Source: Begonia masoniana (lineage: Eukaryota > Streptophyta > Magnoliopsida > Cucurbitales > Begoniaceae). Taken from it: a stretch of 64,000 bases of DNA. Position 1 is the first letter of the stretch, and each line of letters opens with the position of its first letter. The position numbers were made by a program, and so were the translations under genes. Below are positions 1-64,000 of the stretch, piece after piece. Location: contig CM039514.1 of assembly GCA_022432975.1 (NCBI GenBank), positions 9,965,519 to 10,029,518 on the forward strand, given 5' to 3'. Below the pieces are notes generated by a model that saw only the letters and a list, made by a program, of their open reading frames with translations, was not told where the DNA came from and did no database searches.

Positions 1-909
1 TTCCGCCTTTGTCGTTTAGCGATCGGATGAGGCCTTCTTCGAAGTCTTCCGCCTTTGTCGTTTAGCGATCGGATGAGGCCTTCTTCGAAGTCTTCCGCCT
101 TTGTCGTTTAGCGATCGGATGAGGCCTTCTTCGAAGTCTTCCGCCTTTGTCGTTTAGCGATCGGATGAGGCCTTCTTCGAAGTCTTCCGCCTTTGTCGTT
201 TAGCGATCGGATGAGGCCTTCTTCGAAGTCTTCCGCCTTTGTCGTTTAGCGATCGGATGAGGCCTTCTTCGAAGTCTTCCGCCTTTGTCGTTTAGCGATC
301 GGATGAGGCCTTCTTCGAAGTCTTCCGCCTTTGTCGTTTAGCGATCGGATGAGGCCTTCTTCGAAGTCTTCCGCCTTTGTCGTTTAGCGATCGGATGAGG
401 CCTTCTTCGAAGTCTTCCGCCTTTGTCGTTTAGCGATCGGATGAGGCCTTCTTCGAAGTCTTCCGCCTTTGTCGTTTAGCGATCGGATGAGGCCTTCTTC
501 GAAGTCTTCCGCCTTTGTCGTTTAGCGATCGGATGAGGCCTTCTTCGAAGTCTTCCGCCTTTGTCGTTTAGCGATCGGATGAGGCCTTCTTCGAAGTCTT
601 CCGCCTTTGTCGTTTAGCGATCGGATGAGGCCTTCTTCGAAGTCTTCCGCCTTTGTCGTTTAGCGATCGGATGAGGCCTTCTTCGAAGTCTTCCGCCTTT
701 GTCGTTTAGCGATCGGATGAGGCCTTCTTCGAAGTCTTCCGCCTTTGTCGTTTAGCGATCGGATGAGGCCTTCTTCGAAGTCTTCCGTCTTTGTCGTTTA
801 GCGATCGGATGAGGCCTTCTTCGAAGTCTTCCGCCTTTGTCGTTTAGCGATCGGATGAGGCCTTCTTCGAAGTCTTCCGCCTTTGTCGTTTAGCGATCGG
901 ATGAGGCCT
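1..909. repeat. 46-bp tandem array inside a copia LTR, about 19.8 units
   Basis: Units begin TTCCGCCTTTGTCGTTTAGC at 1, 47, 93 and so on every 46 bp up to 875, the last unit breaking off at about 909. They are essentially identical; the one variant I saw is C to T at 788. The array enters the window already in progress, so the true copy number is higher. The same unit occurs only three times in the partner LTR (9623-9748). Confidence 0.97.
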
Positions 910-1231
910 CGGCTTTGAACGACTTCTTCTTTTATTATTATTTTCACCGGTGGACTTCTGTTTTTATTATTTTTTATTTAAAATCACCGGTGGACTTTTC
1001 TGCAACTTAACCACTGAAAGTGCATTCACAGCCCTGTTTTACTAATATACCTAGAACACTCAACCAAATTCATTAGAAAACTAAAATACCCTTTTCAAGG
1101 GTATTTCCAACAGATTAATCTCAACTGCATATACATTATTTTCATTTAGTAAACATAATCAAATTACAATATTAACCATACAAACACATCATCAAAAACA
1201 AATTTGGACTTAATCATCATTTAAGTCAACA
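1..1231 (-). mobile_element. 3' LTR of SIRE copia element 1 (partial)
   Basis: Positions 910-1231 match 9750-10071 of the other LTR base for base without indels and with about 2% substitutions, ending in ...GTCAACA. The rest of the visible LTR is the 46-bp tandem array. The LTR start (sense 3' end) is not in the window. Confidence 0.9.
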
Positions 1232-1247
1232 ATCTCCCCCTTTTTGA
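1232..1247 (-). other. Polypurine tract of copia element 1
   Basis: On the minus strand this reads TCAAAAAGGGGGAGAT directly before the 3' LTR start TGTTGACTTAAATG. It is the plus-strand priming site used during reverse transcription. The same tract, slightly changed, precedes the LTR of the second SIRE element at 42873. Confidence 0.85.
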
Positions 1248-1594
1248 TGATGACAATCTATAAGTATAAATTTGATTAAATAAGTCTCTCCCCCATAGTT
1301 CTAGCTCCCCCACAGCATATGCATACTTTAAAACTATCATATCCATATTTCACAGATTAATCTCATACATGCTATCAGAATATCAAACTAATCTCATACA
1401 TGCTATCAGAATATCAAACAATGATCAAAGTGTATCAATCAATCTATCAAACAATTATCAGAGTGTATCAATCATCTATGTTCTCCCCCATTGTCATATC
1501 AAAAACAAATAAACACAGAAAAATACAAAATGTGAAACATCAAAGGAAAAGAAAAAAAATTGTTCAATGAGTCACAAAAAGACTAACATCCTAA

Positions 1595-3950
1595 TTAAGT
1601 TAAGTTCTTCATATGTGTCCACATTTCTTGGAGAAAGAAAGAAAACACCGCTGAGTCCAAACTTGGTTGATCAGTAACAGAAGCAGGAGCAGGAAGAGCA
1701 AGGAGAGGAATATGACGTTGATAAGATGCCCAAATTAGTGCCAGAAACTCCATCCATTCCATACACGGAGGGAGCACTGGTGGAGGAACTGATGAAGAAG
1801 CCGCCTGAGAGGAGCCTTGATATAGCACCATGTCTATACATGGTGAAGAGTGGGAGGAGGACGCAGAGACAGAAGAAACTGCTTGTACCTTGACTTGCAG
1901 CTCAGCTTGATGTATATCCAAAGACATGAAACGCTCATTATTCACTGCAGGTCTGAAAACAGGAGGGAGAAAGTCTGCATCACACGGCTCAGGGGAAGAC
2001 TGAGGAGGTGGAGACGGTTCAGGTTGGAGAGCCTCCACTCGAGTCTTGAGCTCCCGAAGTTCCCGAGAGAAAAACTTATGAATACTATCCAGTTTTTGAT
2101 CCATTTGACCCTTAGCCACAACAGCATCTTTTTGCAGATCCTCTTTGAGCTGATTGATCAAACCATTCATAGCAGAGCTCAATTCCACTTTGTTCTGTGC
2201 CAGTTGTGTCTCAAGCAGACTTTGAAAAGAGCTGAAAGCTTTTGCAAGATTATCAAAACTGGTCTTCAACTCATTGTATTGCACCTCACTCATGGAAGAT
2301 CTCCTTTGATATGTTAAAGGAGTGGCAGGGGTACTCTGCAAAATTTCTTCAGGGAGAAGTACTGCAGGAGCAATTGGGACTATTGGAGCAGTTTGGATTT
2401 GAGGAGCAGAAAGTGGAGGAGGAGGAGGTGTAGAAGGAGGAGTAGGGATGACTGGAGATATAGAAGCTGGTGGAGGCAGAGTTGGTAATGTGGATTGAAC
2501 TGGAGGACCATGTTTGATTATAGAAGAAATTGCTCAAAGTATTGGAAAGATGGGTGGAAGAGCAGGCTGAGAAGGCAGTAGGAGAGAAGGTGGAGGTGAA
2601 GTAGGAGGAGGAAGGCTAGGTGCAGGAGCAGAAATAGCTTCAAAGGGATGTGCTAGAGCAAAGGAAGCAGGGGGTCTTGGCGATGGTGAAGGAAGGTGGG
2701 AGCGAGAGACCAGAGAATGAGGAGGGGAAATATCAAAGGCAGGAATCTCTGAGTCACTACCTCCTTCTTTCATTGAGGACTCATCATCCAAAGGCAATTT
2801 CCTTTTGCCTTTTTCTGACAGCTGCTACCTTAGTATCCCTAGCTTTGGATGGATCCATGACAAACTCCCCTTTTCTATTTCTCTTAATTCTCATTCTGTT
2901 CAGTGTAGCCTTGGAATAATAACTAGAAGGTTTAAGATAGGAAGGTTCATCATCCTCAGGAAATTCAACTTCAAATTTCTGAAAGATCTTCATGAGGAGG
3001 AGGTTGTAGGGAAGGGATTGAGACTTGGTAGTAACACTTAGAATCATTCGTCTCAGAATAACATATCCTATATCAAGAGGGGTCTTAAAGTAGATTGAAA
3101 AAAGAACAGCCAATTTCATGTTACTAACTTCATCATAATGACCACCTTTAGGAATAATATTATAACTGATCATTTGATGAAAAAGTCTAGCTCTAATGGT
3201 TAAGTGTTTGCTTTTTAAGGAGTTGGGAGTATTGTTTGGGTCAAGGGCAATTTCTTTCAAAAATTGTTGACCATCAGGAGTTCCAAGAAATGGAGGCTCT
3301 TGCCCTGACAAGTAGAGTTGGGGATGTTTATCTAGATAAGGATACCCCAGAAGTTCATTTAAGAAAGAGGAGATTAAAACTATGCGTTTTCCATACACAT
3401 AGCTCGACACAGTAGATTGATCAGAAGAATAGCCAAGATTGGCATAAAACAGTTTAACAGCCGTGGGGTAAAAGAAGGATTCAACTTCGAATAACCCAAT
3501 TAATCCAATATCTGTCAAAGGTTCTACTAAATTAAAACCAACCAACTCATCAGGAGAAATACCCCTACTAGGAATAAGAGTTTTGAACTTGAAATCATCG
3601 TGATACCTCGTTTCTGCAAACTGAGTGAGGAAAAAGTGAGTTGGCCAATTTGTAGCCCGAGGCAGTTCTCGAGGCTGTCTAGCAGAGAGCTTGGCCTTTT
3701 CAGAGGCGGGTTCCTTGCCAGCTCTTGAAGAAGACTCCATTGAACGATAGAAGAGAATGACAGAGTGCAATCGCGAAGGAGAGAAGAGTTTTTGAAGAGG
3801 AGAAAAATGTTTGTCAGAGCAGAAGCTTGTGAAAGAGCGCGAAAGATGAAGCGTCTTTGTAAAGAAAGAGTTTAAATGAAATAGGGCATCGCCCGAAGAG
3901 AGGAAAACTAAGCATTGGAATCGGATTGCCCGATGGTGTACACGTGTCAT
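1595..3950 (-). pseudogene. SIRE ORF3 (env-position protein), broken
   Basis: The N-terminal part is open from 3950 to 2784 (388 codons); by comparison with the second element the likely start is the ATG at 3740 (MESSS). It resembles the globular domain annotated in plants as putative plant transposon protein, found downstream of RNase H in SIRE elements. A frameshift near 2790 moves the frame into a proline-rich stretch (2797-2534); further breaks lie at 2341-2534. The C-terminal part (2341-1595) has a predicted coiled-coil section and a Pro/Ser-rich tail. The second SIRE copy (45414-43186) has the same order of parts. The function of this protein family is unknown; I see no clear signal peptide or membrane anchor, so the env label is positional only. 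Confidence 0.75.
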
Positions 3951-4039
3951 CAGATTAGAAAAAAAAATATATCATCCGGTGCATATACATCTTCCGATGA
4001 ATAGTAAATGACCGGGCGATGTAAGCACAAAAGGCTTAA

Positions 4040-7000
4040 CTTTTCTCACACTTCATAAGTCCTAACCTTATTCTTATTCCACAGAAGGTTTTCTCATCTA
4101 AAGGCTTTGTGAAGATATCTGCCAATTGATCTTCGGAATTGACAAACTCTAAAGATATATCACCTCTTTGAACATGATCACGAATGAAGTGATATCTTAT
4201 ATCTATGTGTTTGGTTCTAGAATGCTAAATAGGATTTTTAGAAATGTTAATTGCACTGGTGTTATCACACCGAATAGGAATCCTATCATAAAACAGATTG
4301 TAGTCCTCTAGAGTTTGCTTCATCCAAAGCATTTGTGCACAGCAACTGCCTGCAGCAATATATTCACTCTCAGCAGTTGACAATGCAACAGAATTCTGTT
4401 TCTTAGAATACCAAGACACTAGAGATTCTCCTAAGAATTGACAAGTGTCACTGGTGCTCTTCCTATCAATTAGACTATCAGCATAGTCAGAATCAGAATA
4501 TCCTACTAGGTCAAAGGAGGTACCCTTCGGATACCAAAAACCTAAATTATGAGTCCCACTTAAATATTTAAAAATTCTTTTGACAGCAGATAAGTGAGAT
4601 TCCTTGGGGGCAGCATGAAATCTAGCACATAAACAAACGCTAAATAGAATATCTGGCTTACTTGCAGTCAGATATAACAGTGAACCAATCATACCACGAT
4701 ATTTCTTGATATCCACACTTATACCATTTTCATCCTTGTCCAATTTAGTAGTGGTACTCATCGGAGTTTTAGACGATTTGACAGTTTTTAAACCAAATTT
4801 CTTAAGAAGTTCCTTAATGTACTTTTCTTGACATAAGAAAATTCCATCAAGAGATTGACTAATGTGGAATCCTAAGAAAAATTTTAACTTCCACATCATA
4901 CTCATCTCAAATTCACTTTGCATGAGGGAGAAAAACTCATTACACATTTTGACATTTGTTGATCCAAAAATAATATCATCGACATAAATTTGAACTAACA
5001 GAATATCTTTATCCTTTTGCATGGTAAATAGAGTTGAATCAGAGTTACCCTTTTTGAAATTTCTTTCCTCAAGGAAATTCTTCAACCTATCGTACCAAGC
5101 TCTAGGAGCCTGTTTAAGACCATAGAGAGCTTTCCTTAACTTATAGACATAGTCGGGTTTGTCAAAAGCTTCAAAACCTAAAGGTTGCTCAACAAAAACT
5201 TCTTCTGTAATATATCCATTTAAGAATGCACTCTTTACATCCATTTGAAAGAGTGTGAAGTTTTTGAAGCAAGCAAATGCAAGAAGCATCCTAATTGACT
5301 CTAATCTAGCTACAGGGGCAAAAGATTCCTCGAAATCAATACCCTCTTCTTGAGAGTACCCCTTAGCAACTAGTCTAGCCTTGTTTCTCACAACAATCCC
5401 ATTTTCATCTAATTTATTCTTATAAACCCATTTGGTTCCAATAATGGGATGATCCTTAGGCCGTGGAACAAGTTCCCATACCTTGCTCCTTTCAAATTGA
5501 TTTAATTCTTCTTGCATTGCTGAGATCCAATTCTCATCATTCTCGGCCTCTTCAAACTTCTTAGGCTCTATTTGAGAAATAAATGCCACATTGGCACATA
5601 GATTCCTAAGAGAGGATCTAGTCTTAACTCCTAATGAAGGATCACCTAAGACTTCATCTATTGGATGGTTTTTGACAAATTTCCAATCTCTAGGGAGAGT
5701 AGGATTTTCATCCTTGACAGGAATAATATCTAGAGAAGTAGATGAGGGTTCTAAGGATTTCTCTACTTGTAGTGAATCTGAGGGTTTTTCTAAGGAAATA
5801 GAGTCCAGATGATTTTCCAAAGTGACATCCTCATCCACATTGATTGTGGGTTGAGGGGACTCATCAAAGTTGACATGCACTGATTACTCTACAACTAAGT
5901 TCTCCTATTAAAAACTCTATATGCTTTGCTAAAAAGAGAATAACCAAGAAAAATTCCAAGATCAGATTTGGAGTCGAATTTTCCTAAGTTATCCTTAGTG
6001 TTGAGAATAAAGCATTTGCTACCAAAGGCTCTAAAGTATTTAACAGAAGGAGTTTTTCCACTCCAGAGCTCATATGGAGTTTTCTCAAGAATAGGTCTTA
6101 TGGAGACCCGATTTAGAACATAACAGGCTGTTGCAACAGATTCAGCCCAGAAATACTTAGGAAGTGAATTCTCATTAAGCATAGTCCTAGCAAGCTCTTG
6201 GAGAGACCTATTTTTCCTCTCAACAACACCATTTTGCTGAGGGGTCCTAGGAGAAGAGAAATTGTGCTCAATTCCATACTTGAGACACAAGAGTTCAAAT
6301 TTCTCATTTTCAAATTCTCCACCATGATCACTACGAATAGCAACTATGGTGAGCTCCTTTTCATTTTGAACTCTTTTACTAAAACTAGAAAAGGTGTCAA
6401 AAGTTTCATCCTTAGACTTCAGAAAGTGAACCCAAGTAAATCTAGAAAAATCATCAACAATGACGAATGCATAGAATTTTCCTCCTAGGCTAGCTATATT
6501 TGAAGGACCGAAGAGGTCCATGTGAAGGAGTTGAAGAGGCTTAGAAGTTGAAATTTCATTCTTCGATGCAAAAGAAGTTTTGATCAGTTTATCCATTTGG
6601 CAAGCGTCATAGACCTTATCCTTCTCAAAGTATATCTTAGGGATTCCTCTAACTAAATTCTCCTTAGTAATCTTAGCTAAAGTATCCATCCCTACATGTC
6701 CTAATCTCTTATGCCAAATCCAAGAATCATGGGAAGAATTAACAGCAAAACATTTCTCATCAACATGCTCAAAGTCATTCAGATCAACAATATAGACATT
6801 TTCTTTTCTAAATCCTTTAAACAAAACATTGTTGGTTGAAATGTCTTTAATCACACAAGCATTTGATTTGAATGTTACATTATAGCCCTTGTCACACAAC
6901 TGACTTATGCTTACTAGATTATGCTTTAATCCTTCTACTAATAATACATTTTCAATGATTGGTTTAGAAGGATTACCTATATTGCCGATGCCAACAATCC

Positions 7001-7154
7001 TGCCCTTTTGGTTTCCACCAAAAGTGACACTGCTTTTTTTCTTGTTGACAACAGCAAACTTGGTTGAGTCTCCCGTCATATGCCTTGAACAACCACTGTC
7101 AAGGTACCACTGATTCTTCCCAGGAGAGCTGTCAACCTGCAAAACAGTGATCAA
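4040..7154 (-). pseudogene. SIRE copia pol: protease, integrase, RT, RNase H (broken)
   Basis: The first open part (7154-5895) holds the protease motif (LDSGCSRHMTG), integrase zinc-finger remains in which the first Cys of the CxxC pair appears to be Tyr (YDACQ), and the integrase core with Asp, Asp and Glu in MDLFGP, RSDHGGEF and VVERKN. A 1-base deletion plus a stop at 5881-5895 separates it from the second part (5880-4225), which holds the RVT_2 reverse transcriptase with the YVDD active site and RNase H up to [14 protein letters not shown]. There CAG to TAG creates a stop at about 4225; homology continues to about 4040. Pol lies in the -1 frame relative to gag and overlaps its end, so a start codon cannot be fixed. 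Three breaks make it non-functional. Confidence 0.92.
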
Positions 7155-8716
7155 GTAGTCTTCTTAGGTACCCAAATCTTTTGGGTCCTAGTGTTAGTCT
7201 TGGTTCCTTTAGGAACCCACTGTAATTTGCTACCTGGTTTCATACTGTTTGTTTTTAAAGGACATACAAAAGATTTATGTCCTACTTCATTACACATATG
7301 GCAAACAGTAGATTTAACAAAGTAATTCTTATAAGATTTCTTTTTGCTCAATCTGTCATACCCTAAACCAGCTTTATCTAATTGCATTCTCTGGTCACTT
7401 AACAGCATGCTCAGTTGATTACTACTATAAGTGTATTTCTGAACAAAATTATTGAAGGTCTCATTTTTCTTTTTCAGTTCAGAAACTTCTTTTTCATGCT
7501 GATTCCTTTCATTTTCATGCCTCTCAATTAAGCTTGCATTTTCCTTTTTCAGCAAATTATATTTGACCTTTAGCATGCTAAATTGTTTTACAAGATCATT
7601 AAATGCATCAATCATATCACCATCTTCATCAGATTCACTATCACTTAAGGAAATGCTAACCTCATTCTCGTGTGCCATAAAGCAGAGGTTGGCAACTTCC
7701 TCATCTTCTGAAGAAGAGGTGTCACTTTCACTTTCATCCCAAGTAGCCTTCATGGCCTTCTTCTTGAATTTCTTGGGATACTTCTTTGCTTGTGGACAGT
7801 CTGCCTTCATATGACCAGGCTTTCCACACCCAAAGCATGTGATCTCCTTGTCCTTTTGGAACTTCTCACCCTTTGGAAATCTTTTTCCCTGCATCCTCTT
7901 CCGTTGCAGGAATTTACTGAATCTTCTAGTGATGAGAGCTATATCCTCATCATCTTCCTCTTCTTCATCCTCAGATACTTCATTCTTGCTAGAGGAGGCT
8001 TTCAGAGCAATGTCCTTTTTCTTTGTGACCTCCTTTTCTTTGAGGTCCTCCTTTTCGTTTGCCCTCATTGTGATCTCATGTGTCATGAGAGATCCAATGA
8101 GCTCCTCAAGTTTTAGAGCTTTGAGATCCTTTGCTTTCTGTATGGCAGTCACTTTTGGCTGCCAACTTCTTGGAAAACATCTGAGGATCTTCCTGACCTG
8201 TTCTTCACTAGAGTAAGATTTACCAAGAGCTTTCAAACCATTAGTTATGTTAGTAAATCTGGTAAACATTGAAGAGACAGACTCATCCTTAGGCATAGAA
8301 AATAGTTCATACTCATGTATGAGCATATTCAATTTGCTCTCTTTCACTTGATTTGTGCCCTCGTGTGTGACCTCTAATAGGCGCCAAATCTCTTGAGCGC
8401 TCTCACACCCTTGTACTCTATTAAATTCGTCTCTGTTCAGAGCACAGTACAAGGTGTTTATTGCCTTGGCATTTAGGCTCAAGTTCTTTTTATCTGTATC
8501 ATTTAGTTCGTGTGAAGCTTTGGGAGTTCTAATACCGTCTTCTGTTTTAAAAGCTATGTATGGACCATTTTCTATATTATTCCATAGTTCATAGTCAAAA
8601 GCTTGAATGAATATTCTCATTCTAGACTTCCAGTAGACATAATCACTCCTATCGAAAAAGGGAGGTCTATTTGTTGCTTGACCTTCTACTTGTGTGGTGT
8701 TAGTGTTGAATGCCAT
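7151..8716 (-). CDS. gag: SIRE copia Gag, 521 aa, intact frame
   Basis: Capsid and nucleocapsid precursor forming the virus-like particle. The ATG at 8716 lies about 50 bp after the PBS, the usual place. The N-terminal part (about residues 1-210) matches the UBN2/DUF4219 copia gag fold (PPFFDRSDYVYWKSRM). There are two CCHC zinc knuckles: C294/C297/H302/C307 (CFGCGKPGHMKADC) and C472/C475/H480/C485 (CHMCNEVGHKSFVC), separated by acidic-serine stretches and a Glu/Lys-rich coiled-coil segment. The frame is uninterrupted, in contrast with pol and ORF3 of the same element, and ends in TGA just before the -1 pol frame. Confidence 0.93.
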   Translation of the reverse strand: MAFNTNTTQVEGQATNRPPFFDRSDYVYWKSRMRIFIQAFDYELWNNIENGPYIAFKTEDGIRTPKASHELNDTDKKNLSLNAKAINTLYCALNRDEFNRVQGCESAQEIWRLLEVTHEGTNQVKESKLNMLIHEYELFSMPKDESVSSMFTRFTNITNGLKALGKSYSSEEQVRKILRCFPRSWQPKVTAIQKAKDLKALKLEELIGSLMTHEITMRANEKEDLKEKEVTKKKDIALKASSSKNEVSEDEEEEDDEDIALITRRFSKFLQRKRMQGKRFPKGEKFQKDKEITCFGCGKPGHMKADCPQAKKYPKKFKKKAMKATWDESESDTSSSEDEEVANLCFMAHENEVSISLSDSESDEDGDMIDAFNDLVKQFSMLKVKYNLLKKENASLIERHENERNQHEKEVSELKKKNETFNNFVQKYTYSSNQLSMLLSDQRMQLDKAGLGYDRLSKKKSYKNYFVKSTVCHMCNEVGHKSFVCPLKTNSMKPGSKLQWVPKGTKTNTRTQKIWVPKKTT

Positions 8717-8767
8717 GGTAAATATCTCACATAGTGTTCTAATACAACTTAGACAATGATTAACCTT

Positions 8768-8779
8768 GCTCTGATACCA
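8768..8779 (-). other. Primer-binding site of copia element 1
   Basis: The minus strand reads TGGTATCAGAGC, complementary to the 3' end of initiator methionine tRNA, two bases inside the 5' LTR boundary. This fixes the orientation of the element. Confidence 0.95.
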
Positions 8780-8781
8780 AT

Positions 8782-10071
8782 TGTAGGAACGATATTGTCT
8801 AAGAGGGGGGGTGAATTAGACCCTTTTAAATTTTAATCTTTACTCTAACCAAATTTCTCTCTTGAATAAAATTCTTATAAATTAATAGCAGACAAACAAA
8901 TAAAGTAAAGCGAGAGAGAGAGAAATTCGACACCACAGTTTTTAACGTGGTTCGGCCAAACTGCCTACGTCCACGCTCCAAGACTCTCCCTTGAAGATTC
9001 CTTACTTCTCCTCAACGAGAAATGCTGATCGACTTTACGGGCTTCGATCCACAGCCTTACACAATCCTGGATTGAACTTTACGGGCGTCAATCCACTGCC
9101 TTACAAGGTTTTCAGATTTGAATAACAGATTATGATAATCTACTAACTCTCAAAACAGAATCTCAAGTTTTGGAATAGAGAGATGTAGATACAGAGTAAG
9201 CTTTGCAAGTTAGGGCCCAGAAAATCAAATTCGCAAAAAGTTGTATCTTCGTGCTCTAACCTCGGCTTAAATACTATGTCTGCAAATCGGCTTGACTTCA
9301 ATGCTCCTTATCCAATAATGGAAACTTTGTTATTGTTGGAGCAGCTTTCGTACAAAAGCAGGTAGCCGTTGCTATCTGAAAGCGCAAGTCGCCCGACGCC
9401 ATTAATATTCTGGACTTTAAGTTTCTGGGCGAGATACACTGTAGCTTTCGCGGCATAATTTAAAATATGGCGGAAGACGTTGCTTTACAATTCTTGAACC
9501 GGCTTCGTTATGTTTGTGAAGCTTGAGCCGAATCGGTGGATGCTGCTTTAGAAGATGAACCGCTATCAGAAGATGCAGCATTAAACAACTGAACCGCTAT
9601 CAGAAGATGTAGATATGAAGTCTTCCGGTTTTGTCGTCTAGTGAGCGGAGGAGGTCTTCTTCGAAGTCTTCCGCCTTTGTCGTTTAGCGATCGGATGAGG
9701 CCTTCTTCGAAGTCTTCCGCCTTTGTCGTTTAGCGATCGGATGAGGCCCCAGCTTTGAACGACTTCTTCTTTTATTATTATTTTCAACGGTGGACTTCTG
9801 TTTTTATTATTTTTTATTTAAAATCACCGGTGGACTTTTCTGCAACTTAACCACTGAAAGTGCATTCACAGCCCTGTTTTACTAATATACCTAGAACACT
9901 CAACCAAATTCATTAGAAAACTAAAATACCATTTTCAAGGGTATTTCCGACAGATTAATCTCAATTGCATATACATTATTTTCATTCAGTAAACATAATC
10001 AAATTACAATATTAACCATACAAACACATCATCAAAAACAAATTTGGACTTAATCATCATTTAAGTCAACA
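8782..10071 (-). mobile_element. 5' LTR of SIRE copia element 1 (1290 bp)
   Basis: On the plus strand it starts TGTAGGAACG and ends GTCAACA, adjacent to the PBS on its left. It contains three units of the 46-bp repeat. The segment just left of the array also carries shorter CGCTATCAGAAGATG-type words. Confidence 0.93.
9623..9748. repeat. 46-bp repeat, three units, unexpanded state
   Basis: Units start at 9623 (diverged: TTCCGGTTTTGTCGTCTAGT), 9669 and 9715 (canonical). It is the partner of the array at 1-909 and gives the probable pre-expansion copy number. Confidence 0.93.
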
Positions 10072-10551
10072 ACATCATGTTTTGAAAAGAGTACGAAATG
10101 AATTTTGGTATGTAGTAGAAACAGTATGGTATGGTATGAACAAAACAAGGCAAGCATGAGCTGTTAAAGGAAGTAATCGGCCCCTTAATTTAGTATGAGG
10201 ATGTATGATTTAGGAAAAGTGATCAGCTTCCCATCTAGTATGACGATCAACGCATGGCCTTGGGGGAACTGATCCGCCCTCCAACGGTGTATGAGAATTT
10301 TAGGGTGTATGATTTGAGAAAAGTGATCTGCTTCTCATCTATCTAGAGGATCATCCTGAATTTTTAGAGAACCAGTCGAATTCTTCTTTGAAAATACTAC
10401 GTCCAATCCGAATGTATATAGTCTGGAAAGCATCTAGAAACAAATAAAAAAATCAAATTCAACTTCACTAAAAATCCGAGCTGATCGGTTACAGCTCGGA
10501 AAATCCGAGCTAAATTCGGATTTCACGGAGGTGGGCGAGGGTAAACCCCCC

Positions 10552-10559
10552 TATAAATA
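10552..10559 (+). promoter_or_regulatory. TATA box of LTR-like fragment
   Basis: CTATAAATAG in a GC-rich context, flanked by a short inverted repeat (CCCCCCTATAAATAGAGGGG), followed by a pyrimidine-rich leader. A good plant core-promoter match; activity is inferred. Confidence 0.6.
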
Positions 10560-10929
10560 GAGGGGTTCAAGTGATGGAAAAATCACATCACATCTATGCC
10601 TCCCGAGTTCTTCGACAGAGAGAAACACTTATCTCGGTCTCCAACACGGCAAGCCTCCTCCGACGAGAAGAAATCCCTCCTCGACGGGCAACAACTCCGG
10701 AGAGATCAACTCCTCAACATCCGTCAACAAACTATCGGTGTAAAATCCCTCATCTCTCTCTCTGTTTTCAACCCTCCCTCTCGATCTCTCTCTCTCTCTC
10801 ACACACATTCTCTCTCCCTCGACAGATCTCCAGGAAAAACACAAAACAGAGATGGAAAAAGATTGAGTTTTAATCCCAACCCAAGAACGAGTGAACCAAA
10901 CCACCTTGTTCACTAAAGTGTGGTCCATC

Positions 10930-11055
10930 CGAACCAGTTCACTTAAGTCCAGTTGACCCAGACTGGCCCAATTGATCTAAACCGGCCCGATCGACTCAAA
11001 CTGGCCCGATCGACTCAAATCGGTCCGATTGACCCGAACTAACCCGATTGCTCTC
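10930..11055. repeat. About 19-bp tandem repeats with GATCGA core
   Basis: Degenerate units of the form ACTGGCCCGATCGACTCAA repeat about six times. They belong to the theme of GATC-rich short repeats seen in the other LTRs of this window. Confidence 0.75.
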
Positions 11056-11288
11056 AAACAGAATTAAGATTTTATCGATAAAGAATTTCTACCTAAATCT
11101 TTTTGAAATGATTTATTGAAGTAAGAATTAATGTCAAATGTTTTATTTAGGCAGAAAAAGGTTTCAAAAATCCTAAAAACCAACCCAACTCGAACCGATT
11201 CGTTTTAACATAATTTGAAAATCGATTTATAGAAAATTTTAAAATTTCAAATTGGGGAAAAATGAAAATAAGTTTTGGGATCGTTACA

Positions 11289-12911
11289 GAAGTCCTCACC
11301 TGTAAAGTCATCACCTACATCACAAAGTTTTTCCCCAATTTGATACCTTAGCTAGTAGGTATCAAATTTGAGAAAATGAAAATATGCTCATCTAATGACA
11401 CACCCCCAAGACAAATGTTGAAAAGTCACAAAACGTTCCAAAATATTTTCTCATGATATGCTCGTTGTCTAGTTAAAATTTAGACTAGTTCGGACCACAC
11501 CTTTTTTTTCCTAATTGATTTTGCCACATAATTTCCTAAACAAAACTAACATTAAAATTTACAAACAATCGACCAAATGTGAAAAAGCCACAAAACTTTG
11601 CAAAACATCTTATCATGATGTGCTAATTGTGTAGTATTCTTGTCCCCGTCCCACACTTAACCTTACTTTACATTTACATTTTTATCTTTCTTACTTCAAA
11701 TCACGTGCATAAAACAATTTGCGTGACTTTCTTGAAAATGTGATGCATGAACATACATTGTGCATAAACATAACATAATAAAAAGACAAGTCCTCGAACC
11801 ATAATTAAACGATAGATCATCAAGACAAAACATAAAGCAAACATACTCAACCTAAGACGTATTCTACGACCTATCTACCCGTCGACAACCCCGACACGTA
11901 AAAGTCTAGTACTTTTGTAATGTAGGGCCTTAAGGGCTGACACGTACATACTAACTTACCTGAGGTCTGTAGAGTTAGCAAGCCTTGAACGTATTTTCTC
12001 GGCGATTCACGAACATATAACACGTATAATCAAACCATAAACCACGTTACAAAAACGCTAACTAATAAACTAAGTAGAACACCTTCCAAGCTCCATTAAA
12101 AATTCTAAAACAATTTCAACAACTCTTTCGGACAATTCATCGAACACTTTATGTGCACATATTCATTCTCAAATCCTTCTCTCATCTAACGTTTCTTTTT
12201 AACGATTCAACATGAATCGGAAAGCTTATCACGTCTAGATTAACATGGAATCATTAATTTTTAAAAAGCAAGCCATAAACGATAGCAGAAACTACAAATT
12301 CGTGGGTGCCCTATTTAATGCCGATTTCCAGTCGAATTTTTTGTTTTTCCTCGAACGAGCCTAGTTTTTCCATAGTTTATCCATTCAAACCTTTAAATAA
12401 CATTCTAGCATGATTTCGCATAAATCGACGAGTTTTCTAAAACCCTAACCCTAAAAACATCCAACAAAACTAGTGTATAAATAGCCTAAACTCGTTAACT
12501 AACGTACAGGCTTACCTTTAATGAATAAATCGGAAGAAATGGAGGGGGGAGGAGCTTAGTTGGTCGTCTGTGTGGAGAAATCCCAGTTCGTCATTGTCTG
12601 GAAGAGAGAAAGCAGAGAGAAGAAGCAGAAAAAGAAAGAGGGGAAAGAAAGAAGGGGGAGGGGTATTCTGATGCCCACCCATGTAAAGAGAGAGAGAGAG
12701 AGAGCTATTCATTAAAGAAGCGTCGGGTTTTGTTTCGGATTCTCATTTCAAATCTCGTACATTATAACTTCCTCGGTTTCGCTCTATTTTCTTAAATTCA
12801 TAGATTTCTGGCATCCAAATTCTAATAAAATGTTCATTGCATTTATAGCGAATTAATTTCGTCCAGTGAATTTTAGTGACGATTATATGGCCAAAAATGC
12901 CGAGTGTTACA
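11289..12911 (-). mobile_element. Gypsy (Tekay-type) LTR, sense 5' part
   Basis: The plus strand ends CGAGTGTTACA at 12911, i.e. the sense LTR starts TGTAACACTCGGC, and satellite DNA follows. Inside it are, in the sense direction, a GA/CT-rich exon-like leader (12540-12710), the 5' splice-like site at 12515, the micro-exon (11960-12014), the second donor and the GGCCYTTAAGGG hairpin at 11925-11936. It is similar over long stretches to the LTRs at 16426 and 25927. The sense 3' part is cut off at 11288 by another LTR-like sequence. Confidence 0.7.
11925..12515 (-). other. LTR splice cassette A (intron, micro-exon, donor, hairpin)
   Basis: Sense order: donor AAAG|GTAAGCC at 12515, intron-like 12015-12515 (501 nt), micro-exon 11960-12014 (55 nt, starting GTTCGTGAATCGCCGAG), donor CAG|GTAAGTTAG at 11959, then GCCCTTAAGGCCC and CTACATTAC. 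In this copy the acceptor is degenerate (TTATAT in place of TACAG), so it may no longer splice. Confidence 0.6.
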
Positions 12912-15900
12912 ACTAATATTTGGTCTATATTATTCTGAAATTTTAACTACAAACCCGCAAACCATGAAAAGATATTCTTCAAAGTTTCGTGTCTTTTTGA
13001 CTTCGTGCGATTTTTTTTATTTTTTATTTTCGTTTACGTTATTATAGGGGCAAAATGAGTGCATAAAGGAAAACTCATATCCAGTCGAGATTATTCTGAA
13101 ATTTTAATACACAACCTGCATATCATGAGAAAAGATTCTACAAAGTTTAGTGACTTTTTAACTTCGTGCGATTTTTTGTCATTTTTTTTTTGTCTGTTTA
13201 CGTTTTTCTAGAGGCTAAATCGGTCTGAAAAGGAAAAAAAATGTCTGCTCTAAATTACCCTGAAATTTTAACTACACAACTAGCATCTTATGAGAAGATA
13301 TTCATCAAAGTTTCGTGACTTTTTGACTTTGTGCGATTGTTTTTCATTTTTAATTTTGTTTACATTATTATATGGGCAAAATCGGTCTGGTAATAAAAAA
13401 AATGACCGCTACAGATTAGTATCAAATTTTGATTACACAACCAGCAAGTCATTAGAAAATACTCTGCAAAGTTTCTTGACTTGTTGACATCGTGCAATTT
13501 TTTGTCATTTTTAATATCTGTTTACGTTATTATAAGAGTAAAATTGGTCTGCAAAGGAAAAAAAATGTCCAGTCCGGATTGTCTCAAGTTTTAATTACAC
13601 AACCAACATATCATGGAAAAATATTCTGGACAGTTTTGTGACTTTTCGACTTCGTATGATTTTTTGTCATTTTTAATCTCCTACATTATTATAGGGGAAA
13701 AATAGGGCAAAATGTCGAGTTCGGATTGGTTTGAATTTTAACTACATAACAACCATATCATGAGAATATATTCTGCAAAGTTTCATGACTTTTTGACTTC
13801 GTGCAATTTTTTGTCATTTTTAATGTCGGTTTACTTTATTATTGGCGCAAAATCGATCCAGAAAGGAAAAAAAATGTCATCACCGAATTAGTATGAAATT
13901 TTAACTACACAACCAGCATGCTATGAAAAGATATTCTATAATATTTCGTCACTTTTGTACTTCGTGCAATTTTTTGTCATTTTTATTTTCTGTTTACGTT
14001 ATTATAGGGGAAAAGTCAGTTCCAAAATGAAAAAAAGATAGCAGGTCTAGATAAGTCTGAAATTTTAACTACACAACCAGCATATCATAAGAACAGATTC
14101 TGCAAAGTTTCATGACTTTTCAACTTCATGCCATTTTTTCTCATTTTTAATGTCCGTTTACGTTATTATAGAAGCTAAATTGGTACAGAAAGGAAAAAAA
14201 AAAAGTCTGCTCTGAATTACTCTGAATTTTTAAGTACACAATAAGCATATTATGAGAAGATAGAATATTCATCAAAGTTTCTTAACTTTTCGACTTCGTG
14301 CGATTAGTTTTTCTAATCTGGATTATTCTTGAAATTATAACTAAACAATCGGTATATCATGAGAAGATATTCCGTAAAGTTTCGTGACTTTCCGACTTCG
14401 TGCAATATTTTTTCATTTTTATTGTCCATTTACGTTCATAGGGAAAAGTTAGTTTGAAAAGGAAAAAATTATCCGGTCTAAATTACTCTAAAATTTTAAC
14501 TACACAACCAGCATATCATGAGAAGATATTCTGAAAAGTTTCGTGACTTTTTGATTTCGTTCAATTTTTTGTTATTTTTAATGTTGGTATACGTTATTAT
14601 TGGCTCAAAATAAGTCCGAAAAAGAAAAAAATCTTATCTTCGAATTATTTTGAAATTTTAACTACACAACCAGCATATTATAAAAAGATATTCTACAAAG
14701 TTTTGTGTCTTTTTTTGACTTCGTGCAATTTTTTGTCATTTTTTATTTTCGTTTACGTTATTATAGGGGCAGTATCGGTTCATAAAGGAAAAGCAGTATC
14801 CAATCTGGATTATTCTGAAATTTTTACCTACACAACCAGCATATCATGAAAAGTTATTCTTCAAAGTTTCGTGTCTTTTTGACATCGTGCGATTTTTTTT
14901 CATTTTTTTATTTCTGTTTACGTTATTATAGTGGCAAAATCAGTGCATAAAAGAACACTAATATCCGGTCCAGATTATTATGAAATTTTAACTACACAAC
15001 CTGTATATCATGAGAAAACATTCTGCAAAGTTTCGTGACTTTTCAACTTGGTGTGATTTTTTGTCATTTTTTGTTTCTATTTACGTTATTCTAGAGGCTA
15101 AATAGGTACGGAAAGGCAAAAAAAAGTCCGCTCTAAATTAGTATGAAATTTTAACTTCACGATCATTATATTATGAGAAGATATTCATCAAAGTTTCGTG
15201 ATTTTTTGGCTTTATGAGATTTTTTTACATTTTTAATTTTGTTTACGTTTTTTTATGGTAAAAAATCATTCTGGAAAGAAAAAAAATGGCTGCTCCGAAT
15301 TAGTCTCAAATTTTAACTACACAACCAGCTTATCGTGAAAAGATATTCTGTAAAGTTTCTTGACTTTTTGACATCGTGTGATTTTTTATCATTTTTTATG
15401 TCTATTTACGTTATTATAGAGGCAAAATTGGTGCATAAAGAAAAACCAATATCCTGTCCGAATTATTCATAATTTTTAACTACACAACCAGCATATCATG
15501 AGAAAAGATTCTATTAAATTTCGTGACTTTTCAACTTCGTGTAATTTTTTGTCATTTTTAATGGCTGTTTACTTTATTATATAGGCTAAATCAGTCCGGT
15601 AAGGAAAAAAAATTTCCAGTCTGAATTACTCTGAAATTTTAACTACACAACCAGCATATTATGAGAAAATATTCTGGAAAGTTTTGTGACTTTTTGAATT
15701 TGTGCGATTTTTTGTCATTTTTAATGTCCTACATTCTTATAGGGGAAAAAATAGGGCAAAATGTCTAGTTCGGATTAGTCTGAATTTTTACTATATAACC
15801 AGCATATCATTATAATATATTTTGCAAAGTTTCGTGACTTTTTTATTTCGTGCGATTTTTTGTCATTTTTAATGTCAGTTTACGTTATTATTTGCGCAAA

Positions 15901-16420
15901 ACCGATCCGGAAAGGAAAACAAATGTCATCACCAAATTAATATGAAATTTTAACTACACAACCAGTATATTATGAAAAGATATTCTGCAAAGTTTCGTGA
16001 CTTTTCGACTTCATATGATTTTTTTACCTCTTGAATGTCCTACATTATTATCGGAGAATAATCGGTTTGGAAAGGAAAAAAAATGTCTGGTCCGGATTAT
16101 ATCTAAAATTATAATTAAACAATCAGCATATTATGAGAAGACATTTTACAAAGTTTCGTGACTTTTCGACTTCGTGCAATTTTTTGTCCTTTTTATTGTA
16201 AATTTTCGTTATTATAGGGGAAAAGTCAGTTTGAAAACGTAAAAAATATCCAATCCAGATGAGTTTGAAATTTTAACTACACAACCAGCATATCATGATA
16301 ACAGATTTTGCAAAATTTCATGACTTTTCAATTTTGTGCGATTTTTTCTCACTTTTAATGTCTGTTTACGTTATTATAGAAGCTAAATCGGTCCAAAAAG
16401 GGGGAAGAAAAGCCCGCTCT
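12912..16420. repeat. AT-rich satellite, about 163-bp monomer, left block
   Basis: About 21 diverged tandem monomers. Successive copies of TTTTAACTACACAACC-like text start at about 12941, 13102, 13266, 13427, 13589, 13736, 13899 and 14063, giving a 160-164 bp period with one shorter copy. Each monomer contains AAAGTTTCGTGACTTTT, a CGTGCGATTTTTTGTCATTTTT-like segment and TTTACGTTATTATAGG. Monomers differ by about 10-25% by eye, so this is an old, unhomogenised array. No gene is seen in this stretch. Confidence 0.93.
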
Positions 16421-16789
16421 AAATTTGTGACGACCCAAACCCGCAAGGGCCGTCACGGGGCTTGACTTGGCATTTATTTGACTTACATATTTTGGATGTG
16501 AAAATTTTGGACTTTTAAAACTCTAAAAGAAAGCCCAGAGTCGTTTTCAAAACGGTTGAGGGTCGCGCTTAAAACCCAATCGAAATCCCTTGGAAACAAA
16601 TTTAAAACAAATTAAGAAATAGAGGAGGAATAAAAATAGAAATAGCCTCGGTTTTAAAGATAGAAGCAAAAGAAAACACATGGGGCCGATCGTTCGGCTA
16701 ACGCTCATGAAATTTCAGAACACTTAGTCAGCCAAACATCAACCAATTAACATCTGACTTCGACCGAACACCTTTCACTAAATGGTCGA

Positions 16790-17185
16790 CGTCTTCGACC
16801 GAACACAAGACATGAAATCAGATGACATGTAATCGGAAGACTTAATCATCGGAAGACGTAAAGTCTGAAGACATAAAATCAGAAGATATAAAATCGGACG
16901 ATATGAAAATCAGAAGATATAAAAATCTGAAGACATGAAAATAGGAAAACATAAAATCGGACGATATGAAAATCGGAAGACATAAGAACAAGTAGACGTT
17001 ACTTGAATACAGGAAGACATCAAATTGGATGACATGAAATTGGATGACATGAAATCGGATGACATGAAATCGAATGATAGGACTTCTACTAAAATCGGGT
17101 GACTTAACATCGGACGACGTTAAGTCAGAAGACATGTAATCAGAAGACTTGAACTTGAGAGGCATAAAAATCGGAAGACATGAAC
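16790..17185. repeat. Short-period ATCGGAAGAC/ATGAAATCGG repeats in the LTR
   Basis: A stretch built of 8-20 bp variants of GAAATCGGATGACAT and AAATCGGAAGACATG. The homologous block in the partner LTR (26290-26705) has a different arrangement, so it changed after or during insertion. Repetitive minus frames here (such as 16842-17165) are artefacts. Confidence 0.9.
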
Positions 17186-17744
17186 ACCTCAGAAATGCGG
17201 TCCAATTTCCCTTGCCAGAACACTTAGCGAAACTTAGGCAGAATTGGCGATCGTTCGGCTATCTCTCTGGATTTTTAATTCCAGAGTTTTACTTCACATA
17301 TCTCCTCCTACCTAATTTCTTCTCTCACAACTTCATGACCTGAAAACCTTACACAACCCCCCCCCCCCCCCCAAAACCCGATTCAAAACATAATCACAGA
17401 CATGTTAGAAAACATGACAGAAATTGAAGAAGTTTGCCTACATGGGTAGCTCTAAAACTCGAACCCTATCCGTGCACAACCAAAAACAAAGATCCCAAAT
17501 GATTCCAGTATGTTTCAAAAGACAACTATCAAAACAAAGATTTTAAAACATTGACACAAAATCTATACATCACCTAAATCCCAAAAACTGTACAAACTTA
17601 ACGTTCGTCACCCACCGGTCAAAAATGCGCCTGACTGCAGTAACCAACCCCACGAGCTCATCCCGCCAACTGCACCTACTCGTCGCCCTGAGGTTCAAAG
17701 TCCTCATCCGGAGGGTCCGTACCTACATCAAAGAGTTTAACTAT

Positions 17745-17757
17745 GAGCCTACAGCTC
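17745..17757 (-). other. Conserved LTR stem-loop GAGC-TGTAG-GCTC
   Basis: The sense strand reads CTTACTGAGCTGTAGGCTCA: a 4-bp stem, 5-nt loop hairpin right after CTTACT. Equivalent hairpins with other bases occur in the LTRs at 27.3, 24.3, 50.6 and 52.7 kb. Confidence 0.6.
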
Positions 17758-18270
17758 AGTAAGGACATACAATGCAATGATGCATATGCTATGCATGAAC
17801 TTTTGAAATACATGAACATTACTTTACATTTACATTCAAGTGGACAGGAGGTATAAGTGGGGCTTATAGAGGGATTGGCGCATATACGTACATGACATAG
17901 CATGACATAACTGGAATCAGTAGTTCTACCGGGTCCCAGGGAGGGATAAAAGGCATATTGTCCTTGGCGAGGACGGTTTTACATGAGTCCCAAGGAAGGA
18001 AAAAAACATATGCCAGCCCCCGTCTCACACTTAACCGTACATTACATTCACATTTTATCTTTCTTAACTTAAAACCACGTGCATAAAATATTTACATGAC
18101 TTTTAAGAAAACGTGTATGCATGAACATATATAGTGCATAACGTAACATGAATAGGCGACAGGATATCAAAGCAAGACATAAAGCGAAACGCATTTAACT
18201 TAGAACGTAATCTACAACCTAACTAGCAAACAACTCCTACAACCAAAAACCTAGTACCTCCGTGTTGTAG

Positions 18271-18360
18271 GGCCTTAAGGGCCAACCTATGCGTATGAAC
18301 TTACCTAGTGTCCGTAGAGTTTGCTAGCCTTGAACGTGTTGCCTCGGTGAGTCTCGAATC
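18271..18360 (-). other. LTR splice cassette B, intron precisely absent
   Basis: The micro-exon equivalent is 18305-18359 (55 nt, ATTCGAGACTCACCGAGG...ACACTAG), followed by donor GTAAGTTC at 18304 and the hairpin GGCCTTAAGG at 18271-18280. Upstream it joins directly to ...GATTAAG at 18360. In the related LTRs at 12 kb and 49/52 kb an intron-like segment sits at exactly this point, after AAG. Confidence 0.7.
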
Positions 18361-18821
18361 TTAATCTAAGAAAACGGAAGAAACGGTGGAAAGGGAGTTT
18401 GCAATCGTCGCTCGTCGTCTGAAAGAGAGAAGGCAGAAATGAGTGGAAATGGGAGGGTTTCACGTTGAAGAGAAGGAGAAGGGAGTTTTGGCTTCTTCCA
18501 CAAGCTTGGACAAGTGGCACGCATTCATTGGCTCCCTCCCAACCACCTTAATTGTCTTCCAAAATTGCCCCTCCATTGGATTCTAACTAATGGTTTTGCT
18601 TTGGTTACTCTTTAGTTTGGTTTTCTACTAAACATCCCAACAATTCTACTAAAACATTCATTATATTAATATCAACTTAATCCCGTTCAATAATTCGAGG
18701 GATAATTACATGGCCAAAAATGTAGGGTGTTACATCCCACCCACCTTAATAGAATTTTGTCTCCAAAATTTGATTAAACAAATAGTTCCGGATATTGGTC
18801 CCTAACGTCCCGTCGTCTTTT

Positions 18822-21800
18822 TTAGGTGGCTTCCTCCACGTTATGATTGCGCCATAGAACCTTCACCAATGGGATCACCCTGTTGCGCAACACTTTCATT
18901 GAAAAATCTAAAATCTTTACGGACCTTTCTTCATACGTCAACGTCGGCTGGATATCTATGTCCACCGGTTCCATGATCCGAGTAGGAACTCGCACACATT
19001 TTCTCAGCATCGAAATGTGAAAAATGTTGTGAACTTCATTCATGGACGCTAGCAGCTGCAGTCTATAAGTCATGCTTCCTACTTTCTTCAAGATGGGAAA
19101 TGGCCCTACAACTCTTGGACTGAGCTTCCCTTTCTTACCAAACCTCATCACGCCCTTCAAAGGCGACACCTTGAAGAATACTTCATCGCCTCAGCGAACT
19201 CTAAGTCTCTCCTCCTCTGGTCCGCGTAACTTGTCTGTCGACTCTGAGCGATATTGATTTGCTGTTTAATAGTAGCCACCACCTCAGACATCTACCGTAA
19301 TAACTCAGGGCCGACAAGTCTGGCTTCTCCAACTTCATCCCAGCACAAAGAAGACTTGAACTTTCTACCGTAAAGAGCTTTATAGGGAGCCATACCGATC
19401 GTAGCCTAGGAGCTATTGTTATAAGTGAACTCCACTAACGGTAAATACTTGCTCCAAGGAGCATGAAATTCTAACACGCACGACCTTAACATATCCTCCA
19501 ATATTTGAATCGTTCTCTCGGATTGTCCGTCCGTCGGTGGGTGAAATTCCGTGCTGAAATTTGACTTGGTACCCAAAGAGTTTTGCAAGCTCGTCCAAAA
19601 TCTTGACGTAAATCGAGGATCCCGGTCAGAAACGATTGTCACCAGTATTCCATGCAGCTTAATAATCTCCTTAATATACAACTTTCGATATTGATCCATA
19701 GAGAAGGTCGTCTTCACAGTTAGAAAATGGGTCGACTTCGTCAGTCAGTCCCCAATGACCCATATGCTATTATGGCCCCTAGCCGTTCTCGGTAGGCCAA
19801 CAACAAAATCCATAGTGATGTTCTCCCATTTTCATTCGGGGATCGGGAGAGGCTGAAGTGGTCCACCTGGTCGTTGATGTTCAGCCTTCACTTGCTGACA
19901 TACCATACAAGAATCCACATATTTGGTAACCTCATTCTTCATATTTGGCCACTAGAAGTGTAGTTTCAGGTCCCGATATATCTTCGTGCTTCCCGGATGT
20001 ACTGAAAAATAAGACGAGTGGACTTCCGATAAAATATCCTTTCGTAGCTCTTCGTCTCTCGGAACGTACCTCCTATTTTTGAACTTCAAAATGCCATCGC
20101 CCGAATAGCTAAAATCGGAGGAGGCATTGGCCTATTTACTCGCAATATCACCCATCTCCTTCGAATTGATCTTTTGGGCCTCTTTAATTTGGTCCAAGAT
20201 GGTTGGCCATAATATCAGATCTGCCAGCACGGCCGATAACTCAGAAACTACCTCCAAATCGAACCTCTGAATTTCTATCCTCAAAGTCATTGATACGGCC
20301 GACATAGCTTGTTGCATAGTAGCCGGCTTCCTGCTCAACGCATCGGCTACCACGTTAGCTTTCCCCGGGTGGTATTTGATCTTGATATCATAATCCTTCA
20401 CGAATTCTAACCACCGCATCTGCCTCATATTTAATTCCTTCTGAGTAAATATGTACTTCAGGCTTTTATGATCCGAATATACTTCACATGGTTGCCCATA
20501 TAAATAGTGTCTCCATACCTTCAGTGCAAAAACAACCGCCACTAACTCCAGATCGTGAGTAGGGTACTTTTGCTCATAACCCTTTAATTGCCTGGACACG
20601 TATGACACCACTTTTCCCTCCTGCATTAACACGCATCTCAAATCAATCTTTGACGTATCACAATACACACTGAATTTGTCGTCTTCGACCGACAATACCA
20701 ACAAAGGAGCAGTGGTTAATTTCTGTTTGAGCGTCTGAAAACTCTCTTCACAAGCTTCAGACCATTTGTACCTGATATCCTTCCTCGTTAAGTTGGTCCA
20801 TAGGCTTTGCTATCAAAGAAAATCTCTTAATAAATTTCCTGTAATAACTAGCTAGCCCGATAAAACTTCGTACCTCGCTGGCCTTTCTCGACCTCGGCCA
20901 TTCCTTCACAGCCTAAATCTTGGCCGGATCCACAGACACTCCTTCTGCAGACACCACATGGCCTAGAAAATTAATCATGCTCAACCAGAATTCACACTTT
21001 GACAGTTTGGCGTACAATTGGTGTTGTCTCAACGTCGATAGCACAATCGACAAGTGTTCTCCGTGCTATTCTTCATTCTGAGAATAAACCAGAATGTCGT
21101 CAATGAAGACGATCACAAACTTGTCCAGGAAATCCTGGAATATTCTGTTTATCAGGTCCATAAATGCCGCCGGGGAATTGGTGAACCCAAACGACATCAC
21201 TCAGAATTCATAGTGTCCATATCGGGTCCTGAATGCGGTATTTGGAATATCGTCCGCTCTGACCTTCAATTGGTAATAACCGGAGCTTAAATCAATCTTT
21301 GAGAATATTCGAGCCCCTTGCAGCTGGTCAAATAAATCGTCGATCCTCGGCAACGGGTACTTATTCTTGATGGTCAACTTATTCAGCTCCCGGTAATCAA
21401 TACACATACATAAGGACCCATCCTTCTTCTTAACGAATAAGATGGGAGCGCCCCACGGAGAGAAAATAGGGCGTACAAAGCTCTTGTCCACAAGTTCCTT
21501 TAGCTGAGTTTTCAACTCCTTCAGCTCTATCGGTGCCATACTGTACGGATTCTTAGATATCAGTTCGGCACCAGGACATACTTCAATTTCAAACTCAATC
21601 TCATAGTCCGATGGTAATTCTGACAGGTCATCTAAGAAGACCTCTGGAAAGTTTTAAACAACCGGAATGTTTTGGAGTCCCACCTCACATTGCTTTTGAG
21701 TATCCACTACATAGGCTAAAAATCCCGAACATCCTGACCTCATCGACTTTTGAGCTTCTAAGGAGGATACAACAGGCATAGAGTGTTCCATTGGTATAGC

Positions 21801-22140
21801 CTGATAGGAGAACTCTTCCTCGTTTGGGCGCTTAAAAGACACCAGCCTGGACCTGCAATTAATGGTGGCGTGATGTCTAAACAGCCAGTCCATTCCTAGA
21901 ATTACATCGTATCCTTTCATACTGATAATGATAAGATTGGCATACAATTTCTAGTCCCCTACTGACACTATATCACCCTGCACTGCCTGCTCGGAGTGCA
22001 TAAACTCTCTGGATGGTAGCATGACACTGTATGGTTGATTTGACGATACAATACACAAATTCTCCCTAACCACGAAGTCCATCACCACAAACGAGTGTGT
22101 GGCCCCCGTGTCTAACAGAGTATATGCAGGTACATTACAG
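18822..22140 (-). pseudogene. Tekay-like pol: protease, RT, RNase H, integrase, chromodomain (broken)
   Basis: Sense order. Protease motif LLDTGATHSFV (about 22120) leads to GYDVILGMDW (about 21920). RT lies at 21539-20990 with [22 protein letters not shown] and the FIDD active site near 21094-21105. RNase H is at 20704-20132 ([26 protein letters not shown]). Integrase has a CxxC finger (CMVCQQ, about 19895), MDFVVG, and the DGQSERTIQ Glu motif (19717-19406); the VD of the second core motif is followed by a stop. The C-terminus (19169-18822) matches the module before and into the chromodomain (YRL, VHNIFHISMLRK, LTYEE, VKVLWRNHNVEEAT). Multiple stops and shifts split it into at least seven frames, so it is dead. 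Confidence 0.9.
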
Positions 22141-22149
22141 ATCAAAATT

Positions 22150-23185
22150 GTACCTGTGATAGCGATATGCTGTACTTCGTCGTCATCCTTGATCATTGCA
22201 AAAACCCTTGGGATAGCACGATTCGGCCTCCTATCCGGTATTGGGCAATCCTGGACGTGATGGCCCTCCTTGTCGCACCTAAAGTATCGGCCAGTAAATA
22301 GCTTACATTCACCTTGGTGGCTTCTCTGACAATGCGGGCATACAGGAAGCTGAGGATCTCTCATTAGTCTTTTTCCCTTGTCCTGATTGGCAGCTGTTTC
22401 ATTGGGCCTCTTCACGCCCCTGTTCAGTTGCTGCTGTGGGTGCCAACCACGACCTTGCTATTGGTGTTGTTGAGGACCATACCGAATGACCCTTTTTGAT
22501 AAATCCCTCTGTCTCTGGAACTTCGTCTCTAAGGCCTCCAACTGAAAGCTTTGGCTACCACTTTTGTATACGGTGCCTTGTCAAATCTCCCGGTCGTGAT
22601 CTCCCGTAAAAGGTCCATCTTCAGACCCTGGATGAACTGGTGTACCTTGTTTTCGTCAGTGTCCACCAAGTGTGTTGCATTGCGGGATAATGACTCAAAC
22701 TTTTGAACATACTCGGCCACATATCCATATTGCCGTAGTCGAGAGAATTCCATCATCTTCTCCTTCCTTACACTGCGGTCGAAATACTTATCGTAGAAAA
22801 TCCTCTTGAATCGACTCCAATCCATTGCCACTGTTGTTGCCTGGATGGTGTCCCACCAAAATCTTACATTCTTAGTGAGATGAAACGTAGCACATATAAC
22901 CTTCTTACTCTCCTCCACTTCTGCGTAGTTGAACATTCGCTCGATCTACCGGATCCATTCCTCAGCGTGAGTTGGGTCCGTCGATAATCCATCAAACGTA
23001 GGTGGTTGGAGTCGCCGGAATATGTCTCCACTGGTGTCACGTGGAGCATTCGCATGATTGTTGTTCCCATTGTCCTCCCTTGCCGTCATGCGTTCCACCA
23101 TGCGAGATTGTACACCGACCAACTTGGTTAAACGATCAATGGCATTGCTACTATCGTTCGCTCCACCTTGACATCCCCTCACCAT
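22150..23185 (-). pseudogene. Tekay-like gag (broken)
   Basis: The start is probably the ATG at 23185. Residues 1-79 lead into the Retrotrans_gag domain and stop at 22946 (stop in WIR*IERMF). The frame reopens (22936-22529: FWWDTI, YDKYF, RLRQYGYVAEYVQKFESL), then breaks again before the nucleocapsid (22415-22200), which has a first finger CPHCQRSHQGEC and a second finger whose first Cys is replaced by Tyr (YFRCDKEGHHVQDC). Distinct from the copia gag by its gypsy-type capsid domain. Confidence 0.85.
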
Positions 23186-23459
23186 TTTTACGAAAATCCT
23201 ATATGTAATATGTAACGCCCCGAGTTATCTGAACCCGGTTCGTCACACAATGCCCGTACATGACTAAAATTTCTACTATATTTTTTTTAAAAATAAAAGA
23301 AATAAACTTGCAGTGGAAATCATTTGAAATGTTAAGGAATAATCGGTCAAAGAAATAGAAGTTTGAATCGTGAAAACACTTTAAAAGTTGCAGAATTCAA
23401 ACGCATCCGCCGATGAGTAAAGTCAACGGAAGAAACAGAAAACAACCAAAATAGAAGAC

Positions 23460-23900
23460 TCATGCCGATGACGTCAGCCGAATGGAAAACAAAGGACATC
23501 TCTCGGTAGACTGTATCTACCAGTGACTAAACGACAAAATACACTCTACATCCTCCGATGACTAAACGACAAAAGTCCTCCTACATCTACCGATGACGTC
23601 AGCCAGATGACTTCCTTCATCCGATCGACTTGGTTCTACACCCACCGATGACTAAACGACAAAAGTCCTCCTACATCTATCGATGACGTCAGCACGCATC
23701 TGCCGATGGGTTAACAACAAAACCCCTCATCCCCTTCTTCCAATAGGGTAAATTGAATATACCGATCACTAAACGACAAAGCATAATACCCACTCATACC
23801 GATAGGGCAAAATCTACATCATCCGATAGAATAAACCTCATGTACCGATGACTTTACTGAGACATCATCCGATGGCTTTATTGAAGATATCTTCCGATAG
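23460..23900. repeat. CCGATGAC(TAAACGAC) repeats with TGACGTCA palindromes
   Basis: Interleaved variants of CATCTACCGATGACGTCAGC and CCGATGACTAAACGACAAAA. The palindrome TGACGTCA (the CRE/C-box bZIP core) occurs at 23469-23476, 23594-23601 and 23684-23691. The complement of CGATGACTAAACGACAAAA is nearly the word repeated in the copia array at 1-909. Confidence 0.88.
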
Positions 23901-24284
23901 AAATAAGGGCGACATCTTAACTACTTCTCGATATACATACACCACATTAATTACAGGAAGGAATTTACTTACTTCATCAAGACCATTCAGAAACAATTCT
24001 CATTGTATTGTTCAAACCCAGTAAAACCAACATTTAAAACCCAACAGATCACTAGTATCAGAAAAACTCAAAACGTAGTCAAATATTAAAATCTCTACTG
24101 TCATGAAAACTAAGCATACTCTGATTAGATTATTACCAACTAAACCCCCACCACTGCTGACAACAGTTAACCCGCCTCATCAGTTTACCAGACCGAGACA
24201 TGAATGTACTCCTCCAACCACATCTAATCATCTGTGCAATCAGAAAATTCACCTGCAGTATCCTCAACACCTACATCACAAAAC

Positions 24285-24302
24285 TCATCTATTAGCCTAA
24301 TG
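24285..24302 (-). other. Conserved LTR stem-loop TTAGC-ATTAG-GCTAA
   Basis: Sense CTTACTTAGCATTAGGCTAAT: a 5-bp stem with 5-nt loop immediately after CTTACT. Same position and shape, different stem bases, as the hairpin at 17745-17757, implying covariation. Confidence 0.6.
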
Positions 24303-24403
24303 CTAAGTAAGGAAAGCAGTAATGAAATGAAACACTGAAATACAAATTCCTAAACATGCAATTTCTACTTTCTCAACTCAGTTGTTCATGTTTCGTTTCT
24401 GTT

Positions 24404-24622
24404 CAGATCCCCCTGTGAAATTGGGAGCTGAATCAACTCTCCCAAAGTATATACATCCACTGGCTCATTAAGGGGCGGATAAATTCTCTTAACAGTAAAT
24501 CTGATTCACATGTTCAGATCCCCCTGTGAAATTGGAAGCTGGATCAACTCTCCCAAAGTATAAATATCCATTGTCTCATTAAGGGGCGGATTACTTCCCT
24601 TAACAGTAAAACTGATTCACAT
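24404..24622. repeat. Tandem duplication of about 108 bp in the solo LTR
   Basis: Two copies beginning GTTCAGATCCCCCTGTGAAA and ending with CTGATTCACAT. A related two-copy block (GATCCCTGATACAAT...) is present at the same place in the LTR at 48030-48220. Confidence 0.9.
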
Positions 24623-24754
24623 AGCTGTTTCAATATGTTCAATCCTCACTATGCCAACATGCCTTCAAATTCATTTTCGTATACTTTAAAAAAAATATGA
24701 TACATGACATACCGACACATTCCAGCATACAAACCCTAATGTTTTGTGATGTAG

Positions 24755-25053
24755 GCCCGAAGGCACAAGAAAACTTTACTTACCTGGTCTCCTGGAAAAA
24801 CTTGGTTGCAAGCTACTTCGGGTATTACTCAAACCTAAAACCATAGACAGAGCATACATTAAATTTCCTCTAATCTTCATTCTAAACCACTAGAAATCTA
24901 AGGGAAACTGTTTTGGGAACTCTAGTCATTGTGCATTCCCGATTTCAACTTAAACCGAAACCACCACTCGCTTACCGCCTTCTCAAAACCTCATCTATCA
25001 TCCCTCCTACCAACGATAGATACAATGTAACCAGAAATAGAAGCAAAACTCAC
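24755..25053 (-). other. LTR splice cassette D
   Basis: Sense: donor CTTG|GTGAGTTTT at 25053, intron-like 24835-25053 (219 nt) ending GGTTTTAG, micro-exon 24784-24834 (51 nt, GTTTGAGTAATACCCGAAG...GACCAG), donor GTAAGTAAAG at 24783, then GCCTTCGGGC (24755-24764, a C-UUCG-G tetraloop hairpin) and CTACATCAC. Both ends of the intron fit plant consensus. Confidence 0.65.
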
Positions 25054-25323
25054 CAAGTTCGGAGGAAATCGCTGGAGGAAGTCGAAGGGGGTCTCCTATC
25101 GCGCTCTGCTAAGCTGAGGAGCTGAGAATTGAGAGGAAATGAAATAAACAGTGGCGGCTACTTCATTAATATTTTCCTTAAATACGTTATCCACCTTTGA
25201 ATTTCTAATTACCCTTATGCCCTTGTCTAGTCATCCACTAACCCTACATTTAATATTGCCATATAAATTGTGCCATTAGTTTAAAAGGAATAGAGAAACG
25301 GTTTGATAGAACCGGGTATTACA

Positions 25324-25463
25324 TAATAATAAATTCAACTTAATAAACTTAAACTTATACGAAACTTAAACACTTACAGTTGATGGAGCGATCTCACGTG
25401 GCGGGTTGCGCAGCAAGACAGTCTACAGAATCGCTTTTAAAACCCAGAGGCTCTGATACCATT
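25324..25463 (-). other. Leader and PBS of the Tekay-like element
   Basis: Remaining leader right of the solo LTR. The complement at 25450-25461 is TGGTATCAGAGC, a Met-tRNA PBS, abutting with a 2-nt gap a Cassandra LTR instead of the gypsy LTR. Confidence 0.75.
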
Positions 25464-25922
25464 TATAACGACCCCTTTTCCTAATAAGATATTGTCCGCT
25501 CTGGGGATTGGGTCGTAGCCTAATATCCTCCCCTCACGGCTTTGTTTGGCGAGAACTTTCCAGTCGGTCACCTAACCTGGTACTAATCTTGCCGAAGCAC
25601 TTTTAACTTCGGAGTTCTTATGGAATCCGTTGCCAATTGTGCTTCAAACGCGTCTTACTATCTTGGGAGGGTTTCTTTACATATGTTTCATTTCCATGTA
25701 CCTCCCCAAGCGATGTGAGATTGTGATAACCCCCACTTTACGACTCGGGATTCGCCTACACTCGAGTCTGGGATTCGCCTACACTCAGCTTAGGTCTCGA
25801 GGTTTACTCTGTAGTCGTACTCATACGTACACATTCTATTCGGGTCATCACAATCACCCTCCCTCGGGGGCCCAACGTTCTCGTTGGCCACATTTCTAGG
25901 TTTGGTACAGGCTCTGATACCA
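25464..25922 (-). mobile_element. Cassandra TRIM unit: one LTR plus internal region and PBS
   Basis: LTR 25464-25852 (389 bp; first bases TATAAC in place of TGTAAC; ends GGGTCATCACA), PPT-like CCCGAGGGAGGGTGAT on the minus strand, short internal region, and a second Met-tRNA PBS at 25911-25922. About 25551-25649 resembles the 5S rRNA sequence in reverse complement, the mark of Cassandra. No second Cassandra LTR follows; the gypsy 5' LTR starts four bases beyond the PBS. Confidence 0.85.
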
Positions 25923-25926
25923 TAAC

Positions 25927-28291
25927 TGTGACGACCCAAACCCACAAGGGCCATCACGAGGCTTGACTTGGCATTGAGTTTGACTTACATATTTTGGACG
26001 TGAAAATTTTCGACTTTAAAACTCTTAAAAAAAACCCAGAGTCATTTTCAAAACGGTTGAGGGTTGCGCTTAAAACCCAATCGAAATCCCTTGGAAATAA
26101 ATTTAAAACAAATTGAGAAATAGAGGAGGAATAAAAATAGAAATAGCCTGTTAAGGATAGAAGCATAAGAAAACACATGGGACCGATCGTTCAGCTAACG
26201 CTCTGGAAATTTTAGTCAACCAAACATCAACCAATTAACATCTGACTTCGACCGAACACCTTTCACTAAATGGTCGACGTCTTTGACCGAACACAAGACA
26301 TGAAATCAGATGACATGTAATCGGAAGAATTGACTTCGACTAAAATCTGATGACTTAATCATCGGAAGACGTAAAGTCTGAAGACATAAAATCGAAAGAT
26401 ATGAAAATCGGAAGATATAAAATCAGACGATATGAAAATCAGAAGATATAAAAATTTGATGACATGAAAACAGGAAAATATAAAATCGGACGATATGAAA
26501 ATCGGAAGACATAAGAATAAGAAGACGTGAATACAAGAAGACATAAAGTCGGAAGACATGAAATTGGATGACATGAAATCAGATGACATGAAATCGGATG
26601 ACAGGACTTCTACTAAAATCGGGTGACTTAACATCAGACGACGTTAAGTCAGAAGACATGAAATCGGAAGACTTGAACTTGAGAGGCATAAAAATTGGAA
26701 GACATGAACACCTCAGAAATTCGGTTGAATTTCCCTTGCCAAAACACTTAGCAAAACTTAGGCAGAATTGTCCATAAAACATCAGCCGATCGAACGCCCT
26801 CCCTAGCGATCGTTCGGCTAACTCTTTGGATTTTTAATTCCAGATTGCTACTTCACACATCTCCTCCTACCTATTTTCTTCTCTCACAACTTCATGACCT
26901 GAAAACCTTACACCCTCCCCCCCCCCCCCCCCCCCAAAAAAAAAAAAAAAAACCTGGTTCAAAACATAATCTTAGACATGACAAACATTCAAGAAGTCTG
27001 ACTGCATGGGTAGCTCTAAAACTTGAACCCTATCCGTGCACAACCAAAAAAAAAAGATCCCAAATGATTCCAGTATGTTTCAAAAGACAACTATCAAAAC
27101 AAAGATTTTTAAACATTGACACAAAACCTATACATCACCTAAATCCCAAAAACAGTACAAACTTAACGTTCGTCACCCACAGGTCAAAAAATGCGATGAC
27201 TACCACAACCAACACCACGAGCTCATCCCGCCAACTGCACCTACTCGTCGACCTGAGGCTCAAAGTCCTCATTTGGAGGGTCTGTACCTACATCAAGGAG
27301 TTCAACTATGAGCCTAGAGCTCAGTAAGGACATATAATGCAATGATGCATATGCTATGCATGAACTTTTGAAATACATGAATATTACTTTACATTACATT
27401 CAAGTGGACAGGAAGTATAAGTGGGGCTTATAGAGGGATTGGCGCACATACGTACATGACATAGCATGACATAACAGGAGTTAGTAGTTCTACCGGGTCC
27501 CAGGGAGGGATAAAAGACATATTGTCTTTGGCGAGGACGGTTTTACATAAGTCCCAGGGAAGGACAAGAACATGTGCCAGCCCCCGTCCCACACTTAACC
27601 GTACATTACATTCACATTTTATATTTCTTAACTTCAAACCACGTGCATAAAATATTTACATGACTTTCGAGAAAACGTGTATGTATGAACATATATAGTG
27701 GATAACGTAACATGAATAGGCAACAGGATATCAAAGCAAGACATAAAGCGAAACGCATTTAACTTAGAACGTAATCTACAACCTAACTACCCAACAACAA
27801 CTCTGACAACCAAAAACCTATTACCTCCGTGATGTAGGGCCAACCTACGCGTATGAACTTACCTGGCGTCCATAGAGTTTGCTAGCCTTGAACGTGTTGC
27901 CTCGGTGAGTCTCGAATCTTAATCAAAGAAAACAGAAGAACCGGTAGAAAGGGAGTTTGGAATCGTCGCTCGTCGTCTGGAAGAGAGAAGGTAGAGAGGA
28001 GAGGAAATGGGAGGGTTTCACGTTGAAGAGAAGGAGAAGGGAGTTTTGGCTTCTTCCACAAGCTTGGACAAGTGGCACCCATTTATTGGCTCCCTCCCAA
28101 CCACCTTAATTGTCTTCCAAAATTGCGCTTCCATTGGTTACTAACTAATGGTTTTGCTTGGTTACTCTTTAGTTTGGTTTTCCACTAAACATCCCAACAA
28201 TTCCACTAAAACATTCATTATATTAATATCAACTTAATCTCATTCAATAATTCGAGGGATAATTGCATGACCAAAAATGCCGGGTATTACA
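25927..28291 (-). mobile_element. 5' LTR of the Tekay-like element (2365 bp)
   Basis: Plus strand TGTGACGACCCAAACC ... CGGGTATTACA, roughly 90% like the LTR at 16426-18734. It contains a 16-C plus A-rich run at about 26915-26952, the short GGAAGACATG repeats (26290-26705), the stem-loop GAGC-TCTAG-GCTC near 27313-27325 and the intronless micro-exon (27863-27917). Compared with its partner it has lost about 10 bp including the TTAAGG hairpin near 27839. Confidence 0.92.
27863..27918 (-). other. LTR micro-exon C, intron absent, hairpin deleted
   Basis: 55-nt equivalent of the micro-exon with donor GTAAGTTC at 27862. It joins GATTAAG directly at 27917/27918, as in the partner LTR. The downstream GGCCCTTAAGGCCC hairpin is missing through a small deletion. 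Confidence 0.65.
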
Positions 28292-31200
28292 GAATTACTC
28301 TGAAAGTTTAACTACACAACTAACATATTATGAGAAGATAGATATTCATCAAAATTTCTTGACTTTTCGACTTCGTTCGATCGTTTTTTATTTTTAAATC
28401 GATTTATGTTATTATATGGGCAAAATCTTTCTGGTAATAAAAAAATGGTCGTTGTAGATTTGTCTCAAATTTTAACTACACAACCAGCATATCATTATAA
28501 GATATTCTACAAAGTTTCGTGACTTTTTGACATCATGCAATTTTTTTGTTATTTTTAATATCCATTTACGTTATTATACAGGGGTAAAATCGATCTGTAA
28601 AGAAAAAAAATGTTCGGTCTGGATTAGTCCGAAGTTTTAATTACACAACTAGCATATGATGAGAATATATTCTGGAAAGTTTTGTGACTTTTTGATTTCG
28701 TGCAATTTTTTGTCATTTTTAATGTCCTACATTATTATTATAGGGGAAAAAGAAAGTCAAAATGTCATCTCCGGATTAGTCTGAATTTTAAGTACACAAC
28801 CAACATATCATGAGAAGATATTCTACAAAGTTTCATGATTTTTTAACTTTGTACCATTTTTGTCATTTTTAATGTCTGTTTATATTATTATTGACGCAAA
28901 ATAGATCCATAAATTAAAAAGAAATGTCTTGTCTGAATTAATCTGAAATTTTAACTACACAACCAGCATATTATGAGAAGATATTCTTCAAAGTTTCGTG
29001 ACTTTTGGATTTTGTGCTATTTTTTGTCATTTGTAATGTCCTACGTTACTATAAGGGCAAAATCGATCGAGCAAGGAAAAGCAATGTCCGGATTGGATTA
29101 GTCTGAAGTTTTTATTACACAACTAGCATATCATGAGAATATATTCTACAAAGTTTCGTGACTTTTGGACTTCGTGTGATTTTTTTATCATTTTTAATGT
29201 CTGATTACGTTATTATATGGGCAAAATTGGTGCGGAATGGAAAACTAAGCTAGTAGCTCAAGTAGTACCAGGGATGTTGAATCCATGGTTATGAAGACCT
29301 GGGAGCCTGGGTTCGAATCCTTGGGGAGGCAAAAACTCGCATTTACCAGGTGGTGGGAGAAGATTGTGAGTACACGTGGGACGGCCTGAGGGAAACCACG
29401 TGGCAGTGTCGGTGGGCCTGTGGGCCGGACTACACGGCCTTTCGGGGGAGCCCGACGGGTCGTTACAATGTTCATCCATAACATTTTCAAGAAAATCATG
29501 CAAAACGTTTTATGCACACGTTCCATTTTGATTTTTATCATACCAGAAGAAATTTTAACTACATAACCTGCATATCATGAAAAAATATTCTGCAAAGTTT
29601 TGTGACTTTTCAACTTGGTGTGATTTTTTGTGTCCGTTTACGTTATTATAGAGATTAAATCGATATTGAAAGGAAAAAAGTCCGCTCTAAATTAGTATGA
29701 AATTTTAACTACACAACCAGCATATTATGAGAAGATATTCATCAAAGTTTCGTGATTTTTGGACTTCGTATGATTTTTTTTCATTTTTAATTTTGTTTAC
29801 ATTATTTTATGGTCAAAATCGTTCTGGAAAGAAAAAAAATGGCTGCTCCGGATTAGTCTCAAATTTTAACTACATAACCAGCATATCATGAAAAGATATT
29901 CTGTAAAGTTTCCGGACTTTTTGATATCGTGTGATTTTTTGTCCCTTTTGATGTCAATTTACATTATTATAGAGGCACAATTGGTGCATAAAGGAAAACC
30001 AATATCCGGTCCGAATTATTCTAAAATTTTAACTACACAATCAGCATATCATGAGAAGAGATTCTACTAATAATGTCTGTTTACTTTATTATAGAGGCTA
30101 AATCAGTCTGGAAAGGAAAAAAAATATCCGGTCTGAATTACTCTGAAATTTTAACTAGACAACAAACATATTATGAGAAGATAGATATTCATCAAAGTTT
30201 CGTGTCTTTTTGACTCTGTGCGATTGTTTTTCATTTTTAATTCCGTTTACGTTATTATATGAGCAAAATCGATCTCGTAAGAAAAAAAATGGTCACTCTA
30301 GATTAGTCTCAAATTTTAACTACACAACCAGTATATCATTAGAAGATATTCTGCAAAGTTTCATGACTTTTTGATATCGTGCAATTTTTTGTCATTTTTA
30401 ATATCCTTTTACATTATTATAGGGGTAAAATCGGTCTGCAAAGGAAAAAAAATGACCGGTCCGGATTAGTCTGAAGTTTTAATTACACAACCAACATATC
30501 ATGAGAAGATATTCTGTAAAGTTTTGTGACTTTTCAAATTTGTGCGATTTTTTGTCATTTTTAATGTCCTACATTATTATAGGGGAAAAAATAGGGCAAA
30601 ATGTCTAATTTGGATTAGTCTGAATTTTTACTATATAACCAGCATATCATCATAATATATTTTACAAAGTTTTGTAACTTTTTTACTTCGTACGATTTTT
30701 TGTCATTTTTAATGTCGGTTTACGTTATTATTCACGCAAAATCGATCCGGAAAGGAAAACAAATGTCATCACCAAATTAGTATGAAATTTTAACTACACA
30801 ACCAGCATATTATGAAAAGATATTCTGCAAAGTTTCATGACTTTTCGACTTCGTATGATTTTTTTACCTCTTTAATGTCCTACATTATTATTGGAGAATA
30901 ATCGGTTTGGAAAGGAAAAAAAAATGTCTGGTCCGGATTATATCTAAAATTACAATTAAACAATCAGCATATCATGAGAAGACATTTTACAAAGTTTCGT
31001 GACTTTTCGACTTTGTACAATTTTTTGTCCTTTTTATTGTCAGTTTTCGTTATTATAGGGGAAAAGTCAGTTTGAAAACGTAAAAAATATCCAGTCCAGA
31101 TGAGTTTGAAATTTTAACTACACAACTAGCATATCATGAGAACAGATTCTACAAAGTTTAATGACTATTCAATTTCGTGTGATTTTTTCTCATTTTTAAT

Positions 31201-31840
31201 GTCTGTTTACGTTATTATAGAGGCTAAATTTGTTCAAAAAGGGGAAAAAAGCCCGCTCTGAATTACTCTGAAACTTTAACTACACAACCAACATATTATG
31301 AGAAGATAGATATTCAACAAAGTTTCTTGACTTTTCGACTTAGTTCGATCGTTTTTTATTTTTAATTCGATTTACGTTATTATATGGGCAAAATCATTCT
31401 GGTAATAAAAAATGGTCGCTCCAAATTTGTCTCAAATTTTAACTACACAACCAGCATATCATTATAAGATATGCTACAAAGTTTCGTGACTTTTTGACAT
31501 CATGCAATTTTTTGTTATTTTTAATATCTTTTTACATTATTATACTGTTGTAAAATCGGTCTGTAAAGAAAAAAAAATGTCTGGTCTGGATTAGTCCAAA
31601 GTTTTAATTACACAACTAGCATATGATGAGAATATATTCTGGAAATTTTTGTGACTTTTTGATTTCGTGCGATTTTTTGTCATTTTTAATGTCCTACATT
31701 ATTATAGGGGAAAAAGAAAGTCAAAATGTCCTGTCCTAATTAGTCTGAATTTTAACTACACAACCAGCATATCATGAGAAGATATTCTACAAAGTTTTGT
31801 GACTTTTCAACTTCGTACCATTTTTTGTCATTTTTAATGT
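28292..31840. repeat. AT-rich satellite, about 163-bp monomer, right block
   Basis: Continuation of the 12912-16420 array, about 20 monomers with the same TTAACTACACAACCAGCATATC core, interrupted by an insert at 29244-29545. Some higher-order similarity is visible: for example 30560-31260 closely follows 15700-16400, suggesting segmental duplication of several monomers at once. No gene seen. Confidence 0.93.
29249..29467 (+). mobile_element. tRNA-derived SINE
   Basis: It starts near GTAGCTCAAGTAGTACCAGG with an A-box-like TAGCTCAAGTAGT (29254-29266) and a clear B-box GGTTCGAATCC (29310-29320), the internal Pol III promoter of tRNA-derived SINEs. A GC-rich body follows (GGCCTTTCGGGGGAGCCCG), ending about GGGTCGTTACA. 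It interrupts the AT-rich satellite. No clear TSD was found. The spacing between the boxes is longer than in a tRNA and there is no cloverleaf, so it is not a tRNA gene. Positions 29468-29545 are a separate LTR-like scrap. Confidence 0.7.
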
Positions 31841-33377
31841 TGGTGCTCCTCAAGTGATTCCGAATATATGACTATATCATCCAAGTAGATCACTACATAA
31901 TGATCCAAAAAGTCATAGAGTACCTCGTTCATAAGGTTGCAAAATGTGGCCGGTGTGTTGGTTAACCTGAATGGCATAACTAAAAACTCATATGAACCAT
32001 AGCGTGACACCATGGCCGTCTTAGCTTCATCCCCCGCGCAATGCGCACTTGCCAATAACCCGATTGAATATCTAATTTGGTGAAGTATAATGTCTTTGCC
32101 AATCTATCAAACAAGTCACTAGCATGAGGAATAGGGTATTTGTTTTTTTAGTCACCTTGTTTAAAGCCCGGTAGTCGACACACATGCACAACGCCCCATC
32201 CTTCTTGCGCTGGAAAAGTACCGGTGTACCATATGGTGCCTTAGATGGTTGGATGTAACCCGCCTCCAACAACTCATCCAATTGCTTCCTTAGCTCCGCT
32301 AACTAAGAAGGTGCCATTCTATATGGCGCTTGTGCCGGTAGAACCGCCCCTTGTTCGAGCTCTATCATGTGATCCACCCCGCCTTGGTGGTAGCTTTTTG
32401 GGTAGCTCTGATGGCATCACATCCTTGTACTCCTCGAGCACATGTAGAACTGCTTGTGGCACTTTGCTTACTTGGTCTCCCTTGACCTCTCTCAATGTTG
32501 CCAAGAAGGTGGTCTCTCCTTTCTTCAAGCCTGCCTTCAATTGAAGAGATGTTAGCAAAATATTAGCCCCTCGAGTCTCACTCTCGACCATGCATGGTGT
32601 GGACTCGTCTTGGATCATTATGACTCCAAGATGTGGCAAAACCATCGCCTTGGCTTGCCGGAAGAACTCAATCCCCAATATGAGTTCAAAGTCATCTAAG
32701 GGGACCACCATAAGGGGACATTCCCGTCACCACTCCCCTACACTGAATTAAAGGTTGTGTCGTACCTTTAATCGGCTGTGCACCCGAATTGACAGCCTTG
32801 ATCTTGCTTGCACTCTTGGTTACCTCCAAACCAAGCTCGTGTGCCTTCTTATCCGAGATAAAATTGTTGGTTGCTCCCGTGTCCAACATTGCACGTACCT
32901 TCCTCCCTTGGATGGTTACCTCGATATACATGAGTCCCTTTTAGAACGGCCCTGCCTCCCCGCTTGTAAGAGCATTGACAAGTTGAATAGGGTTCACCCG
33001 AGGCTCCTCTTCGGACTCCTCCCCTTTTATGCGCAAGGAAGCCACCGCCCCCTTGTTTTGACATTCTTGTGCAAAGTGTGAGCCTCCACATATGAAACAT
33101 CCCGAGCTCTTCTTCTTTTGGGAGTTATCAAATCCCTTGGCTTTTAAAGCTCCTTAGAATGGATTACCGTTGGATGCACCTCCACCACTTTTCTTGTCCG
33201 AGCGCTTCTCCTCATTGCCCCTCCTTTTCTCAGTTGAGGTTGAAGTCTTGTAGTCTACAAGAGCCTTGGCAATGGAGATAGCCGTTTGCACATCCTTCAC
33301 TCCATGTCTCCTCAACTCAGCTTGCACCCATGGTTGAAGCCCCGCCATGAAGTTGAATAACTTGTCATCCTCATGCT
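31841..33377 (-). pseudogene. Galadriel-like chromovirus gag-pol fragment
   Basis: Sense order from 33377: end of capsid (MAGLQPWVQAELRRHG, 33348), zinc knuckle CFICGGSHFAQEC (about 33090), protease MLDTGATNNFISDKKAHELGL (32931-32692), DDFELILGIEFF (32711), and RT with [21 protein letters not shown] and YLDDIVIYS (32055-31834). It then ends abruptly in satellite at 31840. TRYGSYEFLVMPF-type RT and the CFICxGxH knuckle suggest the Galadriel clade. Frameshifts and stops throughout; no LTR at either end. Confidence 0.8.
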
Positions 33378-34510
33378 AGTAGTAATATCAACTCCTCGAC
33401 TTATGCATTACAAAATTTATGATGTGATACCCTTTGTCATTCTCATTTTCTCATTCACCAGTCGATTCATTGATTATCATCACACGACAGTTAGAGCATT
33501 CATTAGCATAATGTCCCTTTCTGAGACATTTATAACATTGTACATCACGTGCTATTTGTCCGTTAGATTGGTTTATTTGGGTTTTGTTCATTGGTGGGGG
33601 TTTGCTAGTATTACTTGTTCCTTTCGGGGGCCAGTTACTGTTAATTGGCCACTTGTCTTTATTTCTCGAGGTAGTATTGTCGTGATCTAGATTTCTAAGT
33701 GGGAATTTGCTAGGGTAGCTGGTCTTATGCTTTCTCTTTAACTATCTTTCCCCCGTGAGTTCCAACTGCACGACCATGTCTATGGCTTCTAATTGTTGCA
33801 TTTCAACCGCGTCACCTATATCGCGATTTAATCCTTGAATAAACCTCGCGATGAGCTGCTCCTCTGGTTCCTTGATAGCACAACGCATATTGAGCGTTTC
33901 GAATTCAGTGAGGTATTTACCAATAGTGAGGCTATTTTGTCTTAGGTTGTGGAGTTGATGGAAAAGCTCGTGCTTGTAGTGTTGAGGAACGAATCTCTTT
34001 TGCATGAGATCCTTCCTGGAATTCCACGTGGTGACAGGATATCCTATGGTCCTCATTCGTTGGGCTTTAAGGTTGGACCACCAAAGTGCAGCATGACTCG
34101 TTAGTTCAAGTGAAGTTAACTGGATATTCACTCTTTCCGAGTAATCATGACAGTCGAAGACTCGTTTGACTTTGTCTACCTAGTCCAATAAGGTATGACC
34201 ATAACAGGTTCCATTAAACGGGGGAATGATGATCTTGACGTTTCGAAGGTCATCGTTGTCCTTACGACGACTTGGGCAGTATTGCTCTTCAACATCTAAA
34301 GCTCAATCCTCATTCTCTGATTCATCATAATATCGAAACCTTCTTCTTTGGGATTCGACCCACTCGTCATCCTCTAGTGGTCTTTGGATAGAAATTCTAC
34401 GTCTAGGACGTTCAGATATAATCCTTGAGGAGGTTTCATGGGAGAAGTCTCTTTCGTTTGATTCTCTACAAGGGTTGTTTCTCATTTGCTCTCTAAGTTG
34501 TCATAAAATA
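33378..34510 (-). pseudogene. CRM/Reina-like chromovirus gag fragment
   Basis: The capsid region is 34131-33742 (HAALWWSNL, RFVPQHYKHELFHQLHNLRQNS, EEQLIARFIQGLNRDI). It is followed by LKRK and a CCHC knuckle CYKCLRKGHYANEC near 33530. An upstream Arg/Glu-rich stretch at 34485-34303 may be the gag N-terminus. It breaks at a stop after ELTGER and at a junction to a different element near 33378. The leader, PBS and LTR to its right (to 41528) fit the same element. Confidence 0.75.
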
Positions 34511-35929
34511 CTTTCTCCTAGTTCTTTTCAGTAGATTAAAATCAAGTTTAGACAATAAATATTAAATATGATATCCAATCATAGCAAGAACATACAAGAA
34601 AGTTGATCTCAAACATGCAATTCATCCAATCAACCTACCATTCAACTAATTCTAAAGAAATTCAAGTAAGGTTTCATGAGTACATATCTTGTTACCAAAA
34701 ATTCATCCAACTCCTCGACTTATCCATTGCCAATGCTCATTAAGGAGTAGGAAAGCTAAACAATCCTCAAAAGATAAAACAATATGAATATATTTTGATT
34801 TTATCTTTACCTTGGCCAACATCAATTAAATTAATTGATCAAACACTAGACTCTAAAGTTAGACTCTAAATTTAAGTCCTAAACAAAGACAAGCAAACAC
34901 AACTTAAACAAGAAACGCTTAACAATATGATGCAACTAATGAGGCACTAAAGCAGAATTTATGGCATGGTTAGGAAAACATAATTTTCTTTCCTAAATCC
35001 ACTATTTCAAACAACATATTTCATCATTTTCATTCTAGAATTTGATTCTAAGCATCAATATTATTAAACAGATCTAAAACACAAGTTAAAGCAAGGCTAA
35101 AACATTTCAAACAACATCTTAGATGCTTAACAAGATAAAAACAGCAAAGAAAAAACAACAAAAACATAAATTTTCAATAAAAATACCCTAAAATATACTA
35201 AACAGAAACTTTACACAATTCTCTTCCAATTAACATGAAATTTTAATAGAGGATAGTTAACATTATTAGTGACATGTTATCAAAATTTCAGGTTCAAATT
35301 CATTATAAGCAAAGAATTGTTCAAGTGTAAAACACATCAAAATTCTAAAATTTTCAAACAAAATTTTGTGAATGACCTAGAAGTTCCTAAACAAAAAATA
35401 ATACAATCCACATCCGAATAATCTGAAATTTAAACAGAGGTTAGTCCACAATATGATTAACATGCTGTAAAATTTTCAAATCTAAATTCAAAGCGAGCAG
35501 AGAATTATGCAAGTCCAAAGTAAGAACAAAAATAAGAAAAACCAGAAATTCTAAACCAGAATTTTAGCTAAACATCCTAGAAAAGTCCTAAACAAATCAA
35601 TGCCAATTTGGACAACAAATTAGCACAACAAACCCTCATAAACATGAGATATCTAAAAGATTAACAAAACAAAAAACACATGTTAAAACACATTTGGAAA
35701 ACACCAAAACAACACAATAATTTCAGCAAAATGTAAACTAACAGGAGAATTCAATTTTAACATTTCATTTTCTAATTCATTCTCTGTGTAAATTAATTTT
35801 GCCAACACAATCTAAACAGCTAAATATAGTTCTAAAAACAGAAACAAACATCCATAGACAATCACATAACAAAACATAAATTAAGACTCAAAAACAGAAC
35901 ATTAGAACATGTTTTTATGCAAGAATAAC

Positions 35930-36255
35930 ATTCTGAAATTAATAGATATGGATCATGGTTAATTCGTGCTTGCTAATCAGAAACATGAGGTTAAGATGAA
36001 AAAATCATATCAGATAATATCACAATAATGGAATCCAAATAAACAGCAAATTCAAACACATACAGCACAAACAAATCACAAACAAAAAAATAACATGCTT
36101 TCAATAAAACATTCTAAAAATTAAATAGATACGAACCATGGTTCATTTATTCTAGCTAATCAGAAACATGAGGTTAAGATGGAAAAATCATATCAACTAA
36201 TTGTCATAGCAATGTACTTCTAAGGAATAGAAAGTTCAGACACATACAATATAAA
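35930..36255. repeat. Direct duplication of about 180 bp in the leader
   Basis: Both copies share AATCAGAAACATGAGGTTAA, a following AAAAATCATATCA and an upstream CATGGTT, about 180 bp apart. The copies differ by several substitutions. Confidence 0.8.
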
Positions 36256-36837
36256 ACACAAAGTGCTCTTAGTCAACAATTCCGAATAGTCTCCCAACAG
36301 ACCTAAAACTAACACAATTAAGGTCCTAAACAAGCTACTAGACAATTTAGAACAATCTAAACATTAAACAGAATATTCATTGCCCAAATGCTAAACATCC
36401 TAGCAATCTGAACAACAAATAAACTCCTAAACATAATTATAAAACAGAACCAAAAGACCTAAAACAAGCAGATCATGCTGACCCAAAAAACCCGAAACAA
36501 AAACACTAACATGCTAAAAATAAAAACAACAACTAATCACAATAGGCTGACTTAAATGCACACTTTAAACTATCCTAACATGCTGCAATTACACAGAAAA
36601 AACAGCAATAACAAAAGAACAAAAATAGCTTCTAAAAATCACAAACAAACCATAAATAAACACTAAACACAATTTACTCTCGATCAACAATTCCGAAGAG
36701 TCTCCCAACAGAAAAAGAAAACTAAAAGTGGACAACAAAGTACCTATTGTAACGACCTCTTTTCCCAGCAAGATATTGTCTGTTCTGGGAATTGGGCCGT
36801 AGCTCAATATCCTCCCCTCACGGCTTTGTTTGGCGAT

Positions 36838-36929
36838 GACTTCCCAGTCGGTCACCCAACCTGGTACTACTCTCGCCGAAGTACTTTTAACTTTGGAGTT
36901 CTTATGGGATCCGTTGTCAATTGTGCTCC
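36838..36929 (-). other. 5S rRNA-like segment in left Cassandra LTR
   Basis: The minus strand follows plant 5S rRNA from about GGATCCCATAAGAACTCC through AAGTTAAAAGTACTTCGGC (box A region) to GAGAGTAGTACCAGG and TTGGGTGACC (box C region). It is a Pol III promoter remnant within the LTR, not a 5S gene. Confidence 0.9.
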
Positions 36930-37480
36930 AAAACGCGTCTTGCTATCTTAGGAGGGGTCTCTTTACATATATTTCATTTCCACATACTTCCCCAAGCGAT
37001 GTGGGATTGTGACGACCCCCTTTTTATGACCCGTCACATTTCGGTTCGCCCGCGCGGATGTACCACCATCCGGGTTCGGTTCGTGCAGCCATCGTACACA
37101 TACTTACACATCTGGGTCATCACAATCACCCCCCCTCGGGAGCCCAACGTCCTCGTTGGCCACATTTCCGGTTGGGTACAGGCTGATGTGGGATTGTGAC
37201 GACCCCCTTTTTATGAACGTTCTACATTCGGTTCGCCGCGCCTGATTGTAACCACCATCCGGGGTTTCGGTTCGTGCAGCCATGTACACTACTTACGACA
37301 TCTGGTCAATCACAATCACCCCCCCTCGGGAGCCCAACGTCCTTCGTTGGCCACATTTCCGGTTGGGTTACAGGCTTCTGATACCCATTTGTAACGACCC
37401 CTTTTTCCAGCAAGATATTGTTCGCTCTGGGGATTGGGCCGTAGCTCAATATCCTCCTCTCACGGCTTTGTTTGGCGAGG

Positions 37481-37571
37481 ACTTCCCAGTCGGTCACCCA
37501 ACCTGGTACTACTCTCGCCGAAGCACTTTTAACTTCAGAGTTCTTATGGGATCCGTTGTCAATTGTGCTCC
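37481..37571 (-). other. 5S rRNA-like segment in right Cassandra LTR
   Basis: Same 5S-derived stretch as at 36838-36929, with a few substitutions (AGAAGTGCTT versus AAAGTACTT in the box A region as read across copies). Confidence 0.9.
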
Positions 37572-39833
37572 AAAACGCATCTTGTTAACTTGGAAGTGGT
37601 CTCTTTACATATGTTTCATTTCCACATACTTCCCCAAGTGATGTGGGATTGTGACGACCCCCTTTTTATGACCTGTCACCTTCCGGTTCGCCCGCGCGGA
37701 CGTACCGGCATCCGGGTTCCGGTTCGTGCAGCCATCGTACATATACTTACACATCTGGGTCATCACACCTATTAAGCAGAGCAATTAACAACTTCAAATT
37801 TTCCAATTAAGGAGGTCTCTTGCCTTGGGAGATGGGTACAAAAATTGCACAGCAAGTGTTACGAAAAACACACACAAACAGAGTCTAAGATATGCAAAAA
37901 TAGCAACCTAGAACTAAAAAATAATGCAAGGTTCAAATGTCAAACCTCCTAGCAATTTGAACAACAAACATAACACCTAAACGTCTTCTAAACAAGATAA
38001 GAAAGAACAAGAAAAACAACAAGAAAATAACAGAGAAAATGCTTGAAAACATAAACAAACACCTAATCAAATGACACTCTAAACAGGACAAGCTATCACA
38101 TGCGAGTAGAATACAGATTTAATCAACCATTGTAAGTGCAAAAAATTCACTCAAAGTTGCCGGAAAGGATACATATTCATCACATTAATCAGATCAGCAA
38201 GTTAGACAAAGTGATGCCTTGAAGTTTGAAAACAGATTTGGCTTCTAGTTTTATCAAACAAAACAGCAATGAGTGAGAGCATAATATATGTTAAACTCAT
38301 GATTAGCAACTCTTTTAAACATAGGTGAGCACTTGAAAGGTTCATGCACAGAATATGTAAGAATCGGTTCAATATGGTGCACTTAATGTAAGCATGCTCA
38401 GATTAGTGCTAAAACATAACAAAAAGCACCTAAACACTAAAAACAGCAAGCTAAGATAAATTAACATGCTTCAAATCAGGGCCAATTCAACGTGCAAATA
38501 AGTTGTCATCAATTATACATTCTGCCAATCAAAACAAAGCAGAAACAAAAATAAAACAGAACAGTTTAGATTTTGCAAACAAATTTTAGCATGCAACCTT
38601 TTAAAACAGCAAGTAATCTTCAGCATTCAAGTTTTAATTTGATTATCAATTTTAGCACTAAAACAAATTTTTAAACAACCAATTTATCTAGATAAGAAGC
38701 AATTTAAGCAAGCTGATTCTCCAAATTTGCAAACAAATTTTGCACAGAATCTTGCAACTCAAAAACAACAAGGTTTTACAATGATCACATTCTAATTATA
38801 TACTCGATGCATATCACTTGTAAGGTCGAGAATTCAGCACTCACAGCAAGCATTATGGAATTAAAAATATAAAGTGAAACTCAACTCCAGCAAACAGATA
38901 TTTCACCATTCAAAACTAGTTTGGAAAAACATTTTCAGCAAAAGATCTACAGCTTTTAAAAGAAAACAGATTTTGCAATTTATTTTCAACAACTTAAAAA
39001 CCTCTAAATTGCCTTAATAATAGTGACAAAAATGCAAAACAACAATGAAAAGAATTCAATCAAACAGAGAGACAATTTTAAGTTTTTTTTTTTAAAGCAT
39101 AACCGAACAGATTCAGAATAGAACACAACTACAGAATCCAAGAAAAAGAGAACAAATGCATCCAAGAACAGAATAGGACACAAATGCAGAAAACACATTC
39201 ACAAATTAGAAAAGAAGCACTCAGCAGAAACAGAATAGAAACTCACGCTTGAAAAAAACAGAAAAGACTAGAACATAACATGCTCTAGACAGAGACAAAA
39301 ACATGCTAAACAGATCACACAATAGAAACAGCAAACAAAACGGTAAGTAGAACTAGACAACAAAAATAGACACAGAACAGAACTGAAACACAAAACAAGA
39401 GAATAAACAAATAGAAAAACATTCTGAAGTTTTCTAAACAAAACAGCAAACAAAATCATCCTAACCGAACAGATATCTTCACAATATTGACATATGTGCT
39501 TGACAAACATTCTGAATTGAAGCAAAACACATGCTATGACATGCGAGACACTACAGCTCAGAAACAGAAATAGCATAACAGAGACGAAAATAGAAACAAA
39601 AATGACAAAACAGACTCTTCAGGAAACAGAGACAATAAACAAAACAGAAACACACAACTAGGCATGCTAACATTGAGACACAGCTATCAAGAAAGAAACG
39701 TGATTAAATAAGTGTTCTGGAGAGTGAACACAGAAAACCAAGAACAGACATGCATGCTGACAGAAAACAGAAACCAACAGAGAGGAAATGCACACGAAAA
39801 ACAGAGACAATGCAATGCATGAAGAGCACTAAG

Positions 39834-39845
39834 CACTGATACCAA
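39834..39845 (-). other. Primer-binding site next to LTR at 39848
   Basis: The complement reads TGGTATCAGTGC, one mismatch from the Met-tRNA PBS used by the other elements, two bases before TGTTAGGCTACGG. Confidence 0.75.
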
Positions 39846-39847
39846 AT

Positions 39848-41528
39848 GTTAGGCTACGGCCTACAAATGGAGTTAGAAAACGCATGCGGAAGAGAAGAAA
39901 ACACAAAGAGATCGATGCTCAAAGAGAACCCCAAAAACAGACGAAGATATGCATGAAAAACAGAGAAAGAAATAGGGAAGGGGAGACGAGAGACGAGAGA
40001 AGGTTACCGATAAGTGGGCACGTCGCCTAACTCCTCATAGAGTTGCGAGGGATTGATAAAAATGCTATGGAGGTGGCGGAGTTAAGGGATCCATCACTGG
40101 CCGAAAGGTTGCTCTTGGCACCTTTCTGGACAGAACTTCACCGATGGACAGGGAAGTGCTCCAGCAGCTGGAACAAGCCCTGCAAGCGTGGTTTTCGTCC
40201 TCAGAAGAGATCGAAGGGAAGTGGGTCAATGGCCCTTGGCTGATCTGAGGCTTTTGGCACTTTGGACAACTGATCCTTCGCTGGCAAAGGAAACACAGCA
40301 GTTGGGAACGAAGGTTTCGCCGCCCTCCTTCAGTCGAGCTCGTGTGGGAGCTGACAGAAGGCGACTAAGTATTCCTCTGAGAAACCTTAAGCCCAAGGAA
40401 GACTGGGGCAAAGCCATTCGAGTGCCGGCTAGGCAGAGAGAGAAATCTCTCTTCACGGAGAAACTCCGACAGACGAAGAAGAACACTCTTCTGTTTCCAA
40501 AAATTTGTATAACTGGCTAAACATTTACAAAGCTACAGTGGAAGCAAAATACGCAGGCGAAGAATCGGTGAAGAAGGAGAGAACGCTTCTGAAAATTCGT
40601 TGCACAATGCCTAGAAATGTAGCCGTTGGTCGATTCTGCAGACGCTGGTGATTCGGTTCACTTGGCAATGCCTCCAGACCGGTTCAACTTTGATTCACCT
40701 TGGTTCAGCCGGTTCAGCCCTTGGTTCACCTTGGTTCAACATCCCTTTTAAAGAATATTACTAACATACATTCTAAAAAGTTTTCCAATTAACGAATTTT
40801 AAACAAAACTAAAGTATCCTAAATTACACAATAAATACAAGGCTTGGTTACATAATTTGAATTAAAGGAAAACAAGTTCCTTTTTCTTTGATTCACTTCA
40901 AGCCTTGAGAGGCAATTTACCTACAACATTTCACAACTCCATTAGATAGATAAAATAAATAAAATAAATACATACCTTGACTTGTTCTCAACGGATCAGG
41001 GTCATGGACATATCACTCAAGGAGATAGAACTCCTTCTCGGTTCTTGACCAAACTGAGCTTACCGTTTACAAATCTTCATGGCTCGGATTCTGCAAACAA
41101 ACTAGGTTATTCTCATATCATCAACAACTATTACAAGCACCAATAACCATGTATTTATAGACCTAGAGTGGCTGGTTGTTTGGGTTAGGCTTGGGCTGCA
41201 AAAAAGAATTATTATGTTTGGCCAATGTTGGGTTTCTCTCCAATCTTCGGCCCATGTTTGGCTTATCTCCATTTCTTTTGCTTCAACCAACTTCCAACCA
41301 CCATCTAACTTAACATACATCTAATCCTAATGCCTAAAGATGCATGCAACTATAAAACATTACATGAAGGCCAATGTTTTCCCACAAAATACAATGCTAA
41401 AAGTTTGCCAAAACAACAAGAAAAAGTAAGTGTTTGGTTACAAATTTTAATTTCAAGGGAGACAAATCCCTTCTTCAAGTGCCTCCCTCTTTGGTTTCCA
41501 TGATAGTATGTGTAAGGGGTGATCCATG
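39848..41528 (-). mobile_element. LTR of the CRM/Reina-like element, right end cut by copia element 2
   Basis: Starts TGTTAGGCTACGGCCTA next to the PBS. A minus-strand TATA box (CTATAAATAC, 41151-41160) fits a U3 promoter reading leftwards. A possible alternative end is ...CTACAACA at 40928, so 40929-41528 might be a second related LTR piece; both segments end with similar text (GGTTACA...TTTCAAGG..., about 40850 and 41437). GGTTCA-type short repeats lie at 40650-40745. Frames at 40043-40520 look non-coding. Confidence 0.55.
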
Positions 41529-42872
41529 TGTAGGATCGAGATTGCCTAAGAAGGGGGGGGGGGGTGAATTAGCCTTTTTAAAACTTAATTTACTAAACTA
41601 ATTAATTTCTCTCTTATGTTCAAACAATATGAAAACAGCAAATAATCAAACAATGCAAGAGAGAGAGAGAGAGAGAGATTGACACCACAGTTTTTATCGT
41701 GGTTCGGCTAAGCTTGCCTATGTCCATGCTTCAAGGCTCTCCCTTGAAGATTCTTAACCTTCTCCTCACGAGAAAACAAGATCGAACTTCCGGGCGTCGA
41801 TCTACTGCCTTTACACTTTAATTGAACTTCACGGGCGTCAATTACAGCCTTTACAGAATTGTGAGTTTGTAAAAATCAACACAATCTAAACTCCCTCAAA
41901 GATTAAATCTCAAGTTAAGGTTCGAGAGGAGTAGATAAGATTTTTCAGAGTATGATAAAAATTCGCAGGTTAGGGCTCAAGAATAAAATTCACAGAAGGT
42001 TATTTCTTCGAGCTTCTTCTTCGGCTTAAATACTCTGTCTGATTTCTGCTTCACAGAATTGAATGCTTCTTTCTACAAATGAAAAAATGTTACCGTTGGG
42101 AAGCATCCGTACGCAAGCAGATATCCGTTGCATCTGAAATTGTTGTTCGTCGCCATTAATGTTCTAGAGTTAAAGCTGAAAACAACGTCACTGTAGCTTC
42201 GCGGTTATTTTGAATTCTGGCGGAAGATCACCAGTTGAAACAACTTTATAACACTATCGGCAGAAGCACCTTGAAATGCTATCGGCAGATGTAAGCTTTG
42301 AACGTCATCGGCAGATGCAACTTGAAATGCTATCGGCAGAAGCACGTTGTAACTCCATCGGCAGGAGTAGTTTGAAAACGCCATCGGCAGGAATAGCTTG
42401 AAAACGCCATCGGCAAGAGTAGCTTGAAAACGCCATCGGCAGGAGTAATTCTTTGAACGACTTCGCCTTTTGTCGTTTAGCGATCGGTTGAAGTAGCCTC
42501 TGAACGACTTCTCCTTTTGTCGTTTATCGATCGGTAGATGTAATTTTTTTTCTTCGCTATCACTCCAAAAAATTCTGTTTATCGGTAGAAGCCTTCATTT
42601 AAATACTACGCCTTTGTCGTTTAGCAGTTTCTACTTCACCATTGGATGTACACTTTGTTTAACAATTTTTCAGACCTGTTACACTAATTTAGCGCTGTAC
42701 ACTTAATCACAGTTGTTAGACTACTAAAATACCCTTTCCAAGGGCATTTCCAACAGATTGAATCACATACATAATTCATTATTCTCATTAATCAACATAA
42801 TCAAATTACATACTTAACATTCAAATACATCATCAAAAACTTAGTTATACTTCAACACCATTTAAGTCAACA
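41529..42872 (-). mobile_element. 3' LTR of SIRE copia element 2 (1344 bp)
   Basis: Plus strand TGTAGGATCGAGATTGCC ... TTTAAGTCAACA, homologous to 8782-10071. It holds a different tandem block (42250-42450) at the place of the 46-bp array, followed by GCCTTTTGTCGTTTAGCGATC-like words at 42465-42535. Confidence 0.92.
42250..42450. repeat. 26-28 bp tandem repeats CGCCATCGGCAGGAGTAG
   Basis: About eight units of the form CTTGAAAACGCCATCGGCAG plus GARTAG, more diverged at the left (GCTATCGGCAGAAGCACC). This occupies the same LTR position as the 46-bp array of element 1. Confidence 0.9.
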
Positions 42873-43185
42873 ATCTCTCCCTTTTTGATGATGACAATCT
42901 ATGAGTATAAATTTGATTAAACACTACTCTCCCCCATAAGCCTAGCTCCCCCACAGTATATGCATACATTCCAAATTCAAACACAGATCATATCAAGGTT
43001 ATCAAGGTTTCATATCCAATCTAATTTCTCAACCACATCATCAATCAAATACTTTCTCCCCCATTGACATTATCAAAAACAATGAGCAGAGAAATAGAAA
43101 AAACAATGCATTCAACAATTCAAAGAAACAGCAGTGTACCAAAACAGATGAATATCAGAAAAACAGTGTATATAAAAAAGATCTC

Positions 43186-45414
43186 CTATTTACAGAAATC
43201 TAAAAATTTCTTCCAAAAGGCATGGATGATCCATGAGTCCACATCAAGGTGCGGGGAGAAGTAAGCATCCACGAGGGCTTGAAGGGATTCAAGATCATGA
43301 GGAAGTGGTGCTTGATAGACTACCAGGTCCAGACATGGAGGAGGAGGTGGAGATGCGTCTGGAGAGACTACTAAGTCCATACTGGTAGATTGGTCCAGGA
43401 GAGGAGCAGAGGATGATGGCTCGACAGGTGGTCCATTATAAGAGACTTCCATTGGACTGGCTGGCTCAGGTGAAGACTCACGAACAGGAGGAACAACAGG
43501 AATAGGAAATTGGAGTTCGGCCTCCTGAAGAGCTAAAGGTGTTAAACGAACAGAGTCTTCAATAACCTCAGATCTGCAAAGTGGAAGTATGAGGTCTTCT
43601 GAACAAGCCTCCGGGTAAGAAGGAGGGCTAGATGGTCCCGGTAGAAAAGCATCAAATTGAGACTTGAGCGATTGATGATTTAGGGCGGTAATTTCCTTAT
43701 GTCTGTCCATTTTCTTAGACAGCAGATCTAGACCTGTATCCAAAGCGATGCTCATGTCCAATTTGATCTGTCTCAGCTGTTGATCCATGTTGTCCTTAAT
43801 AGAAGTGAGGGCAGTACCTAAGCTGGCTATGCTAGACTGCAAAGCATTAAACTGATCCTCACTGATGGAAAATCTCCTTTGATAAGTAAGGGGAGAGGGA
43901 GGAACAGAGGTTGGTTGGATTGGTGTGGAGGGTTGGACTGGAAGAGCAGGGTGGACTTGAGGAGAAAGGTGTGGGATATCCTGGTGGACGGGAGAAATAG
44001 GTGGGACTGTTGGAGGCAGAGAAGTCACCATGAGTGTAGATGGAGGAGAGGGTGGAGAGAATGAGGGGACATATAACAGAATGGACTGTGCCACTAATGT
44101 AGGAGGTGGAGGAGGAGGAGGAAAACTAGGAGGAAAAGGAGCTAAGATTGCCTCAACAATATGGGCTAGAGAGGAGGGAGCAGGATTCCGTGAAGGAAGG
44201 TGGGGGCGAGACACCAGAGAATGAGAAGGAGAAATATCAAAAGCAGGGATCTATGAATCACCACCGCCTTCTTGAGTTGAGGACTCATCAGCCAGAATCA
44301 GTTTCCTCTTTCCTTTCTTGACAGCAGCTACCTTAGTAGCCCGTTTCTTAGTCTGATCCAGAACAAACTCACCATTCCTATTTCTCTTGATCCCCATTCG
44401 ACTCAAAGTGTTTTTGGAATAATAGCTAGAAGGTTGAAGTCGGCAGGGATCTTCTTCCTCTGGAAAAGCAACATCAAGCTGTGAAAAGAGCTTCATGAGG
44501 ATCATGTTGTAGGGGAGAGAGGTAGCTTTGGAAGACACAGCCTGAATCATCCGACGAACAACAATAAATCCTAGATTGAAGGGGGTCTTGTGGTACAGTG
44601 CAAACATGACAAAAACCTCCATTGCACTCACTTCGTCATGGTGACCACCTTTAGGGACAATATTGTACCCTATCATTTAATGAAATAACCTGGCCCTTGT
44701 GGTCAGGTGTTTGCCCTTAAGATGATCAGGGGAAAGGTTTGGGTCAAGAGCTATAATCTGTAGAAAACGTTGACCCTCAGAGGTGCCAAAGAAAGAAGGC
44801 TCAGTGCTGGAATCATACCGATAGGGACAACTATCTAAATGGGAGCACTCCAGAAGGGCATTGATGGACTGTGGAGTAATTTCTATATGCTTTCCATACA
44901 CAAAGCTCTTTATAGAGGAAAGATCAGAGGTAAAACTCAGGTTGGCATAAAACATTCTGATGGCTTCCGGGTAATAGAAGGATTCTACATCAAACAGTCC
45001 TAATAACCCGAGATCCTTCAAGGGTTCTACAATATCCAGTCCAGCTAAGTCATCAAAGAAAATACCACGACTGGGAATTAAAGATTTGTACTTATAGTCG
45101 TCATGGTACTTTAACTCAGCAGCTTGAGAGAGAAAGAAGAAAGATGGCCACTGTGTTCCACGAGGAATCTCTCGTGGTGGACGAGCTGAGATTTTTGCCT
45201 TCTTCCTAGCAGGTTGTGGAATAGCGAAAGACGATGAAGCCATGTGAACGAGTCGAGAAGGAAAACCTAGAGAGAAGAAAGAATTGAAGGGGGAGGTTTT
45301 CTGAAAGAGCGCGAAAATGAAGCGTCTCTGAGAAAAAACAGAGTTTAAAAGGAAGAGGGCTTCGCCTGACGGGATGAAGATATACGTGTAAGACGATATC
45401 GCCGGATGGGTCAC
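43186..45414 (-). pseudogene. SIRE ORF3 of element 2, interrupted by stops
   Basis: The likely start is the ATG at 45243 (MASSSF). The N-terminal domain (to 44677) is interrupted by TAA where element 1 has a Gln codon, and resumes at 44676-44251. After another stop, the proline-rich linker and C-terminal part run open from 44214 to 43186 (342 codons: PPPPPP tracts, a heptad-like section around SIASLGTALTSIKDNMDQQLRQIKLDM, and an acidic Pro/Ser-rich end). Apart from two or three stops the frame is continuous, so the ancestral protein was about 680 residues. The N-terminal domain is far more similar to element 1 than the linker and tail are. Confidence 0.78.
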
Positions 45415-45439
45415 ACGTGTCGCCAGATTAAAAATTCAT

Positions 45440-45525
45440 CAACCGATGCCTATCGGTAGATATGCATCTACTGGTAGATATGCATCTACCGATGCCTATC
45501 GGTAGATCTGCAGCTACCGATGCCT
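45440..45525. repeat. Palindromic ATCTACCGATGCCTATCGGTAG repeats
   Basis: Overlapping direct and inverted copies of CATCTACCGATGCC and TATCGGTAGAT between ORF3 and pol. The text can fold into several hairpins. At the same place element 1 has only traces (ATCCGGTGCATATACATC, 3973-4020). Confidence 0.85.
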
Positions 45526-45589
45526 TCACAACACAAGCAGCTCTATCACAAACAGAATTTCCAACAGAAGAAGAAACTTAGCTTTTCTC

Positions 45590-47342
45590 AGACCGAATGA
45601 AACCTAACTTTATTCTTATATTATTGAAGGTTTTTTCATCCAAAGATTTTGTAAATATGTCAGCTAATTAATCGACAGAGTTGACAAATTCTAGAGAAAT
45701 ATCACCCCTTTGAACGTGATCTCTTATGAAATGATATCTAACATCAACATGCTTAGTTCTAGAGTGCTGGATGGGATTTTTGGAAATGTTGATAGCACTG
45801 GTATTATCACACCGGATAGGAATCCTATTATAAAACAGATTATAGTCCTCCAATGTCTGTTTCATCCACAGCATTTGTGCACAACAACTGCCAGCAGCAA
45901 TATATTCACTTTCAGCAGTTGATAATGCAACAGAATTTTGTTTCTTAGAATACCAGGAAACTAAAGATTCACCAAGGAATTGACATGTTCCACTGGTGCT
46001 TTTCCTATCAACTAGACTACAGCATAGTCAAAATCTGAATATCCAATCAGATCAAAGGAAGTGCCTTTAGGATACCATAATCCAAGATCACAAGTTCCAC
46101 TCAAATATTTAAATATTCTCTTGACAGCATTTAAGTGGGATTCTTTAGGGGCAGCTTGGAATCTTGCACATAGACAAACACTAAAGAGTATATCTGGCTT
46201 ACTTGCAGTCAGATATAACAATGAACCAATCATACCACGATATTTCTTAATATCAACACAAATTCTTTTTTCATCTTTATCCAATTTAGTTGTGGTACTC
46301 ATGGGAGTCTTGGAAGAATTAGAAGATTCTAATCCAAATTTCTTAAGAAGTTCCTTAATGTACTTTTCTTGATAGAAGAAAATTTCATCAGGAGATTGAC
46401 TAATCTGGAAACCTAAGAAGAATTTTAACTCCCCCATCATACTCATTTCAAATTCACTTTGCATGAGGGAGGAAAATTCATTACACATTGTGACATTAGT
46501 TGATCCAAATATAATGTCATCGACATAGATCTGGACTAATAAAATATCATTGTCCTTTTGCATGGTAAATAGGGTTTAATCAGAATTTCCCTTTTTAAAT
46601 GTCCTTTCCACAAGAAAGTTCTTCAACCTATCATACCAAGTTCTAGGAGCCTGCTTAAGTCCATAAAGAGCCTTCTTAAGTCTATACACATGATCAGGTT
46701 TTGCATAGTCTTCAAATCCTAGGGACCGCTCTACATAAACTTCTTCCTGAATATAACCATTTAAGAACGCACTCTTTACATCCATTTGGAAGAGTGTGAA
46801 GTTTTTATAGCACGCATAGGCTAAGAGCATCCTAATTGATTCTAATCTAGCAACAGGTGCAAAGGTTTCTTCAAAATCAATTCATTCTTCTTGATTGTAA
46901 CCCTTAGCAACTAATCTGGCTTTGTTTCTTACAACAATCCCATTTTCATCCAATTGTTCTTGTAAACCTATTTAGTTCCAATAATGGGATGATCCTTTAG
47001 CCGTGGAACAAGTTCCCATACCTTGCTCCTTTCAAATTGATTTAGCTCCTCTTGCATAGCTAAAATCTAATTTTCATCATCTCGGCCTCCTCAAACTTCT
47101 TAGGCTCTACTTGAGAGATAAATGCCACATTTGCACAGAGATTCCTAAGAGAGGATCTAGTCTTAACTCCTAATGCAGGATCACCTAAAACTTCATCTAT
47201 TGGATGGTTTCTAACGTATTTCCAATCTCTAGGAAGAGCTGTGGATTCATCTTTTACAAGAACGATTTCTAGAGAAGTAGAAGAGAGTTCTAAAGATTTT
47301 TCTACTTGAAGGGGATCTGTAGACTTGTCTAAGGAGAGGGAA
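45590..47342 (-). pseudogene. SIRE copia RT-RNase H of element 2 (broken, 5' truncated)
   Basis: Recognisable RVT_2 sequence from about 47140 (LCANVAFIS) onwards. Open pieces are 46830-46576 ([25 protein letters not shown]), 46563-46012 (YVDD at about 46515, [21 protein letters not shown]) and 45874-45668 ([32 protein letters not shown]). Breaks: a stop near 46575, a frameshift near 46015, a stop at 45668 and several upstream of 46830. About 75-80% like element 1 by eye. Confidence 0.9.
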
Positions 47343-47584
47343 TGTCATGACCCTAATACTGTACCCAATTTCCTGTATATTTTTTTTTATCCCTATATAA
47401 CTTTAAATGACTCTAGGCGGAATTAACCAAAATCGGAATTGAAATCTAAGTTTTTAAATCGTTTAAAACATATCCTAAACCAATTAAATAAAACTTAAAT
47501 AATTTAAAACAATTAAATATAAATAACAAAAACATTTATCAATCGGCCAGGGGAAAAATCGGAAAGAGGCGAGCAAAAGGAAAC

Positions 47585-47820
47585 GGCGATCGATCGCCCA
47601 AAACTGGCGATCGATCGCCAAGCACAAAATGGCGAGGGGCGATCGTTCGCCCCTCGCGCCCCTCGCGCGGCGTCCGATCGCCCTTGGCTGATTTTCACCG
47701 GCTAGCGAGCGATCGCCATTTCTCCAGCGATCGCTCGCCAAGCTCTCTGGAATTTCTTCCAGAGAGCTGGCCTTTGCATTTCATCAACAATCAGCTCTCT
47801 GGAATCCGATTCCAGAGAGC
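47585..47820. repeat. GATC palindromes and GCTCTCTGGAAT hairpins
   Basis: GGCGATCGATCGCC twice (47585-47598, 47606-47619), an imperfect 26-nt palindrome centred on GATCGTTC (47632-47657), then AGCTCTCTGGAA/TTCCAGAGAGCT (47741-47768) and GCTCTCTGGAAT/ATTCCAGAGAGC (47793-47820). All can form hairpins in LTR RNA. Confidence 0.92.
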
Positions 47821-47903
47821 AAAGCTTCCATTCAATATTTATTCCCTCCACACATCAACTTTACACATCGCCGATTTCATCTCAATTAACATACTGAAAA
47901 CAT

Positions 47904-48003
47904 NNNNNNNNNNNNNNNNNNNNNNNNNNNNNNNNNNNNNNNNNNNNNNNNNNNNNNNNNNNNNNNNNNNNNNNNNNNNNNNNNNNNNNNNNNNNNNNNN
48001 NNN
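47904..48003. other. Assembly gap, 100 N
   Basis: Exactly 100 N, the conventional placeholder for a gap of unknown size. Frames reading through it are meaningless. Confidence 0.99.
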
Positions 48004-48353
48004 AAATATGTTGCATTCGTTCACTGGTCTGATGATCCCTGATACAATAGGAGGTGGATCAGTTTTCCCAGGGTATGAATCTATATACTCAATTAAGGGG
48101 CAGATTAATTCCTTTAACATCTGATTTGATCCCTGATACAATGGGAGGTGGATCAATTTTCCCAGGGTATGAATCCGTATGTTCAATTAAGGGGCGGATT
48201 AATTCCCTTAAAAGTATACTGTGACAATCTGTTCACATCTCACCATGCTACTTCATGTCAATTCATTTTCGTTTTCTTTCAAAATATGATGCATGGTAAC
48301 TGAAAAGAAACATTCATTCATGCACACACAAATCCTACTGTTTTGTGATGTAG

Positions 48354-48652
48354 GCCCGAAGGCACATACAAACTTTATTTACCTGATCTCTTGGAAAAAC
48401 TTGGTTGCAAGCTACTTCGGGTATTACTCAAACCTAAAACCATAGACAGAGCACACATTAAATTTCCTCTAATCTTCATTCTAAACCACTAGAAATCTAA
48501 GGGAAACTGTTTTGGAAACTCTAGTCATTGTGCATTCCCGATTTCAACTTAAACCGAAACCACCACTCGCTTACCGCTTTCTCAAAACCTCATATATCAT
48601 CCCTCCTATCAACGATAGATACAATGTAACAAGAAATATAAGCAAAACTCAC
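48354..48652 (-). other. LTR splice cassette E
   Basis: Same layout as cassette D: donor GTGAGTTTT at 48652, intron-like 48434-48652 (219 nt, identical length), micro-exon 48383-48433 (51 nt), then donor GTAAATAAAG (weakened from GTAAGT), the UUCG hairpin 48354-48363 and CTACATCAC. Confidence 0.65.
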
Positions 48653-49751
48653 CGAGTTCGGAGGAAATCGCTGGAGGAAGTCGAAGGGGGGTCTCCTATC
48701 GCGCTCTGCTAAGCTGAGGAGCTGAGAATGGAGGGGAAATGAAATAAACAGTGGCGGCTACTTCATTAATAGTTTCCTTAAATACGTTAACCTTTATTAC
48801 TATCAGATTACCATACTGCCCTCCCTTAGTTGTACGTTAACCTAGTCATTAATCCTCCATAAAAATAATGTCTCACGATTTGATTAAATAATTAGATTGT
48901 GATTAAACCGGGTGCTACACATTATGTGGGATTAATTTGTTACTAATACAATGAACGTTTTATTGGAAACCAAATCGATAGAAATTATATATATATATAT
49001 ATACATATAAATATGTATATTTGGATAATGGGATAAAAACCAAACTAATATATGAGTGAACAAAACCATTAGTTAGAAATGCATGGAGGGGTAATTTGGG
49101 AAGGAATTAAGGTTGGTGGAAGGGAGCCAATGGATGGTTGCCAAATGTCCATAACTTGTTGAGAAACCTACATATTCTCCTCTCTTCTACGTGAACCTTC
49201 ACACTCATCCCTTCCTCTCTGTTTCCTCTCTTCCAGACGAAAATCACCCATCGAATCACCTTCGATCTTCCTTGATTTTTCTTTTGTTTCTGCCTAAGGT
49301 AAGCATCTTCTTATGCTAACGTGTCTGGACAAGTTAAATGATAGTTTTGTTGGAGTTTAGGGTTTGTGATATTTTGGAGAAAACTCGCTGCTATTGCATG
49401 AAAACATGTTGGTTTGTTTTCTAAAACCCTGAATGGAGTTAGGAGCATATCCTACAAGTTATTCTGTTAGCATTTGCAGCTTGTGTAACACCCCTAATAC
49501 TGTACCCGTATTTCCCGTATTATTATTATTATATATATATTTTTTTTTACACTTATTACTTTTTATACTTTAAATAAAACTTTGTGCAGAATCAAAACTG
49601 TAGTTGAAATCAAAACTGAAATCGGAATTAAACGGAACCTTGAACATTTAAAACAACTATAAAACAATTTAATAAAACTTAAAATATTAAAACATTTAAT
49701 AACATTACAGACAGAGGGCAGAATCGGAACTAGCTGCCAAAAAGGAGGGGG

Positions 49752-49960
49752 GCGATCGATCTCTGTAAACTACAGAGATCGATCGCTGCTTGCATAATGG
49801 CAGCAAGCGATCGATCTCTGTAGTTTACAGAGATCGATCGCTGCATGCAAGATCGATCTCTGCTGAAAGCAGATCGATCGCTGCTGCCTACATCAAGGGC
49901 AGCGATCGATCTCTGCTTTTCAGCAGAGATCGATCGCTGCATGCTATGCAGCGATCCCTC
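49752..49960. repeat. Series of perfect GATCGATC hairpins
   Basis: Perfect inverted repeats: 16 bp with 3-nt loop (49752-49786), 17 bp with 3-nt loop (49806-49842), 18 bp with 6-nt loop (49899-49940), plus an imperfect one between. All share the arm AGCGATCGATCTCTG. GATCGATC occurs seven or eight times in 200 bp. Confidence 0.95.
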
Positions 49961-51098
49961 TTTCCTTCGTTCAATTTCCTTCTTTTCCTTCAGTGAATTT
50001 TAACACTTCAACACTTAACCATTTTCCTCAATCCTTCCTGCTTCACAATTACCTCAATTAGCTCTCTGGAATCCTGAATTCCAGAGAGCAAATTTCTGTT
50101 AATTCACGCCAACAATCACCATAATTCACAACCTAAACTCAACCAATTAAAACATAATCTAAACTCAATCGACTCGCGTCGGACTTTACGAAGTCCAACT
50201 GCGTAGATAGCTCTAAAAACGGAGCTATCCGTATCAACCTAAAAATAGTTCATAACACTTAATTTAAACCAAACAGTTCCAGAATTTCTATAACGTTTAA
50301 ATAACTGTTTAAACCAAAACATTTTATAACATTCATCAAAACGTTATCTAACCCCTGTCCAGATCCAAACAACCTAAATATTCTATACAATTATCAGATC
50401 AATACATCCCAAAATAACCCCAGAGTCCATACATATATCCCCACAGGTCGGTTAAGCCTCGACTACGCCAGCACACCACCGCAGCCATCCTCCGTCAACT
50501 GAATCATGCCTCAGGTGGAGGGATCTCATCCTCACCTGTTTCCTCGTAATCACCTACACCATACATATAAGTCGTGAGCTTAAGGCTCAGTAAGTCTACG
50601 TGAATGCTTATGCATGAACATGTTTATACAGTTTTTATAACACCGTCACTCATGCATTTCATTCATTCTTTCTTTCTTTCATTCATTCATTCTCACCATG
50701 ACATTCTTTTGGTTACCGAAGTCTATTCACTCGGCAGATGGTTAGGGCCCGTCAAGCGGTTAGACAGCCCACACCATCTGAAGGGAGGAAAACCCGCTCA
50801 CCACGGAACGCCGGGTCTGAACCTCACCCCGATAACCACATACAGAGGGTTGTTTACATGATACTTTACTTGCCTTTACGTGCATTTCTTTTTCATGAAA
50901 ACTATGCTCAAATTCATTTTCATGACGTTTTTAAAACTATGATGCATGAACAGATATAAACATAACATATCAATCATCATACGTACCATCAAGACACTCA
51001 GGCATAACCTACAAAAGAACTAATCCTAACTACCCAACCAAAGCATTTAAACAAACAATTCTCCAATTTCCTCGAACAACAAAAGATCCTATGGTGTA

Positions 51099-51556
51099 GG
51101 CCAATCGGCCAAACAAGTCGCGGAGACTTACCTGAAGTCCTTAGCAAATCGAGAGCCGTCAGGGAGCTTTGTTCACCTAAGCCAATTTACAACAGTTTTC
51201 GTTAAAATTAGTTTAAACTCCTAAACGTCCAATTTAACAAAACCTTAACTAAAGAATTTTTCTAAAATCTTAACTTAACTAATCGAAGCATTTAAACCAA
51301 CAATTAATGCTCGATAGTCCGTAATCCAAATTAACGAGTTTTGCCCTAAAACCCGAAAATTAACCAATTTATAACATTTTCACAAATTGATTTAACTTCG
51401 TCCCATAACGTCCAATACGTTCAATATATACCTAATCACGGCTAACCTATTAATTACGAGCCCTAATTCGCGTTTTTAACGATAATCTAAACGAAACCCT
51501 AAATGTTATAAACCCTAAAAACAGAAATCTAACTTCCGAAAACTGTAAAGACTTAC
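51099..51556 (-). other. LTR splice cassette F
   Basis: Sense: donor CTAG|GTAAGTCTT at 51556, intron-like 51177-51556 (380 nt) ending GGCTTAG, micro-exon 51132-51176 (45 nt), donor CAG|GTAAGTCTC at 51131, hairpin GGCC-GATT-GGCC at 51099-51110, then CTACACCA. Confidence 0.6.
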
Positions 51557-53329
51557 CTAGAACGTCGACCGGAGGAGAAAACGTGAAGGATCGAAGTCGA
51601 TCGGAGGTCGGAACGGAGGAGAACCGGCGATTGGCGTCGGCGGCCGTGAGGGAGAAGCTCCCTGGATCGCGATCTCCAGAGAAGAAAAGGAGAGAAAGTG
51701 AGGGAGAGAAATGATTTTTGGTAAGTTTTATAATATTAACTTGGTAAATTACTAAAATGCCATTCTTTGATTTTTATATTAGTTTCGTTCTTCGGTTCGT
51801 TAATCGTCTAGCTATTTGGTTTCACCAAATCTCCTTATTTCACCAATAAGTCCAACTTATCATTCGGGATTTATTAAAACTGTCCGTTTGCAATTTGGAC
51901 CTTGTTTACTATTTTTACTAAAACATCCTTTATATTACGAGAAACTTAATTACTCGGAATATAGCGTTATCGTTCTGAAAATTCTCGTAATATTCTTAAA
52001 ATCCATATTAATAATTAGGATCCCAACGACACCTCCTGCTTGTAAAACGGGCTTGATTTGACATATTTACGAAAATGCCATTATATATTAAAATAATAAT
52101 ATCCAGAAAAGCTGGATATTACAGCTTGTTTATTCTCCTTACGTGTATGTACAGGTTCGTGAATTACCGAGACGATCGAGAACATCAACCCTACAGCAAA
52201 CAGGTAAGTTCATATCCGTAGGTTGGCCCTTAAGGCCCTACATCACGAAGATACTAGGTGCTACGTATGTCGGGTGGTTTCGAGTAGAGAAAGTTAGAGA
52301 TAAGTTCTGAGTTATCTGTGTCACACCTTACCCTCTGCTGTAATATTTTTGTTGTCTGCCGTTTTATGTTTAAGCACTGTAAATGCTCATGCATACACGA
52401 TTTTCCGAAAGACATGCAAAAGTTTTATGTGCACGATTTTGAAGTTAAGAAAGATAAAATCTGACTGTAATGTATTGGTTAAGTGCGGGACGAGGATTGG
52501 CCTACTGTTTTGTACAGCTTTGTTTGTTCTGTTCTGTTTCTGTTCTGTAAATCTGTTATATGCCTGTCGTGAACTTGCCAGTTCCCCTATAAGCCCCATT
52601 TTCTGACAGATAAAAAAAATGTTCTGTAATGTCACTGTATTCTGAAAAGTTCATGCATAGTATATGCATCACTGCATTTATATGTTCTTACTGAGTTTCA
52701 GACTCATAGGTGAGCTCTCTGATGTAGGTACTGAAACCATAGATGAGGACTTTGTGCCTCAAGACGATGATTTGATGTAGTTGGCGGATCGAGTTCATGG
52801 GGGTTGGTTGCTGCAGCCAGACATATTTCTGTCCCAAGGTTTAAGTTTCTTTTTTGTAAAGTCCATGTCTGTAAACCCTACTGGAACTCTGTTGTTTCTG
52901 TTTAAAACTCTGTTGGAGTTTTGTGTTTTTATTTTAAAAACTCTGTTGGAAATTTTGTTGCGAATATGTAATGTATAGGTTCTGATGTTCGAGTTTTAAA
53001 TCTCTGTTTGACAGTCGATAGTTGTCTCCTGAAATATTCTGTTGTTGATGTGTTTAAAACCTCTGTATTTGACAGTTGAATTTATGTTCTGAAGTATTCT
53101 GGAATTGTTTGGAATATTTTCTATTTTAGAGTGTGTATGGATTATCTCTGATTTTTGGAGCCATCCATGCAACCTGTTTTCCTTAAATTTATGTCGTGTT
53201 TTCCTGGTATGCCCAAAATCATGTTGTGAATCGTTTTTCTGAAGCGTGAAGGTTTCACACTTTCTGTTTTTCACGATTTCTGTTTCTGTGTAATCCTGTC
53301 AAAAGTTGTCAAATTCTGCCCTTTTAAAC

Positions 53330-53790
53330 TACATCTTCTGATCACGTCCACCGCTGCTTTAAATTCACTTCTACAGCTGCCCGTTCTAAAAATCACGTCC
53401 ACCGCTACTTGTAAAATCATATCCACCGCTGCCCGCTGCCCGTTGTAAACTGCACCCACCGCTGTCTTTACAATTTCATCTTCCGCCTGACGTCATCTGT
53501 TTTGTCTTATTCACGTCAACCGGTGAACAGTGCACTTCTGCCTGCGTACCCCGTTGCCTTTAAAATTTACATCATCCGCCTGACGTCATCTGTTTTGTTT
53601 TATTCACGTCCACCGGTGAACAATGCACTTCTGCCCACCTCCACCGCTGCCACTGTTTATTTTTGTCGTATTCACATCCACCGCTGCTTTTAAAATTCAT
53701 ATCCACTGCTGCCTTTGTTTATTCACATCCACCGCTGCCACTGTACACTTTTGTCTTATTCACATCCACCGTTGTCACTGTTCACATTTG
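53330..53790. repeat. CACGTCCACCGCTGC repeats with TGACGTCA
   Basis: Degenerate 20-45 bp units of CACGTCCACCGCTGC and CATCCGCCTGACGTCATCTG. TGACGTCA occurs at 53488-53495 and 53581-53588, the same palindrome as in the repeat block at 23460-23900. Confidence 0.85.
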
Positions 53791-54215
53791 TTTAAAATCC
53801 ATTTCTTCTACCAGTCTCCTGCCTATGTTTTTCCGCCTTTATTTCCTGTGTATTCTGTTTATTTATTCTCATCGTCCATTTCTGTTCCCTGTTCTTCCCA
53901 GTCTCTTCTGTTATTCATTTCTGTGAGCCGGTTATAAATTAGCTACCAGTTTTTAAATCCAGAGAAAGTTCTCTCTCTCTTTGAGAAGTTTTAAAGGTTC
54001 GATTTATAAAAGTCATCTGTCATCTGTTCTTCGAACTGTAATTGTCATCCAGTTTTATACATATGTCATCCAGTCCCATTTCTAGATAAGGTTTCTTTTC
54101 CCTGTAACATTCTAAAAGTTTCAAAAAAAATATATAGTCTGTGTTTTTCTGTTATGTCTCGGAGTGATGGCTTGCCTCTCGGATTCCGATCGGAATCGGG
54201 TTACGGGCCATTACA

Positions 54216-54580
54216 GGATGTTGTCGTTTTTATGATCGGTGGATGTGAGTAATAGTTTTGTCGTTTATGATCAGTGGATGTGAGTAATAGTTTTGTCGTT
54301 TTATGATCGGTGGATGTGTAATAGATTTTGTCGTTTTGTGATCGGTGGATGTGAGTAATAGGTTTTGTCATTTTATGATCGGTGGATGCGAGTAATAGGT
54401 TTTGTCGTTTTGTGAGCGGTAGACGTGAGAAGTCGACGTGTCGTTTGGCTGACGTGAGCGGTGGACGTTGGTAGCAGAAGAAGCTTTTTGCTTCTGCTTC
54501 TACCGCCGACGCTGTTTAGCGGTGGACGTCTTCTATTTCTATTTCTATCGCTGGAACTGTTCAGCGGTGGACATGTTTTG
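54216..54580. repeat. About 40-bp tandem repeats TTTTGTCGTTTTATGATCGG
   Basis: Six or so units of TTTTGTCGTTTTATGATCGG followed by TGGATGTGAGTAATAGG, then more divergent AGCGGTGGACGT copies and a (TTTTG)n run. Related in sequence to the copia LTR arrays at 1-909 and 42465-42535. Confidence 0.88.
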
Positions 54581-54639
54581 TTTTGTTTTGTTTTGTTTTC
54601 TTTCAACCAATTGTCTTTAATATTTTAATTAATTAATAA

Positions 54640-56088
54640 ATGTCCACTCAAACTACCTTGGAACCAAAAATATTTTTACAAGCCTCTAAATACCCGTATT
54701 GGTTATCTGCCATGCAAGAAGAAATCTCAGCTCTTCATGAAACAAGTACTTGGACTTTGGTTACTCTTCCACAAGGGACTAAAACTATTGGATGCAAATG
54801 GGTCTTCAAGACCAAATTCAACTCAGATGGTCAAATCAGCTCTTGCCTTAGCAGTATCCTTTGGTTAGGTTATTAGACAATTGTACATCAGAAATGTCTT
54901 TTTACATGGTGATTTAACTAAGACAATTTATATGCAGTAACCTCTAGGTTTTATTAGTCTGTCACATCCCTCTGCTGTTTTCCTCTTGCATAAAACTCTC
55001 TATGGTCTCAAACAATCCTCTCGAGCTTGGTATACCAAGCTACATAATGTTTTACTGCATTGGGGTTTCTTGGCATCAAAATCTGATAATTCATTGTTTG
55101 TCTATTGTACTCAATCCTCCATTATGATTATGTTGGTCTATGTCGACGATATTATCTTAACAGGTAACTCCACCCCTCAGATGGACCAGCTCCTAGCATA
55201 TTTACACTCGCAGTTTAAAGTCTGTGATCTTGAGTCACTATCATTTTTTTGTTGGGATTTCAGTCACTCACACGCCTACGGGTACCCAATCTGCATACAT
55301 ATCTGAGTTACTCTCCAAAGCTAATATGAACTACTGCAATCCGGTTCCTACCCTCATGGTTGCCGGACCAATATTATCACAAGCATCTAGTACACCTCTT
55401 CGTGATGGATTTCTCTATCGCAGTATTGTTGGTGGTCTTCAATATTGTTGTCTAACTCGATCAGATATTTTGTTTGCTGTTAATAAAGTTTTTCAATTTA
55501 TGCACGCTCCGTCAGATGTTCATTAGAAAGCAGTAAAGCGCATTTTGCGATACCTTAAAGGAATTCCATCTTTAGGTATCTCTTTCTCGCCTTCTCCTTG
55601 TTGCAGTTTGACGTGTTATACAGATGCCGACTGGGCTTCCTGCCCTGATGATCGTAAAAGCACCGGTGAATTTTGTGTATTTTTGGGAACTAACCTCATC
55701 TTCGGGTTCTCTACCAAGCAAAAAGTTGTCTCACGATCTATCATAGAATCAGAGTATCGTAGTGCAGCTAATGATGCAGTAAAAGTATTATGGCTCCAGT
55801 TTTTATTGAACTAACTGGATATTGTTTCCAGTAAGGTACTGCTTATTCTTTGTGATAATTTAAGTGCTACATACTTTGTTTCTAACCCCGTCTTACACTC
55901 GAAATCAAAACATGTTGAGATAGATTTTCATTTTGTTCGAGGCAAAGTACTCAAGAAATTACTGTTGGTCAAATTTACCCCATCCGACAACCAACTGGTC
56001 GATGCCTTAACAAAACCACTTCTGCTATTGAAGTTCTCTTCGTTTATATCCAAGATCTTTGGCCTACGACTTTGCTCTTGAGGGAAGA
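54640..56088 (+). pseudogene. Ty1/copia RT-RNase H remnant
   Basis: Plus-strand remains of a copia element from a lineage other than SIRE. RT starts WLSAMQEEISALHETSTW (54640 on), then a deletion of about 50 codons after NSDGQ, KTLYGLKQSSRAWYTKLH and YVDDIILTGN (54986-55306), a frameshift near 55250, RSDILFAVNKV, and RNase H with YTDADWASCPDDRKSTG (55545-55814), a stop after WLQFLLN, and a readable tail to about 56020 (SKHVEIDFHFVRGK). Ends at the PPT (GAGGGAAGA, 56080-56088). Nothing upstream of the RT is left. Confidence 0.9.
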
Positions 56089-56352
56089 TGTTAGAGTACT
56101 GTTCAAATTTAGTTTGTATAGTTGAGTTTGTAAGTTTAGTTGAGTTTGTAAGTTGCGTTTCCTCTGCAGAGTATGTAAGTATCAATTTTCAAAATGAAAT
56201 GACAAGAAGAACAAAAATCATCATTTTACTGCAATATCTCTCTCTCTCTCATCTTCCTCTTCACCATCAGTTTCATCATCTCCTTTTTGCTCCTCTGAAT
56301 ATCAGTTTTTCAGCAAATCCCAAATTCTCTTCAGCAAATCTTAAGTGTTACA
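56089..56352 (+). mobile_element. 3' LTR of the copia remnant (264 bp)
   Basis: TGTTAGAGTACTG ... CTTAAGTGTTACA immediately after the PPT. Contains a short duplicated AGTTGAGTTTGTAAGTT and a (CT)n stretch. No 5' partner in the window. Confidence 0.8.
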
Positions 56353-58061
56353 AACCTTAACGTATCAAGTCAACTATTGTAGCCATGCACTTTCTTAATA
56401 GTGCATTTTGCTGGTGACAGATGTGATGAATGCATTATACTCACTTCCAAGACCACCAAAGAGATAGTCAAGGTAGTCCTTATTGGTCAAGAGAATTAGA
56501 GATGAATTCTAGCTTCTAAATATATTCAGTGGCTATCGTGCCTAGTTTGGAGTGGTTGTGAAGTTGACCATGCAGCTCGTTACGCGGTCTAACCTATACT
56601 TCAGCAGCTTTAGTGTAGCATCCAATTTGCCATAGAAGGGGTTCAGATAAAGAGGCATATAACTAGCTCATCAACAGCATCTTATAACACTGTCGTGTTA
56701 AAAATTTATATCTAACGATGTTACATTTTTATAAAGTTTAGTGGTCTATAATATTGTTAACCCATCATTTAGCTTATCACGACCTTATGCTCATGCCCTT
56801 TAGAGAGACGTGTAAATTGAAGACACTATTTGATGCAAAGAGTTCTCTGGTGTCTTTAGTTTGGGTGCCCTATTCCTATCCATCTATTTATCGCATTCCG
56901 ATCATTTGAGACTACACCATGTCACCATCAAGAGGAGATTGATTAAGCATTGAAAGGTCCTAAATCGCGAAGCACAATAAAGACTAAATTAAATAAAAAG
57001 TTAGAACTTCAATGGCGAGAGGTACGTTAATAATTTTGCATACGATCTGTATGCTTATATGGTTTAGAAAACATGTTAGATCGTGATTTAAAGTCTAACA
57101 TGTCAAACTAAGAAAATGAGATTGAGCTAAAGAGAATATTCCGGAAGAAACTTGGAGGGAAGAACATTTGAGTTGTCAAGGAAAGCTTCAAGGCTATTAG
57201 CAATGACAATATTCAAGATTTTCTTCCAAGTTAAATACTAATGGCGGTCAAGAAGACGGTAATGGTTTGGTTAAGGGAAAAAGAGAAGCGCTCAAGGAGA
57301 AATATAGAAATTGGTGCTTGATGAAGCCATTATAGAAAGTTAAAACTAGGGAGAGGACGACAAAAGGGTAAGTAAATGAGAGAAATATATTGTGTACAGT
57401 GTATTTCTTCTAACACCATTTACATTTCTATGCCCATTTTTGAACATGAAGAGAAAATTTTAGTGTAATTGCCACAATAACAAATTTACTTGTGAGAAAT
57501 GAATGAGTGTTGATTGGAACTTGTGATTATTCACTTAGATTTTGATGTTTGTTTTTTTAAGTAATGCTACATTTATTTTTATTTTTTAAAAATATTTGCA
57601 GACATATCAAACAATACACGAATTATTATTAAATTAATTATACTTTCATTATTTATCATGTTAAAAGTATATTTAAATAGTAGAATAAGAGAGTAAACAT
57701 AAAATTATTCTTGATTATTTTATTCGTGATTTGTCAAATTTCTATATTTACCAAACTTTGCTCCCACAAATTCTATCTTTGTGTCATTAAATAACTATTT
57801 ACAATATATCCACAAATGAAAAGCAACATCGTATTCGTCCTCGCACCTGATGATATGTCATTAAGTAATTGGTCCGAAAAAAGGTCGAACTTTAATGTGA
57901 TCCAATCTTATCTTCTTAAATTAAATATGTTATGTCGGTTAAAACGTTTGAGAATGATCGCTATTTTTTAGTACTAAATTCCAGTTGTTCTGTGTCTAAA
58001 TAACCAATCTGTGAATCACTCTCACTGCGGAAGCAGATAAGCTTTCTTCCTTCCTTCATTA
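56353..58061. other. Intergenic, no gene seen
   Basis: AT-rich, apparently low-copy sequence between the copia remnant and the oxidoreductase gene. No ORF of note or clear repeat. The last few hundred bases should hold the promoter of the gene, but I could not pick a convincing TATA box. Confidence 0.6.
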
Positions 58062-59953
<1,892 letters not shown>

Positions 59954-60008
59954 TAAATGATGATGGTTCATACCTTCGTATATTATATGTATTGTGTATT
60001 TTGGTTGT

Positions 60009-60014
60009 AATAAA
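60009..60014 (+). terminator. Polyadenylation signal of the oxidoreductase gene
   Basis: AATAAA 56 bp past the stop codon, after a T/G-rich stretch (TATGTATTGTGTATTTTGG), a typical plant arrangement of far-upstream and near-upstream elements. Confidence 0.6.
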
Positions 60015-60699
60015 GAGCACTCGAGGGAGTTTGTGGCTGTGGCGGCACACAGCATTAGACTAATGCAACTGATCAACTTCAATTGTTTCTTAAATTTAAG
60101 AAAATGTTCTAGAATCATTCTCTAAACAAATCATTTGCATGCTTTATTTTACCAGGTGTGTAGATCGAATAAAAACATGTACATGATTCAAGCAAGTTTC
60201 ACGACAATGTTACCAAAATTTTGATTTTTATGGTCAATAATTTTGATTTTTATGGTCAATTCAGAATACAGAAATGCATTTTCAGAACATTGTTTATTTG
60301 TGGAAAGATTCATAGAAGGTACATTTATAATCTTTCTACTTTTATTTATAGAAAAATTATGGCTATCATAAAAAAAAATATCTTAAGAAAATTATCAAAC
60401 GATTCAACATGTTGGGAGGGTTTTGTACTCTACTTGCTAATAATTTGAAACTTATTTCAACGAAGTCCTTCTCAATCCAGCTTTTAATTTTCTTGTTCTG
60501 CGTCTTCCATTGTCGATGTCTTCCTCGGCCGAGGAACAGTTTCCTGCCCCCGCTGAATTTGATTCAGGTTGCTCGTTCGGTCCTTGCTATCTTTGTCAAG
60601 TGTTCTTGTTTTTTTTTTCTTCTGACGAGTGACGCAACTTCTTAACTACAACTACATCAAGCAAGCTCCACAAATGCTTATACCTACCTATATAGAGTG
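60015..60699. other. Intergenic, no gene seen
   Basis: AT-rich spacer. Only a small tandem duplication of ATTTTGATTTTTATGGTCAAT at 60218-60260 stands out. Confidence 0.6.
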
Positions 60700-60974
60700 T
60701 GTTAGAATTTAGAATTTGGTGTGACCTGAATTCTAGTTGGACCGGATTAGACCCGTATATTAATATTAGGGTTTTACGTTTTCTCTATATATTGATACTT
60801 GAGTGGCAAAACTCATTGTACCGAATTTGATATTAGTAATTCTCTCATCTGCCCTTCGGTTTTTTTCCCTTTCTAAGGTTTTCAAGTAAAATTCGGTGTC
60901 CATTATTTTCTCGTTTTTTTTTTTCAGTTACTCAATTGTTCGTTACAAGTGGATTATGGCGTCTTATTCTAACA
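60700..60974 (+). mobile_element. Copia-type 5' LTR (275 bp)
   Basis: Begins TGTTAGAAT and ends ATTCTAACA, a perfect 9-bp terminal inverted repeat. It contains a promoter-like CTATATATTG (about 60785), and is followed by PBS text. Confidence 0.82.
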
Positions 60975-60976
60975 AC

Positions 60977-60987
60977 TGGTATCAAAG
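60977..60987 (+). other. Primer-binding site of the 60700 element
   Basis: TGGTATCAAAG two bases after the LTR, the Met-tRNA type PBS with one change from TGGTATCAGAG. Confidence 0.75.
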
Positions 60988-61655
60988 ATTTAAGTTGAAG
61001 GTTTTTGAAAATCATGGTTTGATTCTTCGAAGGTATCGAACGATTTCATGTTTGTAATTTTGGTGCGTGAAATTTTCAAAGGGAAAAAGAAATTAGAAAT
61101 TAAAAAAAAACGGTGAAAAGAAAAGGTGAAAAAGAATTCACCTTTTCTAGATTGTCTTCTTCAACAGTGAAGAAGAACAGAGGAGGTTTGTCTTCTTCAA
61201 CAGAGACTTTTGTTGTGTTCTGCTCGACCACGAAGAACAGAACAGCAACCGCGATAGAGATAGAGAACAGGGAGCCTTAAGGAGAATAGGCTCAACCGTG
61301 AAGAAGGAATCGGAGCCCTAGCGTTGTTCGCCGTGGCACGAACAGAAAAACACCGCCGCTGATCTGCTCCGATGCAGACCCAAGAAAAATCGTCACTGTC
61401 GTTTAGAATTCGCTGCTCGTCAGGAAGTCGACGCCAGCCGAATAGAAAAGACCTCGCCTTCTCTCCGTTCAGAACACCCCGAGCACAGCAGAAAAACCCC
61501 TGCTGCCGACGTTGCTCCTGTCGCTCGAAATAGCAGCAACCTCCGAGCAGCAGTCCACCTTTCACCCAATTAGTCAGCCGGCCAGCTTGCTCTGATTGTG
61601 TAGTCTCCGACTGGATCTATTCTACTCTAACAGCAGTGAAATTTGTGATATTTTG
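60988..61655 (+). mobile_element. Leader of the 60700 copia element, cut by a gypsy LTR
   Basis: Non-coding sequence after the PBS, with purine-rich GAAGAAGAACAGAGG repeats (61140-61250). No gag is reached before the gypsy LTR at 61656. The minus frame 61565-61197 has no recognisable domain and I treat it as chance. Confidence 0.55.
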
Positions 61656-61991
61656 TGTAACGCCCCGGCTCGGTGCGCTACTTTGCTCACCCTTACCACG
61701 TTTAAAACGAAGTTTAAAATAATTTTTGATAAAATTTTGACTCGATTTTTGGATTTTTCGAACCCTAAAAAATAGTTGGAAAACGTGCATAAAATACATA
61801 CCAAACGTGTCGAAAAAGGTCGGGTTAAAACATAATTGAAATAGGAAACGTTTTTAAAAAAATCAAGTTGGCACACCATGGGCGCCGCGCGCGTGCACCG
61901 GTGCGCGCGTCGCCCAGGCAGTGCGCGCTGTTGCTGCGAGCACCTCGCATGCAGCAGCTCGCCGCGCGCAGCACACCCGTGCACGTGAGGT

Positions 61992-62076
61992 GCCGATCGA
62001 TCGGCAAAAGTGTCGATCGATCGGCAACCTCTCGGGTTGTCGCTCAATGAATAGCACAAAATGCCGATCGATCGGC
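61992..62076. repeat. GCCGATCGATCGGC palindromes
   Basis: Perfect 14-bp palindrome at 61992-62005 and 62063-62076, with CGATCGATCG at 62014-62023 between. Equivalent in position to the GATC palindromes of the LTRs at 47.6 and 49.8 kb. Confidence 0.93.
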
Positions 62077-62749
62077 GCTGGGCGCAGTGCGCGCTGTGCC
62101 CAGCCCGGCGCCAGTGCGCCCTCTGCGTGCACCTTCGGCCACTAGCGCGCCTCCCTCACTCTTCTTTCACTTTTTCACCATTTCCTTCAATTCTCACCCA
62201 ACCAAAACAACTAAAACTAACCCAAAACTTTTCTTGACATTTCCCACTTTCCGACACGTGAAAATCCCGAAAACCCGACTCTAAAGCATTAGCGAAAACG
62301 TGAAAATTCATGAAAACAAACAACGCATTGTTAATAAAACTCGAGCAGCATAAAGATTAATGTTTTGAAAACCATAACCCTGAAAACAAATACATACAAC
62401 AATTCCCAAAATAATATTCACAAGGTTTATAAAATCATTATCATTTATACAAACAAAATCCAAACAGAACTACCAAAACCCACACCTCCCAGCAACAATG
62501 GTCGAGACGCCCCAACAACTGTCTGCACTTGCATGCCTCGTGCGTCACTGACTGCGCCCTAATCCTGGCCTCCCTCATGGAGCTCACCTGCAATCCTGTC
62601 GTCACCTACACCATAGAACATAAAACGTAAGCTTAATGTTTAGCAAGTAGAGAATAATGCATGTCAACACACACAATGTACACACAACCCTAACACATGC
62701 AGTTTCTACTCGCTATGTTGTTCTCGTTTCATTTTCGTTTCATTATTCA

Positions 62750-63115
62750 TTCATGGAGCCCCTCGCGAGTGCTAATCTAGCACCCTAACGCAACTGGGCA
62801 GCTCCAATAAAGTCTCTCACAGGTGTCACCCTAACGCGATGGGGCGACTCCGACTCTATTATTCTCGTTTCTTTTTCTTTATCTTTCATAAAGCCTCTCG
62901 TGAGTGCTAACCTAGCACCCTAACGCGACTGGATGGCTCTAATAGAGTCCCTCAGGTGTCACCCTAACGCGACAGGGCAACTCTTATAGAGTCTCTCGCG
63001 AGTGGCACCCTAACTTCCAATTGAGTCCCTCACAAGTGTCACCCTAATGTGATTGGGCAACTCCAATAGAGTCCCTCGCCGGTGCCAACTTAACGCGACT
63101 GGGCGACTTCAATAA
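62750..63115. repeat. Degenerate tandem repeats CACCCTAACGCGACTGGGC
   Basis: Six to seven units of roughly 45-60 bp built from GAGTCCCTCGCGAGTG and CACCCTAACGCGACTGGGCGA, with many substitutions and length changes. Confidence 0.88.
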
Positions 63116-63250
63116 TTATCACAGTGCGTTTTATGCTAAAACTCGTATTTTCGTAATTCAAAACCATGATGTATGTCACCCAATTGCTTAATTCAACACA
63201 AAACAAAATAACCAAACAAACAGACAAATCCTTACCGTTCAATGGTGTAA

Positions 63251-63881
63251 GCCCGAAGGCAAAACACAAACATCCTCTACTTACCTAAATTCCCGCAACA
63301 CACTTACTCACTTCGGTTATACCAAATGCATGACTCGTTAACCTAGCACATAAAAGGGAAAAACACTTAAAAACCATTAAGATAAATCTAAGGAATACAT
63401 CAACTAAATCTTATAACCACTTAACCAATTTTAAAGCACAAATCCCCAAAAACCCGAATTTCTCTCATTATCCATCGTCCAACTTCAATCGGCTATAACT
63501 TACTCTTTTTTTCAACGAATTTACACGTTCCACCCCATTCCGTAAACCTCTACATGTCTACTTTCCATTGAATCAATCAAATTTAGTAACCAAACACCAT
63601 GGCTGATCAGATTACACCAAAACAGAATCGGCCACATTGATCAACAAATCCAGTTTTTCACAACTTCCACCCATTCTCTAATCTAACTACCTAAGCAACC
63701 TAAACTAACCTATCTAAGGGTTAAAACATCAAATTTAACAAGAAAACCAGCAAAAGAATGGGAATTTTCCGACCCCTCACATAGGGTTTCCCAAACCCTA
63801 ATAAAACTCCACAAAAACTCATCAAAATATTGAAAAATCTTCACCTAAATGCATTACTAACAAAACCCATTAAAAACTCAC
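63251..63881 (-). other. LTR splice cassette H
   Basis: Sense: donor TTAAG|GTGAGTTTT at 63881, intron-like 63343-63881 (539 nt) ending TTATGTGCTAG, micro-exon 63285-63342 (58 nt, GTTAACGAGTCATGC...GGAATTTAG), donor GTAAGTAGAG at 63284, the UUCG hairpin GCCTTCGGGC at 63251-63260, then TTACACCA. Confidence 0.6.
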
Positions 63882-64000
63882 CTTAAAACCTTGAAAAATC
63901 TTCACCAAAATGAGCTTGAAATCTTAACAATGGAGGACTCAAGGTTTCACGATGGAAGAAGAAGAAGAAGAAGGTAAGTTATTGCCATTTAACCCTCACT

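What the first reader, a model, noticed from the sequence alone, without database searches (positions are those of the whole stretch)
11925..63881. Conserved intron / micro-exon / splice-donor / hairpin cassette inside long gypsy LTRs
Eight LTR copies (near 12.0, 18.3, 24.8, 27.9, 48.4, 51.3, 49.3/52.2 and 63.5 kb) share one sense-strand layout although much of their other sequence cannot be aligned. Six have an intron-like interval (GTRAG...AG, about 211-540 nt; a seventh, cassette A, has lost its AG) followed by a 45-58 nt micro-exon, often starting GTT(C/T)G(A/T)G and containing CCGA. All eight then have a second donor, GTAAGT in seven. Seven have a short GC hairpin 10-25 nt later and CTACAYCAC-like text. 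Such order across diverged families suggests selection for a spliced LTR leader RNA. I do not know of a description of this module.
Basis: partly seen in the sequence, partly recalled or inferred. Interest (0 to 1): 0.9.

Follow-up and report, generated by a model that had tools for sequence, protein, structure and literature searches.

The report
Base-paired introns inside plant retrotransposon LTRs
The long terminal repeats of these plant jumping genes carry what look like two introns in the leader of their RNA, and the second can be held closed by a long-range RNA stem that covers its own 3' splice site, which may let the element choose between RNA to translate and RNA to copy.

Summary
Eight LTR copies share donor 2; seven have the hairpin. 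Intron 1 is present in six (A without its AG). B and D lack it: exon 1 is joined exactly to the micro-exon, as in a reverse-transcribed spliced RNA; other copies in the genome show the same join. Donor 2 has its own acceptor in the LTR, 513-679 nt on, in the six copies where it can be read, so the hairpin lies inside intron 2. CTACAYCAC is the reverse complement of that acceptor (TGRTGTAG|G), and the two covary: of 40 loci fetched by acceptor text, 28 had a recognised partner, and all 28 pair at the diagnostic column, in four pair types. The acceptor text occurs 8,897 times in the 795-Mb assembly, its reverse never. Descent alone does not explain this. Best model (inferred): a splicing clasp in the leader of chromovirus-like LTR retrotransposons that keeps part of the RNA unspliced for replication. 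Proof that intron 2 is spliced, RNA data and a second species are missing. Ten full-text searches listed no description.

The parts
25927..28291 (-). LTR D (5' LTR of element B/D); intron 1 absent; donor 2 at 27862, acceptor 2 AG at 27288 (intron 2, 575 nt), hairpin 1 deleted
16426..18734 (-). LTR B (3' LTR of the same element); intron 1 absent; donor 2 at 18304, acceptor 2 at 17723 (intron 2, 582 nt)
18735..23224 (-). broken gag-pol of the B/D element (gag, protease, RT, RNase H, Tf2-1-like SH3; chromodomain-like text read by eye)
23211..25323 (-). solo LTR C (TSD TATTA): intron 1 25053-24835, micro-exon 24834-24784, donor 2 24783, acceptor 2 24271
24741..24755 (-). 5' strand of the long-range stem in C (CCTACATCACAAAAC), pairs with GTTTTGTGATGTAGG at the acceptor
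24270..24284 (-). 3' strand of the long-range stem in C, containing the acceptor AG and the first exon-3 base
24755..24764 (-). hairpin 1 of C (GCC-TTCG-GGC), inside intron 2
48004..48919 (-). LTR E: intron 1 48652-48434, micro-exon 48433-48383, donor 2 48382 (GTAAAT); acceptor 2 lost at the N gap 47904-48003
49484..52123 (-). solo LTR F (TSD GCTTG) nested in intron 1 of G: intron 1 51556-51177, micro-exon 51176-51132, donor 2 51131, acceptor 2 50554
48920..54215 (+). LTR G, its start cut at LTR E and interrupted by F: donor 1 49299, micro-exon 52155-52203, donor 2 52204, hairpin 1 52225-52237, acceptor 2 52727
61656..64000 (-). LTR H (start outside window): intron 1 63881-63343, micro-exon 63342-63285, donor 2 63284, acceptor 2 62606
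11641..12911 (-). LTR A, truncated by satellite-like DNA: donor 1 12515, micro-exon 12014-11960 (no AG before it), donor 2 11959
11287..11329 (-). acceptor-2/exon-3-like fragment beyond the satellite-like DNA (A')

Best explanation
The LTRs of a group of plant Ty3 elements (at least one, B/D, a Tekay/Del-like chromovirus by eye) carry a three-exon leader: exon 1 (pyrimidine-rich in most copies), intron 1, a 45-58 nt micro-exon, intron 2, exon 3. Intron 2 can be closed by a stem between a site just 3' of hairpin 1 and the 3' splice site itself (AG|G paired): 15 bp without a break in C, shorter or interrupted in others. A second hairpin lies between a possible branch site and the acceptor. Supported from sequence: homology, covarying pairing, exact intron-1 loss. 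Inferred: intron 2 is spliced too, and the clasp sets how often. The clasped, intron-2-containing RNA would be the replication template and the spliced RNA the mRNA or a short LTR RNA. Intron 1 can be lost by reverse transcription of a spliced RNA; that intron 2 is kept in those copies fits a need for it in the template, but this rests on few unselected loci.
For: Acceptor 2 at the same place in 6 of 6 readable window copies. Best duplex between the intron-2 ends is the same stem in 6 of 6. 7 pairs with changes on both sides, 0/500 shuffles as high (the same six). Cognate ends pair better than swapped ends: 4/720 permutations; 0-1 of 2000 in each of 20 representative sets, at 80% and at 70% grouping. 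40 loci fetched by acceptor text: 28 with a recognised partner, col 40:91 paired 28/28 as CG15 GU6 UA4 AU3; 0/5000 permutations reach the total pairing. Exact intron-1 loss: window B/D; L115, L100, L101 with no unaligned tail, L151 with 6 nt; 5 of 6 further loci. Introns GC-poorer than exons with one exception. ATG 4 in 1,420 nt of exons 1-2 v 170 in 5,309 nt of introns.
Against: No RNA evidence. Intron-2 splicing is unproven: the one exon2|exon3 junction searched had 0 matches, which fits both 'never reverse-transcribed when spliced' and 'never spliced', and covers one subfamily only. The stem is in the whole-intron minimum-energy fold of C, D and F but not of B, G and H. Column 43:88 is unpaired in 13 of 28. 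Against shuffled 3' ends A (48), B (163), D (26) and G (68 of 1000) are weak. The measure 'further pair types' is not above shuffles (175/500). 22 of 60 donor-fetched and 12 of 40 acceptor-fetched loci lacked the partner by the set patterns. Hairpin 2 is only moderately above shuffles (5 bp or more in 35/43 v 1048/2150). H intron 2 is GC-richer than its exon 2 (0.44 v 0.41). The first 50 nt of exon 3 hold 10 ATG in 300 nt, as dense as introns. L115, L131, L151, L100 and L101 were chosen through donor 2 or acceptor 2, so their keeping intron 2 is no test.
Confidence: 0.57

Rival explanations
1. Ordinary leader introns: both introns simply raise expression or remove upstream ATGs, and the stem is a zipper that shortens the intron and helps splicing, with no role in keeping RNA unspliced.
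For: Few ATG in exons 1-2 (but exon 3 has as many as introns). Yeast RPS17B shows that pairing between the two intron ends promotes splicing (PMC2536676, abstract read).
Against: Here the pairing covers the 3' splice site itself rather than only bringing ends together. Of loci chosen only by an exon1|exon2 junction, 5 of 5 with an exact join keep donor 2; small numbers.
Confidence: 0.3
2. Intron 2 is not spliced: hairpins and stem are a genomic-RNA structure for packaging, dimerisation or 3'-end formation, and the splice-like ends are coincidental parts of it.
For: 0 matches to an exon2|exon3 junction v 1,165 to the same exon end with the donor.
Against: CAG|GTAAGT donor, YTTAC-like branch site by eye, TGTAG|G acceptor, lower GC between them in 5 of 6; strong conservation at the exact acceptor; intron 1 nearby shows exact loss.
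Confidence: 0.2
3. Simple common descent without present function.
For: The LTRs are homologous. The acceptor module is not the best match in 9 of 15 pairs, and no splice module is among the seven matches printed for G-H, H-B or H-D.
Against: It is the best match, in register, in C-G, C-H, F-G, F-H, C-B and C-D; compensatory changes need selection on pairing.
Confidence: 0.06
4. Intron 2 began as a transposon with terminal inverted repeats (an introner or MITE) and the stem is the old repeat.
For: The stem is a 15-nt perfect inverted repeat in C.
Against: The two arms covary rather than decay, donor and hairpin 1 lie outside the repeat, and I saw no target duplication by eye (no search made). 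Could still be the origin.
Confidence: 0.05
5. Exon 3 codes: spliced RNA makes a small protein with an acidic tail.
For: One frame of exon 3 stops at codon 14 in 46 of 83 loci and at 14-17 in 65 of 83; third codon positions vary more (0.342 v 0.23 in 29 loci; 0.516 v 0.36 in 23 loci).
Against: No start codon seen in the frame, no codon signal in exon 2, frame broken in B, D and H, no protein relatives for the F version.
Confidence: 0.15

Closest known systems
Ogre/Tat introns (PMC6317226 passages; PMC12786077 passages)
   Same: plant Ty3 element with an intron removed from only part of the transcripts
   Different: [quoted passage not shown] here the introns lie inside the LTR, upstream of gag
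BARE1 and EVADE short-gag splicing (PMC3735527 passages; PMC12786077 passages)
   Same: plant LTR element that splices part of its RNA; BARE has separate RNA pools for translation and replication
   Different: Ty1/copia; intron in the coding region, no LTR intron or long-range stem in the passages I saw
Diaspora 5' leader (PMC1142308 passages)
   Same: splice donors predicted in the LTR of a long-leader Ty3 element, acceptors flanking the start codon
   Different: prediction only; [quoted passage not shown]
Yeast RPS17B zipper stem (PMC2536676 abstract)
   Same: pairing between sites near the two ends of one intron
   Different: yeast gene; 3' arm upstream of the branch site, not on the acceptor AG
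Retroviral leaders such as HIV-1 and HTLV-1 (recalled, not from a call)
   Same: splice donor followed by packaging structure; in HTLV-1 a donor within the LTR R region
   Different: those donors splice out of the LTR to distant acceptors; here donor and acceptor are both in the LTR
Sirevirus conserved non-coding motifs (PMC2829016 passages)
   Same: conserved palindromic motifs in LTRs of a diverse plant lineage
   Different: Ty1/copia, motifs upstream of the TATA box; no LTR introns in the passages I saw

Membership tests
Tekay/Del-like chromovirus (element B/D) | Ty3 order gag, protease, RT, RNase H, integrase | tested here: inconclusive
   Pfam gag, RVP_2, RVT_1, RNase H, SH3_Tf2-1 in this order on the minus strand; no integrase core hit, the piece 19409-19744 gave none
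Tekay/Del-like chromovirus (element B/D) | chromodomain | tested here: inconclusive
   chromodomain-like text read by eye before the 3' LTR; not scored by a profile; the lineage name is recalled
Tekay/Del-like chromovirus (LTRs A, C, E, F, G, H) | pol of the lineage | not tested
   no internal region was assigned to these LTRs in the window
Spliceosomal intron (intron 1) | GT..AG ends, lower GC than exons, exact loss in retro-copies | tested here: met
   A lacks the AG; in H exon 1 and intron 1 hardly differ in GC (0.36 v 0.35)
Spliceosomal intron (intron 2) | GT..AG ends and lower GC than exons 2 and 3 | tested here: met
   ends in 6 of 6; GC lower than the exons in B, C, D, F, G; in H higher than exon 2 and lower than exon 3
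Spliceosomal intron (intron 2) | removal from RNA | tested here: inconclusive
   one exon2|exon3 junction pattern, 0 matches; no RNA data
Ogre-type intron | intron between protease and reverse transcriptase | tested here: not met
   the introns described lie in the LTR
Intron with end-to-end (zipper) pairing | covarying complementarity between intron ends | tested here: met

The most novel reading that the evidence does not exclude
The clasp is a replication switch: only RNA whose intron 2 stays clasped and unspliced can be packaged and reverse transcribed, because intron 2 carries the packaging signal, while opened and spliced RNA is translated. A large set of LTR copies in this genome would then carry a conserved regulated intron of a kind that plant LTR retrotransposons are thought to lack.
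Probability: 0.26. Interest if true: 0.9.

Novelty: new variant of a known kind. Interest (0 to 1): 0.78.

Why it matters
[quoted passage not shown] Here the acceptor text of a structured leader intron occurs 8,897 times in one genome, and its ends covary in the sample tested. How one RNA serves both translation and replication is an old open question for these elements; the stem gives two short complementary sites that can be changed and restored to test it. The motif may also serve as a marker for long plant Ty3 LTRs, for which one study could not build LTR HMMs (PMC3601003 abstract).

Tried and rejected
Viral contigs: 43 matches to the donor pattern; 1 of 43 (L042) has acceptor-like text within 1,500 nt, which I take as chance. 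Acceptor pattern: 0 in viral contigs (with a final G) and 0 in genome contigs. No relatives of the RNase H piece in viral contigs. Protein relatives of the spliced F frame: none. The coding reading of exon 2 is not supported. The transposon-repeat reading was kept as a possible origin only. Searches for the intron-1-containing count (ATAGGTTCGTGMATCAC), the exon-3 count (TGTAGGTACKGAMCC) and AGGTAAGTN{5,30}GGCCTACA did not complete, so no ratio of intron-less to intron-bearing copies is given. Odds: on re-reading my calls I lowered the best explanation from 0.60 to 0.57 and the novel case from 0.30 to 0.26, because intron-2 retention in most intron-1-less loci follows from how they were chosen and the stem is absent from three of six minimum-energy folds; common descent went from 0.05 to 0.06.
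Full report
What is in the window. The window lies in a 795-Mb, 308-contig assembly at C13:9965519-10029518. It is plant-like by its retroelements and by protein relatives in named plants (7,895 of 7,999 scored candidates at E <= 1e-20, 120 listed). Element B/D runs on the minus strand: LTR D 28291-25927, then a tRNA-iMet-like primer site (recalled), a Cassandra-like piece (recalled name), solo LTR C (TSD TATTA), broken gag-pol, LTR B 18734-16426; B and D are 88% alike. F is a solo LTR at 49484-52123 (TSD GCTTG) nested in intron 1 of LTR G.

The observation. Donor 2 is in 8 of 8 copies, hairpin 1 in 7 of 8, intron 1 with both ends in 5 (C 219, E 219, F 380, H 539 nt; G 211 nt without F; one search printed 214 because three F bases were left in) plus A (501 nt) without AG. 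B and D have none. All 8 [CT]AG|GTAAGT in the window, both strands, are in these LTRs.

Acceptor 2. A second conserved module lies 513-679 nt after donor 2: YTTAC-like text, hairpin 2, then TGNTGTAG|GT, in B, C, D, F, G and H; E is lost in the assembly gap and A is broken by satellite-like DNA. HMMs trained without a lineage recover it: C 8e-12, F 2e-9, H 6.5e-8, G/B/D 2e-10 to 4.5e-10; the donor 2 module is recovered less well, and G not at all when A/B/D/G are withheld. In 15 pairwise LTR comparisons the best match is this module, in register, in six: C-G (8e-10), C-H (4e-11), F-H (7e-9), F-G (1.5e-4), C-B (5e-6) and C-D (8e-7). Donor 2 is second in C-H (1.5e-5). The module ranks lower in C-F, F-B and F-D, is missing from A's LTR, and no splice module is among the seven matches printed for G-H, H-B or H-D. 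So these are homologous LTRs whose splice modules are, in many pairs, the best kept parts.

The clasp. It is the best duplex between the intron ends in 6 of 6, but the whole-intron minimum-energy fold holds it only in C, D and F. On the six window copies 92.1% of cells pair, 7 pairs change on both sides and no shuffle of 500 is as high; the count of further pair types is not above shuffles (175/500); slid controls pair in 26-50%. Swapped ends pair worse (-15.6 v -19.7 kcal/mol; 4 of 720 permutations reach the observed sum for A, C, D, F, G, H, where A uses the acceptor beyond the satellite-like DNA). Against shuffled 3' ends: A 48, B 163, C 0, D 26, F 1, G 68, H 0 of 1000, so only C, F and H are convincing alone.

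Genome-wide. Donor pattern: 342 matches v 54 reversed. From the places listed I chose 60, mostly for distinct text; 38 have an acceptor at +454 to +704, 22 do not, several of these being, in my reading, chance or other repeats. L110 was dropped from the tests as a chance match; of the eight loci that came, six are among the 60 and two are further copies left out. With 37 loci and 6 window introns, cognate ends beat permuted ends in 20 of 20 representative sets (0 or 1 of 2000) both at 80% grouping (15 clusters, L110's left out) and at 70% (10 clusters, L110's left out). Acceptor pattern: 8,897 matches v 0 reversed. I fetched 40 of the places listed, all on contig C1, for distinct text, with no condition on the 5' arm. 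28 had a donor followed by TACA text; column 40:91, fixed by neither pattern, pairs in 28 of 28 as CG 15, GU 6, UA 4, AU 3. In all, 352 of 420 cells pair v a permuted mean of 333.3 and maximum of 350 in 5000; the TACA and TGTAGG cells pair by construction and are the same in the permutations. Of the 12 others, six have the partner with an altered donor or TACA text or at another distance (L121, L123, L124, L128, L130, L149; my reading). The acceptor motif has no match in viral and prokaryote contigs.

Was it spliced? B/D exon 1 joins the micro-exon with no gap at the junction seen in A and G. Among 65 loci read by eye five looked intron-1-less. Aligned to intron-bearing relatives, L115, L100 and L101 reach the junction with no unaligned tail and meet a GT there, L151 leaves 6 nt and L131 is unclear. 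These five were chosen through donor 2 or acceptor 2, so they say nothing on keeping intron 2. A spliced-type exon1|exon2 junction has 33 exact matches v 0 reversed; of 6 fetched, 5 have exon 1 joined exactly and one (L154) does not; all 5 keep donor 2, and an acceptor at 498-517 nt was recognised in 3; in L155 and L156 the acceptor pattern was not found. The one exon2|exon3 junction tested has 0 matches while its exon-2 end with the donor has 1,165 v 0. That pattern covers one subfamily and the matching exon-3 count was not obtained, so the asymmetry between the introns is suggestive, not measured.

Leader character. GC is lower in introns than in adjoining exons, except that H intron 2 (0.44) exceeds its exon 2 (0.41), and H exon 1 and intron 1 hardly differ (0.36 v 0.35). 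Exons 1-2 hold 4 ATG in 1,420 nt, introns 170 in 5,309; 5 of 2000 base shuffles of six copies are as low. The first 50 nt of exon 3 hold 10 ATG in 300 nt. Exon-1 starts were my estimates.

Exon 3. One frame ends at codon 14 in 46 of 83 loci and at 14-17 in 65 of 83, with acidic residues, and third positions vary more. Exon 2 has no such signal, I saw no start codon in the frame and it is broken in B, D and H. I leave this open; related copies are not independent.

How it most likely works. Supported from sequence: an LTR leader with two introns, a covarying clasp over acceptor 2, exact intron-1 loss. Inferred: the clasp limits splicing of intron 2, giving spliced RNA for translation (or a short LTR RNA) and unspliced RNA as template. 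The BARE study argues that replicating elements must avoid copying spliced RNA (PMC3735527 passages); intron-1 loss shows this sometimes fails.

Known work. Ogre, BARE1 and EVADE introns lie between or within coding regions (passages). Diaspora (passages) had predicted donors in its LTR and the statement that introns upstream of gag were unreported. Sunflower Tyran and Varan give spliced isoforms carrying gag parts (PMC7730604 passages). In the CRM survey (PMC3059260) a find for 'intron' and 'splic' gave 0. Ten full-text searches (one search was on intron pairing in general; others returned nothing) listed nothing describing this module by title or start of abstract; most subscription papers are not in that library.

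Noticed in passing
25447-25913 and 36741-37767: Cassandra-like TRIM copies (recalled name): 5S rRNA family hits in three places; at 25.4-25.9 kb a one-LTR copy sits between two primer-site texts just after LTR D, as if joined through the shared primer site.
   Followed up: partly
12922-16401 and 28294-31840: About 162-bp satellite arrays beside which LTRs A, B and D lie.
   Followed up: no
1-909 and 9617-9748: 46-bp tandem repeat, 99% matches in the first array and 91% in the second.
   Followed up: no
exon 3: 24270-24224, 27287-27241, 17722-17676, 50553-50504, 62605-62559 (minus), 52728-52780 (plus): Short acidic reading frame with a conserved stop position and more variable third codon positions, no start codon seen.
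   Followed up: partly
about 26988-27051 (minus), 50185-50245 (minus), 53045-53171 (plus): A further conserved block some 240-440 nt after the acceptor, with a possible hairpin in F read by eye, seen in the F-B, F-D and F-G comparisons.
   Followed up: no
L069, L094, L098, L104: Another repeat family with GTAAGT, a different hairpin-like text and CTACATCAC, without a recognised acceptor.
   Followed up: no
L117, L145 exon 3: Exon-3 text with extra in-frame letters next to the acceptor.
   Followed up: no
58041-59950: Reading frames resembling a quinone oxidoreductase-like host gene (recalled name).
   Followed up: no
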